Source: Devosia lacusdianchii
GTDB lineage: Bacteria > Pseudomonadota > Alphaproteobacteria > Rhizobiales > Devosiaceae
Reading direction: 5' to 3'
Assembly: GCF_022429625.1 (NCBI RefSeq)
Contig: NZ_CP092483.1
Coordinates: 3,472,001-3,536,000 of the forward strand
DNA: 64,000 nt
Shown here one piece after another: positions 1 through 64,000 of the stretch. The translations under genes were made by a program, and so were the position numbers. Numbering within the stretch: position 1 is the stretch's first letter; each line of letters opens with the position of its first letter. The notes under the pieces were generated by a model. The model worked only from the letters and a program-made list of their open reading frames with translations, searched no databases and was not told the origin of the DNA.

Positions 1-665
1 GCCTACGATCGGTACCGCAGGTCCATGGCGCGGCACGCGACCTCCTCGCGTACGTCGGCACCGTGGTCGATACCGAATTGCGGTCAGTCACCGACAACCC
101 GGTGGTCAGCGGTACAGAGGCGGCGCCGGAGGTATTTTCCGAAGCCCATGCCGTCGGCGCCGGCATTGCGCTGGCCATGGACGCTCTCGCCCCGGCCATG
201 GGTCTAGTCGCCTCGATGTCGGAGCGCCGCACCGATCGGCTGGTCAACCCGCTGGTCAGCGGGCTGCCACCATTCCTGGCCGCAGATAGCGGCGCCAATT
301 CCGGCTTCATGATCCTGCAATACACGGCGCTGTCGCTGGTCGGCGAAAACCGCCGCTTGGCCGCGCCGGCCAGCCTCGATGCCGGCGTGACCTCGGGCCT
401 GCAGGAAGACCTGATCTGCCATCCCACCCCGGCGGCGCTGAAGCTGCTCGCCCTGCTGGACAATGCAGAGGCGATACTGGCCATCGAGTTGCTGGCCGCC
501 GCCCAGGCCGCCGACCTTCGCACCGATGGGTTGGCCAAGGCCCCCGCCACCGCCGCAGTCTGGCGCGCCATCCGCGCCATCGTCCCCAGCTACGCCGACG
601 ACCGGCCGCTAGCCGGCGACGTCGAGACACTGCGGCCCCTGCTGCACGCCACGCCGATCGCCTGA
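1..665 (+). CDS. Histidine ammonia-lyase family protein, C-terminal part (5' end outside window)
   Basis: Open from the window edge (first full codon at position 3), so only the C-terminal ~220 residues are visible. The reading [13 protein letters not shown] followed by SVTDNPVV matches the block after the MIO active site in aromatic amino acid lyases, where Asn and Asp of the DNP motif line the substrate pocket. The later [14 protein letters not shown] is also conserved and parallels [14 protein letters not shown] in the hutH gene 1.2 kb downstream, so this is a second HAL-family paralogue in the same operon. The MIO-forming ASG triad is outside the window, so activity cannot be judged. hutI follows after 10 bases, which implies cotranscription. 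It could be a HutH2-type lyase for histidine or a related amino acid; substrate unknown. Confidence 0.85.
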
Positions 666-675
666 GGAACCCGTC

Positions 676-1878
676 ATGAAACGGCTCTGGACTAACGCCC
701 GCATAGCAACCATGGCGCCCGACCTCCCCGGTATCGGCATCATCGAGGGCGGCGCGATCCTGGCGGAAGGTGACCGCATCGTCTGGGTGGGGCACCACAA
801 CGATCTGCCAACCATCGCCAACGGTGCCGAATGCATGGACCTGGACGGACGTTGGATCACACCAGGCCTCATCGATTGCCACACCCATTTGGTGCATGGC
901 GGCGACCGCGCGCGCGAATTTGAGATGCGGCTGGCCGGCGCAACCTACGAGGAAATCGCTCGCGCCGGCGGCGGCATCATCGCCTCGGTGCAGGCAACCC
1001 GCCAATCCAGCCTCGACGACCTCGTCGCCACCGCTTTGCCCCGGCTCGACCGGCTGGTGGCCGAAGGCGTCACGACCATCGAGATCAAATCGGGCTACGG
1101 GCTCGACCTGGCGAGCGAACTGACCATGCTGCGGGCGGCCCGGGCGCTAGATAAGCATCGCGCCATATCGGTAGTCACTACCTGCCTCTCCGCCCATGCC
1201 GTACCGCCCGAGTTCAAGCATGACCGGGCCGGCTATCTTGATCTGGTGGTCGATACCATCCTCCCGGCAATGGCAGCCGAAGGCCTCGCCGACGCCGTCG
1301 ACGCCTTCATGGAAGGCATCGCCTTCTCCGGCCCCGAAACCGCGCGTGTCTTCGACAAGGCCAGGGCTTTGGGCCTTCCGATCAAGCTCCATGCCGACCA
1401 GTTGTCAAACCTGCATGGTGCCCAGCTGGCCGCCGAGTTTGGCGCCCTGTCGGTCGATCACCTCGAATACACCGACGAGGATGGCGTGGCGGCCATGGCG
1501 CGGGCCGGAAGCGTTGCCGTCCTCCTTCCGGGCGCCTTCTACACCCTGGGCGAGACGCAATTGCCGCCGATCGATTTTTTCCGCCGTTACAACGTACCCA
1601 TGGCCGTCGCCACCGACGCCAATCCGGGCACTTCGCCGATGACCTCACTGCTGCTGGCCATGAACATGGCCGCGACCCTGTTCGGCCTGCGGATCGACGA
1701 AGTCCTGGCTGGCACGACCCGCGAGGCGGCGCGTGCACTGGGCAAGCTCAACGAGACCGGCACGATTGAGGCCGGCAAATATTGCGACCTGGCGATCTGG
1801 GACATCGAACGCCCAGCCGAGCTCGTCTATCGGCTCGGATTCAATCCACTGCACAGGCGCGTCTGGAGGAACCGATGA
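676..1878 (+). CDS. hutI: Imidazolonepropionase HutI
   Basis: Hydrolyses 4-imidazolone-5-propanoate to N-formimino-L-glutamate, the third step of histidine degradation, in the cytosol. The 400-residue length is typical. The amidohydrolase fold shows the metal-binding His-Thr-His at residues 69-71 (CHTHLVHGG), the family block [20 protein letters not shown], and a later metal-site stretch KLHADQL. The ATG at 676 has GAGGAA just upstream. The stop overlaps the hutH start by 4 bases, so the two are translationally coupled. Its placement between two HAL-family genes confirms a hut operon; hutU and hutC/hutF are not in the window. Confidence 0.96.
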
Positions 1879-3419
1879 CGACAGTCCACGAGCTCAAACC
1901 CGGCAACGTCCCGCTCTCGATCTGGCGCGACATCTACTTTGGCGCTGCCTGCAGCCTCGCCACGGCAGCCGAACCCGGCGTACGAGCGGCAGAGCAAACT
2001 GTCGACGCGATTATCGCCAAAGGCGAGCCGGTCTATGGGATCAACACTGGCTTCGGCAAACTAGCGAGCGTCCGCATCGAGAACGCAGACCTGGTCACAC
2101 TCCAGCGCAACATCGTGCTCTCACACGCCGCCGGCGTCGGTGACCCCCTCGCGGTCTCCGTCGTCCGCCTGATCATGGCGCTCAAGATCGCCAGCTTGGC
2201 CCAGGGATTTTCCGGCGTGCGCTGGCAGACTATCGCCACGCTCTCGGCCTGCCTTGATCGCGGCCTGATCCCGGTCATTCCCGGTCAGGGCTCGGTCGGC
2301 GCATCCGGCGATCTGGCCCCTCTGGCTCATATGACCGCCGCCCTGATGGGTGTCGGCGCCTTCCTCGTCGCCGGCAAGCAAGTTCCCGCCGCGACCGCGC
2401 TGGCCGATGCGGGCCTGCCCCTGCTCGAACTGGGACCCAAGGAAGGCCTGGCGTTGCTCAACGGCACCCAGGTCTCGACCGCCCTGGCTCTGGCCGGTCT
2501 CTTCGAAGGCGAGCACGTGTTCCGGGCTGCCCTCGTGACGGGAGCCCTCTCGACCGACGCCGCGCGCGGCTCCGATGGTCCCTTCGATCCGCGCATTCAC
2601 GCCGTGCGCCGCCACCGCGGCCAGTCGGAAGTCGCGGCCACCCTGCGTGACCTGATGAACGGCAGCCCCATCCGCGCCTCGCACCGCTTCGGTGATACCC
2701 GCGTTCAGGACCCCTATTGCCTGCGCTGCCAGCCCCAGGTGATGGGTGCCTGCCTCGACCTCATGCGGCAGGCCGCAGCCACTCTCGCCATCGAAGCCAA
2801 TGCGGTTTCGGATAACCCGCTCGTCTTCACCGATACCGGCGAGGTGATCTCGGGTGGCAATTTCCACGCCGAGCCAGTCGCCTTCGCCGCCGACATGATC
2901 GCCATGGCCCTCTGCGAGATCGGCTCGATCGCCGAGCGCCGCATCGCCATGCTGGTCGACCCCGCCCTTTCGGGGCTCCCCGCCTTCCTGACCCCGGTTC
3001 CCGGCCTCAATTCCGGCTTCATGATCGCCCAAGTCACCGCCGCCGCCCTGGTCTCTGAAAATAAGCAGCAAGCCTTCCCCGCCAGCGTCGATTCCATCCC
3101 CACCTCCGCCAATCAGGAGGATCACGTCTCGATGGCTGCCCATGGCGCCCGCCGGCTCAGCCCTATGGCCGCCAACACCGCCAACGTCATCGGCATCGAA
3201 CTGCTCGCCGCCGCTCAAGGCTGCGACTTTCACGCTCCCCTGGCCTCCAGCACCTCGCTCGAAGCCGCCCGCGCCCTGCTGCGCCAGACGGTGCCTCACC
3301 TCGAGGGCGATCGCTATATGGCGCCCGACATGGCCGCGGCAACCAGCCTCATAAGGAGTGGCGCGCTGGCCGCGGCCGTTGGCAAACCTCTGCCCAACAT
3401 GGTCGAGCCAGCCGCCTAG
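1875..3419 (+). CDS. hutH: Histidine ammonia-lyase HutH
   Basis: Deaminates L-histidine to urocanate. The 514-residue protein carries the MIO-forming Ala-Ser-Gly triad at about residues 143-145 ([15 protein letters not shown]), in the position usual for bacterial HAL. It also has a full set of family blocks: [11 protein letters not shown] near residue 55, [22 protein letters not shown] and [15 protein letters not shown]. The ATG at 1875 overlaps the hutI stop (ATGA) and gives the expected N-terminus; an in-frame ORF extends further upstream but lies inside hutI and lacks family similarity. It is the last gene of the visible hut operon; about 175 bases without a gene follow before the sensor kinase. 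Confidence 0.97.
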
Positions 3420-3595
3420 AAGCAGCGCTCTTCTGCCGCTTCGCGCCGCAGGAGACGCCACTCACTACGGCGCTCAAGGGTTTCCCGCCACCCAACCCCC
3501 ATTTCGTCGGCGCCATCAGTGTTTCGTCGGCTTGGGTGATACAGCGCCGGACGGCTCAGCTATGGTGGCCGCGTTCCGAAGCACGGGCTGATTTC

Positions 3596-4828
3596 ATGTT
3601 TGCAGGTATCGTTTTCATCGTAAGGATCGCGCTGGCCTGGACGGCCGTCATCCTGCCGGTGGCGCTCATAGCGGGGCACAATGTGTCCTACGGCGAAGTG
3701 GGCGGCGTGGTCTTCGTGGCGCTGGCCGTTGCGGGTCTGGTGCTCGTGGGAGCGATCTCGCACCTGAACCGGGCCCACCTGGTGGCCGGCAAACTCAGCA
3801 ATCGCGTACTGACCAACCGCCAGCGGCTGCAGCTCGAACTGCCTTATGAGCCTATGGAAGCTTTCGACATGGTCGAAGCCGCGGTTCGTGAGCTTCCCCG
3901 TGTCGATGATATCGACGCCGAACCGGGCAGCTATTCGGTGCAGGCTACGGTGTTGCGCGTGCGGCCAGTAAAGCGCGCCCTGTTCGGCCTGTTCAGCCCG
4001 CTGTCCTGGTTCGGGGCGAAGCGCAACCTGCTGCGCGCCACCGTGACGCCGGGCGACGAAACCGCGCTGGTGACAATCGTCAGCGAGCCCGCCGGCGGGG
4101 TGTGGAATGACTGGTTCCTCGTGGACAACGCCAGCAACTACGAAACCGTCGAATCCCTTCGCCGCTCGCTGTCGCGACGGTCGACCAGTAAGCGCCGCCG
4201 CGAGCAGGAGAGCCACCGCCAGACCGAGACGGAAAAGGAATTATCCGAGGCACGACTTGGTCTGCTGTCGGCCCAGGTTGAGCCGCACTTTCTCTACAAC
4301 ACGCTCGCCAGCGCCCAGGTGCTGGTACGCACCGATCCGGCCCGCGCAGACGAGATGCTGGGCAACCTGATCAGCTATCTGCGCCATTCGCTGCCGAAGG
4401 CCGACGAGCAGATGTCGAACCTCGGCGCCGAGATGACCCGCACCAAGGCTTATCTGGATATTCTCAAGGTGCGTATGGGCAGCCGGCTAGCCGTGTCCAT
4501 CGATGTGCCGCCCGAGGCAGAGACCGTGCCGATGCCGGCCATGATGCTGCAGACGCTGGCCGAGAATGCCATCAAGCACGGGCTGGAGCCCAAGACCGGC
4601 GGCGGCACGATCTGGATCCGGGCACGCATCGGCGGTGGTGCCATGGAAGTAACGGTAGCCGACGACGGACGGGGCCTCTCGACCGAAGGCTCGGGCACCG
4701 GCATCGGGCTCAAGAATGTCCGCGAGCGGCTGCGGCTGATCTACGGCGACGCCGCGCGGCTCTCGATCGCCAACAATTTCCCCACCGGCGTAAGCGCCAC
4801 GCTTGTAGTACCGACGGTGGAGACCTGA
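3596..4828 (+). CDS. LytS/YehU-type sensor histidine kinase
   Basis: Membrane kinase of 410 residues. Two hydrophobic segments lie at about residues 3-25 and 35-58, then a cytoplasmic linker, a His-kinase domain of the PF06580 class with phospho-acceptor His in EPHFLYN (about residue 231), and a HATPase domain with the N box NAIKHGL and G boxes VADDGRG and GTGIGLKNVRERL. No extracellular sensor domain of any size is present, so the signal may be membrane-borne or sensed by the ~170-residue linker. I chose ATG 3596 because it begins directly at the first membrane segment; the frame is open further upstream. The LytTR regulator starts one base after its stop, making a standard TCS pair. Confidence 0.92.
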   Translation: MFAGIVFIVRIALAWTAVILPVALIAGHNVSYGEVGGVVFVALAVAGLVLVGAISHLNRAHLVAGKLSNRVLTNRQRLQLELPYEPMEAFDMVEAAVRELPRVDDIDAEPGSYSVQATVLRVRPVKRALFGLFSPLSWFGAKRNLLRATVTPGDETALVTIVSEPAGGVWNDWFLVDNASNYETVESLRRSLSRRSTSKRRREQESHRQTETEKELSEARLGLLSAQVEPHFLYNTLASAQVLVRTDPARADEMLGNLISYLRHSLPKADEQMSNLGAEMTRTKAYLDILKVRMGSRLAVSIDVPPEAETVPMPAMMLQTLAENAIKHGLEPKTGGGTIWIRARIGGGAMEVTVADDGRGLSTEGSGTGIGLKNVRERLRLIYGDAARLSIANNFPTGVSATLVVPTVET

Positions 4829-4829
4829 G

Positions 4830-5591
4830 ATGACCACCTGCGTAATCGCCGAAGACGAAGACATCCTGCGCCGCGCCCTTGCCGACCTTCTGGCCGAGTG
4901 CTGGCCGGATCTGACAATTCTCGCCCTGGCCGAGGATGGCGGCGCGGCCCTCGAAGCCATCGCGCTCAACAAACCCGATGTGGCCTTTCTTGATATCCGC
5001 ATGCCTGGCCTGACCGGCATGGAAGTGGCGGCGGCAAGCGCCGACCTCTCCCCGGCGACCCAGGTGGTATTCGTCACCGCCTATGACCAATACGCGGTGG
5101 ACGCCTTCGAAAAAGGCGCTGTCGATTATCTGCTCAAGCCCATCAGTCGTGAGCGGCTGACGGCGACGATCACCCGATTGAAAACCCGGCTGGGCGCGGG
5201 GGCCGATCCGGAGGCGCTTGTAAAGCTGGCGCAGCTTCTCGGCACCCTTCCCGGCGTCCGCAAGCCGCCGCTGACCTGGATCGCGGCCAGCAAGGGCGTT
5301 GAGACGCGCCTGCTCATGGTGGAGGACGTCGCCTATTTCCGGGCCGACAATAAGTACACCGTTGCCATGACCGAGGAGGGCGAGATGCTGCTGCGCAAGC
5401 CACTGCGCGAGCTGATCGCCGAGCTCGACCCACAATTCTTCAAGCAGGTGCATCGATCCACGATCGTGAACCTGAAAGCCATTGCCTCGGTCAGCCGTGA
5501 CGAGACCGGCAAGGGAACGCTCAAGCTCAAGACGCGGCCAGAACGGCTGACGGTGAGCCAACCCTACATGACGCTCTTCCGCGCCATGTAG
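4830..5591 (+). CDS. LytTR-family DNA-binding response regulator
   Basis: A 253-residue response regulator. The receiver domain (about residues 1-120) has the acidic pocket at residues 8-10 (EDE), phospho-acceptor Asp55 in FLDIRMPG, the switch Thr in FVTAYD and Lys in LLKPIS. A LytTR DNA-binding domain occupies about residues 150-253, with the typical FKQVHRSTIVNL block and a terminal RLTVSQPYMTLFRAM. LytTR proteins bind direct-repeat sites rather than HTH-type palindromes. It lies immediately downstream of its kinase. Its targets are unknown; the two small genes downstream (5621-6543) are on the same strand and may be cotranscribed. Confidence 0.94.
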   Translation: MTTCVIAEDEDILRRALADLLAECWPDLTILALAEDGGAALEAIALNKPDVAFLDIRMPGLTGMEVAAASADLSPATQVVFVTAYDQYAVDAFEKGAVDYLLKPISRERLTATITRLKTRLGAGADPEALVKLAQLLGTLPGVRKPPLTWIAASKGVETRLLMVEDVAYFRADNKYTVAMTEEGEMLLRKPLRELIAELDPQFFKQVHRSTIVNLKAIASVSRDETGKGTLKLKTRPERLTVSQPYMTLFRAM

Positions 5592-5620
5592 GCGACTAGA
5601 ACCAACAGAGGATTACTCAA

Positions 5621-5971
5621 ATGCGCAAGCACATCGCTTGGCGCGGCGGCACCGTGTTGCTCGTCGCAGGGATTTTGGCTGCCTGCTCGGATGGTAAGTC
5701 GGGCGCGCGGTATGAGGCGGTCGAAGACGGCGAGGTGACCTTGTCGGCCCATATCGAGCGCAACGAGCGAAGGACGGAGTTCGATTGCCGGGCGAGCAAT
5801 ACCGGCATTTGCGCCTTCGCGGTGCGGAGCGCGGGCGGGATCGAGCGGTTCGAGCTGGCGGTTGGGACGGTGCTCATCCGCCGCGACCTCCCGGAAGGCT
5901 TTGCACACTGCGCGGCGGCGACGCCGGACTGTGTAATCGGTGAAACGACTAACAAGGAGAGATCGGAATGA
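5621..5971 (+). CDS. Small predicted lipoprotein
   Basis: A 116-residue protein with a short basic N-terminus, a hydrophobic core and a lipobox ending at Cys22 (GILAAC), so it should be lipidated and exported. The mature part has four further cysteines and no family I recognise. The paired cysteines (DCRASNTGIC and HCAAATPDC) suggest two disulfides in the periplasm. It starts 30 bases after the LytTR regulator, and its stop overlaps the next gene (ATGA), so the two small genes form a coupled pair. A role connected with the two-component system is an inference from position only. Confidence 0.72.
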   Translation: MRKHIAWRGGTVLLVAGILAACSDGKSGARYEAVEDGEVTLSAHIERNERRTEFDCRASNTGICAFAVRSAGGIERFELAVGTVLIRRDLPEGFAHCAAATPDCVIGETTNKERSE

Positions 5972-6543
5972 TCGGGATGGGTTTTGCCATGGACGTATTC
6001 GCGACGGCGCCGGAGGTACCGGTGCTGTGGAGCCCACTTGGCCCGCAGGATGACGCAGAGCCGCTTGGGGATGCCGACGGCACGGTGTTGTTCCAGACCG
6101 CACGCCGCGGCGTCATGCCGAGCGCCACCGGCACGCTGCGCTTCGCCATGCAATTGCAGGTGCAGCGCGATGCCGGGGGGCGGCTGACCGCGGTGATGAT
6201 CGTGGCGACACTGACAGGGCATGCACGCTGGGCGCTGCACCGCGTCGCCGTGCCCGTCCACGCCCGCCACCCTCAAAGGGCGGCAGCGGCGCTGCGCTCG
6301 CTATTGCCCGACATTCTGAACAACAGCTCGGACGGCACTGTTATGTTGAGCGGTGCCGACGGCATCGTACAGGCCGAGATTGCTTCGGTGTCGGGAAAGC
6401 TGGCGCAGTCACCACGGACCAGCCCCGAACCCCGCCGCTCAACACCGCGACTGCGCACAAACCCCTTGCACCGGCCGGCGCCTTGGACATGGTCTGGTTC
6501 GAGCAGCCAGAAATGTGGCGAAGCCTCGGCCGCGTCGAATTGA
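5968..6543 (+). CDS. Hypothetical protein coupled to the lipoprotein gene
   Basis: A 191-residue protein starting at the ATGA overlap with the preceding lipoprotein gene. I do not recognise a family. The N-terminal two thirds look like a compact mixed alpha/beta domain, and the last ~45 residues are rich in Ser, Pro and Arg and look disordered. There is no signal peptide or membrane segment, so it is probably cytoplasmic. ATG codons at residues 4 and 8 are alternative starts. It ends 15 bases before the convergent LysR gene. Confidence 0.6.
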   Translation: MIGMGFAMDVFATAPEVPVLWSPLGPQDDAEPLGDADGTVLFQTARRGVMPSATGTLRFAMQLQVQRDAGGRLTAVMIVATLTGHARWALHRVAVPVHARHPQRAAAALRSLLPDILNNSSDGTVMLSGADGIVQAEIASVSGKLAQSPRTSPEPRRSTPRLRTNPLHRPAPWTWSGSSSQKCGEASAASN

Positions 6544-6558
6544 GAGACTGCCGTGACC

Positions 6559-7422
6559 TCACGCTGTTGCGGACGACGAGACTTGCTCTCGGAGCCAGTC
6601 GCAGAAGTCGCGGGGCGCCGGCCGCCGATCGCCTTCGCGGATCAAGGCGTAGTACCAATCGGGGCCCTTCAAGACCGTGTCGAGTGGCGCAACCAGCAGG
6701 CCCGCCTCCACCAGCGGCCGGAAAAGCGTCGGCGATAGCAAAGCCACCCCAAGACCGCTAACCGCTGCATTGGCGATCAGCTCGAAGATCGAGTAGTCGA
6801 CGCCGACAAACCGCAAGCCGCTCGGCATGGGTTGCGCCGCCCGGGCGAACCACTTGCCCCAGTCGGGGTGAGGCAAAAGCTCGAATTCCACCAGGTCGCT
6901 GGGCTCAGCCAGCGCTCGGGAACCAAGCAGCTTGGGTGCCAGCATTGGCGTGACGTCGACTGGCGTCAGGGCATATTCATCGAGGCCGTCCCATCCACCT
7001 CGCCCGGTCCTTATGGCGACATCGAAGTCCGCCGCGTCGCGCACATCCGACGAGATATCGAGCTCAATGGCGGCACCGCCCGGCGCGCGATAGCCGGACA
7101 GGCGTGGCGCCAACCAGCGCGATGCGAAGGTCGGCGGCACGGTCACCCGCAGCGGAACGGTCGCGACTTGAAACGCGTCAAGCGCCCCGGTGATGCCATC
7201 CAATGCGTCTCGAATCTTGCCGGCCAGCGCCACGGCAGCCGGCGTGGGCACCACACCGCGGCCGACACGCGTGAACAGAGATTGGCCAAGTTCTGCCTCC
7301 AGGGTGCGAATTCGCAGGCTGACGGCGGCAGGGGTGAGCGCCAGTCGATCCGCCGCACCGGCAAAACTGCCCGCGCTGACGCACATCTCAAGGACTCGAA
7401 GCGATTCAAGCGAGGGCCGAAT
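6559..7422 (-). CDS. LysR-family transcriptional regulator with a non-canonical start
   Basis: LysR regulator with an N-terminal winged HTH (GSFAGAADRLALTPAAVSLRIRTLE) and a periplasmic-binding-like effector domain (about residues 95-287). The first in-frame ATG (7386) would begin inside helix 1. The 12 codons upstream read RPSLESLRVLE, which is normal LysR N-terminal sequence, but before them only ATT (7420-7422) and ATC (7423-7425) occur, after an AGGGAA ribosome site. I therefore extend the gene to the ATT; automated calls may stop at 7386. It is divergent from the PhzF gene (97 bases between), so it most likely controls that gene. Confidence 0.85.
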   Translation of the reverse strand: MRPSLESLRVLEMCVSAGSFAGAADRLALTPAAVSLRIRTLEAELGQSLFTRVGRGVVPTPAAVALAGKIRDALDGITGALDAFQVATVPLRVTVPPTFASRWLAPRLSGYRAPGGAAIELDISSDVRDAADFDVAIRTGRGGWDGLDEYALTPVDVTPMLAPKLLGSRALAEPSDLVEFELLPHPDWGKWFARAAQPMPSGLRFVGVDYSIFELIANAAVSGLGVALLSPTLFRPLVEAGLLVAPLDTVLKGPDWYYALIREGDRRPAPRDFCDWLREQVSSSATA

Positions 7423-7518
7423 GATTAGTTTCCCTTGTCATTGGGGCAAGGAATGCGCGTTTTATGACGCGCTCGCCCTGAGGCAGACTGCTCCTGTCAG
7501 AACGATAGGAGCTATCCC

Positions 7519-8406
7519 GTGGCGCCGCAATCGAGCAGTTCAGACTTGGTTGCCGGACTTATCGACGTGTTCGCCGACACGTCGCTGAGCGGCAATCCAT
7601 TGGCAGTGGTTGAAGGCGCCGATGCCCTGTCCGACGCCCAGATGCGCCGGATCGCAGGTGAGTTCAACCAGGCCGAAACCACCTTCGTCATGCGTAGCGA
7701 TCGGGCCGATCTCAAGCTGCGATCCTTCACCGCCGCCGGGGCCGAGGTGGGCGGCGCCGGCCACAATGCGCTCGGCGCTTGGCTTTGGCTCGCCGAGGAA
7801 GGAAAGCTCGGCCCGATCCACGGTCCTCGTCTGTACCATCAGGAAATTGGCGGCGAGATTCTGCCGATCGAGCTTCGCTCGGAGGGTGGGCGCATCTTTG
7901 GGCGCATGAAGCAATCCGCGCTCAGGCTGGGGCCGCCACTGGCCGATATTGCATCGCTGACGGCAGCCTTGGGTCTGGCCCCTGAGGATGTTATCCCCGA
8001 GCCGGCCCCACGTGTTGCCGATACCGGCGTGGCGCACCTGCTTGTACGCCTTCGGGATGCCGCGGCGGTCGATCGGGCCGACCCCTCGGCCAAGGGGCTT
8101 CTCAAGGTCCTGAGCGCGGCGTCCGCGGAGGGATGCTACGCTTACGCGATCGATGGTTTCGCGCCGGTTCGCGCCTATGCCAGGTTTTTCAACCCCACTG
8201 TTGGTCTGTGGGAAGACGCCGCCACCGGCACGGCGGCCGGCCCGCTTGCCGCCTATCTGGCAAGCGAAGGCCTGCTCTCCAATGCCATCGAGATAGAGCA
8301 GGGTACGAAGATGGGCCGCAGGAGCATAATCCGCGTCAGCCTCGCGCCCGACCCCGAAATCTCGGGCGCTGGCATCGTCGTGATGCGCGGCACGTTGACG
8401 ATCTAG
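7519..8406 (+). CDS. PhzF-family isomerase/epimerase-like protein
   Basis: A 295-residue protein of the PhzF / diaminopimelate-epimerase fold family. Visible family features are SGNPLAVV near residue 24, the catalytic-Glu block FNQAETTFV (Glu53), AGHNALGAW and the second-half glycine motif ATGTAAGPLAAYL. PhzF of phenazine synthesis isomerises a dihydro-anthranilate; most family members outside phenazine clusters have no known substrate, and no phenazine genes are present here. The start is a GTG at 7519 with AGGAGC nine bases upstream. It is divergent from the LysR gene, its likely regulator. Confidence 0.88.
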   Translation: MAPQSSSSDLVAGLIDVFADTSLSGNPLAVVEGADALSDAQMRRIAGEFNQAETTFVMRSDRADLKLRSFTAAGAEVGGAGHNALGAWLWLAEEGKLGPIHGPRLYHQEIGGEILPIELRSEGGRIFGRMKQSALRLGPPLADIASLTAALGLAPEDVIPEPAPRVADTGVAHLLVRLRDAAAVDRADPSAKGLLKVLSAASAEGCYAYAIDGFAPVRAYARFFNPTVGLWEDAATGTAAGPLAAYLASEGLLSNAIEIEQGTKMGRRSIIRVSLAPDPEISGAGIVVMRGTLTI

Positions 8407-8504
8407 GCCGCCGCTAAAGCCCCACACAGGACCGCTCCGTAGCGGCCTCCGGCCTTCGCCAGCAATAGCGAGGGCGCCATCAAACTCGTCCCAAAGGGAG
8501 TGAC

Positions 8505-9740
8505 ATGACCATAACCCGCCGCACGTTCAACCGGGGTGCGCTGTCACTCCTCGCCGCCATCGCCAACACGCCCACAATCGCCCAAGCCCAGGAGGAAAAC
8601 CAAATGCTCTCAATAAAGCCATTCACGATCGCGATCAGCGACGCCGCCGTCGCCGACCTGAAAGACCGCCTCGCAAAAGCACGCTTTCCGCACACCATCA
8701 CCGACGATTGGTCGCGAGGCCAACCCATCAAGCTCGTCAAGCAACTGACCGAGCAATGGCGGGACGATTATGACTGGCGCGCACACGAGCGCGAGCTCAA
8801 CCGTCACCCTCAGTTCATGACGGAGATTGACGGTCAGCCGATACACTTCGTGCATGTCAAATCGCCGGTACCCAATGCCTTTCCCCTGATCCTCAGCCAC
8901 GGTTGGCCCGGCAGCTTCGCCGAGTTCCTGGGTCTTATCGGGCCGCTGACCGATCCGGCTGCGCACGGACTCGACGCCACAATCGCCTTCGACCTGGTCA
9001 TTCCATCGTTGCCGGGCTTCGGCTTCTCGAGCCCGATGTCGTCGCCCGGCTGGGACAGCGCCAGGACGGCCAAGGCTTGGGACACCTTGATGAAAGGGCT
9101 CGGCTATGAGCGCTATGGTGCCCATGGTGGCGATGCCGGCGCTCTTGTCGGTCGCGAACTGGGGATCCTGGCCCCATCGGGCCTCGTGGGAACCCACCTG
9201 CTCCAGATCTTTGCATTTCCGGCCGGCGAGCCAGACGAAATGAGCAAGCTCTCGCCCTTCGAGATGGAGGGTATGGCGAACCTGGCCAATTTCGAGAAAT
9301 ACGGCGGCTACCAGGCCATCCAGTCGAAAAGGCCGGGAACGCTGGCCTACGGCCTCGTCGACTCGCCCGTCGGCCAACTGGCCTGGAACGCCGAATTGTG
9401 GTTCGGCTTCGAAGGCGCCGGCGCAGACCACGTCGACCGCGACCTCTATCTGACCACCAACGCCATCTACTGGTTCACCGCAACGAGCGGGTCCGCCGCG
9501 AATGTCTACTATGAGGATACCCAGACCGGAGCCGGGTATCGGGAGGTCAACAACCCGACACCCACCGGCGTGGCCGTATTCCCCGACGACTTTCGATCCG
9601 TCCGCAGCTTTGCCGCGCGCGCGAACAACATCGTCCACTGGACGGAAATGCCCCACGGCGGCCACTTCGCCGCCTCCGAAGCGCCGGACCTGCTCATCGC
9701 CGACATCCGCAAGTTCTTCACCAGCCTGATCGCCGGCTAG
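8505..9740 (+). CDS. Epoxide-hydrolase-family alpha/beta hydrolase with Tat-type signal
   Basis: A 411-residue protein with an epoxide hydrolase N-terminal domain (about residues 36-140) followed by an alpha/beta hydrolase fold. The oxyanion-hole block is HGWPGSF, the nucleophile is Asp210 in HGGDAGALVG, and the catalytic His is in GGHFAAS near the C-terminus. Residues 1-29 form a twin-arginine signal (TRRTFNRGALS, cleavage after AQA). A second start, ATG 8604, has a near-perfect AGGAGG ribosome site eight bases upstream and would give a cytosolic form beginning where ordinary epoxide hydrolases begin. The upstream ATG 8505 also has a good site (GGGAG). Family members open epoxides such as juvenile hormone or xenobiotics; substrate here unknown. 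Confidence 0.88.
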   Translation: MTITRRTFNRGALSLLAAIANTPTIAQAQEENQMLSIKPFTIAISDAAVADLKDRLAKARFPHTITDDWSRGQPIKLVKQLTEQWRDDYDWRAHERELNRHPQFMTEIDGQPIHFVHVKSPVPNAFPLILSHGWPGSFAEFLGLIGPLTDPAAHGLDATIAFDLVIPSLPGFGFSSPMSSPGWDSARTAKAWDTLMKGLGYERYGAHGGDAGALVGRELGILAPSGLVGTHLLQIFAFPAGEPDEMSKLSPFEMEGMANLANFEKYGGYQAIQSKRPGTLAYGLVDSPVGQLAWNAELWFGFEGAGADHVDRDLYLTTNAIYWFTATSGSAANVYYEDTQTGAGYREVNNPTPTGVAVFPDDFRSVRSFAARANNIVHWTEMPHGGHFAASEAPDLLIADIRKFFTSLIAG

Positions 9741-9813
9741 CTTCTGCCGTCGGGCGAGGCATTCGCGCCTCGTCCGACCAACACCCGCCGCCATGGGGAA
9801 CAAATCATGCTTC

Positions 9814-10128
9814 TCAATGAGGTTGCGTCCCGGGGAAAACGACACCAAGCATATTGTTGAACGCGTCAGGAGAGCCGGTGCCCACAAGCCGATCGATGGC
9901 GCCGTCTATCACCGCAACCAGCGCCGTCGCATTGCCCAGGGCGGCGACGCGGCTGGCTGGCGCCGGCAACCTCAGCTCCGCTCCTGCCGCATGCACGACC
10001 CGCACCTCATCGCCGAGCACGGGCGCCGCCAGTACCAGGCTGATGCCGTCGGCATATTCCACACTGGCCGCGCTAATGCGCAACTCTGCCTGCTTAAGAC
10101 GATCAAGGTGCACCGACATGGACCGCAT
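9814..10128 (-). CDS. Unrecognised coding-like ORF, possibly a gene remnant
   Basis: In the 512 bases between the epoxide-hydrolase gene and the ABC binding-protein gene, the minus strand has one frame with coding-like codon use. It is open from about 10245 to the stop at 9814. From ATG 10128 it would give 104 residues. The upstream part of the frame overlaps a terminator hairpin, so the true 5' end is unclear. An SPGAFG stretch just upstream of that ATG faintly recalls NADPH-dependent FMN reductases, but I cannot support a family assignment. No ribosome site is visible. It may be the tail of a decayed gene. Confidence 0.3.
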   Translation of the reverse strand: MRSMSVHLDRLKQAELRISAASVEYADGISLVLAAPVLGDEVRVVHAAGAELRLPAPASRVAALGNATALVAVIDGAIDRLVGTGSPDAFNNMLGVVFPGTQPH

Positions 10129-10216
10129 GCGGCGGGCAGATTCCCCAAATGCACCTGGGCTTGCCCCCAGAGAGGCAACGCACCGCCGGCCGCCGCGTTG
10201 TCGCCTAGAAAGACAC

Positions 10217-10243
10217 GGCCCCCGCGACACTGTCTCGGGGACC
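10217..10243 (-). terminator. Hairpin terminator after the peptide-binding-protein gene
   Basis: On the minus strand GGTCCCCG and CGGGGGCC pair around GACA/TGTC inner bases, followed by a T-rich stretch (TCTTTCT). It lies 10 bases beyond the stop of the minus-strand binding-protein gene and probably ends the esterase/binding-protein transcript. Confidence 0.6.
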
Positions 10244-10252
10244 ATCTTGGCG

Positions 10253-11806
10253 TTAGTTCTTCGACACGCCCCAGCCGATCGAATTATCGGCGGGCCAGGC
10301 GCTATAGCCTTGCACGTTCGGCCGGGTCAGCGCCACGTTCGGCGCATAATAGAGGCCGATGATCGGCATGTCCTCCACCATCATCTTATGCAGCGTTTCG
10401 AAGATTTCCTGGCGCTTGGCAGGATCGGCCTCGACCAGCGACTGCTGATAGAGGTTGTAAGCTTCGTCGCTGTCCCACTGGTTGGATGGATCCTCCACCT
10501 TGTCCCCGATGAACGAGCCATAGTTCAGCGCCGGATCCAATCGCGCCGACCACGCGAAAGATTGAATCTGGAAATCTCCGCTGTTGAACTTGTCGAGTTG
10601 CGTACCCCATTCCAAGGTCTCGATCTCGGCGTTGAAGCCTGCGGCCATCAGCATCGCCTGGAGCAGAATGGCGTTCTCATACATGCTCTGGTAGCGATTA
10701 TTGGTCTGGATGGTGATCTTCTCCCCCTTGTACCCGGCTTCGGTCGCCAGGGCGCGGGCAGCCACTGGGTCAAATGCCGGCCACTCGGTAAAGGCCGAGT
10801 TGTGATACGCGCTGGAATCGGCCACGGCGGAGTGATTGGACCCAGCCATATCGCCCGTCCGGATGCCGGCGATTTGGTCATAGTCGATGGCCATGGCGAT
10901 GGCGCGGCGGATGTCGACATTGGACAGCAGCGGGTCATTGGTCTGCAGCAGGAACGTGGTCCAGCCCAGACCTGGCGAATAGGACAGGTTAAGCCCCTGC
11001 GCCTCCAGGTCCCGTGCCCGGGCCGCCTGGACGTTGTTCATCACGTCGATGTCGCCAGACTGTAGCGCAACTTCTTGCACGGTATAGTCCGGGATGATCT
11101 GGAACTTGAGCGTATCGACAAGCGCAGTTCGGTCGCCGGCATAGCCGCTGCGCGGCTCGGTGCTGGGCACGTAATCCTCGAAGCGCTTGAGCGTAATGCT
11201 CTCGCCCGATGCCCAGTTGTCCAGCATGAACGGGCCCGAACCGATGGCGGAACCGGCAATCCAGTTGCCATCCGCATCGGCATTCTTGGGGCTGGCGACC
11301 CACAGATTGCACTGAATTTCGGCCAGCCGCGTCAACATGAGACCGCTTGGCTCGGCAATCGTGAACACCACGGTCTGATCGTCGGGGGCCTCGATGGATT
11401 CCAGCTTGATGCTGCGGGACCCGTCGAAATTGGCGCGACACGACACATCCCGGTCGGGATTCATATGAAATTCCCAGCTCCACTTCACATCTGCGGCCGT
11501 GATGGGATCGCCATTATGGAACTTGGCACCAGGCCGCAGGTGGAAGGTGTAGACCTTGCCATCCTCCGAAACGTCCCAGGAATCAGCCAGCGCCGGACCG
11601 ATCGTCAGGTCGCTGCGGAACCCGACCAACGTTTCATAAATGTGGTGCAGGACGGTATCGGTAATCGCATCGCGCCCGGTCCCGTTGATGCTGCGGATGT
11701 CGTTCGAAGTGGCAATCACCAGTTCATTGTTTGCCGTGGCCGCCCAACTCGGGCTGGCAGCGGCAAGGCCGCCCAATAGAACGGCAATACACGCGGATAG
11801 TCTCAT
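10253..11806 (-). CDS. ABC transporter substrate-binding protein, family 5 (peptide/opine type)
   Basis: A 517-residue periplasmic binding protein with a Sec signal (cleaved near SWAA, about residue 22). Family 5 (DppA/OppA-like) landmarks are the LADSWDVSEDGKVYTFHLRPGAKFHNG region split over residues ~65-90, TAADVKWSWE, and a C-terminal lobe ending QGYSAWPADNSIGW. The ATG at 11806 has GGAGGAG five bases upstream and excludes an ORF extension. Its permeases and ATPase lie upstream at 12849-16257, separated by the esterase gene, so the importer is split over two transcription units. It probably supplies the substrate for the regulon and may bind a peptide, opine, siderophore or conjugated amine. 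Confidence 0.92.
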   Translation of the reverse strand: MRLSACIAVLLGGLAAASPSWAATANNELVIATSNDIRSINGTGRDAITDTVLHHIYETLVGFRSDLTIGPALADSWDVSEDGKVYTFHLRPGAKFHNGDPITAADVKWSWEFHMNPDRDVSCRANFDGSRSIKLESIEAPDDQTVVFTIAEPSGLMLTRLAEIQCNLWVASPKNADADGNWIAGSAIGSGPFMLDNWASGESITLKRFEDYVPSTEPRSGYAGDRTALVDTLKFQIIPDYTVQEVALQSGDIDVMNNVQAARARDLEAQGLNLSYSPGLGWTTFLLQTNDPLLSNVDIRRAIAMAIDYDQIAGIRTGDMAGSNHSAVADSSAYHNSAFTEWPAFDPVAARALATEAGYKGEKITIQTNNRYQSMYENAILLQAMLMAAGFNAEIETLEWGTQLDKFNSGDFQIQSFAWSARLDPALNYGSFIGDKVEDPSNQWDSDEAYNLYQQSLVEADPAKRQEIFETLHKMMVEDMPIIGLYYAPNVALTRPNVQGYSAWPADNSIGWGVSKN

Positions 11807-11842
11807 AATATCTCCTCCAATCATGAGAAATGCAGTGTTCGA

Positions 11843-12667
11843 CTAACGCTTCAGACACTCGGCAAAGAACTGCTCCACCGTGGCGAGCATGGTTTCGTCC
11901 GCATGCGCAATACCGGGAAAGATCTGGTAGTCGACGGCGATGCCGTTGGCCTGAAAATTGTCCCGCAAGGCCTCCATGCGGGCCACCCGCGTGATGCCGG
12001 CGGCGTTCGCCCCGTCCATCCAGTAGGTGCGATCGGTGGGCTTGATCTCGACCCAGCGCGACCAGGTATCGGCTTCTCCGATCACCATCTGCACGGGCAC
12101 TTTGCGCACCTCGGAGATATCGATCGGCTTCCCGAACAGATCGGCGAAATTGCGCGTACCGACCCAGTAGTCGGCGGCGTCATCGATGAGCGTTACCGTG
12201 CCCGGGGCGCCGATCGACACGCCGAGCAGCCGATCCGGGTGGGCATAGAGGAAGCGGTGGGAAAACTGCCCGCCGCCCGAGAAACCATAGAGCAGGAACC
12301 GCCCCGAATTGATGCGGTAACACTCGGCAACCTCCTCGACCATGTCGAGCAGAATGGTATCGAACTCGACACCGTGGCCGCGCAACAGCTTGTAGCTGTG
12401 CAGGTCGCCCTGATGCAGCGCATTCTGGGGGAACATCGGACAGAGCACGACAACCTGATGCTGCTCCGCAAATGCCGCGAAGGCATTGCGATAACCCTCC
12501 ATGGACCGCTCGGAGCCATGGACGATAACGGCCAGCGGATAGTGCCTGGTATCATCGCGCTGATAACCCTTGGGCACATAAGTGCAGTAGCAGAAGCGCT
12601 GATCGAGACGCGATGCGGTGACCGAAGAGGCGCCGGTTTCAAACATTGATATCGGCAGATGCGCCAT
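11843..12667 (-). CDS. Alpha/beta-hydrolase (esterase/PHB-depolymerase-like)
   Basis: A cytosolic esterase of 274 residues. The oxyanion strand is LAVIVHGSER, the nucleophile elbow GFSGGGQFS (Ser of GxSxG), and a catalytic His lies in GIAHADE near the C-terminus, as in feruloyl-esterase / depolymerase-like hydrolases. I chose ATG 12667 because GGGAG lies seven bases before it; longer ORF starts (12688, GTG 12772) have weak sites, and the last falls inside the operator. Operator A is ~88 bases upstream, and the binding-protein gene follows after 36 bases, so these two probably form one operator-controlled unit. It presumably hydrolyses the imported substrate or an acyl derivative. Confidence 0.82.
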   Translation of the reverse strand: MAHLPISMFETGASSVTASRLDQRFCYCTYVPKGYQRDDTRHYPLAVIVHGSERSMEGYRNAFAAFAEQHQVVVLCPMFPQNALHQGDLHSYKLLRGHGVEFDTILLDMVEEVAECYRINSGRFLLYGFSGGGQFSHRFLYAHPDRLLGVSIGAPGTVTLIDDAADYWVGTRNFADLFGKPIDISEVRKVPVQMVIGEADTWSRWVEIKPTDRTYWMDGANAAGITRVARMEALRDNFQANGIAVDYQIFPGIAHADETMLATVEQFFAECLKR

Positions 12668-12754
12668 CGTGAAGCTCCCGGTAACCATCGGCGTTCCAGC
12701 CACGCCACTGGATCTGAACGCTACAGAATACGCCGCGCCACCGCAAGAAGATTT

Positions 12755-12771
12755 TGCGATCTGCGATCGCA
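12755..12771. promoter_or_regulatory. Operator A: 7-3-7 inverted repeat before the esterase operon
   Basis: TGCGATCTGCGATCGCA on the plus strand. Read on the minus strand it is TGCGATC-gca-GATCGCA, identical over 17 bases to site B at 23491. It lies in the intergenic space upstream of the minus-strand esterase/binding-protein unit. Proposed binding site of the GntR/FCD regulator at 30925. Confidence 0.75.
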
Positions 12772-12799
12772 CTTTTTACGATGATCGAGAAACGAGATA

Positions 12800-12821
12800 A
12801 CCCCGCCACTGGTGACGGGGT
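12800..12821 (-). terminator. Hairpin terminator at the end of the importer operon
   Basis: ACCCCG and CGGGGT arms with an inner CAC/GTG pairing, 28 bases beyond the stop of the minus-strand ATPase gene. It separates the long operon (23418 to 12849) from the operator A unit. Confidence 0.6.
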
Positions 12822-12848
12822 CATCTCTCGCATGCCCGCCGATTGGGG

Positions 12849-14488
<1,640 letters not shown>

Positions 14489-14489
<1 letters not shown>

Positions 14490-15319
14490 CACACGCCTCC
14501 CTGCATTTTAGGGTCGACCAGATCGCGGATCGCGTCGCCCATCAGATTGATGCCGAGCAGCGTAATGGTGATGCAGACACCGGGCAGCAGGATCAGCAGT
14601 GGCGCCTGGACGATGTAGGGCCGTGCGCTGGCCAGCATGTTGCCCCAGCTCGGATTGGGTGGCGGCACGCCCAGGCCGAGAAAGCTCAGCGCAGCCTCGG
14701 ACAGGATGATTCCGCCGAACATCATCGAAGCCAGCACGGTAATGGGCGGGATCGAATTGGGCAGGACATGGCGGAACATGGTGATCCAGTCCGGATTGCC
14801 CATGACCCTGGACGCATCGACATATTCGAGCTGGCGGATCGACAGCACGCTCCCGCGCACCACCCGCACCACAGCAGGCATATAGGCGATGCCAAGTGCG
14901 ACGATGATCCCCGAGGAGCTGGCGCCGAAGATCGCCATGATGCCGAGTGCCAACAACAGCCCCGGAAAGGCCAGCAGCGCATCGTTGATCATCATCAGCA
15001 GCCGATCGACGATGCCACCGAAAAATCCGGCGACGACGCCGATGACGAGCCCGAGCGTCAGGGCAAAAGCGAGGGTAGAGAACGCGATCCAGGCACTGGC
15101 CTGAGCCCCGACGAGCAACCGGCTGAGCGTGTCGCGGCCGAACTCGTCCGCGCCCAACCAATGAGCAGCAGACGGACCGGTCAAACGAGCGCCAAGATCG
15201 AGCGCATTGGGCTCGTAGGGCGCAAGAAAGCCGCCGAACAGCGCCAGAAACGCCAGCAAGGTGACCACGGTGACGCCAGCCACCAGATTCAACCGCAGGG
15301 AACTCGGTTTGATGCTCAT
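14489..15319 (-). CDS. Peptide-type ABC transporter permease (DppC-like)
   Basis: A 276-residue inner-membrane permease with about six hydrophobic segments. The N-terminal LGADEFGRDTLSRLLVGAQ block typifies DppC/OppC proteins, and the cytoplasmic EAA-type loop YVDASRVMGNPDWITMFRHV near residue 165 contacts the ATPase. The start overlaps the DppB-like stop by 4 bases and its stop adjoins the ATPase start, so the three importer genes are coupled. Confidence 0.94.
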
Positions 15320-16257
15320 TCCGTCACCCGCGGGTCAAGAAGGGGGTAGACCAGGTCTACGAGCAGGTTGACGACCACATAGATGAAGGTGATCAGCAGG
15401 ATGCAGCCCTGCACCACCGGATAGTCGCGTCCATAAATGCTGTCGACCAGCAGCCGGCCCAGGCCAGGAATGGTGAAGACCGTCTCGGTGATGGCGATGC
15501 CCCCCAAAAGGCCGCCCAGGCTCAACCCCAGCAGGGTCCAGGTCGGCGCAAAGGAATTGCGCAGGGCGTGCCGGCGGATGATCTGCCCTTCCGACAAGCC
15601 CTTGGCGCGCGCATGGGTGATGTACTCGAGCCGGGCGACGGAGATCGTACTGGCCCGCGTCATGCGCACCAACGAACCTATCTCGACGAGAAACAGGGTG
15701 AAGACCGGCATGGCGAGATACTTGAGCGCCCCCACCCAGTCCGACTTGAAGGACACAAAGCCCACCACCGGAAACCAGCCCAAGATCAAGCCGAACACCG
15801 TCAGGATGATCAGGCCCAGCCAGAAACCAGGAATGGACATCAGCAGGGTCACAAGCGACACCAGGGCCGTGTCGGTGGCGCTGTTCTGCCGCCAGGCGGC
15901 CCACAGGCCGACGGGCACCGCGACAAGCGCCGCCAGCGTCAGCGCGATGACGACGATAGGCGCGGAAATCGCGAAGCGGTCGAGTACCAGTTGCAACACC
16001 GGCTGCCCCGAATTGATCGAGACCCCGAAATCTCCCGCCAGCACATTGCGCAGCCAGTAGAGGTATTGCAGCGGCAGGGGATGATCGAGGCCGAGCCGGG
16101 CGCGCAGTTCCTCCACCTGGCCCGGCAGCGCGTCATCGCCCAGCATCAGCTCGGCCGGATCGCCCGGGATCAGCCGCACGATGGCGAACACCACGATCGA
16201 GACGATGAACAGCGTCGGTATTGCCGACGCTATTCGGCTCAATATGAATTTCAGCAT
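15316..16257 (-). CDS. Peptide-type ABC transporter permease (DppB-like)
   Basis: A 313-residue inner-membrane permease. The N-terminus MLKFILSRIASAIPTLF and the following IPGDPAELMLG are typical of DppB/OppB, and the EAA-type loop YITHARAKGLSEGQIIRRHA lies near residue 200. The ATG at 16257 is preceded by GAGGGG; the open frame runs further upstream into the C45 hydrolase gene, but that part has no family similarity. It is 23 bases downstream of the C45 hydrolase gene and in the same operon. Confidence 0.94.
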   Translation of the reverse strand: MLKFILSRIASAIPTLFIVSIVVFAIVRLIPGDPAELMLGDDALPGQVEELRARLGLDHPLPLQYLYWLRNVLAGDFGVSINSGQPVLQLVLDRFAISAPIVVIALTLAALVAVPVGLWAAWRQNSATDTALVSLVTLLMSIPGFWLGLIILTVFGLILGWFPVVGFVSFKSDWVGALKYLAMPVFTLFLVEIGSLVRMTRASTISVARLEYITHARAKGLSEGQIIRRHALRNSFAPTWTLLGLSLGGLLGGIAITETVFTIPGLGRLLVDSIYGRDYPVVQGCILLITFIYVVVNLLVDLVYPLLDPRVTE

Positions 16258-16280
16258 AGTCGTTCCCCTCCTGGCCGCGT

Positions 16281-17462
16281 TTACTGGGCGGCCACCTGCT
16301 TGCTGTCGCGTGCAGGATTTGCCAGTGCGGCGCGCTGCATCGCATCCGGGTCCATATCGAGACGATACTGGGTGACTTCGGTATTGAGGGCGGGCAGCGG
16401 GGTCACCTCCATGAGCCCATCCGCCGGCCGGAACATGACCAGCGCCACCGTGGCACCCAGATTTCCGGTGATGGCAGGATTGGGCGCGCGGCACACGGCA
16501 TAGGGCTCGCCGAACTTGTCGGAAAGCGCGTCGCGCACGTCGGCCCAGCCGATGTGGCCGATCCGCGGGCGCAGATACTGGCGCACCCTATAGTCCCGGT
16601 AGAGACTGTCAGGCATGAAGGCCAGGCCCATTTCCTTGAGCTTGGCCAGCGCGACCTGGCTCTGCCAGTGATTTGTATGCACGATGATCCCGTTGTCGGG
16701 ATAGAGCGGGAAGACTTCGTCGGGGGCGCATTCGAGGTCCACCGCAAAGCCATCGACCGAACTGATAATCATGTTGTTCGAGGTCGACTTCGGCGTGGTG
16801 GCGACAACGCGAATTGCGTTGGCGAGGTAGCTCTGCTCCAGAACCTTGCGCCGGATCAGCGCCAGCGGAATCCCCACCTGGCGGTAGTCCCGGTCGGATT
16901 CCAGGTAGTTGGCGGTGATCGCCAACCCGGCCGAGTTGAAGCCATTGCGGGCCAGCCCACCGGCCTCGGTGAAGGTCAGGATGTCGGGGCCATCCTCCTG
17001 CCGCACCTTGAGCACCACAGACGTATTGGCGCATTCGGACAGCCAGTCCCAGGTCTGGGCGTGGATCAGGTCGCCTTCGGCTGTCGCCTCGGGCAGGATC
17101 ACCACGCCCGTGCACCCATCGGGCTCCCCCGCGGCCGATTTGGCCTGGAATTCCCGACGAACCATCTGCACGATCTCGGTGCGGGCGTTGACCAGTACGA
17201 TCTGCTGGAAATCGACGCCGGCGCCTTCGGCAATGCCGCGCATCTCCTCGATGTGGTGCGGCGCCCAGGCCTCGATCTTGGCGATGAGACCAGTCGTCAG
17301 GCGCGGCAGGTCGGAGAGCGCGAAATCCAGCTTGGTCATCTGGCCGGCATAGAGATCGATGGACGCCTGGATGCGTTGCCGAGCGGCCTCGCCATAAGCC
17401 CGCCCACGCGCCTGCGGCGGGCCGGACACCTCGATCAATGGAAAATTGGCAATGGCGCTCAT
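16281..17462 (-). CDS. C45-family (acyl-CoA:6-APA acyltransferase-like) Ntn hydrolase
   Basis: A 393-residue protein of the C45 / isopenicillin-N acyltransferase-like group. In this family an N-terminal-nucleophile Cys is exposed by autocleavage, here predicted at Gly116-Cys117 (DGCTGVV). Downstream blocks AQTWDW, NGFNSAGLAITANYL and HTNHW match the family. Known members cleave or form amide bonds of acylated amino compounds, so here it may deacylate the imported substrate. There is no signal peptide, so it is cytosolic. It sits between the serine hydrolase and the importer genes in one operon. Confidence 0.85.
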   Translation of the reverse strand: MSAIANFPLIEVSGPPQARGRAYGEAARQRIQASIDLYAGQMTKLDFALSDLPRLTTGLIAKIEAWAPHHIEEMRGIAEGAGVDFQQIVLVNARTEIVQMVRREFQAKSAAGEPDGCTGVVILPEATAEGDLIHAQTWDWLSECANTSVVLKVRQEDGPDILTFTEAGGLARNGFNSAGLAITANYLESDRDYRQVGIPLALIRRKVLEQSYLANAIRVVATTPKSTSNNMIISSVDGFAVDLECAPDEVFPLYPDNGIIVHTNHWQSQVALAKLKEMGLAFMPDSLYRDYRVRQYLRPRIGHIGWADVRDALSDKFGEPYAVCRAPNPAITGNLGATVALVMFRPADGLMEVTPLPALNTEVTQYRLDMDPDAMQRAALANPARDSKQVAAQ

Positions 17463-17507
17463 GCGGCCCTCCGAAAACTCAGGTGTGCTTGTTTGATGAC
17501 TTTGGCC

Positions 17508-18650
17508 TTAGGCATGGCTGACCGACCGCAGCATTTCCATGAGGACCTGGTCGAGCGCTTCGTCGCTTGGCAAAGGCTCGGCGGAAAGACGGACGATGAC
17601 CGTTTTGGTAGCCGGGTCCATCCACAGCCACTGGCCGTGAATGCCGATGCCCGCCAGAATCCCGGCCCCATCCTGATAGAAATACGAGCGGTAGCTGCCA
17701 CCGGGGAACAGGTAGGCCTGGTCTCCATCAGCCCAAATCGCCCGATCGCCGCCGCGCCAAAGTTCGGCGACCCGGTCGGCCGGGACGATACCCTTGCCGC
17801 CCTGCCGCAACATTTCGCCCACCCGCGCCAGGTCACGCGCCGTCGCCGACATGCCGCCGCCCGCCCGGGCCGTGCCGGCCCGATCCACGGTGATGTGCGC
17901 ATCCGAATACGCCCCTATCGGCAGCCAGATCAGGTCGCGCACCAGATCGGCGAAGCGCTGTCCCGTGATCACCTCGAGCAGGATGCCCGCCAGGTCGGTA
18001 TTGATGGAGTGGTAGCGATGCCGCGTGCCGTGCTCATGCGCGGCCTTGCGGACCGTCGCAAGAAACGGACGCAGATCGGGCGCCGGATCACCGGGCTTCT
18101 CAGGGTTCCACAGCATGGCGCGGCGGTAGCGGTCGAAGGCACCGCTGGTATCGAGGAAGTCGTCGGTGAATTCGACGCTGACCTGCATGTCGAACAGGTG
18201 CCGCACGCTGACATCGCCATAAGCCGAGCCGATCATGTCGGGCATGATGTCGCCGACCAGCGCGTCGAAAGAGAGCCTGCCCTGCTCGGCCAGAATTTCG
18301 GCGATCAGCCCGGTGATCGACTTGGTGATCGAGAACAGCAAATGCGGTCGCGCCGGATCATAATGCGCGGCATACCATTCGGCCTCGATCAGGCCATCAC
18401 GCATCACCACGAAGGCATCCGTGGACGTCTCGGTCAGGAATTCGGGCAGTGCCACCATCGGCCCGGCGAGCGAACGCACATGAAGGGACGCAAGCGAGCC
18501 CAGATCGCGCACTGGCGTCTCAGCCTTACGCCGGGATGCGATAATCGCCGAGGGCACCAGTTCGGAGGCGTTGTGAAAGGCCCACTGTGAATAAGGCAGG
18601 GTCCGCCAATTAGCCAATGTGACATCGCTGCGGGTGAATGACGGCGTCAT
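17508..18650 (-). CDS. Beta-lactamase-fold serine hydrolase
   Basis: A 380-residue hydrolase of the class C beta-lactamase / 6-aminohexanoate-dimer hydrolase type. The Ser107-x-x-Lys110 motif SITK is followed by YHSIN, equivalent to the Tyr-x-Asn element, near residue 220. No signal peptide is present, which argues for a cytosolic esterase or amidase rather than an antibiotic-resistance enzyme. Start choice is uncertain: ATG 18650 has GGAG 12 bases upstream, while GTG 18668 has AAGGAA almost touching it. It sits 46 bases upstream of the C45 hydrolase gene, so two independent hydrolases are encoded side by side. Confidence 0.85.
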   Translation of the reverse strand: MTPSFTRSDVTLANWRTLPYSQWAFHNASELVPSAIIASRRKAETPVRDLGSLASLHVRSLAGPMVALPEFLTETSTDAFVVMRDGLIEAEWYAAHYDPARPHLLFSITKSITGLIAEILAEQGRLSFDALVGDIMPDMIGSAYGDVSVRHLFDMQVSVEFTDDFLDTSGAFDRYRRAMLWNPEKPGDPAPDLRPFLATVRKAAHEHGTRHRYHSINTDLAGILLEVITGQRFADLVRDLIWLPIGAYSDAHITVDRAGTARAGGGMSATARDLARVGEMLRQGGKGIVPADRVAELWRGGDRAIWADGDQAYLFPGGSYRSYFYQDGAGILAGIGIHGQWLWMDPATKTVIVRLSAEPLPSDEALDQVLMEMLRSVSHA

Positions 18651-18734
18651 CGGACTGAAAATCTCCACTTCCTTCGGGCCGGACAGTACCGGCCGGGCGA
18701 CGGGCCGCCGTTCAAGGCAGCGGCCCGCCGCAGG

Positions 18735-20111
18735 TCAGGGCCGCAATTCGGCCAGGGCGCTATCCAGCGCTTTCAGCAGGCGGTCGCCGGCCAGATCGAT
18801 TGTGGCGCGTTCCCAGATCAGAGGCGGCGCCATGATGATGGAGCTGCCGACGGCACGCACCATCAGCCCATTGGCGATAGCGTGGTCGCGCACCTTTGTG
18901 CCGGCGGTGCCTGACGGCATGTAGCGCTCGCGGGTCGTCTTGTTCTTGACCAGTTCGACAGCCGCCATCAGGCCAACGCTGCGCACTTCGCCGACCAGCG
19001 GATGGCCCGCGATCCGCTCCTGCAGCATCTGGGCAAGATAGGGCCCGGTTTCCTCGCGGACCCGGCCGATCAGGCCTTCACGCTCGATAATCTCGAGGTT
19101 CTTGAGCGCCACGGCACAGCACACCGGATGGGCCGAATAGGTGTAGCCATGGAAGAACTCGCCACCCTTTTCGACCAGGGTATTGGCGATCCGGTCGCCC
19201 ACCAGCAGCGCCGAGAGCGGCTGATAGCCCGAGGTCAGCGCCTTGGCCGTGGTGATGGTGTCGGCCTCTATGCCGAAGGTCTGGGCGGCGAACCAGTTGC
19301 CGGTACGGCCATAGCCGGTGATGACCTCGTCCAGCATCAGCAGCACGTCGTACTTGGTGCAGATGCGCTGGATTTCGGGCCAGTAGCTGGCGGGCGGAAT
19401 CTTGACGCCGCCAGCGCCCAGAATGGGCTCACCGATGAACGCGGCCACCTTGTCGGCGCCGGCCGCAAGGATGGCGCCCTCGACGGCGCGGGCCGCCCTC
19501 AGGCCGAAATCGTGGTCGCTCTCGCCCGGCTCGGCCAGCTCGAAGGCGTAGGGCGGGATGACATGCACGATGTTGGGCACGGCGCCATTGAGCTGGTTGT
19601 GCATGTCGGTCATGCCGCTCAGCGACGCACCGGCAATGGTGGAGCCGTGATAGCCCGAGTTGCGGGCGATGACGATGTTCTTCTCCGGCTTGCCTTCCAG
19701 CGCCCAGAAGTGACGCACCAGGCGCAGCGCCGTGTCGTTGGCCTCCGAGCCGGACGTGCCGAAGAACACCTGGTTCATGTTCTCGGGCGCGATCTCGGCC
19801 AACTTGGCAGCCAGCATGACCGGGGCCGGCGTCGAGCAGCGGAAGAAGGAATTGTAGAAGGGCAATTCCTCCATCTGCCGAGCCGCGGCGTCGGCCAGCT
19901 CCTTGCGGCCATAACCGACATTGACGCACCACAGGCCGGCCATACCGTCGAGCAGTTCAAGGCCTTCGGTGTCGTAGATATAGGGCCCCTCGCCGCGCAC
20001 GATCATGCGGGCGCCATTGGCGCGCAGCTCCTTGTGGTCGGTGAAGGGATGCAGGTGGTGGGTGTCGGCCTGCTGCAACTGGGCGCGGGAGTATTTGGTA
20101 TTGGTGGTCAT
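18735..20111 (-). CDS. Class III (omega) aminotransferase, copy 1
   Basis: A PLP-dependent aminotransferase of 458 residues that moves a terminal amino group to an oxo acid. Family landmarks are LHPFTDHKELRANGARM, GLWCVNVGYG, the GTSGSEANDTALRLVRHF block near residue 120, LDEVITGYGRTG, and the PLP lysine in TTAKALTSGY. The closest described groups are putrescine/beta-alanine/omega-amino acid:pyruvate transaminases (SpuC-like). ATG 20111 has AGGA eight bases upstream; GTG 20114 is the alternative. It is separated from the BKACE gene by 138 bases and continues into the serine hydrolase 66-84 bases later. Confidence 0.94.
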   Translation of the reverse strand: MTTNTKYSRAQLQQADTHHLHPFTDHKELRANGARMIVRGEGPYIYDTEGLELLDGMAGLWCVNVGYGRKELADAAARQMEELPFYNSFFRCSTPAPVMLAAKLAEIAPENMNQVFFGTSGSEANDTALRLVRHFWALEGKPEKNIVIARNSGYHGSTIAGASLSGMTDMHNQLNGAVPNIVHVIPPYAFELAEPGESDHDFGLRAARAVEGAILAAGADKVAAFIGEPILGAGGVKIPPASYWPEIQRICTKYDVLLMLDEVITGYGRTGNWFAAQTFGIEADTITTAKALTSGYQPLSALLVGDRIANTLVEKGGEFFHGYTYSAHPVCCAVALKNLEIIEREGLIGRVREETGPYLAQMLQERIAGHPLVGEVRSVGLMAAVELVKNKTTRERYMPSGTAGTKVRDHAIANGLMVRAVGSSIIMAPPLIWERATIDLAGDRLLKALDSALAELRP

Positions 20112-20249
20112 CACATAAGTCCTGATGGATGTCTCTAAGAGGTGGTCGACGGTTCGCTCAGGGTTGGGCGGGCGGCGAATAGCCGATGCGCGCGCACAAG
20201 CGCATCAGCTCGAAATACTTGCAGCAAGACGATGGGGTGGGAACGGCGA

Positions 20250-21056
20250 TCATGGTTGGCCTTCGCCTTGACGCGGAGTGGAGGCGATAGCTTCAGCGAT
20301 CAACCGAATGGCGGCAACACGCGCCTGGTTTGACGGCGCAACGCTGCCATCGGCGTGCAGGAGATTGTTCTCGAAGCCGACCCGCGCCTTGCCGCCGGCG
20401 CGCAGCGCCGCTGCCAGGCAAGCGGTTTCGCCCTGCCCGAAGGCACACACCATCCAGTCGGGTGCATGCGACAGCCCACCCGCCGCGTCGAGGAAAGACT
20501 CGAGGTCGGATGGCGCGCTGCTCTGGTCGACGGAATACCGGCCCAGCACATAGAGTAGTGACAGGCTTGCGCCGTCTACCGCGCCCGAGGCGACCAGGCC
20601 AACGAGCCGCTCAAGGTCGGCCGCATCGTAGAGAATGTGCTGCACGGCAATGTCGGCCGCAGCACACCATTGGTAGAACCGGGCGGCGGCCGGCTCGTCG
20701 GAACCTGCCGGAGCAAGCTCGCGCAGCGCCGCCGAAATGGCAGCGGGCCGCAGGTCGCGCACCATCTGCATCTGCGCTTCCGGCGTGTAGCGCCCGACGG
20801 CCTCGGTCGAAACCTGCACCAGCATGCCCGGCGCCTGTTCCGCGACGAGATCGATCACCTGCCGATAGCGGGTGGCATCAAGCAGGTGCCCGCCACCGTC
20901 AGCACGGACATGGGCGTGAATAGCGTCGGCGCCGGCCAGTTGGCATTCCCGCGCCGTCGCCGCAATTTCCTGCGGCGTCATGGGCAGTTGCGGGTGGTCC
21001 GCCTTGGTGCGCCGGGCGCCGGTGGGCGCCACCATGATGCGTGGCAGGGTCATCAT
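20250..21056 (-). CDS. Beta-keto acid cleavage enzyme (BKACE, DUF849 family)
   Basis: A 268-residue TIM-barrel enzyme of the BKACE family (formerly DUF849), whose members condense a beta-keto acid with acetyl-CoA to give acetoacetate and a new acyl-CoA. MVAPTGARRTKADHPQLPMT at the N-terminus, IHAHVRADGG (the Zn-binding His pair) near residue 50 and the later AVQHILYDA fit the family. It overlaps the upstream dehydrogenase gene by 4 bases (ATGA). This dehydrogenase-BKACE pair is the same arrangement used for carnitine in described systems, so the pair should convert a beta-hydroxy acid to a CoA ester plus acetoacetate. Several BKACE subfamilies have unknown substrates. Confidence 0.88.
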   Translation of the reverse strand: MMTLPRIMVAPTGARRTKADHPQLPMTPQEIAATARECQLAGADAIHAHVRADGGGHLLDATRYRQVIDLVAEQAPGMLVQVSTEAVGRYTPEAQMQMVRDLRPAAISAALRELAPAGSDEPAAARFYQWCAAADIAVQHILYDAADLERLVGLVASGAVDGASLSLLYVLGRYSVDQSSAPSDLESFLDAAGGLSHAPDWMVCAFGQGETACLAAALRAGGKARVGFENNLLHADGSVAPSNQARVAAIRLIAEAIASTPRQGEGQP

Positions 21057-22003
21057 GGCGTTTCGTCCAGCGCCTGCAGCACGGCAATCAGCCGTCGATC
21101 CCGCGCGGCGGCGAGGGTCGAGATCGTCCGACCTTTCGCCTCGTCGGCAACGCCCGCCACCAACATCTCGCGCGTGCGGCCATCAAGGGCCGGCGCGCCT
21201 AGCTCGGCCCAACGGGCTTCCTGGGCAGGACCCAGATGATCGAGATACGCGGCCATGCCGCCGGCGCCACCGCCCAGATGATAGAGCATATGCGGGCCAT
21301 CGACGGCCCAGCGCAGGCCGGGTCCGAAGCGAATGGCACGGTCCACATCCTCCACGCTGGCAATGCCCTCGGCGACGATATGCACCGCCTCGCGCCACAG
21401 CGCCGAACTCATGCGATTGGCAACGTGCCCTCGGGCTTCCTTGGCTACGCGGATGGGCGCCTTGCCGAGGCGTTCGAACCAGGCATAGGCCGCTTCCTGA
21501 GCCTCCGACGCAGTCTTGTCACCGCGCACCAGCTCCACCAGCGGCACCAGATGCGGCGGGTTAAAGGGATGAGCAACCAGCACGCGCTCGGGATGCCCGC
21601 AATCGCGCTGCAGGTCGGTGGCTCGCAGCGATGAAGTGCTGGAGCCGATAAGAACATCAGCCGCGGCAATTTCATCGATGCGCGCCAGCAGCGCCTGCTT
21701 TAGCTCAAGAACTTCCGGTGCATTTTCCTGCACATAATCAGCCGGCCCAACGGCACCTTCCAACTCCGCACAGAATTGCAGCGCCGCGGGCGGGATGGTG
21801 GGCAAGGATGACAACTGCGCCAGATCGGCCAGAGCCTGTTCGATGATCGGGCGGATGGCCACCTCGGCATCCGGTCGCGGATCATGCACGCGCACGGCGA
21901 GGCCGCGGCTCAGGAAGAACGCCGCCCACGCCCCGCCGATGAGCCCGCCGCCAACGATGGCGACGGTGGCTATGCCCGCGGACCGGAACGGACCCTGACT
22001 CAC
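21053..22003 (-). CDS. 3-hydroxyacyl-CoA dehydrogenase family, L-carnitine-dehydrogenase-like
   Basis: An NAD-dependent dehydrogenase of 316 residues. The Rossmann motif is VAIVGGGLIGGAWAA near residue 14. VQENAPEVLELKQALL, IGSSTSSLRATDLQ and AHPFNPPHLVPLVELV are the blocks shared by L-carnitine 3-dehydrogenase and L-gulonate dehydrogenase relatives. No acyl-CoA binding need be assumed for this subgroup. I place the start at GTG 22003, which has GGAGG seven bases upstream and a 4-base GTGA overlap with the aminotransferase stop; the GTG at 22009 lies almost on the ribosome site. Together with the BKACE it defines a beta-hydroxy acid degradation step. Confidence 0.88.
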   Translation of the reverse strand: MSQGPFRSAGIATVAIVGGGLIGGAWAAFFLSRGLAVRVHDPRPDAEVAIRPIIEQALADLAQLSSLPTIPPAALQFCAELEGAVGPADYVQENAPEVLELKQALLARIDEIAAADVLIGSSTSSLRATDLQRDCGHPERVLVAHPFNPPHLVPLVELVRGDKTASEAQEAAYAWFERLGKAPIRVAKEARGHVANRMSSALWREAVHIVAEGIASVEDVDRAIRFGPGLRWAVDGPHMLYHLGGGAGGMAAYLDHLGPAQEARWAELGAPALDGRTREMLVAGVADEAKGRTISTLAAARDRRLIAVLQALDETP

Positions 22004-23418
22004 AGGCACCCCTCCGCCCGAAGTTCAACGGCGACGTCGGCAATGGCATCGCGCAGGCTATTGGCCAGGGTCGCCAACTCGGCCTCGCTGACAATGAAGG
22101 GCGGCGACAGCGCAATCGTATCGGAATTGGGCAATGCGCGGACCAGAATGCCGCGACGCCGCGCGGCGAGGGCAACCCGCCCGGCTGCCTTGATTGTCGG
22201 CGCGAAGGCGGTCTTGTTGGCCTGGTCGGCGACCAGTTCGACGCCCATCATCAGACCGGCCGAGCGGATATCGCCGACGAGGTCGAGACCGGCAAGCGTG
22301 TCGGGAAACATGCGGGCGAAGGTCGGCGCGATTTCGGCCACGCGCTCCACCAGCCCTTCCCGCTCGAGGATATCGAGATTGGCCATAGCGGCAGCCGTAC
22401 AGGTCGGGTGGCCCGAATAGGTAAAGCCATGCGCGAACACCCGGCCATCGGCTGCGGCCGCTTCGAAGACCGACCAGATCTTGTCGCCAACCAGCACCGC
22501 CGACAGCGGAAGATAACCGCTGGTCAGACCCTTGGCAGCGAGAATGAGGTCCGGCTGCATGTCGTAGAGATCCGAGCCGAACCAAGTGCCGAGGCGACCA
22601 AAGCCGGTGATCACTTCATCAGCCACCAGGCGAACGTCGTAGCGCTCAAGCACTTCGCGAATGGCCTGGAAATAACCTTCGGGCGGCGGCAGCACGCCGC
22701 CAGTGCCCATGACGGGCTCGGCGATGAAACCGGCAACGGTATCGGGACCTTCCGCGAGGATCATGTCCTCGATCTCACGCGCCAGGATGGTGGAATAGGC
22801 CAGCTCGCTCGTGCACTGCCTGGCCGGCGCGTCGCGGTAGAGATCGGGCTTGGACACATGGCGGGCGAAGTTCAGCGGCAGGCCGAAATGCTGATGCACC
22901 ATGGGCACGCCGGAGAGGCTGCCCGAGGCCACCGACACGCCGTGATAGGCGTAGGAGCGCGAGATGATCTTGCGCTTTTCCGGCTTGCCGCGACAGATAT
23001 TGTAGCTCCACAGCATCTTGACCGCGGTGTCGTTGGCGTCCGAACCCGACGAGCCATAGAACACTCGCTTCATCCCCGCCGGCGCCAGCCGCAGCAGCCG
23101 CTCCGACAGGGCAATGCTGGGCGCATTGCTGATGCCGTTGAACGAGTGAAAGAACGGCAACTGCTGCGACTGCGCGGCAATAGCCGCCGAAATCTCCTCG
23201 CGGCCATAGCCGACATTGACGCACCACAGGCCCGCCGCACCGTCAAGATAGGTGCGTCCGTCGATATCGGTGACAGTGCAGCCATGGGCGCGATCCATGA
23301 CGATAGGGCCGACCGCTTGCTGGTCCCTGATCGCCGTGAACGGGTGGAAGAAGGACGCGCGGTCTTGCGCCTTCAAAGCATCGATTCCCGCGGCTGCAGC
23401 ACCAAGCGCACCATGCAT
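22000..23418 (-). CDS. Class III (omega) aminotransferase, copy 2
   Basis: A PLP aminotransferase of 472 residues, closely similar in layout to copy 1 at 18735: LDGAAGLWCVNVGYGREE, GSSGSDANDTAVKMLW, VADEVITGFGRLG and PLP lysine in LAAKGLTSGYLPLSAVL. The open frame runs 240 codons further upstream into the reductase gene. The true start is ATG 23418, which follows GGAGGG and lies 73 bases from operator B. It is the first gene of a minus-strand operon that may run ten kilobases, to 12849. Having two distinct omega-aminotransferases suggests a diamine-type substrate or two successive deaminations. Confidence 0.93.
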   Translation of the reverse strand: MHGALGAAAAGIDALKAQDRASFFHPFTAIRDQQAVGPIVMDRAHGCTVTDIDGRTYLDGAAGLWCVNVGYGREEISAAIAAQSQQLPFFHSFNGISNAPSIALSERLLRLAPAGMKRVFYGSSGSDANDTAVKMLWSYNICRGKPEKRKIISRSYAYHGVSVASGSLSGVPMVHQHFGLPLNFARHVSKPDLYRDAPARQCTSELAYSTILAREIEDMILAEGPDTVAGFIAEPVMGTGGVLPPPEGYFQAIREVLERYDVRLVADEVITGFGRLGTWFGSDLYDMQPDLILAAKGLTSGYLPLSAVLVGDKIWSVFEAAAADGRVFAHGFTYSGHPTCTAAAMANLDILEREGLVERVAEIAPTFARMFPDTLAGLDLVGDIRSAGLMMGVELVADQANKTAFAPTIKAAGRVALAARRRGILVRALPNSDTIALSPPFIVSEAELATLANSLRDAIADVAVELRAEGCL

Positions 23419-23490
23419 GACAACATTCCCTCCGACCCCGGAACCCGCACGTCCGAGCCCACAAAACTGATCTCCACCGACTCTATATAG

Positions 23491-23507
23491 TGCGATCGCA
23501 GATCGCA
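23491..23507. promoter_or_regulatory. Operator B within the promoter of the main catabolic operon
   Basis: Perfect inverted repeat TGCGATC-gca-GATCGCA. On the minus strand it is followed at once by TATATA, a good -10 element, with TATTGT 17 bases before it as a plausible -35. The repeat thus fills the spacer of the promoter for the aminotransferase operon, the place expected for repression. Confidence 0.8.
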
Positions 23508-23548
23508 CAATAGCATCCAAGGCAGAATGACCCGTCGACGCTGAGACG

Positions 23549-25465
23549 CTAGAGTTCCACCTCGACGGAACCCACAGGATTGGTCGAACAAGCCAGCACG
23601 AACCCATCCTGTTTTTCTTGATCTGACAGGACGTTACGCGCCGGATCGGCACAGTTCGCCGCGAGTTGCCATTGGCCGCTGCGAATTCGGCAGCGACAAG
23701 TTCCACAGATGCCAGCCTCGCAGTCGGATTGCAGAATGATGCCCCGATCTCTGGCCAGATCGAGCAGCGTCCGCGCGCCTTCGCCGGTCGCGGTGCGACC
23801 GCTATTGACGAAGGTAACATCGTAACGCCCGATCCGCGGCAGCGCGCGGGCATCCACCCTCTCTCCGCCAAAGCTTTCTTCCACATAGGAACCACGAACC
23901 GGCACGGGCCAATTCGCGTGCAGGTCCCTGACAAGCGCACGAAAGCCCTCCGGTCCGCAGCAAAGCACCGCACGTTCGGTAAGGTCCGGCGCCACCGCCG
24001 CCAGCATGGCCGCATCCAGGCGGCCGGCATGGATATCGCGGGCGGGCCGGCCCGTGGCATTCCACGTGATGCTGAGCCGCCCGGCCATCTGGCGCTGCAG
24101 CACCTCCAGCTCGCGCCGAAACGGCAGGTCGACCCCATCGCGGCCGCTGTGGTGGAACCGTATGTCGCGATCGAGATTATGATCGGCGATGTAGCGCAGC
24201 ATCGACATCATCGGCGTGATACCGCTGCCGGCTGAGATCATGAGGATCGGCCGGGCCGCGTCGACGATCCCGAGGTGAAACTTACCCCCCGGCCCGACCG
24301 CGCGTAGCCGGTCGCCAACGCGCAGCTTGTTATGCAGGTGGTTGGAGACGACACCGCCTGGCACGCGCTTGACCGAGATCGACAGATGCGCCGGCCGCGA
24401 TGGCGACGAGGAAATCGTGTAGTTCCGCCGCACTGGTTCCCCGTCGATTTCGGGCAGGATGGCCAGGTACTGGCCAGGCAGGTAGTCGAAGGCGCGGTCC
24501 GCCTCGAAGCGAAAGCTCACCATGTCGGCGGTTTCAGCGACACGACCGACACAGGTCAGCACCAGTTCGGAACGCCCGCCACCGGGGGCAGGCCGCGCCG
24601 CCGGCAGCGATGACACCGGCGCCACCAGAGGCGGTCCGGACAGCTCAGGCGGCGGCTTGCGCGACAGGATTTCGATCGGCGTGCCGGCAAATATGCGGCC
24701 GCGCGAGCGAGGCACCAGGAACTGGCCAAAATAGACCTTGCCATCGGCCCCGCGCCGATGGCGCACCAGGAGCGACAGCGGCTCGCGTTGCGGGTCGGCG
24801 GCGCCGCTTTCCGGATCGAGCGTAATCATGACGCAGCGGTCGCAGGGACCGGCCACGGTGAACTCGACATCGCCGATGCGGATGCTCTCCCAGCTATCCT
24901 CGGCGAAGGCGGCCGCGCCGGTCACCACCAGATTGGCCCGGAAGCGCGCGATGTCGACTGGCGTCTCGAGCTGCGCGTTGACCGCCGCCAGCGAGGCCGC
25001 ATTCACCAGCAGCAGCGGCGCCGTGTCGGCGAAACTCACGGGCCCGCCTTGCGGCAGTCCAGCCTGACGCTTCGTTCCGGCATGCTCAAGGGCCAGCCGG
25101 CAGGGACGCTCAAGCAGTGCGGCCAGCCAGTCCGCGGCCGCATCGCCCCCATCGAGCGCCGCGACCGCGTCCCCCCACACACTGGCCTGGCCCGTCATGG
25201 GGAGAAGGCTCGGCAGGAAAATGGTCAACGGCGCCCTGCCCGGCGCCGTCAGCACGATCTCGTCCCGGTCCACCTGCACCGAGATGGTCAGCAGTTCTGG
25301 CGCGGTTCGCGCCGTCAAAGCCACGCCGCCGGCGTCGATCACCATCATCCGGCGATCGCCGGCCAGTCCCTTGTCCTCCAGCCGCGCACTGCCAACAGCA
25401 GTGCCGCCAGCCGATTTCAACGGATAGATATGGATGCTGTCGAGCTGCGGCCCGGCCCCGTCCAT
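23549..25465 (-). CDS. MOSC domain / ferredoxin-NAD(P) reductase / [2Fe-2S] ferredoxin fusion
   Basis: A 638-residue fusion. Residues ~8-90 form a MOSC N-terminal beta barrel (IHIYPLKSAGG) and ~115-265 a MOSC domain, with CDRCVMITLDPESG (Cys208, Cys211) at the position of the molybdenum-ligand region in mARC/YcbX. Residues ~300-400 form an FAD-binding domain (RRNYTISS), ~405-530 an NAD domain (ISAGSGITPMMSML), and ~545-638 a plant-type ferredoxin with cluster cysteines 582, 587, 590 and 626. YcbX and mARC reduce N-hydroxylated compounds; this protein would carry its own electron chain. It could instead be the reductase for an oxygenase encoded elsewhere. It starts 4 bases after the ALDH stop, in the operator C operon. 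Confidence 0.88.
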   Translation of the reverse strand: MDGAGPQLDSIHIYPLKSAGGTAVGSARLEDKGLAGDRRMMVIDAGGVALTARTAPELLTISVQVDRDEIVLTAPGRAPLTIFLPSLLPMTGQASVWGDAVAALDGGDAAADWLAALLERPCRLALEHAGTKRQAGLPQGGPVSFADTAPLLLVNAASLAAVNAQLETPVDIARFRANLVVTGAAAFAEDSWESIRIGDVEFTVAGPCDRCVMITLDPESGAADPQREPLSLLVRHRRGADGKVYFGQFLVPRSRGRIFAGTPIEILSRKPPPELSGPPLVAPVSSLPAARPAPGGGRSELVLTCVGRVAETADMVSFRFEADRAFDYLPGQYLAILPEIDGEPVRRNYTISSSPSRPAHLSISVKRVPGGVVSNHLHNKLRVGDRLRAVGPGGKFHLGIVDAARPILMISAGSGITPMMSMLRYIADHNLDRDIRFHHSGRDGVDLPFRRELEVLQRQMAGRLSITWNATGRPARDIHAGRLDAAMLAAVAPDLTERAVLCCGPEGFRALVRDLHANWPVPVRGSYVEESFGGERVDARALPRIGRYDVTFVNSGRTATGEGARTLLDLARDRGIILQSDCEAGICGTCRCRIRSGQWQLAANCADPARNVLSDQEKQDGFVLACSTNPVGSVEVEL

Positions 25466-25469
25466 GGCG

Positions 25470-26915
25470 TCACCAGCCGGAATAGGCGGTCTTGACCGTG
25501 GTGTAGAATTCCTTGGCGTAGGCGCCCTGCTCGCGCGGACCGTAGTTGGACGCCTTGGTGCCGCCGAAGGGCACGTGGAAATCGACGCCCGCCGTGGCGA
25601 CGTTGACCATCACCATGCCGCTGCGCGAATGACGCTTGAAGTGCTCGGCATATTTGATCGAAGTGGTGGCAATGCCGGCCGACAGCCCGAATTCGGTGTC
25701 CTGGGCAACGGCCAGCGCTTCGTCGTAATCCTCGACGCGGATCAAGCAGGCGACGGGGCCGAAGACCTCCTCCTGATTGATTCGCATGGCATTGCTAGTG
25801 GCCGAGAATAGCGCCGGCTGCAGGAAGAAGCCCTTGGTCGGACGATCCACAAGCTCCCCGCCCGCTTCGAGCACGCCGCCCTCCGCCTTGGCGATCGCGA
25901 TATAGTCCAGGTCCTGGTGCAACTGCCGCGCGTCGACGACCGGACCAACCTGGCTCGCGTCATCCAGCGAATGGCCCACACGGATGGCCTCGATCCGCGT
26001 GCGCAGCGCGTCGAGCAGCCGGTCGTGGATACCCTTGGTGACGATGATGCGGCTCGAGGCCGTGCAGCGCTGCCCGGTGGAGTAGTAGGAGCCGCTGACC
26101 ACGGCTTCCACGGCAATGTCGAGATCGGCGTCGTCGAGCACGACATAAGGATTTTTGCCGCCCATTTCGGCCTGAATACGCGCCCCGCGCCCGGCGACGG
26201 TCGCGATGGCCGCGCGGCCAGTGGCCACTGACCCGGTGAACGATACCGCGTCGATGCCGCGATGCTCCATGATCGCCTGCCCGACCACGCGGCCGGGACC
26301 CATGACCATGTTGAGCACGCCGTCCGGCAGGCCGGCGCGCCGCAATATGTCGACGAGGGCCCAGGCCGAGGCCGGCACCAGATCGGCCGGCTTGAACACC
26401 ACCGTATTGCCATAGGCGAGCGCGGGCGCGATCTTCCAGGCCGGAATGGCGATGGGGAAATTCCACGGCGTAACGATACCGACGACGCCGACCGGCTCGC
26501 GCGTCACCTCAACCTTGATGCCGGCGCGGATAGATGGCAGCACGTCGCCCGGATTGCGCAGGGCTTCGCCGGCCATGAACTTGAAAACCATGCCGGCGCG
26601 GACGACTTCGGCCCGTCCCTCGGCGCGGATCTTGCCCTCCTCACGGCTCAGCAGATCACCCAATTCATCGCGGCGGGCCAGGATTTCCGTCGCGGCGCGA
26701 TCGAGAATGTCGAAACGCTGCTGCGGCGTGGAGAGCGACCACGAGGCCAGCGCATGGCGCGCGGCGTCGACCGCCGCATCGACCGAAGCGGCTGTGCCGC
26801 TGGCATAGAGCCCGATGACGTCATCGATGTCGGAAGGGCTGCGGTTCTCTCGCGCCTCGGCGCCATCCACCCAAGCGCCACCGATCAGGTTGGCGCGAAC
26901 TGCCAGTTTGTCCAT
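25470..26915 (-). CDS. Aldehyde dehydrogenase (ALDH superfamily), copy 1
   Basis: NAD(P)-dependent aldehyde dehydrogenase, 481 residues. Landmarks are GVVGIVTPWNFPIAIPAWK, VSFTGSVATGRA, the catalytic Glu in QAEMGGKNPYVVL and catalytic Cys in TGQRCTASSR near residue 282, and a C-terminal VPFGGTKASNYG. The profile resembles 2,5-dioxovalerate / succinate-semialdehyde type enzymes. ATG 26915 follows GAGGCG. It is first in a two-gene unit with the MOSC-reductase fusion, under operator C, and probably oxidises an aldehyde produced by the aminotransferases. Confidence 0.94.
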   Translation of the reverse strand: MDKLAVRANLIGGAWVDGAEARENRSPSDIDDVIGLYASGTAASVDAAVDAARHALASWSLSTPQQRFDILDRAATEILARRDELGDLLSREEGKIRAEGRAEVVRAGMVFKFMAGEALRNPGDVLPSIRAGIKVEVTREPVGVVGIVTPWNFPIAIPAWKIAPALAYGNTVVFKPADLVPASAWALVDILRRAGLPDGVLNMVMGPGRVVGQAIMEHRGIDAVSFTGSVATGRAAIATVAGRGARIQAEMGGKNPYVVLDDADLDIAVEAVVSGSYYSTGQRCTASSRIIVTKGIHDRLLDALRTRIEAIRVGHSLDDASQVGPVVDARQLHQDLDYIAIAKAEGGVLEAGGELVDRPTKGFFLQPALFSATSNAMRINQEEVFGPVACLIRVEDYDEALAVAQDTEFGLSAGIATTSIKYAEHFKRHSRSGMVMVNVATAGVDFHVPFGGTKASNYGPREQGAYAKEFYTTVKTAYSGW

Positions 26916-27001
26916 TGTATATTCGCCTCGTCCTGCTCTCGAAAGGTTATGCTGACAGGCACTCACAAGGTGCTTGGCAAGTCATGCAGGCATCAATATA
27001 C

Positions 27002-27018
27002 TGCGATCGCAAATCGCG
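27002..27018. promoter_or_regulatory. Operator C between the two aldehyde dehydrogenase genes
   Basis: TGCGATC-gca-AATCGCG, matching sites A and B at 15 of 17 positions. On the minus strand it is followed by TATATT (-10) with CATTGC 17 bases before, the same geometry as site B. It lies 87 bases upstream of the minus-strand ALDH start and 116 bases before the divergent plus-strand ALDH, so it may control both. Confidence 0.75.
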
Positions 27019-27133
27019 CAATGACGTTTGATAATTTCAGGCTAATTCCGCCTACAGCATTAGAATAATTGCGGAAAAATTCGACACTGGCCGATCTGCC
27101 TGCGAAAAAACTACAAATTGGGATGCATGATAG

Positions 27134-28642
27134 ATGACCGAAAGTGCGCGTGTTGGGGATCGGGATTACTGGCATGCCCTGGCCGGATCGGTCGCCTTGC
27201 CCAACCAGGCCGTCATCGGCGGGCAACAGGTGGATGCGCGCTCCGGAAAACGTTTCGCGACGATCAATCCGGCGACTGGCGCGCTGCTGACTGATATCGC
27301 CGAGGGCGACGCTGCCGACATCGACGCCGCCGTTGCCGCGGCCCGACGCAGCTTCGACGCCGGCCATTGGCGCAACCAGAGCCCGCTAGCCCGCAAGCAG
27401 GTGTTGTTGCGGCTGGCGGAGCTGATGCGCGCGGAGCAGCAGCAATTGGCCGCGATGGAATCGCTCGATATGGGCAAGCTCGTGCGCGACGCCTCCGGCA
27501 ATGATATCCCTACCGCCATCAACATCCTGCAGTGGCATGCCGAAGAGATCGACAAGGTCTACGACGAGGTCGCCCCACTGCCTCCGGGCAATATCGGTCT
27601 CATTCGCCGGGTGCCGCTTGGCGTTGTCGGCGCTGTAGTGCCCTGGAATTTTCCGCTCAACATGGCGGTCTGGAAGTGTGCGCCGGCGCTCGCCGCCGGC
27701 AATAGCGTCGTGCTCAAACCTGCCGAACAGTCGCCGCTGACCGCCCTGCGGTTTGCGCAACTGGCGCTGGAAGCGGGCCTGCCCGAGGGCGTGCTCAACG
27801 TAGTACCGGGCTTTGGCGAAACGGCCGGGCAGGCGCTGGGGCGTCATATGGACGTCGACTGCCTGGCCTTCACCGGCTCGACCGCCGTCGGCAAGATGTT
27901 CCTCCGCTATGCCGGCGACTCCAACCTCAAGCAGGTCTGGCTGGAATGCGGCGGTAAATCTCCGGTGGTCGTCTTCGAGGATTGCGAGGACCTGGAAACC
28001 GCGGCCGACCAGGTCGCATCCGGAATTTTTTATAATCAGGGCCAGGTCTGCTCAGCCGGGTCGCGCCTGATCGTGCAGAACTCCATCCGCACCAAGTTCC
28101 TCGACCTGTTGACGGCGCGCCTGTCCCAGTACCAACCGGGCGATCCGCTCGATCCGCGATCGGGCCTGGGCGCCATGGTCGAGGCCAGGCATGCCGCCAA
28201 CGTCATGCGCTATGTCGAGGCGGGGCGGCGCGAGGCGACGCTGGTCGCCGGTGGCAATGCAGTCCAGGTTGACGGTAGCGGTAGCTTCATCGAGCCGACC
28301 ATCTTTGCCGATGTGCACCCGGATGCCGTCATCGCCCGCGAGGAGATCTTTGGCCCGGTGCTGGCCGTGCTTGGCTTTTCGGACGAGGACAAGGCCATCG
28401 CCCTGGCCAATGACAGCATCTACGGCCTGGGCGCTTCGCTATGGACCGACAACCTGTCGCGCGCCCATCGGGTGTCCGAACAACTGGTCGCCGGCGTGGT
28501 CGGGGTCAACGTCGTCGATCCGATCAATCCTGCTGTACCGTTTGGCGGCTTCCGCCAATCCGGCTCGGGCCGTGACCTCTCGCGCCACGCGGTCGAGAAA
28601 TACACTGCGCTCAAAACCACCTGGATTCGGTTCAAGAACTGA
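27134..28642 (+). CDS. Aldehyde dehydrogenase, PuuC-like, copy 2
   Basis: A 502-residue ALDH. GVVGAVVPWNFPLNMAVWK, FTGSTAVGKM, catalytic Glu in WLECGGKSPVVV, catalytic Cys in NQGQVCSAGSR near residue 306 and FGGFRQSGSGRD are all present. The length, the N-terminal extension and the position directly before a PuuA-like ligase and a PuuD-like hydrolase match PuuC, which oxidises gamma-glutamyl-aminobutyraldehyde in the putrescine-utilisation pathway. The ligase gene begins 9 bases downstream. No puuB-like oxidase is in the window, so the aldehyde may come from an aminotransferase. Confidence 0.93.
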   Translation: MTESARVGDRDYWHALAGSVALPNQAVIGGQQVDARSGKRFATINPATGALLTDIAEGDAADIDAAVAAARRSFDAGHWRNQSPLARKQVLLRLAELMRAEQQQLAAMESLDMGKLVRDASGNDIPTAINILQWHAEEIDKVYDEVAPLPPGNIGLIRRVPLGVVGAVVPWNFPLNMAVWKCAPALAAGNSVVLKPAEQSPLTALRFAQLALEAGLPEGVLNVVPGFGETAGQALGRHMDVDCLAFTGSTAVGKMFLRYAGDSNLKQVWLECGGKSPVVVFEDCEDLETAADQVASGIFYNQGQVCSAGSRLIVQNSIRTKFLDLLTARLSQYQPGDPLDPRSGLGAMVEARHAANVMRYVEAGRREATLVAGGNAVQVDGSGSFIEPTIFADVHPDAVIAREEIFGPVLAVLGFSDEDKAIALANDSIYGLGASLWTDNLSRAHRVSEQLVAGVVGVNVVDPINPAVPFGGFRQSGSGRDLSRHAVEKYTALKTTWIRFKN

Positions 28643-28651
28643 CACAAGCCT

Positions 28652-30049
28652 GTGGTTGCCCCGCGCGACCAAGCCCCGGAGCTGAAATTGCACAATCCTT
28701 CGACAATCGCCGATGTCCTGCACTGGTTGGAGACGCGGCCCGACATCCAGACGATACGCGCCGCCGTCTGCGACCTGAACGGGGTGATGCGCGGCAAGCG
28801 CATTCCGGTCGACCAGGCCCGCAAGGTCATGGAAAACACCCTGCGCATGCCGCTGTCCGTGGTCGGCCTCGACATCTGGGGCGGCGACATCGACAACAAT
28901 CCCATGGTGTTCAACACCGGCGATGTCGACGGCATCGGCGCCTGGACCGGGCGCGGCATCCTGCCGGTCGAGTGGACAGCGCATCCGACGGCTTTTCTGC
29001 CCGTCTGGCTGCAGAACGATGCCGGCGTCCCCTACCTGGCCGATCCGCGCCGGGCCCTTGCCGCAGTTCTGGCGCGCTATGCGGCGCTGGGGCTGACGCC
29101 GATGACGGCGGTTGAGCTGGAGTTTCACCTCGTCGACGCCAGTGGCGACATCCCCAAAGGCGCTGTTTCACCAACCACAGGACGCAACCTGGATACGGCC
29201 GCCGCCATGGCGATGGAGGAGGTCGACCAGTTCGAGGCCTACTTCCACGAGGTCTACGCCGCCTGCCGTCAGCAGGACATTCCGGTCGACACGACAATCG
29301 CCGAAAATGGCAGCGGCCAGTTCGAGATCAATCTGGGCCACCTGCCCGATGCGCTGCGGGCGGCGGATGATGCCGTGTTTTTCAAGCGCACGGTCAAGGG
29401 CATTGCCCGCAAGCATGGCTTTGCTGCCAGCTTCATGGCCAAGCCCTATGGCAACTTCTCCGGCAATGGCCTGCACATTCACATGAGCCTGCTCGACCGC
29501 GAGGGCAAGAACGTCTTTGACGACGGCACCGACCGCGGCACCGATATGATGCGCCACGCCGTTGGCGGCCTCTTGGCGGGCATGGCGGAAAGCACACTGA
29601 TCTTCGCGCCGCACTACAACTCCTACCGCCGCCTGCGGCCCAATTCCTATGCCCCCACCGCCGTCGCCTGGGGCTATGAAAACCGCATGGTCGCCATCCG
29701 CATTCCTGGCGGATCGTACAAGGCAAGGCGGATCGAGCACCGCGTGGCCGGAGCGGACGCTAACCCCTACCTGGTGATGGCCGTGATGCTCGGCGCCGCC
29801 CTGATCGGTATCGAACGCACCATGGCTCCCGGCGAGCCACGCCTGGCCGACGCCTATGCCAACGACCTGCCGAAGCTCCCCAATAGCTGGCGCGCCGCCG
29901 CCGACGCTTTTGAAGCAGGTCCCATGATGGCGGAAATCTTCGATCCTGAGCTGATCCAGTCGCTCCTCGCCTGCAAGCGGCAGGAGATGGACATCTTCGC
30001 GGCCCATGTCAGCCCGTTCGAATACCGGACCTATCTGGAAGCCGTGTGA
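28652..30049 (+). CDS. Glutamine synthetase family, gamma-glutamyl-polyamine ligase (PuuA-like)
   Basis: A 465-residue type I glutamine-synthetase-fold enzyme. RAAVCDLNGVMRGKRIP near residue 35 and TAVELEFHL, NGSGQFEINLGH, GNGLHIHMSL and NRMVAIRIPGG are the metal- and ATP-site blocks. The N-terminal pattern (no ammonia-site signature, DLNGVMRGKR) is that of PuuA/GlnA-like ligases, which join glutamate to an amine such as putrescine using ATP. The start is GTG 28652, nine bases after the ALDH stop. The stop overlaps the PuuD-like start. Confidence 0.92.
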   Translation: MVAPRDQAPELKLHNPSTIADVLHWLETRPDIQTIRAAVCDLNGVMRGKRIPVDQARKVMENTLRMPLSVVGLDIWGGDIDNNPMVFNTGDVDGIGAWTGRGILPVEWTAHPTAFLPVWLQNDAGVPYLADPRRALAAVLARYAALGLTPMTAVELEFHLVDASGDIPKGAVSPTTGRNLDTAAAMAMEEVDQFEAYFHEVYAACRQQDIPVDTTIAENGSGQFEINLGHLPDALRAADDAVFFKRTVKGIARKHGFAASFMAKPYGNFSGNGLHIHMSLLDREGKNVFDDGTDRGTDMMRHAVGGLLAGMAESTLIFAPHYNSYRRLRPNSYAPTAVAWGYENRMVAIRIPGGSYKARRIEHRVAGADANPYLVMAVMLGAALIGIERTMAPGEPRLADAYANDLPKLPNSWRAAADAFEAGPMMAEIFDPELIQSLLACKRQEMDIFAAHVSPFEYRTYLEAV

Positions 30050-30846
30050 GCATGAACACCCCCCTCATCGCCGTGACCTGCGACACTCGTGAGTTTGACG
30101 GCGCCCTTTGGCATGCAACCCAGCAGCAATACGTCAGTGCGGCCGCCAATGCCGCCGGGGTAACGCCGTTGCTGGTGCCGGCGCTGGGCGCCACGCTCGA
30201 TCTTGATCGCGTGCTGGATGCTGTGCATGGGGTAATGGCGACCGGCTCCAAGTCCAACGTGCATCCCGCGCTCTATGGCGGCGACGCCAGCGAAGCCAAC
30301 GGCCCCTACGATCCGGCGCGGGACGCGACATCCTTGCCGCTGATCCGGAAGGCGCTCGAGCGTGGCATTCCAGTGCTGGCGATCTGCCGGGGCATGCAGG
30401 AACTTAATGTGGCTCTGGGCGGCACCCTGCAGACCGAAATCCAGGAGCGGGACGGCGCACTTGACCACCGGATGCCCGACGCTCCTACCCGCGACAAACG
30501 CTACGCGCCGCGCCAGACGCTGACCGCAGCCCCCGGCACCTGCCTTGCCGCCATTGCCGGAGCAGCACCCATCCAGGTCAATTCCCTGCACCGTCAGGCC
30601 ATTGACCGGCTCGCGGCCGGACTTCGCGCCGAGGCCTTCGCGGAGGATGGGATTATCGAAGCCGTATCCCCAGACAACGCCCAAGCGTTCGCGCTCGGAG
30701 TTCAATGGCATCCGGAGTACTGGGCGACCAGCGATCCCACCTCAGCCGCAATTTTCGCCGCCTTTGGCGATGCGGTAAGGCGACACGCTAGCGCTCGACC
30801 ATCACGATCACCGATCGCAGAATTTTCTACCAGGTTAGGAGCCTAG
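30046..30846 (+). CDS. Gamma-glutamyl-gamma-aminobutyrate hydrolase (PuuD-like)
   Basis: A class I glutamine-amidotransferase-fold hydrolase of 266 residues. Nucleophile Cys114 lies in AICRGMQELN, and His and Glu in GVQWHPEYW. In putrescine degradation PuuD releases glutamate from the gamma-glutamylated acid. The order ALDH, ligase, hydrolase reproduces puuC-puuA-puuD. GTG 30046 overlaps the ligase stop and has GGAAG five bases before it; ATG 30052 is possible. Operator D lies inside its last codons. Confidence 0.92.
   Translation: MSMNTPLIAVTCDTREFDGALWHATQQQYVSAAANAAGVTPLLVPALGATLDLDRVLDAVHGVMATGSKSNVHPALYGGDASEANGPYDPARDATSLPLIRKALERGIPVLAICRGMQELNVALGGTLQTEIQERDGALDHRMPDAPTRDKRYAPRQTLTAAPGTCLAAIAGAAPIQVNSLHRQAIDRLAAGLRAEAFAEDGIIEAVSPDNAQAFALGVQWHPEYWATSDPTSAAIFAAFGDAVRRHASARPSRSPIAEFSTRLGA
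30803..30819. promoter_or_regulatory. Operator D upstream of the GntR regulator gene
   Basis: CACGATC-acc-GATCGCA: one arm is identical to sites A and B, the other matches at 5 of 7. It lies within the 3' end of the puuD-like gene, about 105 bases before the regulator start, in the place expected for autoregulation. It is the weakest of the four sites. Confidence 0.5.
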
Positions 30847-30924
30847 AGATGACACGCGAGGCTGGGAAGTTATATTGCATGGGCGGCAGACTGCGTCCGA
30901 CTTGGCACACAGATGGAGACTAAG

Positions 30925-31614
30925 GTGGAAAAACGGGCGCAGTTTGGCCTCGCGGCACTTGAAACCGAACCGCTGCACGAGAAGGTCTATCGTGAGATCG
31001 TACGGGCGCTGATTTCCGGGCAGTTTGAGCCGGGCCAGAAGCTGACGTCGCGCAAGCTGGCCAAGGAACTGGGCACCAGCGACATGCCCGTGCGCAGCGC
31101 TCTGCTGCGATTGCAAGCGCTGCACGCGCTCAATGCACTGCCCAATGGCAGTCTGGAAGTCCCTGTCATGACGGTCGAGGCATTCGGGCAGTTGATGGAT
31201 GCCCGCACCATCGTCGAAGGTGGCGCTACCGCCCGGGCCTCGACGCTGCTCAACGGCAACAACCTGCGCACTATTCGGCGCCTCAGCACCGAGCTCACCG
31301 AGGCCGCCCGTGCGGGCGATATTGGCGCCTATCTGGCTGCCAATTATGACTTCAAGTTCTCGATCTACCGCCACTGCGGCAATGACGCGCTGATCTTCCT
31401 TATCGAAACGCTCTGGATGCAGGTCGGCCCATTCCTGCGCCGCTTCGCCGAGGGTTTCGATGGTGACCTGTCGGGCATTCTGGCGATCGACTATCACGAA
31501 GACGCCCTGACCGCGCTGGAAGCCGGGAACGCCGCCGCCGCCAGCGCCGCCATCGTCAAGGATATCCAGGCCGGTGCTTCTTACCTGCTCGCCAATGCCC
31601 GGTTTGGCGACTGA
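30925..31614 (+). CDS. GntR-family regulator with FCD domain
   Basis: A 229-residue regulator. The winged HTH (about residues 20-75) includes LHEKVYREIVRALISG and LAKELGTSDMPVRSALLRL. An all-helical FCD ligand domain follows, with metal-type residues in ARTIVEGGATARA, NYDFKFSIYRHCGN and IDYHEDALTALEAG. FCD regulators usually repress catabolic operons until they bind an acid or sugar-acid metabolite. GTG 30925 has GGAG six bases upstream; ATG 30913 has no ribosome site. It is the only regulator in the 10-31.6 kb cluster and so the best candidate to bind sites A-D. Confidence 0.9.
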   Translation: MEKRAQFGLAALETEPLHEKVYREIVRALISGQFEPGQKLTSRKLAKELGTSDMPVRSALLRLQALHALNALPNGSLEVPVMTVEAFGQLMDARTIVEGGATARASTLLNGNNLRTIRRLSTELTEAARAGDIGAYLAANYDFKFSIYRHCGNDALIFLIETLWMQVGPFLRRFAEGFDGDLSGILAIDYHEDALTALEAGNAAAASAAIVKDIQAGASYLLANARFGD

Positions 31615-31637
31615 GGCAAGCGGCCGGCCGCTCGGAC

Positions 31638-32150
31638 CTAGGCGACCTGGCTCACGTCGTAAGCTTGCTCGCTGGGCAGGGCCAGGAGGTGGTTGGCCAT
31701 GTCTGTCTTGAGCGCTGCCAGTCGCTCGTTCTCCGCCTCGGTCCTGTCGGGCTTACGGCTGAGCAGGATGAATTCTTCGCGGACGATGCCCTCGCGGATC
31801 GTGAGCTTCAAGGTTTTGCCGCGATAGGTCAGGATGAAGACCTATCACTTGAGGAACTCGCCGCGTTCGAGCGCCAACAGGCCGTCATCGATCGTGTAGC
31901 GGCTTTCGCTGGTGGCGCGGGTCACCATTTCGAATCCGTCACGAGCGCCCGGCCCCTTGAACGGCGTGCGGATGGAGATTTCCCGCCGCTCAACCGGGCG
32001 GCCCTCGTCCAGCAGCGGCAAGGCGCGCTGCATGACCTTGAACGAATGGGCCACGCCGCCGGGAAACCCGAAGCCGTGATAACGCGCCAGGTCGGCAAAG
32101 GTGAAGGTCATCTCCTGCCCGCCCTCGTGAACGGTGATCGCGTCGGTCAT
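31638..32150 (-). pseudogene. FmdE-like gene interrupted by tandem in-frame stops
   Basis: The frame begins at ATG 32150 (ATGA overlap with the preceding gene) and codes about 101 residues, including LARYHGFGFPGGVAHSF, loosely like FmdE-type proteins. It then meets TGA TAG at 31847-31842. The same frame continues after the two stops for 67 more codons with normal GC-rich codon use (FILTYRGKTLKLTIREG onward) to a TAG at 31638. The continuity suggests one gene of ~170 codons broken by point changes rather than two genes. Function is uncertain. It is the last gene of a damaged iron-type ABC operon. Confidence 0.6.
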
Positions 32151-32767
32151 TTCTGGGCTTTCTGGTCGAGTTCGCTGCGCATCCACGGCAGGAAACCATC
32201 GAGGAAGCGCGTGGTTGCCGGCATGAAATGGCTGCCATGGTGGAAGAAGGGGTCAAGACTGGTGATGACCATCCGGCCCGCGGTGGTGATGTCATCGACA
32301 TAGAGGATCGGTTTGCCCTCGCCGTTAACCGCCAGCACCTCGACACCATCAGGCGGATCGAACCAGCCATGCAGGTGCCAGGTCACATCGCGCTGGGCGA
32401 GGTGCTCGAACAAAGCGTGGTCGGGCGCAGCAATGCGCACCCCGAGATCAGCGCCCGGCGTCAGCCACCACCAGAAATTAGTGGGTTGCGGCGTGAAGGT
32501 AATGCCGGGCAGGAACAACTGGCTCTCGCTCTCGCCGGTGGCGACAACGGTGCCGCCAGCATCAAGGTAGGCACGCAATTGTGCCACATGCGGCTGCATC
32601 CGATCGGCCGGTGTCCGACAGGGGATCAATACGACATTGTGCACTGACAAGTCAGTCTTTGGCAGGTCCTCAGGGCGGACCAGCGCGTCGAAATAGCCCG
32701 CGTAACGCGGACTTTCGAAGCCCTCGATATGATAGTAGGCGCCGGGATGGACGACGAGAATGCTCAT
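32147..32767 (-). CDS. ThuA-like / glutamine-amidotransferase-fold protein of unknown function
   Basis: A 206-residue cytosolic protein. It opens with a beta strand MSILVVHPGAYYH, and LRAYLDAGGTVVATGES looks like the flavodoxin-like core of ThuA or class I amidotransferase-like domains. No catalytic Cys is in the nucleophile-elbow position, so it may bind rather than hydrolyse. The start overlaps the preceding stop by 4 bases. The neighbouring 32764 gene has a similar layout, suggesting an ancient duplicate pair serving the ABC importer. I do not recognise a specific function. Confidence 0.7.
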   Translation of the reverse strand: MSILVVHPGAYYHIEGFESPRYAGYFDALVRPEDLPKTDLSVHNVVLIPCRTPADRMQPHVAQLRAYLDAGGTVVATGESESQLFLPGITFTPQPTNFWWWLTPGADLGVRIAAPDHALFEHLAQRDVTWHLHGWFDPPDGVEVLAVNGEGKPILYVDDITTAGRMVITSLDPFFHHGSHFMPATTRFLDGFLPWMRSELDQKAQK

Positions 32768-33369
32768 GCGCCCAGCTCCCCCGCGCACCACGCGATGATG
32801 CGTTGCGTCAGCAGCGCGCCATTGCCGGTCTCGCCACCCATGCCGCCAAGATCATTGCCGGCGTGGGAAAATACCTGCCCGCCATCCGGCCGTGCCCAGA
32901 CCCAGTCGATGGCGTGCATTTCAGGCCCGATGCCGTTGACGGCAATGCCTCCGGCCGGCAGTGGGTTGTGACCGCGGCCATAGAAACCGGCGACGCCCTT
33001 GTTTTCTTCAAGGCCGCGCTGGTCGATGCCTGTAAAGATCGGGTGATCGTAGAGCCGGGTCAGCGCATAGCCAGCACGCTTGGGCGCGACCAAGGGACGG
33101 TAGAGCCCCAGTCCATCGATGAAATAGCGTAGCATGTGGCCGTTGAAGAACCACCGACCGCCGCGATCCAGCAGGGCTGTGTAGGCCTGCGCATGGGTCA
33201 GAAATCCGACTTGGTCGAGATGGGTCGTGGTGATAAGGCCCGACGCCGCCGCGAAATCAGCCGCCGTCAGATCGCGCTCGCGAACGATGGCAAGACGACC
33301 GTCGACCGCCGCCGTAGCGTAGCCTTCCGGCGGTGGACCATAGTGCGAGTGGATCAACAACACGGTCAT
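32764..33369 (-). CDS. Protein of unknown function, ThuA-like, in the iron-type ABC operon
   Basis: A 201-residue soluble protein beginning MTVLLIHSHYGPPPEGY. The sequence includes ALLDRGGRWFFNGHMLR and a long glycine-rich C-terminal part (HNPLPAGGIAVNGIG). It resembles the next gene in size and in its opening strand, and I place both tentatively in the ThuA-like group. It overlaps both neighbours by 4 bases, so it is translated with the transporter ATPase. There is no signal peptide or membrane segment. Confidence 0.65.
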   Translation of the reverse strand: MTVLLIHSHYGPPPEGYATAAVDGRLAIVRERDLTAADFAAASGLITTTHLDQVGFLTHAQAYTALLDRGGRWFFNGHMLRYFIDGLGLYRPLVAPKRAGYALTRLYDHPIFTGIDQRGLEENKGVAGFYGRGHNPLPAGGIAVNGIGPEMHAIDWVWARPDGGQVFSHAGNDLGGMGGETGNGALLTQRIIAWCAGELGA

Positions 33370-34124
33370 GCGGCACGCATGCCCGCAAAGGCGGGAAGTA
33401 CGGTCTGATGCAGCGTACCATCAGCGCCGGTCAGGCTGACCAGCCGCATCGGGACCCCATAGAGATGCTCGAGGTGCTCAGGCACGATGGTCTGCTCGAC
33501 AGGGCCAAAGAGGGCCGGACCATCAGGCAACATCAGCAAGGCGTCGTCGGCCGCCGCAAGCGCGTGGTTCGGATCGTGGGTGGTGAAGACGATGGTTCGA
33601 TCGCGCGGCGCGCGAAGCGAGGACAGCAGGGTCAGCAGCCGCTCCTGATTGTGCAGGTCCAGCGCCGAACCGGGCTCGTCGAGAACCAGAACGCTGGAGC
33701 CCGTCGCCAGTGCCCGGGCCAGCAGCACGAGTTGCCGCTCGCCGCCAGAGAGACGGTCGAAGCGCTCATCGACAAACCTGATGGCGCCGACCTTTTCCAG
33801 CGCTTCGCGGGCCGCGGCGAAGTCCTTCGCGCTTGGTTGGCCGAACAGCCCAAGGCCGGCGGCGCGGCCCATGACCACGACATCGAGTACCTTGTAACTC
33901 TGGTTGCTGGACGCATATTGCGGCACATAGCCAACAATGGCCGGCGCTGTGCGGCTGCCGCCATGCAGTGTCTGGAACCCGAGCATGGTGCGCAGGGCCG
34001 TGGTCTTGCCGCGGCCATTGGGGCCAAGAATGGCGAGGCTGCGACCTGCCGGAGCGCTGAAGCTCAAGCCATCGAGGACGGTGCGATTGCCGAAACGCAC
34101 CACGGCATCCGTGAGGCCGATCAT
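33366..34124 (-). CDS. Iron/metallophore-type ABC transporter ATP-binding protein (FecE-like)
   Basis: A single ABC ATPase of 252 residues. Walker A is GPNGRGKTT, with Arg where Ala is usual; signature LSGGERQLVLLARAL, Walker B VLVLDEPGSALD and switch His in FTTHDPNHAL complete the fold. The order binding protein, permease, ATPase matches FecBCD/BtuFCD-type metal-chelate importers. ATG 34124 overlaps the permease stop. The long open frame upstream lies within the permease gene and is not used. The gene is intact, though its partners are disrupted. Confidence 0.92.
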   Translation of the reverse strand: MIGLTDAVVRFGNRTVLDGLSFSAPAGRSLAILGPNGRGKTTALRTMLGFQTLHGGSRTAPAIVGYVPQYASSNQSYKVLDVVVMGRAAGLGLFGQPSAKDFAAAREALEKVGAIRFVDERFDRLSGGERQLVLLARALATGSSVLVLDEPGSALDLHNQERLLTLLSSLRAPRDRTIVFTTHDPNHALAAADDALLMLPDGPALFGPVEQTIVPEHLEHLYGVPMRLVSLTGADGTLHQTVLPAFAGMRAA

Positions 34125-35184
34125 CGGGCTTCCTTGTCTCGAAAATGCCGGCGCAGCAGCAGCGCGAAAACCGGTGCACCGACAATAGCCGTCAGCACAC
34201 CCGGCGGGATCTCGGCGGCGGTGATGGTGCGGGCCAAAGTGTCGATGGTGACCATAAAGGCCGCGCCAAGAATGGCGGTAGCAGGCAGCAGGCGGCGATG
34301 GTCGTAGCCGACGATCAGCCTCGCCGCGTGTGGAATGACCAGTCCAACCCAGCCGACAATGCCCGAAACGGCGACCTGGCAACCGACGATCAGGGCGACC
34401 AATGCAAACACCAGCCAGCGTTCGCGATCGGGATTGGCACCCAGGCTGCGCGCTTCGGCGTCATCAAGCGACAGCACATTGAGCCGGAAGCGCAGCGCCC
34501 AGAGCAGACCGATGCCAATCATCAAGCCAGGTACGGAAACCAGCACGCGATCCCAGGTCGCGGTGGCGAACGATCCCATCAGCCAATAGACGATGGCGGG
34601 CAGCGAACTATTGGGGTCGGCGATGAATTGCAGCAACGACACCATGGCCGAGAACAGTGACCCCACCACCATGCCGGAGAGGATGACGGTGATGATTTCG
34701 GTGCGCCCATCGATACGGGCCAGCAGCCCGACAAAAACCGGCGCCGAGAAACCACTCAGGAAAACGATGGCGAGCAGTGGCACGCCCCAGATGCCAAGCG
34801 TAATGGCCAAGGCCCCGCCAAAGGCCGCACCCTGTGAAATGCCGAGGACTTCGGGCGACACCAGCGGATTGCGGAACACTCCCTGCAGGGCGACACCAGC
34901 CGTCGCCAGCGCAGCGCCGGCCATGGCAGAGATGATCACGCGCGGTGCACGAACCAGCAGCACGATGCGCTCATCCATGGCCTCGATGGTCCGTCCGGGA
35001 TTGACGATTGCGCTGCCCAGAATTTCGAGTGCGCGCCCAGCGCTGACCGAGAAGCGGCCAACGCAGAGGCTGACCACCACGGCCACGGCCAGAGCGGCGA
35101 TGAAGACGGCAAAGGCGATTGCCGTGCGCGTCCAGCCGGCCCGGCGGGGGGAGATGTCCCCGCCGTCTCGATTGCTGCGGTCAC
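34121..35184 (-). CDS. FecCD-family permease with a probable 5' frameshift
   Basis: An inner-membrane permease of about 350 residues in the BtuC/FecCD family. Landmarks are LVRAPRVIISAMAGAALATAG, GVFRNPLVSPEVLGISQGA and VGFIVPH-equivalent GLVIPHAARL. The main frame has no ATG, GTG or TTG before its first membrane segment. It is open upstream through that segment and into a cytoplasmic leader. A second frame begins at GTG 35184, four bases after the binding-protein stop. The two join if one base is added at the G6 run 35146-35151. Either a real frameshift or a sequencing error; a call starting at internal GTG 35086 would cut through helix 1. Confidence 0.75.
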
Positions 35185-35187
35185 GGC

Positions 35188-36275
35188 CTATTCCGCCGCG
35201 AACTGGTCGTAGCCGAAGCCATCACCCTGCTGGGCGGTCCAGATGATGCCGTCAATGTCTTCGTCGGTCAGCTCGTAATTATAGAGCACCTTGTACGCCT
35301 TGGTCATTTCGGCGCGGAGGTCGTAGTCGAAGACGTCGGGGTGGAGCAGTTCAGCCAGCCACATCCAGGTCAGCGGCGATTCCTGGTTCGGCGGATCCCA
35401 GCGATAGCCACCCAGCGGCATCTTGTAGACGCGGCGATTCTGCGCGGCCTTCGTGAGCGACAGGATCGGATCATCATAGACCCAGGAGACATCGAGCCCT
35501 GGCTCAAAGCTGTTGAGCAGGATGACTTCGGGATCCCACTGGGCGATCTGCTCGCGATTGATCGATAGACTGCCGTCTAGCTCGGCTGCGGCGTTACGGC
35601 CGCCGGTCAGCTCGATATACCAGGCATTGTAGCTACCCTTATTGCCGGCAGCGGTGATGTCGGAGAGCGAGCGGCCCAGATAGAGCACGCTCGGGCGGTC
35701 TTCCTCGGCAATGCCGGCGAGCTTGGCCTCGATGTCCTTCTGCACCTGATCGCGCCACTCCACCAGTTCGGTGATGCGCTCGGGCTTGCCGATGGCGGTG
35801 GCCACCATGGTCGTGTACTGGCGGGTCAGCTCTTCGGTGCCGTACTTGATCAGCAGCGTGGTGAGCCCGGCATTGACGATCGGATCGACGATCTCGGGAC
35901 CTCGGCCGCCCCACTGGATCACCAGATCCGGATTGACCTCGGCGAGAGCCTCGACATTGGGCACGAAATCGGTGCCGGTAACGGCATCCGAAATGTTGGC
36001 CGCATCCGGGAAAATCTTGCCCAGAATGCCCTCGCGGATCGCGGTGAGCGACAGCGGGTTGAGCCCGACCAGCGTCTTATCGGTACCGCTCAGCGCAATC
36101 ACACCAGAGGCCATCGGCATGGGAATGGTGACGATGCGCTCCGCCGGCCTGCCAATGTCACCTGGCGATCTTCATGGTCAGTCACTACGATGTCCTGCGC
36201 CAAGGCGGTTCCGACGAGGGTAAGCGCAACCATACCAGCCCCCACCCACTTGCACCTACCAGCCAACCCGCTCAT
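35188..36275 (-). pseudogene. Iron/metallophore ABC substrate-binding protein, frameshifted
   Basis: A TroA/FecB-type periplasmic binding protein. The 5' part starts at ATG 36275 (AGAAGG upstream) and encodes a signal peptide ending near GTALAQD, then VTDHEDRQVTLAG, which is typical of the mature N-terminus. The frame is lost at about 36143-36152. The next frame resumes with PAERIVTIPMPMASG, the expected continuation, and runs to the stop at 35188. Adding one base there gives a normal ~360-residue protein. An annotation of only 35188-36120 would miss the signal peptide. Confidence 0.75.
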
Positions 36276-36445
36276 TCACCTTCTCCAGCCTGCTCACTCT
36301 ACGATAATATGAGTAAGATAGTCTGATTTCCTATTATTGGTGACCAGAGTTGTCAACTTAACGCTGATGATCCGGATCGCAGGCGGTGCTGACAAGTGCT
36401 CCAGCTCAAATCTGCGCCAGCAGTTGAGGTAGCGACGCCCGCCGC

Positions 36446-36496
36446 TTGACATGTTTCAGCTTTCTCTATTAGTTCGGTATATGACCGAACTAATAG
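36446..36496 (+). promoter_or_regulatory. Promoter with a perfect 13-5-13 palindromic operator for the ROK cluster
   Basis: A consensus -35 TTGACA lies at 36446-36451. Arm CTATTAGTTCGGT (36466-36478) and its exact reverse complement ACCGAACTAATAG (36484-36496) flank the spacer ATATG. The palindrome covers the -10/+1 region and ends at the ribosome site (GGAAG) of the GTG start at 36507. It is the likely operator for the ROK regulator itself. Confidence 0.8.
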
Positions 36497-36506
36497 GAAG
36501 CACAGC

Positions 36507-37721
36507 GTGAGCCAGTCGAATCGCATATCGCGTCAGTTTTCGCTGCGATCCGTGATGGAAGTGATCGTGCAAGGCGGTCCGGTATCGCGCGCCTCGATTG
36601 CTAAACAAACGGGACTGTCTAAGCAGACGATCTCAGAAATCGTGCGGCAGCTCGAAGATGAGGGCTGGGTGCGCGAGACCGGGCGAACCAGCGGCCACGT
36701 CGGCCGTTCGGCAGTCACCTACGAGCTGGTACCCTCCGCTGGCTATATCGTGGCCGTCGATCTGGGTGGCACCAAGGTTCGTGTCGCCATCTGCGATCTG
36801 TCCAGCCACGTCTTCGCCGAGGACAGCGAGCCAACGCATGCTGCCGGCGGAAAAGCCGTGATCGAGCAGATTGCGGCCCTGTGCTGGCGGGTGGCCGAGA
36901 AAGGCGATGTTCCGCGCGACAAGCTGCGGATCGCCGTTGTCGGCGCACCTGGCGCACCTCAAGCCACGACGGGGCGCGTCCTGCTCGCACCGAATATTGC
37001 CGGCTTCGACCAGATGGACGTCGCCGGAGCGCTGGAGAGCGCGCTGGGTTTCGACGTCATGCTGGAAAATGACGTCAACTTGGCCGTACTGGGGGAAAGC
37101 TGGCTCGGCGCTGGCCAGGGCATCGACAATCTAGCCTTTATCGCGCTGGGAACCGGCATTGGCGGCGGGCTCATGCTCAATGGCCAGTTGGTGCGCGGCG
37201 CGACCAATGCCGCCGGCGAACTCGGCTTTCTGCCGTTCGGCGCCGATCCGTTCGAGCCGGAATCGCTGCGGGCCGGCGCTTATGAACGCAAGGTGGCCTC
37301 GCTTGGCATCGCGGCCCGGTACCGTGAACTGGCGGGACACGACGCGACGGTTCCGGCTATATTCGAGCGCGCCAATGCGGGCGACGCCCATGCGGTGACG
37401 GTACTCGACGAAACGGCGCGCTATCTGGCGCGCGGCATCGGCGCAATTGCAGCCATCGCCAACCCCGAAAAGGTGATCCTGGGTGGATCGATCGGCGCGC
37501 GGCCGGAGATGGTGGAGCGGGTGCGGCAGGTGCTGCCCCTGTGCTTCCCCTATCCCGTACAGATCGAGGCCAGCGTACTGGGCAATCACGCGGCGCTAGT
37601 CGGCGCGGCGGCGATCGGGCTCAGCCATTTGCACAATGCCCTGTTTGGCGCCGACAGCCCGGAAGCGCGCATTTCACTGCCGCCGGCCAATGCCGTTTCC
37701 ATGCGCGAGGTGCTGCTGTGA
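36507..37721 (+). CDS. ROK-family transcriptional regulator (NagC/XylR type)
   Basis: A 404-residue regulator. The N-terminal winged HTH (about residues 15-65) contains ASIAKQTGLSKQTISEIVRQL, and the sugar-kinase-like ROK domain follows with VAVDLGGTKVRVAICDL and ALGTGIGGGLMLNGQL. The zinc-site motif usual for ROK proteins (CxCGxxGC) is absent; the corresponding stretch after NAAGELGFLPFG has no cysteines. It therefore probably lacks kinase activity and the standard metal site. The start is GTG 36507. It overlaps the M20 peptidase gene by 4 bases, so regulator and catabolic genes are coexpressed. Confidence 0.92.
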   Translation: MSQSNRISRQFSLRSVMEVIVQGGPVSRASIAKQTGLSKQTISEIVRQLEDEGWVRETGRTSGHVGRSAVTYELVPSAGYIVAVDLGGTKVRVAICDLSSHVFAEDSEPTHAAGGKAVIEQIAALCWRVAEKGDVPRDKLRIAVVGAPGAPQATTGRVLLAPNIAGFDQMDVAGALESALGFDVMLENDVNLAVLGESWLGAGQGIDNLAFIALGTGIGGGLMLNGQLVRGATNAAGELGFLPFGADPFEPESLRAGAYERKVASLGIAARYRELAGHDATVPAIFERANAGDAHAVTVLDETARYLARGIGAIAAIANPEKVILGGSIGARPEMVERVRQVLPLCFPYPVQIEASVLGNHAALVGAAAIGLSHLHNALFGADSPEARISLPPANAVSMREVLL

Positions 37722-38983
37722 GCGCGCTACCCGAACTTCAGGAGCGGCTTTGGGCGGCGCTGGACCGCGACGATGCTGTCACCCTGCTGCGCGGCGCCAT
37801 CGGCAAGAACAGCATTACCGGCAATGAGGCCAATGTCGTCGGCTACCTTGAAACGCAGATGCGCCAGCGCGGTCTGGCCGGTGTCGAGACGGCGGAATTC
37901 GCGCCCGGACGCCCCAATGTTTGGGGGCATCGGGCGGGCTCGGGTGGCGGGCCCCGGCTGCAGTTTATCGGCCACACCGATACGGTGCATGTTGATGGCT
38001 GGCGTGAGCACTGGGCCGGCGATCTCCGCGAGGATCCGTTTGGCGCGCCCGTTATCGATGGTGAAATCTGGGGTCGCGGCGCGGGTGACCTCAAGGCGGG
38101 AATCTGCACCAGCCTCGCCGCGCTGACACTGCTCGACCGCGCCGGTATCAAGCTCAAGGGCGACGTCGCCTTTGCCTTTGTCGGCGACGAGGAAAGCGGC
38201 CAGCCGGGCAGCGGCGTATCGGCAGGGATCAAGGATTACGTGGCACGCATCGAGGCCGGCAGCGTTGGCCGGCCCGACTTCTGTGTTTATGTCGAGCCGA
38301 CCCGGCTGGCGGTCTATCCGGCGCAGATCGGTTTTTTCATCGCCGATATCGCGGTGACCGGAAAGTCGGCCTATTTCGGCGTGCCGGAGCTGGGCCATGA
38401 CGCCCTCAAGGCCAGCCACGCCATCATGTCGGCGCTGTGGGCGCATTCCGATCAAGTCGCCAGTCGAGCTGAGCACGCGCTGATCGGACGTGGCTTTCTG
38501 CTGATTACGACGCTGACCGGTGGTGGTTTCATCGCGGTGCCAGAGGCCTGCACATTGTCGCTGATCCGCAAACTCCTGCCCGGCGAGTCACTCGATGCCG
38601 CAGCGGCGGAGCTCGAGACGGTTATTCGTGGAGCGGTCGCCGATCCGGCGATCAGCGTCTCCATCAACTATCCGGCGGGGCGCGATCATCCGCTGGGCGG
38701 CACGGCGGCCGAGGTCGACACCGGCCACCCGGCTGTGGCCGAACTCAGCACGGCGGTCGCCGCCGCAATGCCCGGCCGTGGTGCGCTGGAGGGCGCGCCG
38801 TTCTGGTCGGAAAGCCCATTCCTGGTCAATCGCCTGGGCATACCGACGGTCTACTGCGCGCCGGGCGACATCCGGAACTGCCACACATTCGAGGAGCGCG
38901 TCAGCGTCGAGGAATACCTCGCCGGGATCGTCGCCTTTGCCAGCTTCATCGCCCGCTATTGCGGCGTGGAAGACCAATCGTAG
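37718..38983 (+). CDS. M20-family metallopeptidase/deacylase
   Basis: A 421-residue dinuclear zinc amidohydrolase of the ArgE/DapE/CPG2 family. The metal His is in FIGHTDTVH, the bridging Asp in RGAGDLKAGI, the general base and metal Glu pair in GDEESG, and the last His in NCHTFEERV. Family members hydrolyse N-acyl amino acids or dipeptides. No signal peptide, so it acts on an imported compound. The GTG start overlaps the ROK stop (GTGA). The binding-protein gene follows after 28 bases. Confidence 0.92.
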   Translation: MSALPELQERLWAALDRDDAVTLLRGAIGKNSITGNEANVVGYLETQMRQRGLAGVETAEFAPGRPNVWGHRAGSGGGPRLQFIGHTDTVHVDGWREHWAGDLREDPFGAPVIDGEIWGRGAGDLKAGICTSLAALTLLDRAGIKLKGDVAFAFVGDEESGQPGSGVSAGIKDYVARIEAGSVGRPDFCVYVEPTRLAVYPAQIGFFIADIAVTGKSAYFGVPELGHDALKASHAIMSALWAHSDQVASRAEHALIGRGFLLITTLTGGGFIAVPEACTLSLIRKLLPGESLDAAAAELETVIRGAVADPAISVSINYPAGRDHPLGGTAAEVDTGHPAVAELSTAVAAAMPGRGALEGAPFWSESPFLVNRLGIPTVYCAPGDIRNCHTFEERVSVEEYLAGIVAFASFIARYCGVEDQS

Positions 38984-39011
38984 GGAACTGTATCTTCAAG
39001 GGAGACTGAAC

Positions 39012-40067
39012 ATGAAAACCACACGTACATTGGCGGCGGCTCTGCTGGCTGCAACACTCCTTGGCCCCATCGCTGCGCAGGCCCAGACCGTCGGGCCGAA
39101 TGGCGAGACCGCGACACCCTCCTCCGAAGTCGCGCTCAGCGATACCGACATCACCGCGCTGACCGGCAAGGGCTACAAGGCGGCGCTGCTCTGGCACACC
39201 TCGTCGGACTTCATCAACGCCGTGTCGGCCGGCGCCAAGGACGAGTTCGCCCGCGCCGGTGTGGAAGTGGTCGTGACCACCGATGCCGGTTTCGACGCAG
39301 CCAAGCAGCGCTCGGATATCGAAACGGCGCTGGCGGCTTCGCCAAACGTGATCCTGTCGCTGCCGCTTGACCCGGTGACGTCGGCCGAGGCCTTCCGCGA
39401 GGCGGTGTCTTCGGGCGTGGAGCTGGTATTCCTGTCCAACCTGCCTGCCGACTATGTGCACGGTACGGATTATGCCGCCATCGTCACCGACGACCTGTTC
39501 CAGATGGGCAAGCAGGCAGCCGATACGCTGGCCAGCGCCATCGGCGGCGAGGGCGAGGTGGGCTACATCTTCCACGATGCGGCCTATTACGTGACCAACC
39601 AGCGCGACCAGGCCTTCAAGACCACGATCGAGACCGACTATCCCGGCATCAAGATCGTTGCTGAACAGGGCATTTCCGATCCGGCACGCGCCGAGGAACT
39701 GGCCAGCGCCATGCTGCTGCAGAACCCCGATCTCGACGGCATCTACGTGACCTGGGCCGAGCCTGCCGAAGGCGTGTTGGCTGCCCTGCGCGGTGCCGGC
39801 AATACCGAAACCAAGATCGTGACGCTCGACCTGTCCGAGCCGGTGGCGCTCGACATGGTCAAGGGCGGCAATGTGGTGGGTCTGGTTGCCGACGAAGCCT
39901 ATGAGCTGGGCCGCGCCATGGCCGCTGCCGGCCTCAAGGGCCTGCTCGGCGAGGACGTGCCGGCCTTCGTCGTCGCCCCTGCCCTCACCGTCACCGCCGC
40001 CAATGTTGCCGAAGGCTGGCAGCAGTCGCTGCATCGCGACGCCCCGGCTTCGGTGCTCGGTCAGTAA
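39012..40067 (+). CDS. Ribose-type ABC transporter substrate-binding protein
   Basis: A periplasmic binding protein of 351 residues, with a Sec signal cleaved near AAQAQ (about residue 25). The PBP1/RbsB fold shows in AALLWHTSSDFINAVSAGAKDEF, ALAASPNVILSLPLDP and ALDMVKGGNVVGLVADEAYELGRA. In this class the ligand is usually a sugar or autoinducer-like molecule, but with M20 and PLP-enzyme neighbours an amino-acid-derived ligand is possible. GGGAG lies upstream of ATG 39012. A strong hairpin follows the stop. Confidence 0.92.
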   Translation: MKTTRTLAAALLAATLLGPIAAQAQTVGPNGETATPSSEVALSDTDITALTGKGYKAALLWHTSSDFINAVSAGAKDEFARAGVEVVVTTDAGFDAAKQRSDIETALAASPNVILSLPLDPVTSAEAFREAVSSGVELVFLSNLPADYVHGTDYAAIVTDDLFQMGKQAADTLASAIGGEGEVGYIFHDAAYYVTNQRDQAFKTTIETDYPGIKIVAEQGISDPARAEELASAMLLQNPDLDGIYVTWAEPAEGVLAALRGAGNTETKIVTLDLSEPVALDMVKGGNVVGLVADEAYELGRAMAAAGLKGLLGEDVPAFVVAPALTVTAANVAEGWQQSLHRDAPASVLGQ

Positions 40068-40073
40068 TACCTG

Positions 40074-40100
40074 CGGGCGGGGGCAAGAAGTTCCCGCCCG
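40074..40100 (+). terminator. Intercistronic hairpin after the binding-protein gene
   Basis: CGGGCGGG pairs perfectly with CCCGCCCG around an 11-base loop, seven bases after the stop and 20 bases before the permease start. No U-run follows, so it is probably an mRNA-stabilising or partial terminator element that keeps binding-protein levels above permease levels. Confidence 0.6.
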
Positions 40101-40120
40101 GCCTCTCCAAGGAGTTCGCC

Positions 40121-41113
40121 ATGGCTGCGCCACAGACCGCCACCGATCCTACGCCGTCGTTCCGGACCCGGCTCACGAGCCTCAACCTGCAGCAATATGT
40201 GGTCTATGTCGGCTTCGTCGTCATTTTCGTTTTTTTCGCGGTCGTGCTGCGCGACAGCGGCTTCCTGACATCGCGCAACCTCATCAATATCGTGCTACAG
40301 ACGGCGCCGGCGACGATCATGGCTATCGGCCTGGTCTTCGCGCTTTCCGCTGGCGATATCGACCTCTCGATCGGGTCCACGGTCGCAGTGTCGGCGCTAT
40401 GCGCCGCCATGGCCATGGCCGCCGTGCCGCAGGCCGGGCTCTTCATCGGAGTGGCCGCAGGTCTCGGGGCGGGGCTGGCGATCGGGCTCGTTAACGGCAT
40501 CCTGGTTGCCTATCTGCGGCTGCCATCGTTTCTGGTGACGCTGGCGACGATGGGACTGTTTGCCGGCGTGGCGCGCTCGCTGACGCAATTGCGCTCGATC
40601 CCGGTGACCGACCCGCTGTTCACCGGCATTTTCGGCTCCGGCTCACTTTTCGGCATTCCGTCGCTGGTCATCTGGACCATCGCCGCGATTGCCATCGGCC
40701 ATTTCGCCTTTCGACAGACACGCTTTGGCGCCCATGTGCTGGCAACTGGCGACAATTCCCGGGCAGCCATGGTCAGCGGCATCAAGGTGCCGCGCGTACG
40801 CCTCGCGGTATTCCTCATCAGCGGCGCCATGGCGGGTCTCGCCGGCCTGCTCTATTCGGGCCGCCTGCAGGCCGCCAAGTATACGCTGGGCGAGACCGAC
40901 CTGATGACGGTCATCGCCGCGGTCATCGTCGGCGGCACGCTGCTCAATGGCGGCAAGGGCTCGATCATTGGTGCGCTTGTCGGCTCGCTGATGATGGGCC
41001 TGCTCAATAACGGGCTCATCCTGATGGGCCTCTCCGTTTCCGACCAGATGATCGTGCGCGGCCTCATCATTCTCGTCGCCGTAGCCGTGTCGCTGCGCGA
41101 AACCGCGCGCTGA
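40121..41113 (+). CDS. Ribose-type ABC transporter permease (RbsC-like)
   Basis: A 330-residue inner-membrane permease with about nine hydrophobic segments. LVFALSAGDIDLSIGSTVAVSA and GRLQAAKYTLGETDLMTVIAAVIVGGTLLNGGKGSIIGALVG are RbsC/AraH hallmarks. AAGGAG precedes ATG 40121. It is encoded in an operon with its binding protein and, after the YhfX-like gene, its ATPase. Confidence 0.94.
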   Translation: MAAPQTATDPTPSFRTRLTSLNLQQYVVYVGFVVIFVFFAVVLRDSGFLTSRNLINIVLQTAPATIMAIGLVFALSAGDIDLSIGSTVAVSALCAAMAMAAVPQAGLFIGVAAGLGAGLAIGLVNGILVAYLRLPSFLVTLATMGLFAGVARSLTQLRSIPVTDPLFTGIFGSGSLFGIPSLVIWTIAAIAIGHFAFRQTRFGAHVLATGDNSRAAMVSGIKVPRVRLAVFLISGAMAGLAGLLYSGRLQAAKYTLGETDLMTVIAAVIVGGTLLNGGKGSIIGALVGSLMMGLLNNGLILMGLSVSDQMIVRGLIILVAVAVSLRETAR

Positions 41114-41123
41114 AGGAGCCATC

Positions 41124-42323
41124 ATGTTTCTCGACGTTCTGCGCCGCCGCAACCCGCGCTTCATCGAAGCCGCCATGGCACTGCACCAGCAGGGCCGCAT
41201 CCCGGCCAATGCCTATGTGCTCGACCTTGATGCAGTGATCGCCAATGCGAAGGTTCTCAAGGACGAGGCCGATCGGCATGGCCTCAAGATTTACGCCATG
41301 ACCAAGCAGGTCGGCCGCTCTTCAAGCTTCTGCCGCGCCGTCATGGCGGGCGGCATTGCCAAATCGGTGGCCGTCGACATGGCCTGCGCCCGCGCCACGC
41401 ATGGTGCGGGCATGAAGGTTGGCCATCTCGGGCACCTGTCGCAGGTGGCGCGGTTTGAGGCCGATGCGGCGGCGGCAACGCTGCGCCCGGATTACTGGAC
41501 GGTATTCAACGCCACCAAGGCCGCCGAGGCGGCGGCTGGAGCGCGCAAGTCCGGCCGCGTGCAAAACCTGCTGGCGCGGATCAAGGCCGATGGCGACACC
41601 TTCTATCGCGGACATGAGGGCGGTTTCGATGCCGACGATATCGTGGCCGTCGCTGACGCGATGGACCATTTGGAGGGCGGTCGCTTTGCCGGCATAACCA
41701 CCTTCCCGGCGCTGCTGTTCGATCAGACCAGCCGCAAGGTGAAGCCGACACCGAACCTGGCGACACTCACGCGCACGGCCGAGGCGCTGCGTCGTGCCGG
41801 TCGTAGCGATATCGAGGTCAATGCACCCGGCACCACCTCGTCGGTGCTGCTGGGGGCGCTGGCCGCGGCGGGTGCAACGCAATGCGAGCCGGGCAATGGG
41901 CTCCATGGCACGACGGCCCTGCACGCAGTGGAAGACCTGCCGGAATTACCGGCGGTGCTCTACCTCACCGAGGTGTCGCACCTCTCGGGCGGCAAGGCCT
42001 ATTGCTTTGGCGGCGGCTTCTATATCGATCCGGTGTTTCCGGACTATCCGGTCAAGGCCATCGTTTCGCGCGAACCGACCACCGATGCGCGGGCGCTGCT
42101 CGATGTCGAAATCCCGCCCCCGGCGGCCATCGACTATTACGCGATGATCGACGCCAACACCGCCCGCGTGCCGGAGCCGGGCGACACCGCCGTATTCGGT
42201 TTCCGGGGCCAGGCCTTCGTGACCCGCGCCTATGTCGTGGGCGTGTCCGGCATATCGACCGGCAATCCGAAAGTCGAAACCATCGAAAACAGCTTCGGTC
42301 ATGCCGAAGCCTGGCCGGTCTAG
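41124..42323 (+). CDS. YhfX-family PLP-dependent enzyme (alanine-racemase fold)
   Basis: A 399-residue protein of the YhfX/alanine-racemase N-terminal-fold group. The PLP lysine is expected in YAMTKQVGRSSSF near residue 58. Downstream KVGHLGHLSQV, EVNAPGTTSSVLLGALAAAGAT and EPGNGLHGTTALHA match the YhfX type, in which the C-terminal domain differs from true alanine racemases. Its biochemical role is not established; E. coli yhfX lies in the unexplained yhf operon with a phosphotriesterase homologue. Here it is placed between an ABC permease and ATPase and with an M20 peptidase, suggesting metabolism of an amino-acid-like ligand. Confidence 0.85.
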   Translation: MFLDVLRRRNPRFIEAAMALHQQGRIPANAYVLDLDAVIANAKVLKDEADRHGLKIYAMTKQVGRSSSFCRAVMAGGIAKSVAVDMACARATHGAGMKVGHLGHLSQVARFEADAAAATLRPDYWTVFNATKAAEAAAGARKSGRVQNLLARIKADGDTFYRGHEGGFDADDIVAVADAMDHLEGGRFAGITTFPALLFDQTSRKVKPTPNLATLTRTAEALRRAGRSDIEVNAPGTTSSVLLGALAAAGATQCEPGNGLHGTTALHAVEDLPELPAVLYLTEVSHLSGGKAYCFGGGFYIDPVFPDYPVKAIVSREPTTDARALLDVEIPPPAAIDYYAMIDANTARVPEPGDTAVFGFRGQAFVTRAYVVGVSGISTGNPKVETIENSFGHAEAWPV

Positions 42324-42331
42324 GAGCCAAG

Positions 42332-43096
42332 ATGACCCAGTCTCAAACGGCGCCGGTTCTGGCCCTCAGCAACATCCGCAAGAGCTTTGGCGGCGTCGTC
42401 GCCATCGAGGATTTCAGCCTCGCCATCGCCCCGGGCGAAATCGTCGCTCTGGTGGGTGACAATGGCGCCGGCAAGTCGACACTGATCAAGATCATCTCCG
42501 GTGTCTATACGCCGACCTCGGGCGACATCGTCATCGACGGCGCGCATGTGGCCATGTCGAGCGCAACCAAGGCACGCGAGAATGGCATCGAGGTGGTCTA
42601 TCAGGACCTGGCATTGGCCGAGCAGCAGTCAGTCTACATGAACCTGTTCCTCGGCCGGGAGCTGACCAAGGGACCGCTCGGGCAACTCGACCGCAAGGCG
42701 ATGATCGCTGAGACGCAGCGGCTGGTCGACGAGCTCGACGTGCGCATCCCCTCGCCGCACGCCACCATTCGCGACCTCTCGGGTGGGCAGCGTCAGGGCG
42801 TAGCAATTGCCCGCGCCACCCATTGGGCCAAGAAGCTGATCCTGCTGGATGAGCCAACGGCCGCACTCGGCGTGGCCGAAACCGCCAAGGTCGAGACCAT
42901 CGTAGCCGCGCTCAAGGCGCGCAATATCGGCGTCTTGATCATCAGCCACAGCCTCGACCAGGTATTCCGCCTCGCCGACCGCATCTGCGTGCTGCGCCGC
43001 GGCAAGCAGATCGGCGTCCGCACCACCGCGGTGACCGACAAGAACGAGATCGTGTCGATGATCACCGGCCTCAACAGCGACAACGCCGCGGCCTAG
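42332..43096 (+). CDS. Sugar-type ABC transporter ATP-binding protein, single domain
   Basis: A 254-residue ATPase. Walker A is GDNGAGKST, signature LSGGQRQGVAIARA, Walker B LILLDEPTAALG. RbsA-type ATPases usually have two ABC domains in ~500 residues; this one has a single domain, like the FrcA/XylG-short group, and would act as a homodimer. ATG 42332 follows GGAGCC. It is the last gene of the ROK operon, and its stop runs into a terminator hairpin. Confidence 0.93.
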   Translation: MTQSQTAPVLALSNIRKSFGGVVAIEDFSLAIAPGEIVALVGDNGAGKSTLIKIISGVYTPTSGDIVIDGAHVAMSSATKARENGIEVVYQDLALAEQQSVYMNLFLGRELTKGPLGQLDRKAMIAETQRLVDELDVRIPSPHATIRDLSGGQRQGVAIARATHWAKKLILLDEPTAALGVAETAKVETIVAALKARNIGVLIISHSLDQVFRLADRICVLRRGKQIGVRTTAVTDKNEIVSMITGLNSDNAAA

Positions 43097-43133
43097 GACA
43101 GGACGACAACGGGACGCCGTGATCGTCCTGTCC
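43096..43133 (+). terminator. Strong terminator of the ROK operon
   Basis: GGACAGGACGA (43096-43106) pairs perfectly with TCGTCCTGTCC (43123-43133), with an additional ACGG/CCGT stem inside the loop. The first arm begins at the last base of the ATPase stop codon. Confidence 0.75.
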
Positions 43134-43202
43134 TCGTCGCGCGGCGCCCCAAGCGCCGCACTCCGGGTCATGGTTCGGCAGAAGACTTGCTGCCTACGCC
43201 GT

Positions 43203-43331
43203 TCATTTGGCCTCGAAAGGCACGAAGTCGCGGCCCGTGAGCCAGGCCAAAGCTGCCACCGGCAGGCGCAGGGCGATCCGCTCGCCGAACAGACGCAGCA
43301 CATGCCAGCGATAGGCGACAGCGGTGCTCAT
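43203..43331 (-). pseudogene. 5' fragment of a second FecCD-type permease gene
   Basis: ATG 43331 overlaps the preceding fragment's stop (ATGA). It encodes 42 residues, starting MSTAVAYRWHVLRL and then a hydrophobic segment, before a stop at 43203. The arrangement of two overlapping FecCD-type genes is usual in siderophore importers, so this looks like the truncated second permease. Too short to function. Identification rests mainly on context. Confidence 0.45.
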
Positions 43332-43498
43332 CAGTGTGCCCGCTTGCGGGTGAGATAGATGAAAATTGGCGCGCCAATCAGAGCGGTGACGATGCCGGTG
43401 GAGATTTCGGCCGGCCGGAACAGCATGCGGGCGGCGACATCCACGACCAGCAGATAGCCGGCGCCGACCACGGCCCCCGCATGCCAGCCGATAGCAGC
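43331..43498 (-). pseudogene. 3' fragment of a FecCD-type permease gene
   Basis: The minus strand encodes about 55 residues with no start: GAVVGAGYLLVVDVAARML, then FRPAEISTGIVTALIGAPIF and a basic tail to a TGA at 43331. This is the conserved C-terminus of FecCD/BtuC permeases. Upstream the frame meets a stop at about 43511, so the rest of the gene is missing. The 524-base gap between the ROK operon terminator and the GntR gene otherwise contains no recognisable gene. Confidence 0.7.
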
Positions 43499-43620
43499 TT
43501 GGCACCAGAATTAATGACTTCATTGTCAAGTTAAGATCGCCACACTCGCGCCAGCGACTATTGAGGCAGCACCCCGGCGCCGGCAGTATCAGCAGTTTGG
43601 GGGTGCTGGCGGCCTTGTGC

Positions 43621-44406
43621 CTACGGCCGCTCAGCGGATCCTGGGGGCGAGTAGATACCCGGTTTCATTTGCTCGAGCTCGAGCGGGTATTTTTGTGGGT
43701 GATGGAGCGACCGAGTCACGTTGATCGGTCGTCCAAGAGCGTCGAAGGCGACTTGGAAGACGTTCAGCACGGCGGTGGCGCCTTCGAGCTTGAGGAGCGC
43801 GGCATCGTCCGGATCGGCATTGGAGGCGCTGAGCACCGTGCGCCCCCCATGCGGTACCAGGCCATATCGATCGCGCAGTTCCGCATAAAGCGATCGGTTA
43901 TCAACCGACCAATCCAGCTCGGCCAGGTTTGGCGCCAGGTCGAGCGGAACCCAGTCATGCCCGATGGCAACCGGCTCGCCGTCGAGCAATCGGAGGCGTC
44001 GCAGCGAGGTGACGGTCCTGTCATGCGTCAGCCGCAGGGCACGGGCAATCTCTTCGTCAGCGCGGATGCGCGCGACCTCGAGAATGCGCGAACCGGGCCT
44101 TTGATTGTGGGCGATGGCCGTTTCGGTGAAGCTGCGCAGCAGTTCGAGCTCGTAGCCCTGCGGCGCACCGCCGCCCGTCGCATAAAAACCCTTGCCGGGC
44201 TGCGCCGTCAGGTGGCCCTCGGAAACCAGTTCCTTGAGTGCCTGGCGCACGGTAATCCGACTGACGCCCAGCGCATCGACAAGCTCACGCTCGGACGGCA
44301 CTTTGCCATTGGCGGGAACCGTGCCGCCGTAAAGCATCTCGAAAATATGGGACTTCACCTGCTTGTAAAGCGGGAGCGGATTGTCGCGACTGACCGCTTC
44401 AAACAT
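43621..44406 (-). CDS. GntR-family regulator with UTRA domain
   Basis: A 261-residue regulator of the HutC subgroup. The winged HTH (about residues 8-72) contains ERELVDALGVSRITVRQALKEL and the wing GHLTAQPGKGFYAT. The UTRA ligand domain covers ~90-250. UTRA regulators in sugar clusters commonly bind phosphosugars. ATG 44406 has AGGCAG upstream; GTG 44430 lacks a site. It is divergent from the GH4 operon, with an inverted repeat between, so it most likely represses that operon and itself. Confidence 0.92.
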   Translation of the reverse strand: MFEAVSRDNPLPLYKQVKSHIFEMLYGGTVPANGKVPSERELVDALGVSRITVRQALKELVSEGHLTAQPGKGFYATGGGAPQGYELELLRSFTETAIAHNQRPGSRILEVARIRADEEIARALRLTHDRTVTSLRRLRLLDGEPVAIGHDWVPLDLAPNLAELDWSVDNRSLYAELRDRYGLVPHGGRTVLSASNADPDDAALLKLEGATAVLNVFQVAFDALGRPINVTRSLHHPQKYPLELEQMKPGIYSPPGSAERP

Positions 44407-44488
44407 GGGTTCTGCCTGCCTCGCGTCCACAGAACAGGATTTCTAAGCCCCTTTCCTATACGCCAATTTTGTTCCTTTACTAGCCCAA

Positions 44489-44514
44489 CTATAGCTGGTT
44501 ATATCCAGTTATAG
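44489..44514. promoter_or_regulatory. Operator between the GntR/UTRA gene and the GH4 operon
   Basis: CTATAGCTGG and CCAGTTATAG flank TTATAT; the arms match at 9 of 10 positions, and the core CTGG-ttatat-CCAG is symmetric. It lies 20 bases before the GH4 start, where it would overlap the promoter and block transcription of both divergent units. Confidence 0.7.
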
Positions 44515-44533
44515 CGAGCTGGGGAGGCTGCTG

Positions 44534-45898
44534 ATGAAGCTGGCGTTGATTGGAGGCGGCGGGGTGAGGGCCCCCTTGTTCGTCCAGTCCGCTTTGCGGC
44601 GCGCAAAAGCGCTCGGCCTCGATGAGCTCTGCCTCATGGACCTGCCCGAAAGCGGGCTCGAGACTTTCGGCGCTCTGGCGGTCGAACTGGCGCGCCAGCA
44701 AGGCAGCCCCACCCGCATCACCATGACAACCGACAGCCGCCAGGCTCTGACCGGCGCCGACTTCGTCATTACCACGATCCGGCCCGGCGGCATCGAGGGG
44801 CGGATCACCGACGAACGCATAGCGCTCGATATCGGCGTTCTGGGACAGGAAACCACAGGCGCCGGCGGCTTTGCCATGGCCTTGCGCTCTATCCCGGTCA
44901 TTCTCGATTATGCGCGGCAGATGGCCGAATACTGCCCCGATGCCTGGCTGATGAATTTCACCAATCCGGCGGGCCTGGTCACCCAGGCGCTGCATGATGC
45001 CGGTTTTGTCAAAGTCATCGGAATTTGCGACAGCGCCAATGGCGCGCAGCGCGCGCTGGCCAGGTGGTTCGATGTCCCCGATCAGGCCATCGACGCCGAT
45101 CTCTTTGGCCTCAACCACCTGTCCTTCACCCGTCGCGCCTTGCTCAATGGCCGCGATGTGCTGCCTGAAGCGCTGGCCGACGACCGCTTTCTGGACACCA
45201 CGGCCCAGCGCGTCTTCGCCCATGACGTGGTGCGCCGGCAGGGCATGTGGCTCAACGAATACCTCTATTATTTCTACTATGCCGAAAAGGCGCTGCAATC
45301 GCTGCAGTCGGGCAAAACGCGCGGCGAGGAGATCAAGGCCCTGAATGACCGGCTACTACCGGACCTTCAAGCGGCCGGCGTGACGCAGGACCCTGCCCGC
45401 GCTCTCGACGTCTATTTCAACTACGAGCACCGCCGCAGCGCCGGTTATATGGCCAAAGCCAACCAGTCCGGCAGCATTGCAGCGCCCACCGTTCATCCGG
45501 CGGCCGACGATGGCGAGGGCTATGCCGGTGTGGCCTTGGGCATTATTGGAGCCCTGGCCGGTGGCGCTCCCATCCGCTCCGGCCTCAATACCCGCAATAA
45601 CGGCGCCATTACGGGTTTGCGCGACGAGGACGTGGTGGAGATCACCTGCCGCATCGACAGCGACGGCGTGCATCCGCAGCATGTCGGCGAGATGCCGCAG
45701 ATGCAGGCCGCCTTGGTCCAGACCATCAAGACCTATGAGCGTATGACCGTTGCCGCCATTCGCGACAGCGACCGCTCACTGGCCGTCGATGCCCTGGTCG
45801 TGCACCCGCTGGTGCAATCCTATTCACGGGCGCAACCGCTCGTTGAGCGCTACCTTAGTGCGCACGCCGCCCATGTCGGCGAATGGGGGCGGGCATGA
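44534..45898 (+). CDS. Glycoside hydrolase family 4 protein
   Basis: A 454-residue NAD- and Mn-dependent glycosidase of GH4. The Rossmann start is KLALIGGGGVRAP, followed by DFVITTIRPGG, the family block GQETTGAGGFAMALR, NFTNPAGLVTQAL, CDSANGAQ (metal Cys) and GLNHLSF (metal His region). GH4 enzymes work by oxidation at C3 and elimination, and act on alpha- or beta-glycosides, often 6-phosphorylated. Here the uptake system is an ABC importer rather than a PTS, so a non-phosphorylated substrate is more likely. The stop overlaps the kinase start. Confidence 0.93.
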   Translation: MKLALIGGGGVRAPLFVQSALRRAKALGLDELCLMDLPESGLETFGALAVELARQQGSPTRITMTTDSRQALTGADFVITTIRPGGIEGRITDERIALDIGVLGQETTGAGGFAMALRSIPVILDYARQMAEYCPDAWLMNFTNPAGLVTQALHDAGFVKVIGICDSANGAQRALARWFDVPDQAIDADLFGLNHLSFTRRALLNGRDVLPEALADDRFLDTTAQRVFAHDVVRRQGMWLNEYLYYFYYAEKALQSLQSGKTRGEEIKALNDRLLPDLQAAGVTQDPARALDVYFNYEHRRSAGYMAKANQSGSIAAPTVHPAADDGEGYAGVALGIIGALAGGAPIRSGLNTRNNGAITGLRDEDVVEITCRIDSDGVHPQHVGEMPQMQAALVQTIKTYERMTVAAIRDSDRSLAVDALVVHPLVQSYSRAQPLVERYLSAHAAHVGEWGRA

Positions 45899-46827
45899 CG
45901 CGGTGTGATGTGCTGGTCGCCGGCGAGTATTTCTGCGACCTGGTTTTTGCCGGCCTCGACGGGGCGCCGCGAATGGGCACTGAACACATGGCGGAAGACC
46001 TCGCCATCATGCCGGGCGGCACCTACACCATGGCTTTGGCCCTAACCCGTCTGGGCGTCGCAACACGCTGGGCCAATACCTTCGGCAATGACCTTTTCTC
46101 TCGCTACGTCCGGGACATGGCGGCAGCTGACGGCATTGACGGATCAGCCTTCACCCTGGTCGACCGGCCGGTGCAGCGGGTGTCGGTTGCTTACGCCGCT
46201 GGGGGAGAACGCGGCTTCATCAGCTTCAGCCGTCCTGCCGTGACGCCACCCGCGCCCGCGCTTTACCAGACCATCGACAATAGCTGGCTATTGCAGACAT
46301 TCCGTTTCGAGCCGGACTGGATCGACTTCGTCGCGGCGCAAAGGGCACGAGGCGCAAAAGTGCTGCTCGACTGCCGCGGCGGCGACTTCGATCTCGACAC
46401 TGCCGGGGTCGAGACCCTGATCCGCAAGGCCGATATTTTCTCACCCAATGCCGAAGAAGCGTTGCGGCTGACCGGTGCCGGCTCGATCGATGAGGCTGGT
46501 ACCAGGCTCGCGCGACTGGCGCCAACCATCGTCATTAAATGCGGCGAGGCCGGCGCTGAAGTTTTCGGCGCATCGTCCCGTTTCAGCATCCCTTCACCCC
46601 GGGTGTCCGTCGTGGACACGGTCGGAGCCGGCGACAGTTTCAACGCGGGCCTGCTGCTTGGCCTGGTCCGTGGCTCACGCCTCGATGAGGCCGTGCAACT
46701 GGCCGTGTTCTGCGGGGCGCTGTCCACAACAGCCACCGGCGGAAGAGCGTGCCCAACAGCGGAGGCGCTGGACGCTTTCCGTCACCAACTGGCCGCGACA
46801 CGGCCTGACCTTGTCGTCAATCATTGA
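45895..46827 (+). CDS. PfkB-family carbohydrate kinase
   Basis: A 310-residue ribokinase-like enzyme. The N-terminal glycine pair region is MPGGTYTMALALTRLG, and the C-terminal signature VDTVGAGDSFNAGLL carries the anion hole and catalytic Asp. It probably phosphorylates the monosaccharide released by GH4. It could equally be a 2-keto-3-deoxy sugar acid kinase; specificity is not readable. ATG 45895 overlaps the GH4 stop, and the binding-protein gene follows 10 bases after its stop. Confidence 0.92.
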   Translation: MTRCDVLVAGEYFCDLVFAGLDGAPRMGTEHMAEDLAIMPGGTYTMALALTRLGVATRWANTFGNDLFSRYVRDMAAADGIDGSAFTLVDRPVQRVSVAYAAGGERGFISFSRPAVTPPAPALYQTIDNSWLLQTFRFEPDWIDFVAAQRARGAKVLLDCRGGDFDLDTAGVETLIRKADIFSPNAEEALRLTGAGSIDEAGTRLARLAPTIVIKCGEAGAEVFGASSRFSIPSPRVSVVDTVGAGDSFNAGLLLGLVRGSRLDEAVQLAVFCGALSTTATGGRACPTAEALDAFRHQLAATRPDLVVNH

Positions 46828-46837
46828 GGGAACGAAA

Positions 46838-48076
46838 ATGAAGAGATTGCTGTTTGCGACCGCCGCGACCGTGCTCGCGATGACCGTCGGGAGTATGGCC
46901 CAGGATCAGACAAAGCTGGTCTTCGCTTATTGGGGCGATCCGGCGGAGTTGCCGCCATTTGAAAAGATCGTGGCTGACTACGAAGCGGCCAATCCCAGCA
47001 TCGACATAGAAGTGCAGCATGCACCCTGGTCGGGCTATTTCACCCGCCTCGATGCCCAGTTGGCCGCCGGCGCGGGTCCGGACGTGTTCTTCATCACCAA
47101 TGTGCCGGCCTATGCCGCGCGCAACCAGCTCGAACCCCTGGACAAGTGGATCGCCGACAGCGGTTTTCCGATCGACCAGTACAATAAGGAGGCACTGGCG
47201 ATCCACTCTCTGGATGGGGCGCTCTACTCCATCGCCCGCGACAACGATACCAACGCACTTTACTACAACAAGGCCGCTTTCGACGCCGCCGGCGTCGCGT
47301 ATCCGCAGGCGGACTGGGACTGGGACGACCTGCGCGAGGCGGCCCTGGCGCTCACCAGGCGCGATGGCAACCGCGTGTCGATGTACGGCTTTGCCACCGA
47401 ATCCAACGACTGGCCGCGCTGGATCATCCAGAATGGCAGCGACGTCTTCGACGATCCGCTCAAGCCGACCACCTTCACCATGAACAAGCCCGAGGCCACC
47501 GAGGCGATCCAGTTCCTGGGTGACATGATCAACGTCGATCACGTCATGCCCAGCTTCCAGGAGCTTCAGCAGAGCGGCGGCACCAGCCAGTTGTTCCTCG
47601 GCGAGCAGGTGGCGATGGTCGTCACCAATGCTGCGCGCCTGGGCACCTTCGCCGATGCGGGCTTCGAGTGGGCGGTTGCTCCCCTGCCAACCGGGCGCAC
47701 CGGCATACACGCCAACCGTCTCGGCGGCGCCGGCTTCGCCATGAATGCGTTCAGCAAGAACAAGGAAGCCGCCTGGAACTTCCTGTCCTACCTCGCCGGC
47801 GAGCCGGGTCAGGTCACCTTTGCTTCGGCCAATGCCTCGGCCGTACCGGCCATGGTCGGCAACGATGCCGTGCGTGCCGCGTTCAAGGCCCCCTTCGCCG
47901 ACGTATTCCTGGCCGAGAGCGAGTACGGCAAGCTCTTCCCGCAATTCGCCGGCTATGTGGACATCACCAATCTCTACATCCAGCCGGCGCTCGACCTGGT
48001 GTGGACCGGCGAAGCCAAGGCGCAGGACGCCATCGACGGCATCACCGCCGACGTTCAGGCGCGCTTGGCGCAGTAA
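46838..48076 (+). CDS. CUT1-type sugar ABC transporter substrate-binding protein
   Basis: A family 1 extracellular solute-binding protein, 412 residues. A Sec signal ends near GSMAQ (about residue 21). LVFAYWGDPAELPPFEKIVADYE and LDAQLAAGAGPDVFFI are family blocks, and the C-terminal lobe has GGAGFAMNAFSKNKEAAWNFL. Such proteins bind oligosaccharides or glycosides, fitting the GH4 enzyme in the same operon. A perfect hairpin follows its stop. Confidence 0.94.
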   Translation: MKRLLFATAATVLAMTVGSMAQDQTKLVFAYWGDPAELPPFEKIVADYEAANPSIDIEVQHAPWSGYFTRLDAQLAAGAGPDVFFITNVPAYAARNQLEPLDKWIADSGFPIDQYNKEALAIHSLDGALYSIARDNDTNALYYNKAAFDAAGVAYPQADWDWDDLREAALALTRRDGNRVSMYGFATESNDWPRWIIQNGSDVFDDPLKPTTFTMNKPEATEAIQFLGDMINVDHVMPSFQELQQSGGTSQLFLGEQVAMVVTNAARLGTFADAGFEWAVAPLPTGRTGIHANRLGGAGFAMNAFSKNKEAAWNFLSYLAGEPGQVTFASANASAVPAMVGNDAVRAAFKAPFADVFLAESEYGKLFPQFAGYVDITNLYIQPALDLVWTGEAKAQDAIDGITADVQARLAQ

Positions 48077-48085
48077 CCGATCAGA

Positions 48086-48108
48086 CTGGGCGGCCCGGTG
48101 CCGCCCAG
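48086..48108 (+). terminator. Intercistronic hairpin after the sugar-binding-protein gene
   Basis: CTGGGCGGC pairs perfectly with GCCGCCCAG around a 5-base loop (CCGGT), ten bases after the stop. It has no clear U-run. It probably limits read-through or stabilises the upstream mRNA, as at 40074. Confidence 0.6.
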
Positions 48109-48139
48109 CCCTCATTTCGCTTTGTCAGGGAGCATGCCC

Positions 48140-49027
48140 ATGCGGGTCTTCGACGCCCACGTCCACTATGGCTTTTGGGAAAAGCTGTTCACCCGCGATG
48201 CAGAAACGGGCTTTCTGGAGACACTGTCTGAGGTCTGCGAGGATGCCGGCATCGTTAAGGTTGCGCTCCTCGCCAATCCCGGCCTCGGCAATGCCAAGCT
48301 GTCCAAGGCGCTCGAAGCGCGGCCCGACCTGGTTGTCGCCATGGGGCGACTGGAACTGGACCACGATCCGGTGTCGCTCGTGGAAGAATTCTACCAGCGT
48401 GGCTTCCACGGCATCAAGATTTCCGGCGTGTCGCGCAATTACGACGACCCGGCCTATTTCCCCTTTTATGAGGCCGCGGCCGCGCGCGACCTGCGCATCC
48501 TCTTCCATACCGGCATTCTCGGTGGTCCGGTGGACTACCTCGAAGGCAGCAAGGAAGACGCCTGGAAGGCGCCACCGGCCGCCAATACCGAGGACGAGGA
48601 AAAGCTCGTCACCCGCCTCAGCCGACAGATGAAGCGCGAGTCCTTCGGTTACTCCAGCGCGCGCATGCAGCCAATCTATCTCGATACGATCGGCTTCTAT
48701 TTCCCTGAACTCTTCGTCATCGGCGCCCATATGGGCTGGCCGGACTACCGCACCTCGTCGGCCGTGGCGCGTTGGCGGCCACGGGTCTATTTCGACATTT
48801 CCGGCGGCGACGTGGTGCACAACCACATTGTCGAGGGCGGCTATATCGGCAAGGAAATCAGCCCGCGCAAACTCATCTACGGCTCGGACAGCGATCACCG
48901 CCGCATGAAGGCCGACATCCTTCGCTGGAAGGCGGCCTTTGACACCATGGGTCTGACCGCCGACGAACAGGACCAGATCTTTTACCGCAACGCGGCGCGC
49001 ATGTTCGGTGTCGAAGAGGCGGAATGA
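48140..49027 (+). CDS. Amidohydrolase family 2 protein (TIM-barrel metal hydrolase)
   Basis: A 295-residue amidohydrolase-2 (PF04909) enzyme. The first metal motif is FDAHVHYG, with FHGIKISGV, LFHTGI, VIGAHMGWPDY and YGSDSDHRRM as further metal-site blocks. Relatives are lactonases, decarboxylases and uronate-type enzymes. Inside a glycoside operon it may open a sugar lactone or process an aglycone. ATG 48140 lies nine bases after AGGGAG; ATG 48134 is possible. It overlaps the permease start by 4 bases. Confidence 0.88.
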   Translation: MRVFDAHVHYGFWEKLFTRDAETGFLETLSEVCEDAGIVKVALLANPGLGNAKLSKALEARPDLVVAMGRLELDHDPVSLVEEFYQRGFHGIKISGVSRNYDDPAYFPFYEAAAARDLRILFHTGILGGPVDYLEGSKEDAWKAPPAANTEDEEKLVTRLSRQMKRESFGYSSARMQPIYLDTIGFYFPELFVIGAHMGWPDYRTSSAVARWRPRVYFDISGGDVVHNHIVEGGYIGKEISPRKLIYGSDSDHRRMKADILRWKAAFDTMGLTADEQDQIFYRNAARMFGVEEAE

Positions 49028-49911
49028 GCACACCGGCTTTTGCGCGCAAGGATGAACTGACGGCTTGGCTTTTCCTGCTGCCAAGCCTCGTTCTCTTCCT
49101 GACCTTTACGGCGATTCCGGTAATTGCCGCCTTCGGCATATCCTTCACCCAGTGGGATCTGTTCAACCCGGCCCAGTTCATCGGGCTGGGCAATTACAGC
49201 AAGCTTCTCAGCGACCCCATCTTCTCCCGCGTCATGGGCAATACGGCCTACTTCGTGCTCCTCTCGGTGCCGATCCAGATGCTGTTCGGGCTCGGCTGCG
49301 CTCTGGCCCTCAATCGCGGCATTCGCGGGCAGACATTCTTCCGCATCGCCTATTTCCTGCCCGTCGTCACGTCGACCATTGCCGCGGCCCTGGTCTGGGC
49401 CTGGCTGTTCAATGCCAATTTCGGCCTCATCAATGCGTTTTTGAGCCTTGCAGGCATCACCGACGTGCCGCGCTGGCTGGCATCGACGCAATGGGCTATG
49501 CCGGCTGTGATCATCGTCTCGATCTGGCAGAATCTGGGCTATGCCATGGTGCTGTTCCTGGCCGGCCTCCAGAACATTCGCGCCGATCTCTACGATGCTG
49601 CCGCCATGGATGGGGCCAGGGGATGGCGGCGCTTTTGGTTCATCACCCTGCCCCTGCTCTCGCCCACGACCTTTTTCGTGCTGATCATCTCGATCATCGG
49701 CAGCTTCCAGATTTTCGAACTGGTCTTTGTCATGACCCAGGCGGGGCCTGCCAACGCCACCAACACGCTGGTCTATTACATCTATCAGAACGGCTTCCAG
49801 TTCTATCAGATGGGCTATGCCAGCGCCGCGGCCATGGTCCTGTTTGTAATCGTGCTCATCATGACCCTGGTCCAATACGGGCTGCAGAGCCGGTGGGTGC
49901 ATTATGGCTGA
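49024..49911 (+). CDS. CUT1-type ABC transporter permease (MalF/UgpA-like)
   Basis: A 295-residue permease with six hydrophobic segments. The N-terminal LFLLPSLVLFLTFTAIPV leads to the first segment, and FTQWDLFNPAQFIGLGNYSK is characteristic. The EAA loop is YDAAAMDGARGWRRFWFITLP near residue 195. The start overlaps the amidohydrolase stop (ATGA) and the stop overlaps the next permease by eight bases. Confidence 0.94.
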   Translation: MSTPAFARKDELTAWLFLLPSLVLFLTFTAIPVIAAFGISFTQWDLFNPAQFIGLGNYSKLLSDPIFSRVMGNTAYFVLLSVPIQMLFGLGCALALNRGIRGQTFFRIAYFLPVVTSTIAAALVWAWLFNANFGLINAFLSLAGITDVPRWLASTQWAMPAVIIVSIWQNLGYAMVLFLAGLQNIRADLYDAAAMDGARGWRRFWFITLPLLSPTTFFVLIISIIGSFQIFELVFVMTQAGPANATNTLVYYIYQNGFQFYQMGYASAAAMVLFVIVLIMTLVQYGLQSRWVHYG

Positions 49912-50740
49912 CACCGCGCGCAACAAGCCGGTCGACTGGTTGATATTCGTGCTTCTGCTGGTAGGCGCACTGGTCACGGTCGGCCCCTTTGCCTGGATGC
50001 TGACGACCTCGATCAAGCCTGATCCCGAAGTCTTCCGCTATCCGCCCACCGTGTTCACCGCCGATCCGCAATGGCGGAACTACATTGAGATTTTCTTCGC
50101 CATTCCCTTTGGAAGGGCCTTCGTCAATTCGGTGATCGTGACGCTCGCCATCACCGTGCTGCAGCTCATCATCTGCTCGATGGCCGCCTATGCCTTTGCC
50201 TGCATGACCTTCCGCGGGCGCGAGACGGTGTTCCTGATCTATCTGGCCGCCCTTATGGTCCCGCCCCAAGTCACCATCATTCCCAATTTCATGCTGGTGC
50301 GAACCCTCGGCTGGATCGACACCTACCAGGGCCTCATCCTGCCCTTCGCCTTTTCCAGTTTCGGCACCTTCCTGTTGCGCCAGTATTTCAAGACCATTCC
50401 GCGCGAACTGCTGGAGGCAGCGCGGCTCGACAATTGCGGGCACTGGCGGATCTACCTCTTCATCGTCCTGCCTCTGGCGCGGCCGGCGCTTGGAGCGCTG
50501 GCCATCTTCGCCTTCGTATCGCAGTGGAACAACTTCCTGTGGCCGCTGATCACCACGACACGTCCGGAAATGCAGACCGTGACCGTGGCCCTCTCCACCC
50601 TGCAGGGGCAGTACAATACCGATTGGCCGCTGCTGATGACCGGCAGCGTCCTGGCCGTCGCACCGGTGCTCATCATCTTCATCTTTGGCAACCGGGCCTT
50701 CATTTCCGGCCTGACGGCCGGCAGCTTCGGCGGTCGCTGA
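49904..50740 (+). CDS. CUT1-type ABC transporter permease (MalG/UgpE-like)
   Basis: A 278-residue permease with six hydrophobic segments. [17 protein letters not shown] near the N-terminus and the EAA loop [20 protein letters not shown] near residue 180 identify it as the MalG-type partner of the preceding permease. The ATPase gene begins 16 bases after its stop. Confidence 0.94.
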
Positions 50741-50756
50741 CCGAAAGGACCTCGCA

Positions 50757-51827
50757 ATGGCACATCTGCAACTGGTCGGCATCCGCAAGAGCTTCGACAA
50801 GCACGAAGTGATCAGGGACACCCATCTGGAGGTCGAGGACGGCGCGTTCTGCGTCTTTGTCGGTCCCTCCGGCTGCGGCAAGTCCACGCTTTTGCGCATC
50901 ATCGCAGGGCTCGAAACGGCAAGCTCGGGTGAGGTGCGTATTGGCGGCAAACCTGTCAACGATGTCGATCCTTCCGATCGCGGCATCGCCATGGTCTTTC
51001 AGTCCTATGCGCTCTACCCACACATGAGCGTGCGCGAGAACATGGGGTTCGGTCTGCGCATGGGCGGTACGCCAAAAGCCGAAATCGCCGCACGGGTCGC
51101 CCAGGCCGCCGACATTCTACAGATCACGCCCCTGCTCGACCGTCGTCCCGCCCAGCTCTCAGGTGGCCAGCGCCAGCGCGTCGCCATCGGCCGGGCCATC
51201 GTCCGGGACCCCAAGGTGTTTCTGTTCGATGAGCCCCTGTCCAACCTCGATGCCGAACTGCGCGTGCAGATGCGCGTTGAGATTTCGAGGCTGCATAAAA
51301 GCCTGGGCACCACCATGATCTATGTGACGCATGACCAGACGGAAGCCATGACCATGGCCGACACGATCGTGGTCATGCGCGCCGGGGTAATCGAGCAAGC
51401 CGGCCCGCCGCTGCAGCTTTACGCCGACCCGGACAATGCCTTCGTCGCCGGCTTCCTGGGCTCCCCGCGCATGAATTTCTTCAAGGGAACCGTCTCGGAA
51501 CGCGATGGCAAACCGGCATTCCTGCTTGCCGATGGCCAGACCTTGCCCGTGCCGCACCTGTCCGCGCCGCCGTCGCCGGGCCAGGACGTACAGATCGGCA
51601 TTCGGCCCGAACATATGGACAGCGTGTCGCCCGATGCGCGCCTGACGCTCACGGTCGACGTGGTCGAGCATCTTGGCACCACCAATTTCGTCTATGCTAG
51701 GGGCCCGGCAGGTGAAAATGTCGTCGTCGAGAAGCGCGGGCTGTCCCAGACAGCGGCGCAGGTGGAATGCGCGATCGAGGCCGCTCACATCCGCGTCTTC
51801 AGCAATGATGGGAGCAGACTTCGCTGA
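50757..51827 (+). CDS. CUT1-type ABC transporter ATP-binding protein (MalK/UgpC-like)
   Basis: A 356-residue ATPase. Walker A is GPSGCGKST, signature [14 protein letters not shown], Walker [12 protein letters not shown] and switch [12 protein letters not shown]. The C-terminal ~120 residues form the MalK-type regulatory OB-fold ([20 protein letters not shown]). It energises the glycoside importer. It is the last gene of the operon; 85 bases separate it from the autotransporter. Confidence 0.95.
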
Positions 51828-51912
51828 GCGCCGAGACGGGGAATTAGTGAATAATTAAGCATAATGTTCGCAAGCTCAGACATTGCCTGAATTAAGCTTT
51901 AGCTCGGTTGCT

Positions 51913-54885
51913 ATGCAGAGAAGCCGTTTTCCCCAAGGTGGTTCGTCGTCCCGCCAGTACCTGCTCATTTCGACAGCGCCATTCGTTGTCGCGCTAGCGA
52001 CGCTCTCGCCTGCATTGGCGCAAGTGTCGATTGGCGGCGATAGCACACCGTCAAATCCTGCGGCCATAGACGGCAGTGTTGACTTGCAAATCGGTGTAAG
52101 CGGTGCTGGTAGCTTGAGCATTCTCAATGGCAGCACGTTGACCAATGCCACCGGCTACGTGGGGCTCGATGTCGGCAGCGTCGGCGTGGTGACGGTTTCG
52201 GGGCAGGATTCGCGCTGGGACAATCTCGGTGACGTTGTCATTGGACAGTCTGGCAATGGGACGCTTGACATTGAGGCGGGCGGGTTCGTCAGCGGCGAAA
52301 CTGGCTATATAGGTGCCAGTGCGGGCGGCGTCGGTGTCGTGACGGTGACAGGCGCGGATGGTTCGGGCAACGCTTCGACCTGGTCGCTTCGGCGAGATCT
52401 GAACATCGGATATCCGGGGACAGGAACGCTCAATGTTGCGGAATTGGGCCATGTCGCGGTTGCCGGGCGGGTCAATGTCGGTTTTAACGGACAGGGCAAT
52501 ATCGAGCTCTCGGATGGCGCCACTCTGTCGAGCAATGATGCAGTGCTCGGCCTTTATGAGCATGGTGAAGTACTCCTGACTTCGGGCGCCTCCTGGACCA
52601 TGGCGGGCCAGCTCACGGTCGGTTGGGGTGATGAAGGCGTTCTGCGCATTGAAGACTGGGCCAGCGTCACCAGCAACCAGGGCTATGTAGGCTCCGAAGC
52701 CGGCAGCAATGGCACTGTAACGGTGACTGGCACGGGTTCGGGCTGGGAGATGACCAGCTTCAACCTTACCCTGGGCAATTACGGGGTCGGCGCGATGACC
52801 ATCGCAGATGGCGGGCGGGTCTATGCGAAAACCGGTGTCTATCTGGGCATCTCTGACGCGACAGCCAGCGGTACGCTGAATGTGTTGGGCACACCAGGCG
52901 CGCGCGGTGTGCTGGAAACCAGCGGTTTCCGGGGCGGCATGGGCACTGCAAATGTCACCCTCGATGGCGGCATCGTCCGGGCCATCCGCAACAATACCGA
53001 TTTCGTCAGCAACTATGGCGCTCAGCAGATTACCCTTGGCGCCGGCGGCGGCATCATCGACACCAATGGCTACAATATCGGCATTGCCCCTGTCATGACC
53101 GGCGCGGGCAGCCTGACCAAGGATGGCCTGGGCACGCTGACGCTCACCGGCGCCAACACCTATGGCGGTGGCACGACAATCACGGCCGGCACCTTGCAGC
53201 TGGGCAATGGCGGGAAGAGCGGCAGTATCGTGGGGAACGTCGCCAATAGCGGCGTGCTGGCCTTCAATCGCTCGGATGCGGTGACCTTCGGCGGAACGAT
53301 CGCCGGGACGGGTGGCGTTTGGCAGGTAGGCTCCGGCCAGACCACGCTTAGTGCAAACAGCTTCGGCCTGTCGGGCGTCTCGCGAGTGTATAACGGCATT
53401 CTCTCGGTCAATGGCACGCTTGGCGGGTCGATTGAGGCCATAGGCGGACGACTGCAGGGTACCGGCCAGGTGGGGGCAGCGACGAACTTTGCCGGAGGCA
53501 CCATCGCACCCGGCAATTCGATCGGGACGCTTACCGTGGCAGGCAATTATGTCGGCAACGGCGGTACGCTCGAAATCGAGACGGTTCTTGGCGATGACAG
53601 CTCGTCCACAGACTTGCTGGTGGTGACCGGCGATACGTCCGGCAGCACCAATGTTCGAGTCATCAATCTCGGCGGTGCCGGCGCGCAGACCAATGAAGGC
53701 ATAAAAATCGTCAATGTGGGTGGCGTGTCCGCTGGCGATTTCACGCTGCTTGGCAGCTATACCTTCGAAGGGGCTCCCGCAGTGGTTGGCGGAGCTTATG
53801 CCTATCGTCTTTACCAAGGGGGCGTCAGCACGCCTGCCGACGGTGACTGGTATTTGCGGTCGGCCTTAGTCGATGGGGGTACCCCGACGGTACCGCTTTA
53901 CCAGGCCGGGGCGCCTGTCTACGAGGCTTATGTCACGGCACTACAGAGTTTCAATGAACTTGAAACCTTGCAGCAGCGCGTCGGCAACCGGTCCTGGATG
54001 GCCGGTACGATTGAAACGGGTGCCGTGCCTGCGGCAGCAGGCGCCAATAGCGGGATCTGGGGCCGCATTGTCGGCCGTCACGCCAGCATGGGCTCCAAAT
54101 TCTCCACCACCGGTGCTGACCTCGATGTCGGCATCTGGCAATTGCAGGCCGGTGCCGATCAACAGCTCTATGCGGGCGACGCTGGCAACCTTGTTGGGGG
54201 CCTTTCGGCGCGGTACGGCACCATTGCCGGTGACGTGACTTCGCCGTTCGGAAACGGCTCGATCAGCAGCACCGGCTATGGCCTGGGTGGATCGCTGACC
54301 TGGTATGGTTCGGGTGGGTTCTATCTCGATGCCCAGGCGAACCTGACCTGGTATGACAGTGCACTGGCTTCCTCAACCGCCGCGACCGGTCTGGTTTCGG
54401 GCAATGGCGGTTTCGGTTATGCCCTTGGTGTCGAGGCCGGTCAGCAGATCGCGCTTGGCCAGAACTGGTCGATTACACCCCAGGCCCAGCTGACCTATTC
54501 CGATGTCAGGTACAGTGGCTTCACCGATGCCTTCGGTGCCGCCGTCTCACTGGCCGAGGGCGATGATCTCACCATCCGGCTGGGCCTTTCGGCCGACTAT
54601 CAGGACGCCTGGATCGATGAAGCCGGCGACACCAGCCGTATCCATGCTTATGGCATTGCCAACCTCTACTATGACGTCCTTCCCGATAGCAGGACCAACC
54701 TCGCCGGAGTGCAACTCGTCAACACGCAGGATAATCTGTGGGGTGGCGTAGGGGTCGGCGGCACGTACACCTGGGGCGACGACAAGTACGCCCTCCACGG
54801 CCAGGCTGGCGTCAATACAAGTCTCGTCAATTTCGGCGGCAGCTACAGCCTTGCCGGCACAGCCGGGCTCACCGTCAAGTTTTAG
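51913..54885 (+). CDS. Autotransporter (type V secretion) with beta-helix passenger
   Basis: A 990-residue outer-membrane autotransporter. After a signal peptide ending near SPALAQ come about six degenerate repeats of ~50 residues (YVGLDVGSVGVVTVSG; YIGASAGGVGVVTVTG; YVGSEAGSNGTVTVTG), forming a beta-helix. A passenger-associated repeat (LTKDGLGTLTLTGANTYGG) lies near residue 410, and a C-terminal beta-barrel of ~290 residues (from GIWGRIVGRHASMGS) ends in Phe (LTVKF), the expected BAM signal. No protease triad is obvious, so an adhesin or surface-structure role is likely. ATG 51913 lacks a clear ribosome site; TTG 51883 adds ten residues and is possible. Confidence 0.9.
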   Translation: MQRSRFPQGGSSSRQYLLISTAPFVVALATLSPALAQVSIGGDSTPSNPAAIDGSVDLQIGVSGAGSLSILNGSTLTNATGYVGLDVGSVGVVTVSGQDSRWDNLGDVVIGQSGNGTLDIEAGGFVSGETGYIGASAGGVGVVTVTGADGSGNASTWSLRRDLNIGYPGTGTLNVAELGHVAVAGRVNVGFNGQGNIELSDGATLSSNDAVLGLYEHGEVLLTSGASWTMAGQLTVGWGDEGVLRIEDWASVTSNQGYVGSEAGSNGTVTVTGTGSGWEMTSFNLTLGNYGVGAMTIADGGRVYAKTGVYLGISDATASGTLNVLGTPGARGVLETSGFRGGMGTANVTLDGGIVRAIRNNTDFVSNYGAQQITLGAGGGIIDTNGYNIGIAPVMTGAGSLTKDGLGTLTLTGANTYGGGTTITAGTLQLGNGGKSGSIVGNVANSGVLAFNRSDAVTFGGTIAGTGGVWQVGSGQTTLSANSFGLSGVSRVYNGILSVNGTLGGSIEAIGGRLQGTGQVGAATNFAGGTIAPGNSIGTLTVAGNYVGNGGTLEIETVLGDDSSSTDLLVVTGDTSGSTNVRVINLGGAGAQTNEGIKIVNVGGVSAGDFTLLGSYTFEGAPAVVGGAYAYRLYQGGVSTPADGDWYLRSALVDGGTPTVPLYQAGAPVYEAYVTALQSFNELETLQQRVGNRSWMAGTIETGAVPAAAGANSGIWGRIVGRHASMGSKFSTTGADLDVGIWQLQAGADQQLYAGDAGNLVGGLSARYGTIAGDVTSPFGNGSISSTGYGLGGSLTWYGSGGFYLDAQANLTWYDSALASSTAATGLVSGNGGFGYALGVEAGQQIALGQNWSITPQAQLTYSDVRYSGFTDAFGAAVSLAEGDDLTIRLGLSADYQDAWIDEAGDTSRIHAYGIANLYYDVLPDSRTNLAGVQLVNTQDNLWGGVGVGGTYTWGDDKYALHGQAGVNTSLVNFGGSYSLAGTAGLTVKF

Positions 54886-55152
54886 GCGTTTCAGAACCCA
54901 ACTGGGGGTTGCCGGGCCGCGGTGCGACCATAACTCGGCCGCCCCACACAGTATTGCGTTTGGCGCGACTTTGATGCGGCCTGGCTGCGACCACAACCGT
55001 TGCTGCGGCACAACAAAACCTGCTCACAACTTTGAGAGCGATTGTTCCCGTTAAGGTTTGCAGAGTATTGATTTGCTGCGCGGGGGCGTCTTGCTGAGTC
55101 CGGTTTTTCGGGCCGGCAGGTTGGCTGTTGCGACGCCGTGCATGGAGCTCAC

Positions 55153-56856
55153 ATGAACAAAGTCCTGGTCTGCCTCGTCGCCGCCTTGTTCGGCGCTGGA
55201 ATCGCTTTGCCGGCGATGGCCCAGGATGCCGCCGGCCTCGCCGCCGGACCGGTGATCATCGCGCCGCCCCAGAGCCCGCTGGCTCAGACCATCAAGGCCG
55301 GGCTGTCGGCGTCCTATTATGGCGCCCGCAAGGACACCGCCGCCTATGGGGAGGCCCAGAAGCTCTATTTCTTCTATGGCGCCCGCCATTTCGAGCCGAT
55401 CTGGCTCGATGAAGCCCCCAATGGCGACATCGCCTTTTCCGAGCCGGCCCAGAAGATCCTCAAGCTCTTCGAAGCCGCCGAAAGCGAGGGCCTTCGTCCC
55501 AGCGATTACCTGACGCCCGCTCTCGACCCGGCTGGCGCCAAGGGTGACCCGCTCAAGATGGCGGCGCTCGAGACCGCTTTCTCCGGCGCCACCCTGCGCT
55601 ACGCGACCCATATCTATACCGGCCGTGTCGCCCCCCGCTCGGTCAACGAACTGCTCGATATCGAGCCCAAGAAGCTCGATGAGGCCACGCTCCTGGTCGA
55701 GCTGGCATCGAGCCCCGATCCTGTCGCTGTGCTGGCCAAGCTCGAGCCGACCCACCCCGAATTCCTCGCCCTCAAGGCGGCCCTCGCCACCTTTGACGAG
55801 AGCAATGTCGACCGCCCCACCCCGATCGCCGAAGGCCAGACGCTCAAGCCCGGCATGAGCGACCCGCGTGTGCCGGCCCTGCGTGTGCGCCTGGGCCTTA
55901 CGCCTGTCGAGGACGTTGTTTACGATGACGTTCTCGTCGCGGCGATGAAGACCTTCCAGGGCACTCTCGACCTTGATGTCGACGGCGTCATGGGTCCCGC
56001 CACGCTGGCTGCGCTCAATGGCGGCCTTCCGGTAACGCGTGCCGATATCATCGCCAATATGGAGCGCTGGCGCTGGATGCCGCGCGAACTGGGCGCCTTC
56101 AACGTCCTCGTCAACATTCCCGAATATCGTCTCGCCATCAGCCGCGACGGCGTCGAAGAATACACCACCCGCGTCGTGGTCGGCACGGTCAAGAACCAGA
56201 CCCCGGTCTTTTCCGACAACATCCGCCACATCGTTGTGAACCCCTATTGGAACGTCCCCAGCTCGATCATCAAGGGCGAGATCGCGCCCAAGACGCGCGC
56301 CAATCCGGGCTATATCGACAGCCAGAACATGGACCTGATCTACAATGGCGACGTGGTCAGCCCCTGGCAGGTCAATTGGGGCGTGGTCGGCGACACCTTC
56401 CCCTTCCGCGTGCGCCAGCGTCCCGGACCGGGCAATGCCCTGGGCCAGATCAAATTTCTGTTCCCCAACAAGCACGACGTCTACCTGCACGACACGCCGT
56501 CCAAGTCGCTGTTCTCGCGCAGCTTCCGCGCCTATAGCCACGGCTGCGTGCGCGTTCAGAACCCCATGGAGTTCGCCGATGCGCTGATGGCCAACGAGGC
56601 CAATATCAGCCGCGCCTCGCTCGAGGCCATGTTTGGTCCCGCCGAGCGCTGGGTCAATCCGGATAAGCAGATCCCGGTGCACATCGCCTACTTCACTGTG
56701 CGCGTGCAACCCGATGGCTCGCTCAAGTCGTTCGGCGACGTCTATGGCCACAATGCCAAGCTGATCGCTGCCATGGGCCTGGAGCAGCCGACGCCATCGG
56801 CCATCCCCGACATCACCGCCGATGCGGCGCCGGTGGTCAACGAGCTCTCCCCCTGA
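55153..56856 (+). CDS. YcbB-type murein L,D-transpeptidase
   Basis: A 567-residue periplasmic enzyme. A signal peptide ends near AMAQD. An N-terminal helical subdomain is followed by a peptidoglycan-binding domain (VYDDVLVAAMKTFQGTLDLD, then DGVMGPATLAALNGG) near residues 255-295 and a YkuD catalytic domain with SHGCVRVQNP (nucleophile Cys465). It forms 3-3 crosslinks or attaches proteins to peptidoglycan. ATG 55153 has GGAG nine bases upstream. It is followed by the DUF882 gene, another peptidoglycan-related protein. A 267-base stretch without a gene precedes it. Confidence 0.94.
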   Translation: MNKVLVCLVAALFGAGIALPAMAQDAAGLAAGPVIIAPPQSPLAQTIKAGLSASYYGARKDTAAYGEAQKLYFFYGARHFEPIWLDEAPNGDIAFSEPAQKILKLFEAAESEGLRPSDYLTPALDPAGAKGDPLKMAALETAFSGATLRYATHIYTGRVAPRSVNELLDIEPKKLDEATLLVELASSPDPVAVLAKLEPTHPEFLALKAALATFDESNVDRPTPIAEGQTLKPGMSDPRVPALRVRLGLTPVEDVVYDDVLVAAMKTFQGTLDLDVDGVMGPATLAALNGGLPVTRADIIANMERWRWMPRELGAFNVLVNIPEYRLAISRDGVEEYTTRVVVGTVKNQTPVFSDNIRHIVVNPYWNVPSSIIKGEIAPKTRANPGYIDSQNMDLIYNGDVVSPWQVNWGVVGDTFPFRVRQRPGPGNALGQIKFLFPNKHDVYLHDTPSKSLFSRSFRAYSHGCVRVQNPMEFADALMANEANISRASLEAMFGPAERWVNPDKQIPVHIAYFTVRVQPDGSLKSFGDVYGHNAKLIAAMGLEQPTPSAIPDITADAAPVVNELSP

Positions 56857-57032
56857 AGGCTCGCTTAACCTCCGGTTTACAATTTCGCCTTGGTTGCGCC
56901 CCGTTTTGCCCGTAATAAACTAAGCGTGAGGGGTCCGGCATTAGCCGGTTGACAGCTCGTTAGCGTTAATCAATTCGATCCTTTTATACGCTAACGTCCG
57001 ACGGCAACTGGCAATAACCGGCAGAGTTTGGC

Positions 57033-58715
57033 GTGACGGGGAATTCCTATTTGATACGGCACCATATCGTGCGGCTTGTGATTGCCGCCCTTATGAGCAT
57101 CACCGTCATCCTGCCGCAGGCGGTTATCCCGGCTGCCGCCGCCACTGAGCGCGCCCTGTTTCTCTATTACACGCACACCAAGGAAACGGCCCGCATCGTC
57201 TTCAAGCGCAACGGGCAATATGTGCAATCGGGCCTCAACGAGCTCAACCAGTTCCTGCGCGATTGGCGCCGCAATGAACCGGCCCGGATGGACCCGCGCC
57301 TGTTCGATCTGATCTGGGAAGTCTACCAGGAGGTTGGCGCCAGCCAGCCGATCAACATCGTTTCCGCCTATCGCTCGCCCGCCACCAACGAAATGCTGCG
57401 CGCCTCGTCTTCGGGCGTCGCCGAAAACAGCCAGCATACCAAGGGCAACGCGATGGACTTCTTCATCCCGGGTGTCCCCCTGGCCAAGCTGCGCGCCGTA
57501 GCCATGCGCAAGCAGGTCGGCGGCGTGGGCTTCTACCCCACATCCGGGAGCCCCTTCGTGCACCTCGATACCGGCTCGGTCCGCGCCTGGCCGCGCATGA
57601 CCCGCGCGCAGCTCAAGGAAATCTTCCCCGACGGCCGCACCATGCACGTCCCGACCGACGGCACGCCGCTCTCGCAGGAGGGCTACCAGATAGCCATGGC
57701 CGAGTGGAAACGCTGCCACGCCTATCCGTGCAATGGTGGCTCCTCCTCCGGGACTCAGGTTGCCCAAGGCGATGGTAGTGGCACGACGCTGATGGACCTG
57801 TTCTTCGGCGGCAAGAACAATCAACCCGCCCCCACGCCCGCCCCTGCCCCCGTTCAGGTCGCCGCCGTAGCGCCCCAGCCCGCCATGCCGCAGGCCGCGC
57901 CGGTTCCGGCCATGCGTCCGGCCAATCTGGGCGGCCTGGCCGCACCGGTCGCGGTCGCCGCCGTTGCTCCACCTATCCCATTCTCCACCAACGGCAGCGC
58001 GCCGCTCGATGAGTCCGAACTCACGACCGCCATGCTTGCCCCGGTCCCGGCGATGAAGTCGCAGACCCTGCAGGTCGCCACCGCCTCGGCCCTGCCCTCC
58101 GGTGACGCCGTGACGGCGATCGCCGCGCTCACCGCGCCGATCCCGCAGCCCCGCCTCATCATGTCCGAGCCCGAACCGGCCCCGGTCGTGGCCGCCTATC
58201 TGCCGGCGCAGGATCCGGAGGCCCAGCGCGCGCTCGAAATGATCATTGCGCGAGAAACCACCGCCGCTGTCGCCCCGCCGACTCCGGCGTCACGCCTACC
58301 CATTTTGCCACCACTGACCGCAGCAACCGGCTTGCGTACGGCGTCGCTCGGCGGCAATTCGCCGGTCACCGGCGCGCTGGCCGGTCTCTTCAGCAGCACC
58401 TTTGGCGCCGCCCAGCAAAACGAGCCCATGGCCGCCGCTCTGGCCTCCCACATCGCCAGCCGCCCGGCACCATCAGACATGCGCACGCCCGACCTCATCG
58501 CGCCCGATCTTGAGCACATTGCCGAAGTCTTCACCGCACCCGCCGCCCTGACTTCGGAGCATTTCGCGGTGATCTGGGATCACGACGAGGCCGATTTCAG
58601 CCCGACGACCGAGATGGGTCGCTACGTGACTGTCATGGGCGTTGGCGATTTCCCCCAGGGCCTGTCCCACACCCGCTTCGTCTCGGCAGCACCGATCGCG
58701 CTGGCCTCCAACTAG
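57033..58715 (+). CDS. DUF882 (YcbK-like) peptidase-fold protein with a Pro/Ala-rich tail
   Basis: A 560-residue protein. A basic N-terminus and hydrophobic segment (VRLVIAALMSITVILPQA) form a signal or anchor. Residues ~45-200 are a DUF882/peptidase M15-like domain, with metal-type residues in NSQHTKGNAMDFF and PFVHLDTG. After about residue 230 the protein becomes Ala/Pro-rich with low complexity, and it ends in a short less biased segment. YcbK-like proteins are linked to peptidoglycan metabolism, and this gene follows the L,D-transpeptidase. The GTG start at 57033 has only a weak site, so the exact start is uncertain. Confidence 0.85.
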   Translation: MTGNSYLIRHHIVRLVIAALMSITVILPQAVIPAAAATERALFLYYTHTKETARIVFKRNGQYVQSGLNELNQFLRDWRRNEPARMDPRLFDLIWEVYQEVGASQPINIVSAYRSPATNEMLRASSSGVAENSQHTKGNAMDFFIPGVPLAKLRAVAMRKQVGGVGFYPTSGSPFVHLDTGSVRAWPRMTRAQLKEIFPDGRTMHVPTDGTPLSQEGYQIAMAEWKRCHAYPCNGGSSSGTQVAQGDGSGTTLMDLFFGGKNNQPAPTPAPAPVQVAAVAPQPAMPQAAPVPAMRPANLGGLAAPVAVAAVAPPIPFSTNGSAPLDESELTTAMLAPVPAMKSQTLQVATASALPSGDAVTAIAALTAPIPQPRLIMSEPEPAPVVAAYLPAQDPEAQRALEMIIARETTAAVAPPTPASRLPILPPLTAATGLRTASLGGNSPVTGALAGLFSSTFGAAQQNEPMAAALASHIASRPAPSDMRTPDLIAPDLEHIAEVFTAPAALTSEHFAVIWDHDEADFSPTTEMGRYVTVMGVGDFPQGLSHTRFVSAAPIALASN

Positions 58716-58855
58716 GCCAGCCGCAATTCCAGCACGATCTGCCAGTAGCACACCCCTGCCTCAGTTTGGCGCAGGGGAGCGTCCCATTATTGCAAAGCAA
58801 AGGGACCGAGCCTAAAGAACTGGGATAGTGCCGCTTTTGGCAAAGGACTGCCCGC

Positions 58856-60787
58856 TTGGCCGACAAGCCCTCGACACCATTGCTCGATACCGTCAATTCG
58901 CCTGCCGACCTGCGCGCCATGCCGCGCGGCGAGCTGCGGCAACTGGCCGATGAACTGCGCGCCGAGATGATCGACGCAGTCTCGGTCACCGGCGGCCATC
59001 TTGGCGCCGGCCTCGGCGTGGTGGAACTGACCGTGGCGCTCCACGCCGTGTTCGACACCCCCCATGATCGCATCATCTGGGACGTCGGCCACCAGGCCTA
59101 TCCGCACAAGATCCTGACCGGCCGCCGCGACCGCATCCGCACCCTGCGCCAGAAGGATGGCCTTTCCGGCTTCACCCGTCGCGCCGAAAGCGAATACGAC
59201 CCCTTCGGCGCCGGCCATTCCTCGACCTCGATCTCGGCCGGCCTCGGCATGGCCGTCGCCAGCGAGCTGATGGAACAGCCGCGCAATGTCGTGGCCGTCA
59301 TCGGCGATGGCGCCATGTCGGCCGGCATGGCCTACGAGGCCATGAACAATGCCGGCGCCATGGACGCGCGGCTGATCGTCGTGCTCAACGACAACGATAT
59401 GTCGATCGCCCCGCCCACCGGCGCCCTGCGCACCTATCTGGCCCGGCTGGTCTCCGGCCCCTTCTATCGCGGCACCCGCGAGGCGGCTAAGACTGTCGTC
59501 AGCAAGCTGCCCAAGATGCTGCACGAACCCGCGCGCAAGACCGAAGAATTCGCCCGCTCTTTCTTCACGGGCGGCACCCTGTTCGAAGAGCTCGGCTTCT
59601 ATTATGTCGGCCCCATCGACGGGCACGACCTCGAAAGCCTGCTGCCCATTTTCGACAATGTGCGCGACGCCGCCGAAGGCCCGATCCTCGTGCATCTGGT
59701 GACCCAGAAGGGCAAGGGCTACGCCCCCGCCGAAAGCTCGTCCGACAAGTATCACGGCGTTTCCAAGTTCAACGTCATCACCGGCGCCCAATCCAAGGCA
59801 CCGTCCAACGCGCCGTCCTACACCAACGTCTTTGCCGAAAGCCTGATCCAGGAAGCCAACGACGATCCCCGCATCGTCGCCATCACCGCGGCCATGCCCT
59901 CAGGTACCGGCCTCGACAAGTTCGCCGAGATCCACCCCAGCCGCATTTTCGACGTCGGTATTGCCGAGCAGCACGCGGTGACCTTCGCGGCCGGCATGGC
60001 GAGCGAAGGCATGCGCCCGTTCTGTGCCATCTATTCGACCTTCCTGCAGCGCGCCTATGACCAGGTCGTGCACGATGTCGCCATCCAGCACCTGCCGGTG
60101 CGCTTCGCCATCGATCGCGCCGGCTATGTCGGCGCCGACGGCCCCACCCATGCCGGCAATTACGACGCCGCCTATCTCGGCGCCATTCCCGGCATCGTGC
60201 AGATGGCGGCCGCCGACGAGGCCGAACTGCGCCACATGGTGGCAACCGCCGCCGCCTATGACAACGGCCCCATCGCCTTCCGCTACCCGCGCGGCGATGG
60301 CATGGGCGTCGATATGCCGGCGCGTGGCGAAAAGCTCGCCATCGGCAAAGGCCGCATTGTGAGGCAAGGCGCAACCATTGCCATCCTCAGCTACGGTACC
60401 CGCCTGGGTGAAGTGCTCGCCGCCGCCGACAAGCTCGCCGCCCTGGGCCTCAACCCCACCGTCGCCGACGCGCGTTTCCTCAAGCCCCTCGACGAAGAGC
60501 TCATCGCCAAACTGGCCAGCACCCATGATGTGCTGCTGACCACCGAAGAAGGCGCCATCGGCGGCTTCGGCAGTCATGTCGCCACCTTCCTCGCCAGCAA
60601 CGGCCTGCTCGACGGCAAACTGCGCTTCCGCCCGCTGATGATCCCCGATCGTTTCGTCGAACATTCGAGCCAGGCCGACATGTACGCCGACGCCGGCCTC
60701 GACCGGTCAGGCATCGTTGCCACCGCACTTACGACGCTGGGCTTCGACGAGGCCGCCATGGCAGCAGCACTGGGCAAGATCAAGTAG
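58856..60787 (+). CDS. dxs: 1-deoxy-D-xylulose-5-phosphate synthase
   Basis: The first enzyme of the MEP isoprenoid pathway: condenses pyruvate and glyceraldehyde 3-phosphate with thiamine diphosphate. The 643-residue protein carries [33 protein letters not shown], the ThDP-binding [27 protein letters not shown], and the second-domain [15 protein letters not shown] and [10 protein letters not shown]. The start is TTG 58856 with AGGA eight bases upstream; no ATG is near the conserved N-terminus. A stand-alone housekeeping gene with hairpins downstream. Confidence 0.97.
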
Positions 60788-60882
60788 CCGCCGGCGCACT
60801 TCGCGCAAAATCGCTCCGGTGGAGCGATTGTACGCAGCTAGGCCCAGAGGGCCACTCTCAACACGGCACAAGCGGCGACAGG

Positions 60883-60903
60883 CCCTCGGGTCAAGCCCGA
60901 GGG
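60883..60903. terminator. Intergenic hairpin downstream of dxs (first)
   Basis: CCCTCGGG and CCCGAGGG are perfectly complementary around TCAAG. It lies between convergent dxs and the GT2 gene. No U-run follows, so it may be a repeat element rather than a plain terminator. Confidence 0.5.
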
Positions 60904-60947
60904 AACACCGTGGTGAAATGGAAAGGCGCCCCCCAAACGCGATCTGT

Positions 60948-60968
60948 CCTCCCCCTATCAGGGGGAGG
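60948..60968. terminator. Intergenic hairpin downstream of dxs (second)
   Basis: CCTCCCCC and GGGGGAGG pair perfectly around TATCA, 32 bases before the stop of the convergent GT2-GtrA gene. With the first hairpin it fills most of the 212-base convergent gap. Confidence 0.5.
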
Positions 60969-60999
60969 CTAGGAGGGGGTACTCCGACCCCTCAGCGGG

Positions 61000-62136
61000 C
61001 TACTTCCACGTAAACGCCCGCGTCACCGCATAGTTGAACACCGAGCTCATCACCGCGCCCGACAGGCCCGCGATGAAGGTCTGGTGATCCCACTGGTAGA
61101 TCGCATTGGCCACCGAAATATTGGCAATGCCACCCAGCGCGCAGATGGCGCAGAAGCTCAGGAAACCGGTGATCAGCCGCGTGCCGCGCAATTTGCGGTC
61201 GGCATAGGTCAGGTTGTTGTTGAGCACGAAGTTCCACGCCATGGCGATCAGCGTCGCGGCGATCTGAGACACCACGAAGCCTTGTCCCACCGCAGTGAAC
61301 GCCGCCAGCGTCGCCAGGTGCACGACCACGCCGGTACCGCCGACAAGGCCGAACAGCAGGAAGCTCGGCGGCAGCGCGCCATTGGTGAGTTTGCTGAACC
61401 ACAGCCCCAGATACTGGATCACTACCAGCGGGCTCATCTTGCTTTCGCCGGCATGGCGCGGGCGGAACGTATAGGGCACTTCGGCAACCTTCAGCGGCGC
61501 CCCCATGCGCGCCGAGGTCACGATCAGGTCGATAAGGATCTTGAAGCCGTCACTGGCCAGCTTTGGCGCCGCCTTCAGCGCCGCCTCGCGGCGGATGAGG
61601 AAGAACCCGCTCATCGGATCGCTCACCGCCTGTCCAGCAATCATCCCGGCCAGCTTATTGGCAAGATTGCTACCCGACAGACGCGTGCTGCTAAGACCAT
61701 CACCAGCCGAGCCACCTTCGGCAAACCGCGAACCGACCACAAGGTCGGCGCCATCCAGCGCCTTTCGCAACATCTCGGGCAGGATCGCCTCGTCATGCTG
61801 CAAGTCCGCGTCGATAACCGCCACATAGGGCGCCGACGTCACCGCCATGCCCTCGACACAGGCCGAGGCCAGCCCGCGACGGCCAAAGCGGCGCAGACAG
61901 CGCACATTGGCGTAGACGCGCGAGAGCTCGTTGACCACTTCGGCCGTGCCATCGGGGCTATTGTCGTCGACGACGATCATCTCCCAGGCCACATCGCCCA
62001 GTGCGATCGCGACCTTCTCGTACAACAGCTCGATATTCTCGCGCTCATTGTAGCTCGGCACGATAACGGCGAGCTGCGGCGGATGAAAGGTGACGTTCTG
62101 TTCGACCAGCGGAAGCGTCGTTGATCCGATCGACAT
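61000..62136 (-). CDS. GT2 polyprenol-phosphate sugar transferase fused to GtrA
   Basis: A 378-residue fusion. Residues ~20-240 are a DPM1-like glycosyltransferase family 2 domain: IVPSYNERENIELLYE, VVDDNSPDGTAEV, the metal-binding DADLQHDEAILPEM and DPMSGFFLIRR. Residues ~260-378 are a GtrA domain with about four membrane segments (FLLFGLVGGTGVVVHLATLA; WNFVLNNNLTYAD). It should load a sugar, probably mannose or glucose, onto polyprenol phosphate and flip it. The divergent membrane glycosyltransferase at 62309 could use that lipid-linked sugar. Confidence 0.93.
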   Translation of the reverse strand: MSIGSTTLPLVEQNVTFHPPQLAVIVPSYNERENIELLYEKVAIALGDVAWEMIVVDDNSPDGTAEVVNELSRVYANVRCLRRFGRRGLASACVEGMAVTSAPYVAVIDADLQHDEAILPEMLRKALDGADLVVGSRFAEGGSAGDGLSSTRLSGSNLANKLAGMIAGQAVSDPMSGFFLIRREAALKAAPKLASDGFKILIDLIVTSARMGAPLKVAEVPYTFRPRHAGESKMSPLVVIQYLGLWFSKLTNGALPPSFLLFGLVGGTGVVVHLATLAAFTAVGQGFVVSQIAATLIAMAWNFVLNNNLTYADRKLRGTRLITGFLSFCAICALGGIANISVANAIYQWDHQTFIAGLSGAVMSSVFNYAVTRAFTWK

Positions 62137-62308
62137 GGGTTTTCACACCTGTTCTTGCTTTTTTCGGGCGGATTTCCCGCTAGTTCCTTAAAAGCACGAA
62201 GCAGCAGTTCTGGTTGCAGCAATTCTGCCATGGCAGCCTTGCATTTGTTGCAAGTGCTATCGGTGGGCTGATGTGGCACTTGACGCGATCTATTGAAACG
62301 GAGGCGCC

Positions 62309-63463
62309 GTGTTTCAGGCCAGCAGTGATCCACGCGAGGATCGAGCCACACTATTCGTACTGCTGCTGCCGCTCGCCTTTGCTCTTCTGGGCACGCTGAT
62401 CCGCTTCCTCGCCTTCCGCTATCAGCTCCCGGATATCCCCTTCACCAACTACTTCCAGTCGCTCTGCCGCTGGGATTGCGGCTGGTATGTCCGCATGGCC
62501 GAAACGGGCTATGACCCGTTCCCGGTTCCCAACCGCACCAATGCCGGCAACTGGGCTTTCTTCCCGTTCTACCCCATGCTGGTCGGCGTCATCACCAAGC
62601 TGGTGCCGCTGCCGACCATCGTCACCGCCAGCCTCGTCTCGATCGCCACCGCCTATGCCGCCGTGATCGCCGCCTGGCCGCTGCTCGGCCGCAGCCGCAA
62701 AGCCTATATCCTCTACGCCGCCTTCATGCTGTCGGGTCCGGTATCGATCTATTTCACCACCTTCTTTACTGAGGTGATGTTCGTCCTGCTGACCACGCTG
62801 GTTTTCCGTTTCCTCGGCCGCTCCAACTATCTCGGCGCCGCCGCCGCGACAGCTCTGCTCTCGGCCACCCGCATCGTTGGCGTCTTTGCCTCGCTCTCCA
62901 TCGGCGTGCAGGCCCTGATGGACTATCGCCGCAACAGAGGCACCTGGCGCGGCGTTATCGGTGGTCTTCTTGGCCAGCCCAGGCTCGTGCTCGCCATCTT
63001 CATCGCCCCGCTCGGTCTCTTCGCCTATATGGCGTTCCTCCATTACTGGATCGGGGACGGCCTGGCCTTCAGCCATGTGCAGCGCGCCTGGGGCCGCCAG
63101 ATCGCCAACCCGATACTTTACCTGTGGCAGGGCCTCAACGCCTGGCCCGATGACGAACGCTGGCTCACCCCCTCGCAAATCCTGGCCCTCGCCGCGACTG
63201 CCGGCATTGTGTTGACCGGCATCCTCGCCTGGCGCCGGCAATGGCCAGCCGCGGTCTTCGCGCTGCTCTGCATCTTCATCCCGCTGTCAGCCGGCCTAGC
63301 CTCCATGCTGCGTTTCATGTCCGGCATGGCCCCGCTGACCATCACGGCCATGACCATTCTCGGCCGTAACCGCATCATCTTCATGCTGAGCCTCGCCGCT
63401 TTGCTCGCCGGCGCCTGGTTCGCCACTCTGGCCTGGTTGGGAGGCAATGTTGCGCTTGTCTGA
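62309..63463 (+). CDS. PIG-V-like multi-pass mannosyltransferase
   Basis: A 384-residue integral membrane protein with about ten hydrophobic segments. CRWDCGWYVRMAETGYD near residue 50, WAFFPFYPMLV and SGPVSIYFTTFFTEVMF match the PIG-V / GT-C-type family, in which the early Asp pair is catalytic and a polyprenol-phosphate sugar is the donor. GTG 62309 has GGAGG upstream. It overlaps the next gene by 17 bases, so the two are coupled. It lies opposite the GT2-GtrA gene, which may make its donor. Confidence 0.88.
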   Translation: MFQASSDPREDRATLFVLLLPLAFALLGTLIRFLAFRYQLPDIPFTNYFQSLCRWDCGWYVRMAETGYDPFPVPNRTNAGNWAFFPFYPMLVGVITKLVPLPTIVTASLVSIATAYAAVIAAWPLLGRSRKAYILYAAFMLSGPVSIYFTTFFTEVMFVLLTTLVFRFLGRSNYLGAAAATALLSATRIVGVFASLSIGVQALMDYRRNRGTWRGVIGGLLGQPRLVLAIFIAPLGLFAYMAFLHYWIGDGLAFSHVQRAWGRQIANPILYLWQGLNAWPDDERWLTPSQILALAATAGIVLTGILAWRRQWPAAVFALLCIFIPLSAGLASMLRFMSGMAPLTITAMTILGRNRIIFMLSLAALLAGAWFATLAWLGGNVALV

Positions 63464-64000
63464 TCGCCACCCCGCCGCCCTAGGCGCTTATGCGTTGGCC
63501 GCCCTCCTCGCCCTTATCGAGCTTGGCGTGCTCTGGCAGACGCTGCACCCACGCGTCTCCGACGACTACCGCGCCTATTACATCGACCGCACCACCACCT
63601 GCCTGCCCCAACCCGTCACCGGCGCCTACACGCTCGGCACCGAGCTCGACTTCCGCTCCGGCGGGCCCGACACCAGGGAACTGCGCCCCTGCGGCTGGGA
63701 GGGTCCGGCCGGCGACGGCACGCATTCGATCGGCGAGGCCTCCCGCCTGCGCTTCGCCGTCGATAGCCCGCAAAATCTCGTGCTGACCCTCGACCTCACC
63801 GCCACCACCCTCGACGGACCGCCCGAGCATCGCGTCGAGATCAGCGCTGGCGGTGCAAAGATCGGCGAAGCCCTGGTCACATCAGACCGGACCGACCGTT
63901 TCACCGTCGCCATTCCCGCCAGCGCCGTCATCGACGGCTTCGTCGATATCCTCTTCGACTATCCCGACGCCATCGCCCCGCGCCCCGGCATCGCCAACAA
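63447..64000 (+). CDS. Exported protein of unknown function, truncated by the window end
   Basis: The frame opens at ATG 63447 with GGGAGG immediately upstream and stays open to the window end (184 codons visible). It begins with a basic stretch and one membrane or signal segment (ALGAYALAALLALIELGVLW), then an extracytoplasmic part with two Cys and beta-rich blocks (LVLTLDLTATTL; FTVAIPASAVIDGFVDILFDY) that look like a carbohydrate-binding or jelly-roll fold. It overlaps the PIG-V-like gene, suggesting the products work together in surface glycosylation. The family is not recognised. Confidence 0.75.
   Translation, partial: MLRLSDRHPAALGAYALAALLALIELGVLWQTLHPRVSDDYRAYYIDRTTTCLPQPVTGAYTLGTELDFRSGGPDTRELRPCGWEGPAGDGTHSIGEASRLRFAVDSPQNLVLTLDLTATTLDGPPEHRVEISAGGAKIGEALVTSDRTDRFTVAIPASAVIDGFVDILFDYPDAIAPRPGIAN

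Follow-up and report, generated by a model that had tools for sequence, protein, structure and literature searches.

A shared palindromic operator predicted for the GntR/FCD regulator of an amine-catabolism-like gene cluster in Devosia lacusdianchii

According to the papers cited, the described systems closest to the one considered here are AlkR, a GntR-family repressor of catabolic genes that belongs to the VanR group and recognizes the operator ATTGTCAGACAAT (PMC12042122), Atu1419, also of the VanR group, with the operator ATGTATACAT (PMC7797058), and DhdR, a GntR-family repressor with the operator GTTATCAGATAAC (PMC8651671). The locus described below, which lies in a 64,000-nt stretch of the Devosia lacusdianchii genome (hereafter the window), resembles these three in that a winged-helix GntR protein is encoded beside its (here, predicted) targets and a short palindrome lies in or near promoters; release by a pathway metabolite, shown for AlkR, Atu1419 and DhdR, is assumed for the window regulator. 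The window operator differs from theirs in both sequence and spacing, and the DNA-contacting Arg45 of Atu1419 and AlkR is replaced by an aspartate. In the FadR subfamily, the operator consensus is TKGT/ACMA (TKGT-N2/3-ACMA), with GT and AC usually 3 nt apart (PMC4494728), and Arg45 in helix 3 of Atu1419 makes specific guanine contacts (PMC7797058). NanR, BioR and other FadR-subfamily exceptions also depart from this consensus (PMC4494728), but the sites reported there, direct repeats of TGGTATAW or TTATMKATAA, are unlike those of the window in sequence and symmetry. The nearest solved relative of the window regulator by sequence is McbR/YncC of Escherichia coli (PDB 4p9f; E 3e-17), placed in the VanR group (PMC7797058, PMC13343897), which has an isoleucine where the arginine is usual and for which an ATATAT motif at many A/T-rich sites is reported, with no GATC palindrome mentioned in the accessible part of that paper (PMC13343897). 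We found no description of the present operator in a library of open-access papers.

The gene cluster and its four sites

The features of the cluster are collected in Table 1. From 27.0 kb, the ALDH1 and MOSC-fusion genes run leftward (23549–26966), and the ALDH2, GS and PuuD-like genes run rightward, followed by the GntR gene. A nearly adjacent series of minus-strand genes leads from AmT2 through 3HCDH, BKACE, AmT1, BLac, the C45-family protein and the two permeases to the ABC ATPase, beyond whose end at 12849 lie a hydrolase-like ORF and then the SBP gene, down to 10253. The first GTG of the hydrolase ORF coincides with the edge of O1, and the ATG at 12667 is a likelier start. The GS, ALDH1, ALDH2, PuuD-like, 3HCDH and BKACE proteins fell below the NCBIfam cut-offs, so that these six names carry “-like” only. 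Among the genes from 10253 to 31614, the GntR gene is the sole regulator gene, in agreement with the initial annotation; its product scores 51.5 bits for the GntR domain PF00392 (cut-off 27) and 63.5 bits for the FCD domain PF07729 (cut-off 24.3).

Table 1. Positions of the sites, the promoter-like sequence and the genes in the window
Feature	Position	Strand	Remarks
O1, exact 17-mer	12755–12771	no strand	TGCGATCTGCGATCGCA on +; matrix 39.9; upstream of the - strand hydrolase/SBP unit
O2, exact 17-mer	23491–23507	no strand	matrix 46.4; upstream of the long - strand gene run, AmT2 to ABC ATPase
O3, 15/17 (2 mismatches)	27002–27018	no strand	matrix 36.0; between the divergent ALDH1 (-) and ALDH2 (+) units, facing both
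O4, weak	30803–30819	no strand	matrix 16.0; ~110 bp upstream of GntR; overlaps end of PuuD-like ORF
Promoter-like TTGGCA-N17-TATACT	26974–27002	+	ends on first base of O3, ALDH2 direction
Family 5 solute-binding protein (SBP)	10253–11824	-	
PHA-depolymerase-like hydrolase ORF	11843–12772	-	below NCBIfam cut-off
ABC importer double ATPase	12849–14492	-	
Two ABC permeases	14489–16494	-	14489–15319, 15316–16494
C45-family autoproteolytic acyltransferase/hydrolase (AAT)	16281–17462	-	
Beta-lactamase-fold hydrolase (BLac)	17508–18668	-	
Class III aminotransferase AmT1	18735–20114	-	
Beta-keto acid cleavage enzyme-like (BKACE)	20250–21056	-	
3HCDH, carnitine-dehydrogenase-like	21053–22009	-	
Class III aminotransferase AmT2	22000–23420	-	start near 23420 inferred from homologues
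MOSC + FAD/NAD + 2Fe-2S reductase fusion	23549–25465	-	
Aldehyde dehydrogenase-like ALDH1	25470–26966	-	
Aldehyde dehydrogenase-like ALDH2, PuuC-like	27134–28642	+	
Glutamine-synthetase-like gamma-glutamyl ligase (GS)	28652–30049	+	
PuuD-like gamma-glutamyl hydrolase	30046–30846	+	
GntR/FCD regulator	30913–31614	+	PF00392 + PF07729; recognition helix S56-D57-M58-P-V-R61

The initial annotation had reported a palindrome, TGCGATC-N3-GATCGCA, as exact 17-base matches at 12755 and 23491, as a 15/17 match at 27002 and with one exact arm at 30803. A pattern scan of the window recovered all four, the second arm at 30803 having two mismatches, and yielded one further two-mismatch copy at 36544; the latter was dropped as an operator, since the matrix ranks it below the window's top twelve positions, which reach down to a score of -4.8. 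The placement originally proposed, in spaces upstream of transcription units, holds for O1–O3, but O4 overlaps the final codons of the PuuD-like ORF (30046–30846). That such a repeat is unlikely by chance was confirmed by dinucleotide shuffles of the window, in which 0.01 exact matches are expected, versus two observed. Across the 4.36-Mb genome, the scan gave two exact, no one-mismatch and 26 two-mismatch copies (three in the window and 23 outside), the two exact copies being those of the cluster, 11 kb apart, whereas five second-order Markov sequences of the same length contained on average 0.4, 5.2 and 56 copies, respectively; the two-mismatch copies elsewhere in the genome are thus at or below chance.

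We then scored positions with a symmetric matrix derived from 48 sites in other loci, the window being left out (consensus core ATATTGTGCGATCGCCGATCGCACAATAT, with conserved A/T flanks); two of these 48 sites are not independent of the window, since they come from its nearest relative (locus L050, GntR 91% identical). The matrix places the four window sites first to fourth, with scores of 46.4, 39.9, 36.0 and 16.0, the fifth position scoring 1.6, and it gave three hits of at least 15 and none of at least 18 in a 4.36-Mb Markov-1 sequence. Likewise, a profile of 45 of the 48 sites returned O2, O1, O3 and O4 as the top places among those found in the genome, O4 with 15.3 bits versus 13.7 for the next place (150 of 2534 candidates scored). 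Many matches of equal strength at unrelated genes, which the initial annotation had named as an outcome that would speak against a local regulon, were not found: of the 23 two-mismatch sites elsewhere in the genome, 21 score below 4. The other two are 2441744 (19.2), within a reading frame that resembles an ABC ATPase, and 925926 (11.0), between ORFs, which remains as a weaker intergenic candidate. Apart from this candidate, the shared operator is found upstream of each unit of the cluster and, among the genome sites scored, only there.

O4 does not exceed chance by score, because the Markov-1 sequence itself gave three hits of at least 15; what speaks for it is that its position is conserved in related loci. 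More specifically, a GATC-N3-GATC sequence precedes the GntR gene in all five aligned loci (the window and L050–L053), the site being strong in L051–L053, weak in the window and scoring 5.3 in L050. O4 is probably a weak member of the regulon, with a role in autoregulation, and GntR may also be expressed from the O3 promoter.

Conservation of the sites with the regulator and its genes

Homologues of the GntR protein are 56–92% identical to it among the best 120 of 326 and come from many Mesorhizobium as well as from Rhizobium, Neorhizobium and Ensifer. By querying one genome per species with the window protein aligned to 17 orthologues, we confirmed 106 loci and analyzed the best 80. These contain 34 exact, 55 one-mismatch and 38 two-mismatch sites. 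As a control, 300 of the 629 other half-site permutations were scanned across these loci; they gave on average 0.017 exact sites (at most 2) and, when one mismatch was tolerated, 0.78 sites (at most 48), versus 89 for the real motif. With spacers of 0–2 and 4–8, no site was exact, and tolerating one mismatch gave at most four. In 29 loci of other FCD regulators (101 kb), exact and one-mismatch sites were absent and a single two-mismatch site was present.

The sites are also tied to the genes. Most of those with up to one mismatch (80 of 89) lie less than 400 bp upstream of a cluster-gene homologue, nine lie elsewhere and none lies inside such a homologue; for the 38 two-mismatch sites, the corresponding numbers are 17, 18 and 3. 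Altogether, 75 of the 80 loci have a site upstream of a cluster-gene homologue. Of the remainder, the sequence of L066 ends 113 bp past GntR, the site of L070 is near a contig end, L101 has an exact site with no cluster homologue within 400 bp, and L074 and L129 encode a GntR orthologue with no 17-mer in the locus. Moreover, no matching site was found near the hydrolase/SBP unit, the one faced by O1 in the window, in the seven loci examined where it adjoins GntR (L061, L074, L093, L096, L118, L122 and L124). These loci, the two lacking a 17-mer and the weakness of O4 count against the operator reading.

Note that the 80 loci were picked by their regulator and that most are Mesorhizobium loci whose one orthologous site precedes GS. 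Independent evidence comes from the sites that precede other genes than GS in loci of different gene order, where sites are found before GS, AmT2, permB, BLac, ALDH1/2, the MOSC-reductase, SBP and GntR, and in genome G350, where two sites lie between the SBP and BLac homologues on a contig other than that of the regulator. Searching the order for the MOSC-reductase retrieved four of 397 genomes, including this one, and the other three all have a GntR orthologue and profile matches; two of them, G305 and G350, duplicate the records L124 and L090 and thus serve as a check through another gene rather than as new genomes. Within the genus, the exact motif is present in one of 75 genomes, the present one, and absent from the other 74; the best GntR matches among those listed for 60 same-genus genomes are 36–37% identical. 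As judged from these sequences, the site and the regulator co-occur, and the sites keep with the genes when the gene order changes. The comparative data (the 80 loci, the matrix and the gene-tied sites) thus support the proposal of a local regulon with one operator and the only regulator of the cluster, whose predicted sites are three strong operators plus a weak one that probably serves autoregulation.

An atypical operator and the recognition helix

The initial annotation had stated that GntR/FCD repressors commonly bind short palindromes of this shape; in its sequence, the site is not of the usual FCD type, because the TKGT/ACMA (GT/AC) core is missing from the consensus TGCGATC-N3-GATCGCA. 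The arginine usual at position 45 of helix 3 is also missing, Asp57 occupying its place, although both features are usual and not defining for the family. Asp57 aligns with an arginine in 7xp0 and 3c7j and with an isoleucine in McbR. All 18 sequences aligned, those of the window protein and of 17 orthologues, share the recognition-helix segment TSDMPVR unchanged.

We compared 86 sister FCD loci, mostly of the same order: 59 encode regulators without Arg/Lys at this position, 23 have Arg/Lys, three did not match the pattern and one duplicate was dropped. The three unmatched loci are of the Arg type by eye, none with a site, and L179 was classed through a misplaced pattern match. TGATC-N3-GATCA with up to one mismatch occurs upstream of 23 of the 59 regulators without Arg/Lys versus none of the 23 with it, and TGTGATCACA is found upstream in 21 of the 59 versus none of the 23. 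The upstream regions of the former (26.5 kb) contain 29 TGATC-N3-GATCA sites, seven of them exact, and 0–2 sites with other spacers; the N5 spacer in particular is found there 0 times, and twice upstream of the Arg/Lys regulators. Over the whole sister loci (302.8 kb), the N3 and N5 forms are found 50 and 53 times, respectively. The Fisher p value for the association (2e-4) ignores kinship among loci and overstates their independence, since several of the loci without the arginine are close kin (e.g. L173, L174 and L176); the association may reflect one event in one clade. Among the open-access papers listed for TGTGATCACA, none concerns GntR as judged by the title or the beginning of the abstract, and one occurrence is a primer.

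As GATC-N3-GATC-like sites often accompany the sister regulators without the arginine, the window operator seems to be a TGC/GCA variant of a more widespread GATC-N3-GATC motif. We lean, by a small measure, towards the view that FCD regulators without the helix 3 specificity arginine (xMPVR type) would form a separate class reading GATC-N3-GATC, with outer TGT/ACA, or TGC/GCA in the Asp57 group. The register would be either one of 17 bp (about one helical turn) or one of 10 bp that overlaps it, and the residue would have changed along with the site.

Proposed mechanism and alternative readings

Very probably, the GntR/FCD protein encoded at 30913 has the palindrome as its operator, and it would repress the cluster until released by a metabolite. 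A GntR dimer (or higher oligomer) would bind the sites, block the promoters of the transcription units of the cluster and weakly limit expression of its own gene; it would leave the DNA upon binding a metabolite derived from the imported compound, which probably contains nitrogen. From the analogy with AlkR, DhdR and PxpR, we infer that repression by occlusion with metabolite release is the likeliest mechanism. The sequence TTGGCA-N17-TATACT is the best promoter-like one of the region 10000–29900, where such matches are at the level of chance (4 found, 4.0 expected), and at O2, TTGTGC-N17-TATAGA runs through the operator. Over 51 gene-directed sites, of which 46 are from outside the window and each divergent site counts as two, the TATA-like hexamer score is 3.27 of 6 at +18 past the operator and 3.31 at -5, versus about 1.6 at most offsets; the equal scores on the two sides are explained by the flanks being palindromic too.

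Could GntR, once bound to these sites, activate the catabolic units, or both activate and repress them? The direction of control is not readable from the operator, given the symmetric A/T flanks and the TATA-like sequences on both sides. However, the promoter-like sequence at 26974–27002 would start transcription inside O3, O2 lies between TTG- and TATA-like hexamers, and AlkR, DhdR and PxpR, GntR-family proteins that control catabolic genes, are repressors; this reading is improbable. We give still less credit to the idea that a different, unlinked regulator binds the palindrome and co-regulates the cluster while GntR uses another site. The selection of the loci by the GntR gene means that the association is with the whole cluster; against it, GntR is alone as a regulator among the genes from 10253 to 31614, GATC-N3-GATC-shaped sites lie upstream of sister FCD regulators, GntR itself has strong sites immediately in front of it in L051–L053, and the 74 same-genus genomes examined lack the exact motif.

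The alternative to be taken most seriously, albeit unlikely, concerns the recognition unit, which might be the 10-bp palindrome TGCGATCGCA, the 17-mer being that unit plus an extra half-site. Thus, TGCGATCGCA is present in O1–O3 and has only these three copies in the window; L129, whose GntR is 56% identical, carries it at 5984, 6103 and 11021 with no 17-mer; TGTGATCACA precedes 21 of the 59 sister regulators mentioned above; and extra half-boxes 7–12 nt from the center of GntR sites are on record (PMC4494728). Yet sites such as CGCGATCGTCGATCGCA (L078, L089 and L117) lack the 10-mer and keep the 17-bp dyad. The symmetry of the flanks does not decide between the two, since it is imposed by the construction of the matrix. 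Lastly, that the repeats are fortuitous or act as RNA hairpins or terminators is scarcely credible: a terminator-like scan does list the palindrome at 12755, on both strands, but the better T tract is on the plus strand, where there is no cluster gene, and the other operator sites of the region 10000–29900 are not listed, while the strict spacer and the A/T flanks argue against chance and hairpins alike. Chance was ruled out by the permutation, spacer, same-genus, matrix and shuffle controls, and a terminator or hairpin by the terminator-like scan of 10000–29900.

With repression by GntR as the preferred reading, the system is of an ordinary kind with an unusual operator. The analysis assigns a predicted operator and regulon to an uncharacterized regulator encoded beside amine-catabolism-like genes, and outlines its range, namely many Mesorhizobium, Rhizobium/Neorhizobium and relatives. 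It groups the cluster genes into a single functional unit, together with the pair that one relative carries on a separate contig, and should thereby aid the search for the substrate. It also offers a concrete candidate link between a changed residue in the recognition helix and a different operator sequence within a very large family of bacterial regulators. If the recognition class is true, it would provide operators for many unassigned regulators in this order of Alphaproteobacteria.

Related regulators and their sites

Palindromes of the GATC-N3-GATC-like and TGTGATCACA kinds lie 5' of many FCD regulators lacking the helix-3 arginine. The sequence CGTGATTTTTGATCACG, located about 220 bp upstream of an FCD regulator 44% identical to the GntR/FCD regulator of the cluster (GntR), scores 17.1 by the window operator matrix, higher than O4, the weak operator of the window. 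In locus L129, which encodes a 56% identical GntR, the 10-mer TGCGATCGCA occurs three times, near the homologue of HCDH (carnitine-dehydrogenase-like) and between the homologues of GntR and ALDH2 (aldehyde dehydrogenase); no 17-mer was found in this locus.

Positions of sites and genes (L-numbers, loci around GntR/FCD homologues or sites)
Feature	Locus	Position	Strand	Location
GntR	window	30913-31614	+	
MOSC-reductase	window	23549-25465		
ABC ATPase and FecCD-type iron-transport permease	window	33366-35086	-	beyond GntR
Palindromes upstream of FCD genes	L017, L025, L030, L032, L170-L190			
CGTGATTTTTGATCACG	L017	1282		
TGCGATCGCA	L129	5984, 6103, 11021		
Predicted operators	L157 (G350 contig 36)	3777, 4193		
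TGCAATCCCCGATTGCA	own genome (L007:1501)	925926		between ORFs

Effector domain and neighbouring genes

FCD domains usually carry metal-binding histidines. Across 18 aligned sequences, F147-K148-F149 and D217 of GntR are invariant, and of the histidines H195 is retained. Since the usual metal-binding histidines seem mostly replaced, the alignment suggests an effector pocket of an unusual kind.

The matrix scan of the window gave no operator site at the ABC ATPase and FecCD permease genes. The FAD/NAD/2Fe-2S (GbcB-like) reductase of the cluster carries a fused MOSC domain; no oxygenase partner is present among the cluster genes, and relatives at E <= 1e-100 occur in only 4 of 397 genomes of the order, own genome counted.

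Predicted operators away from the regulator

Among the 23 two-mismatch sites examined outside the window, TGCAATCCCCGATTGCA (matrix score 11.0) is the sole intergenic site outside the cluster scoring >4, and is a possible remote operator site. In G350, a genome of the same order, homologues of the solute-binding protein and of the beta-lactamase-fold hydrolase lie on either side of two predicted operators, on a different contig from the GntR regulator; these homologues are a candidate regulon member unlinked to the regulator.
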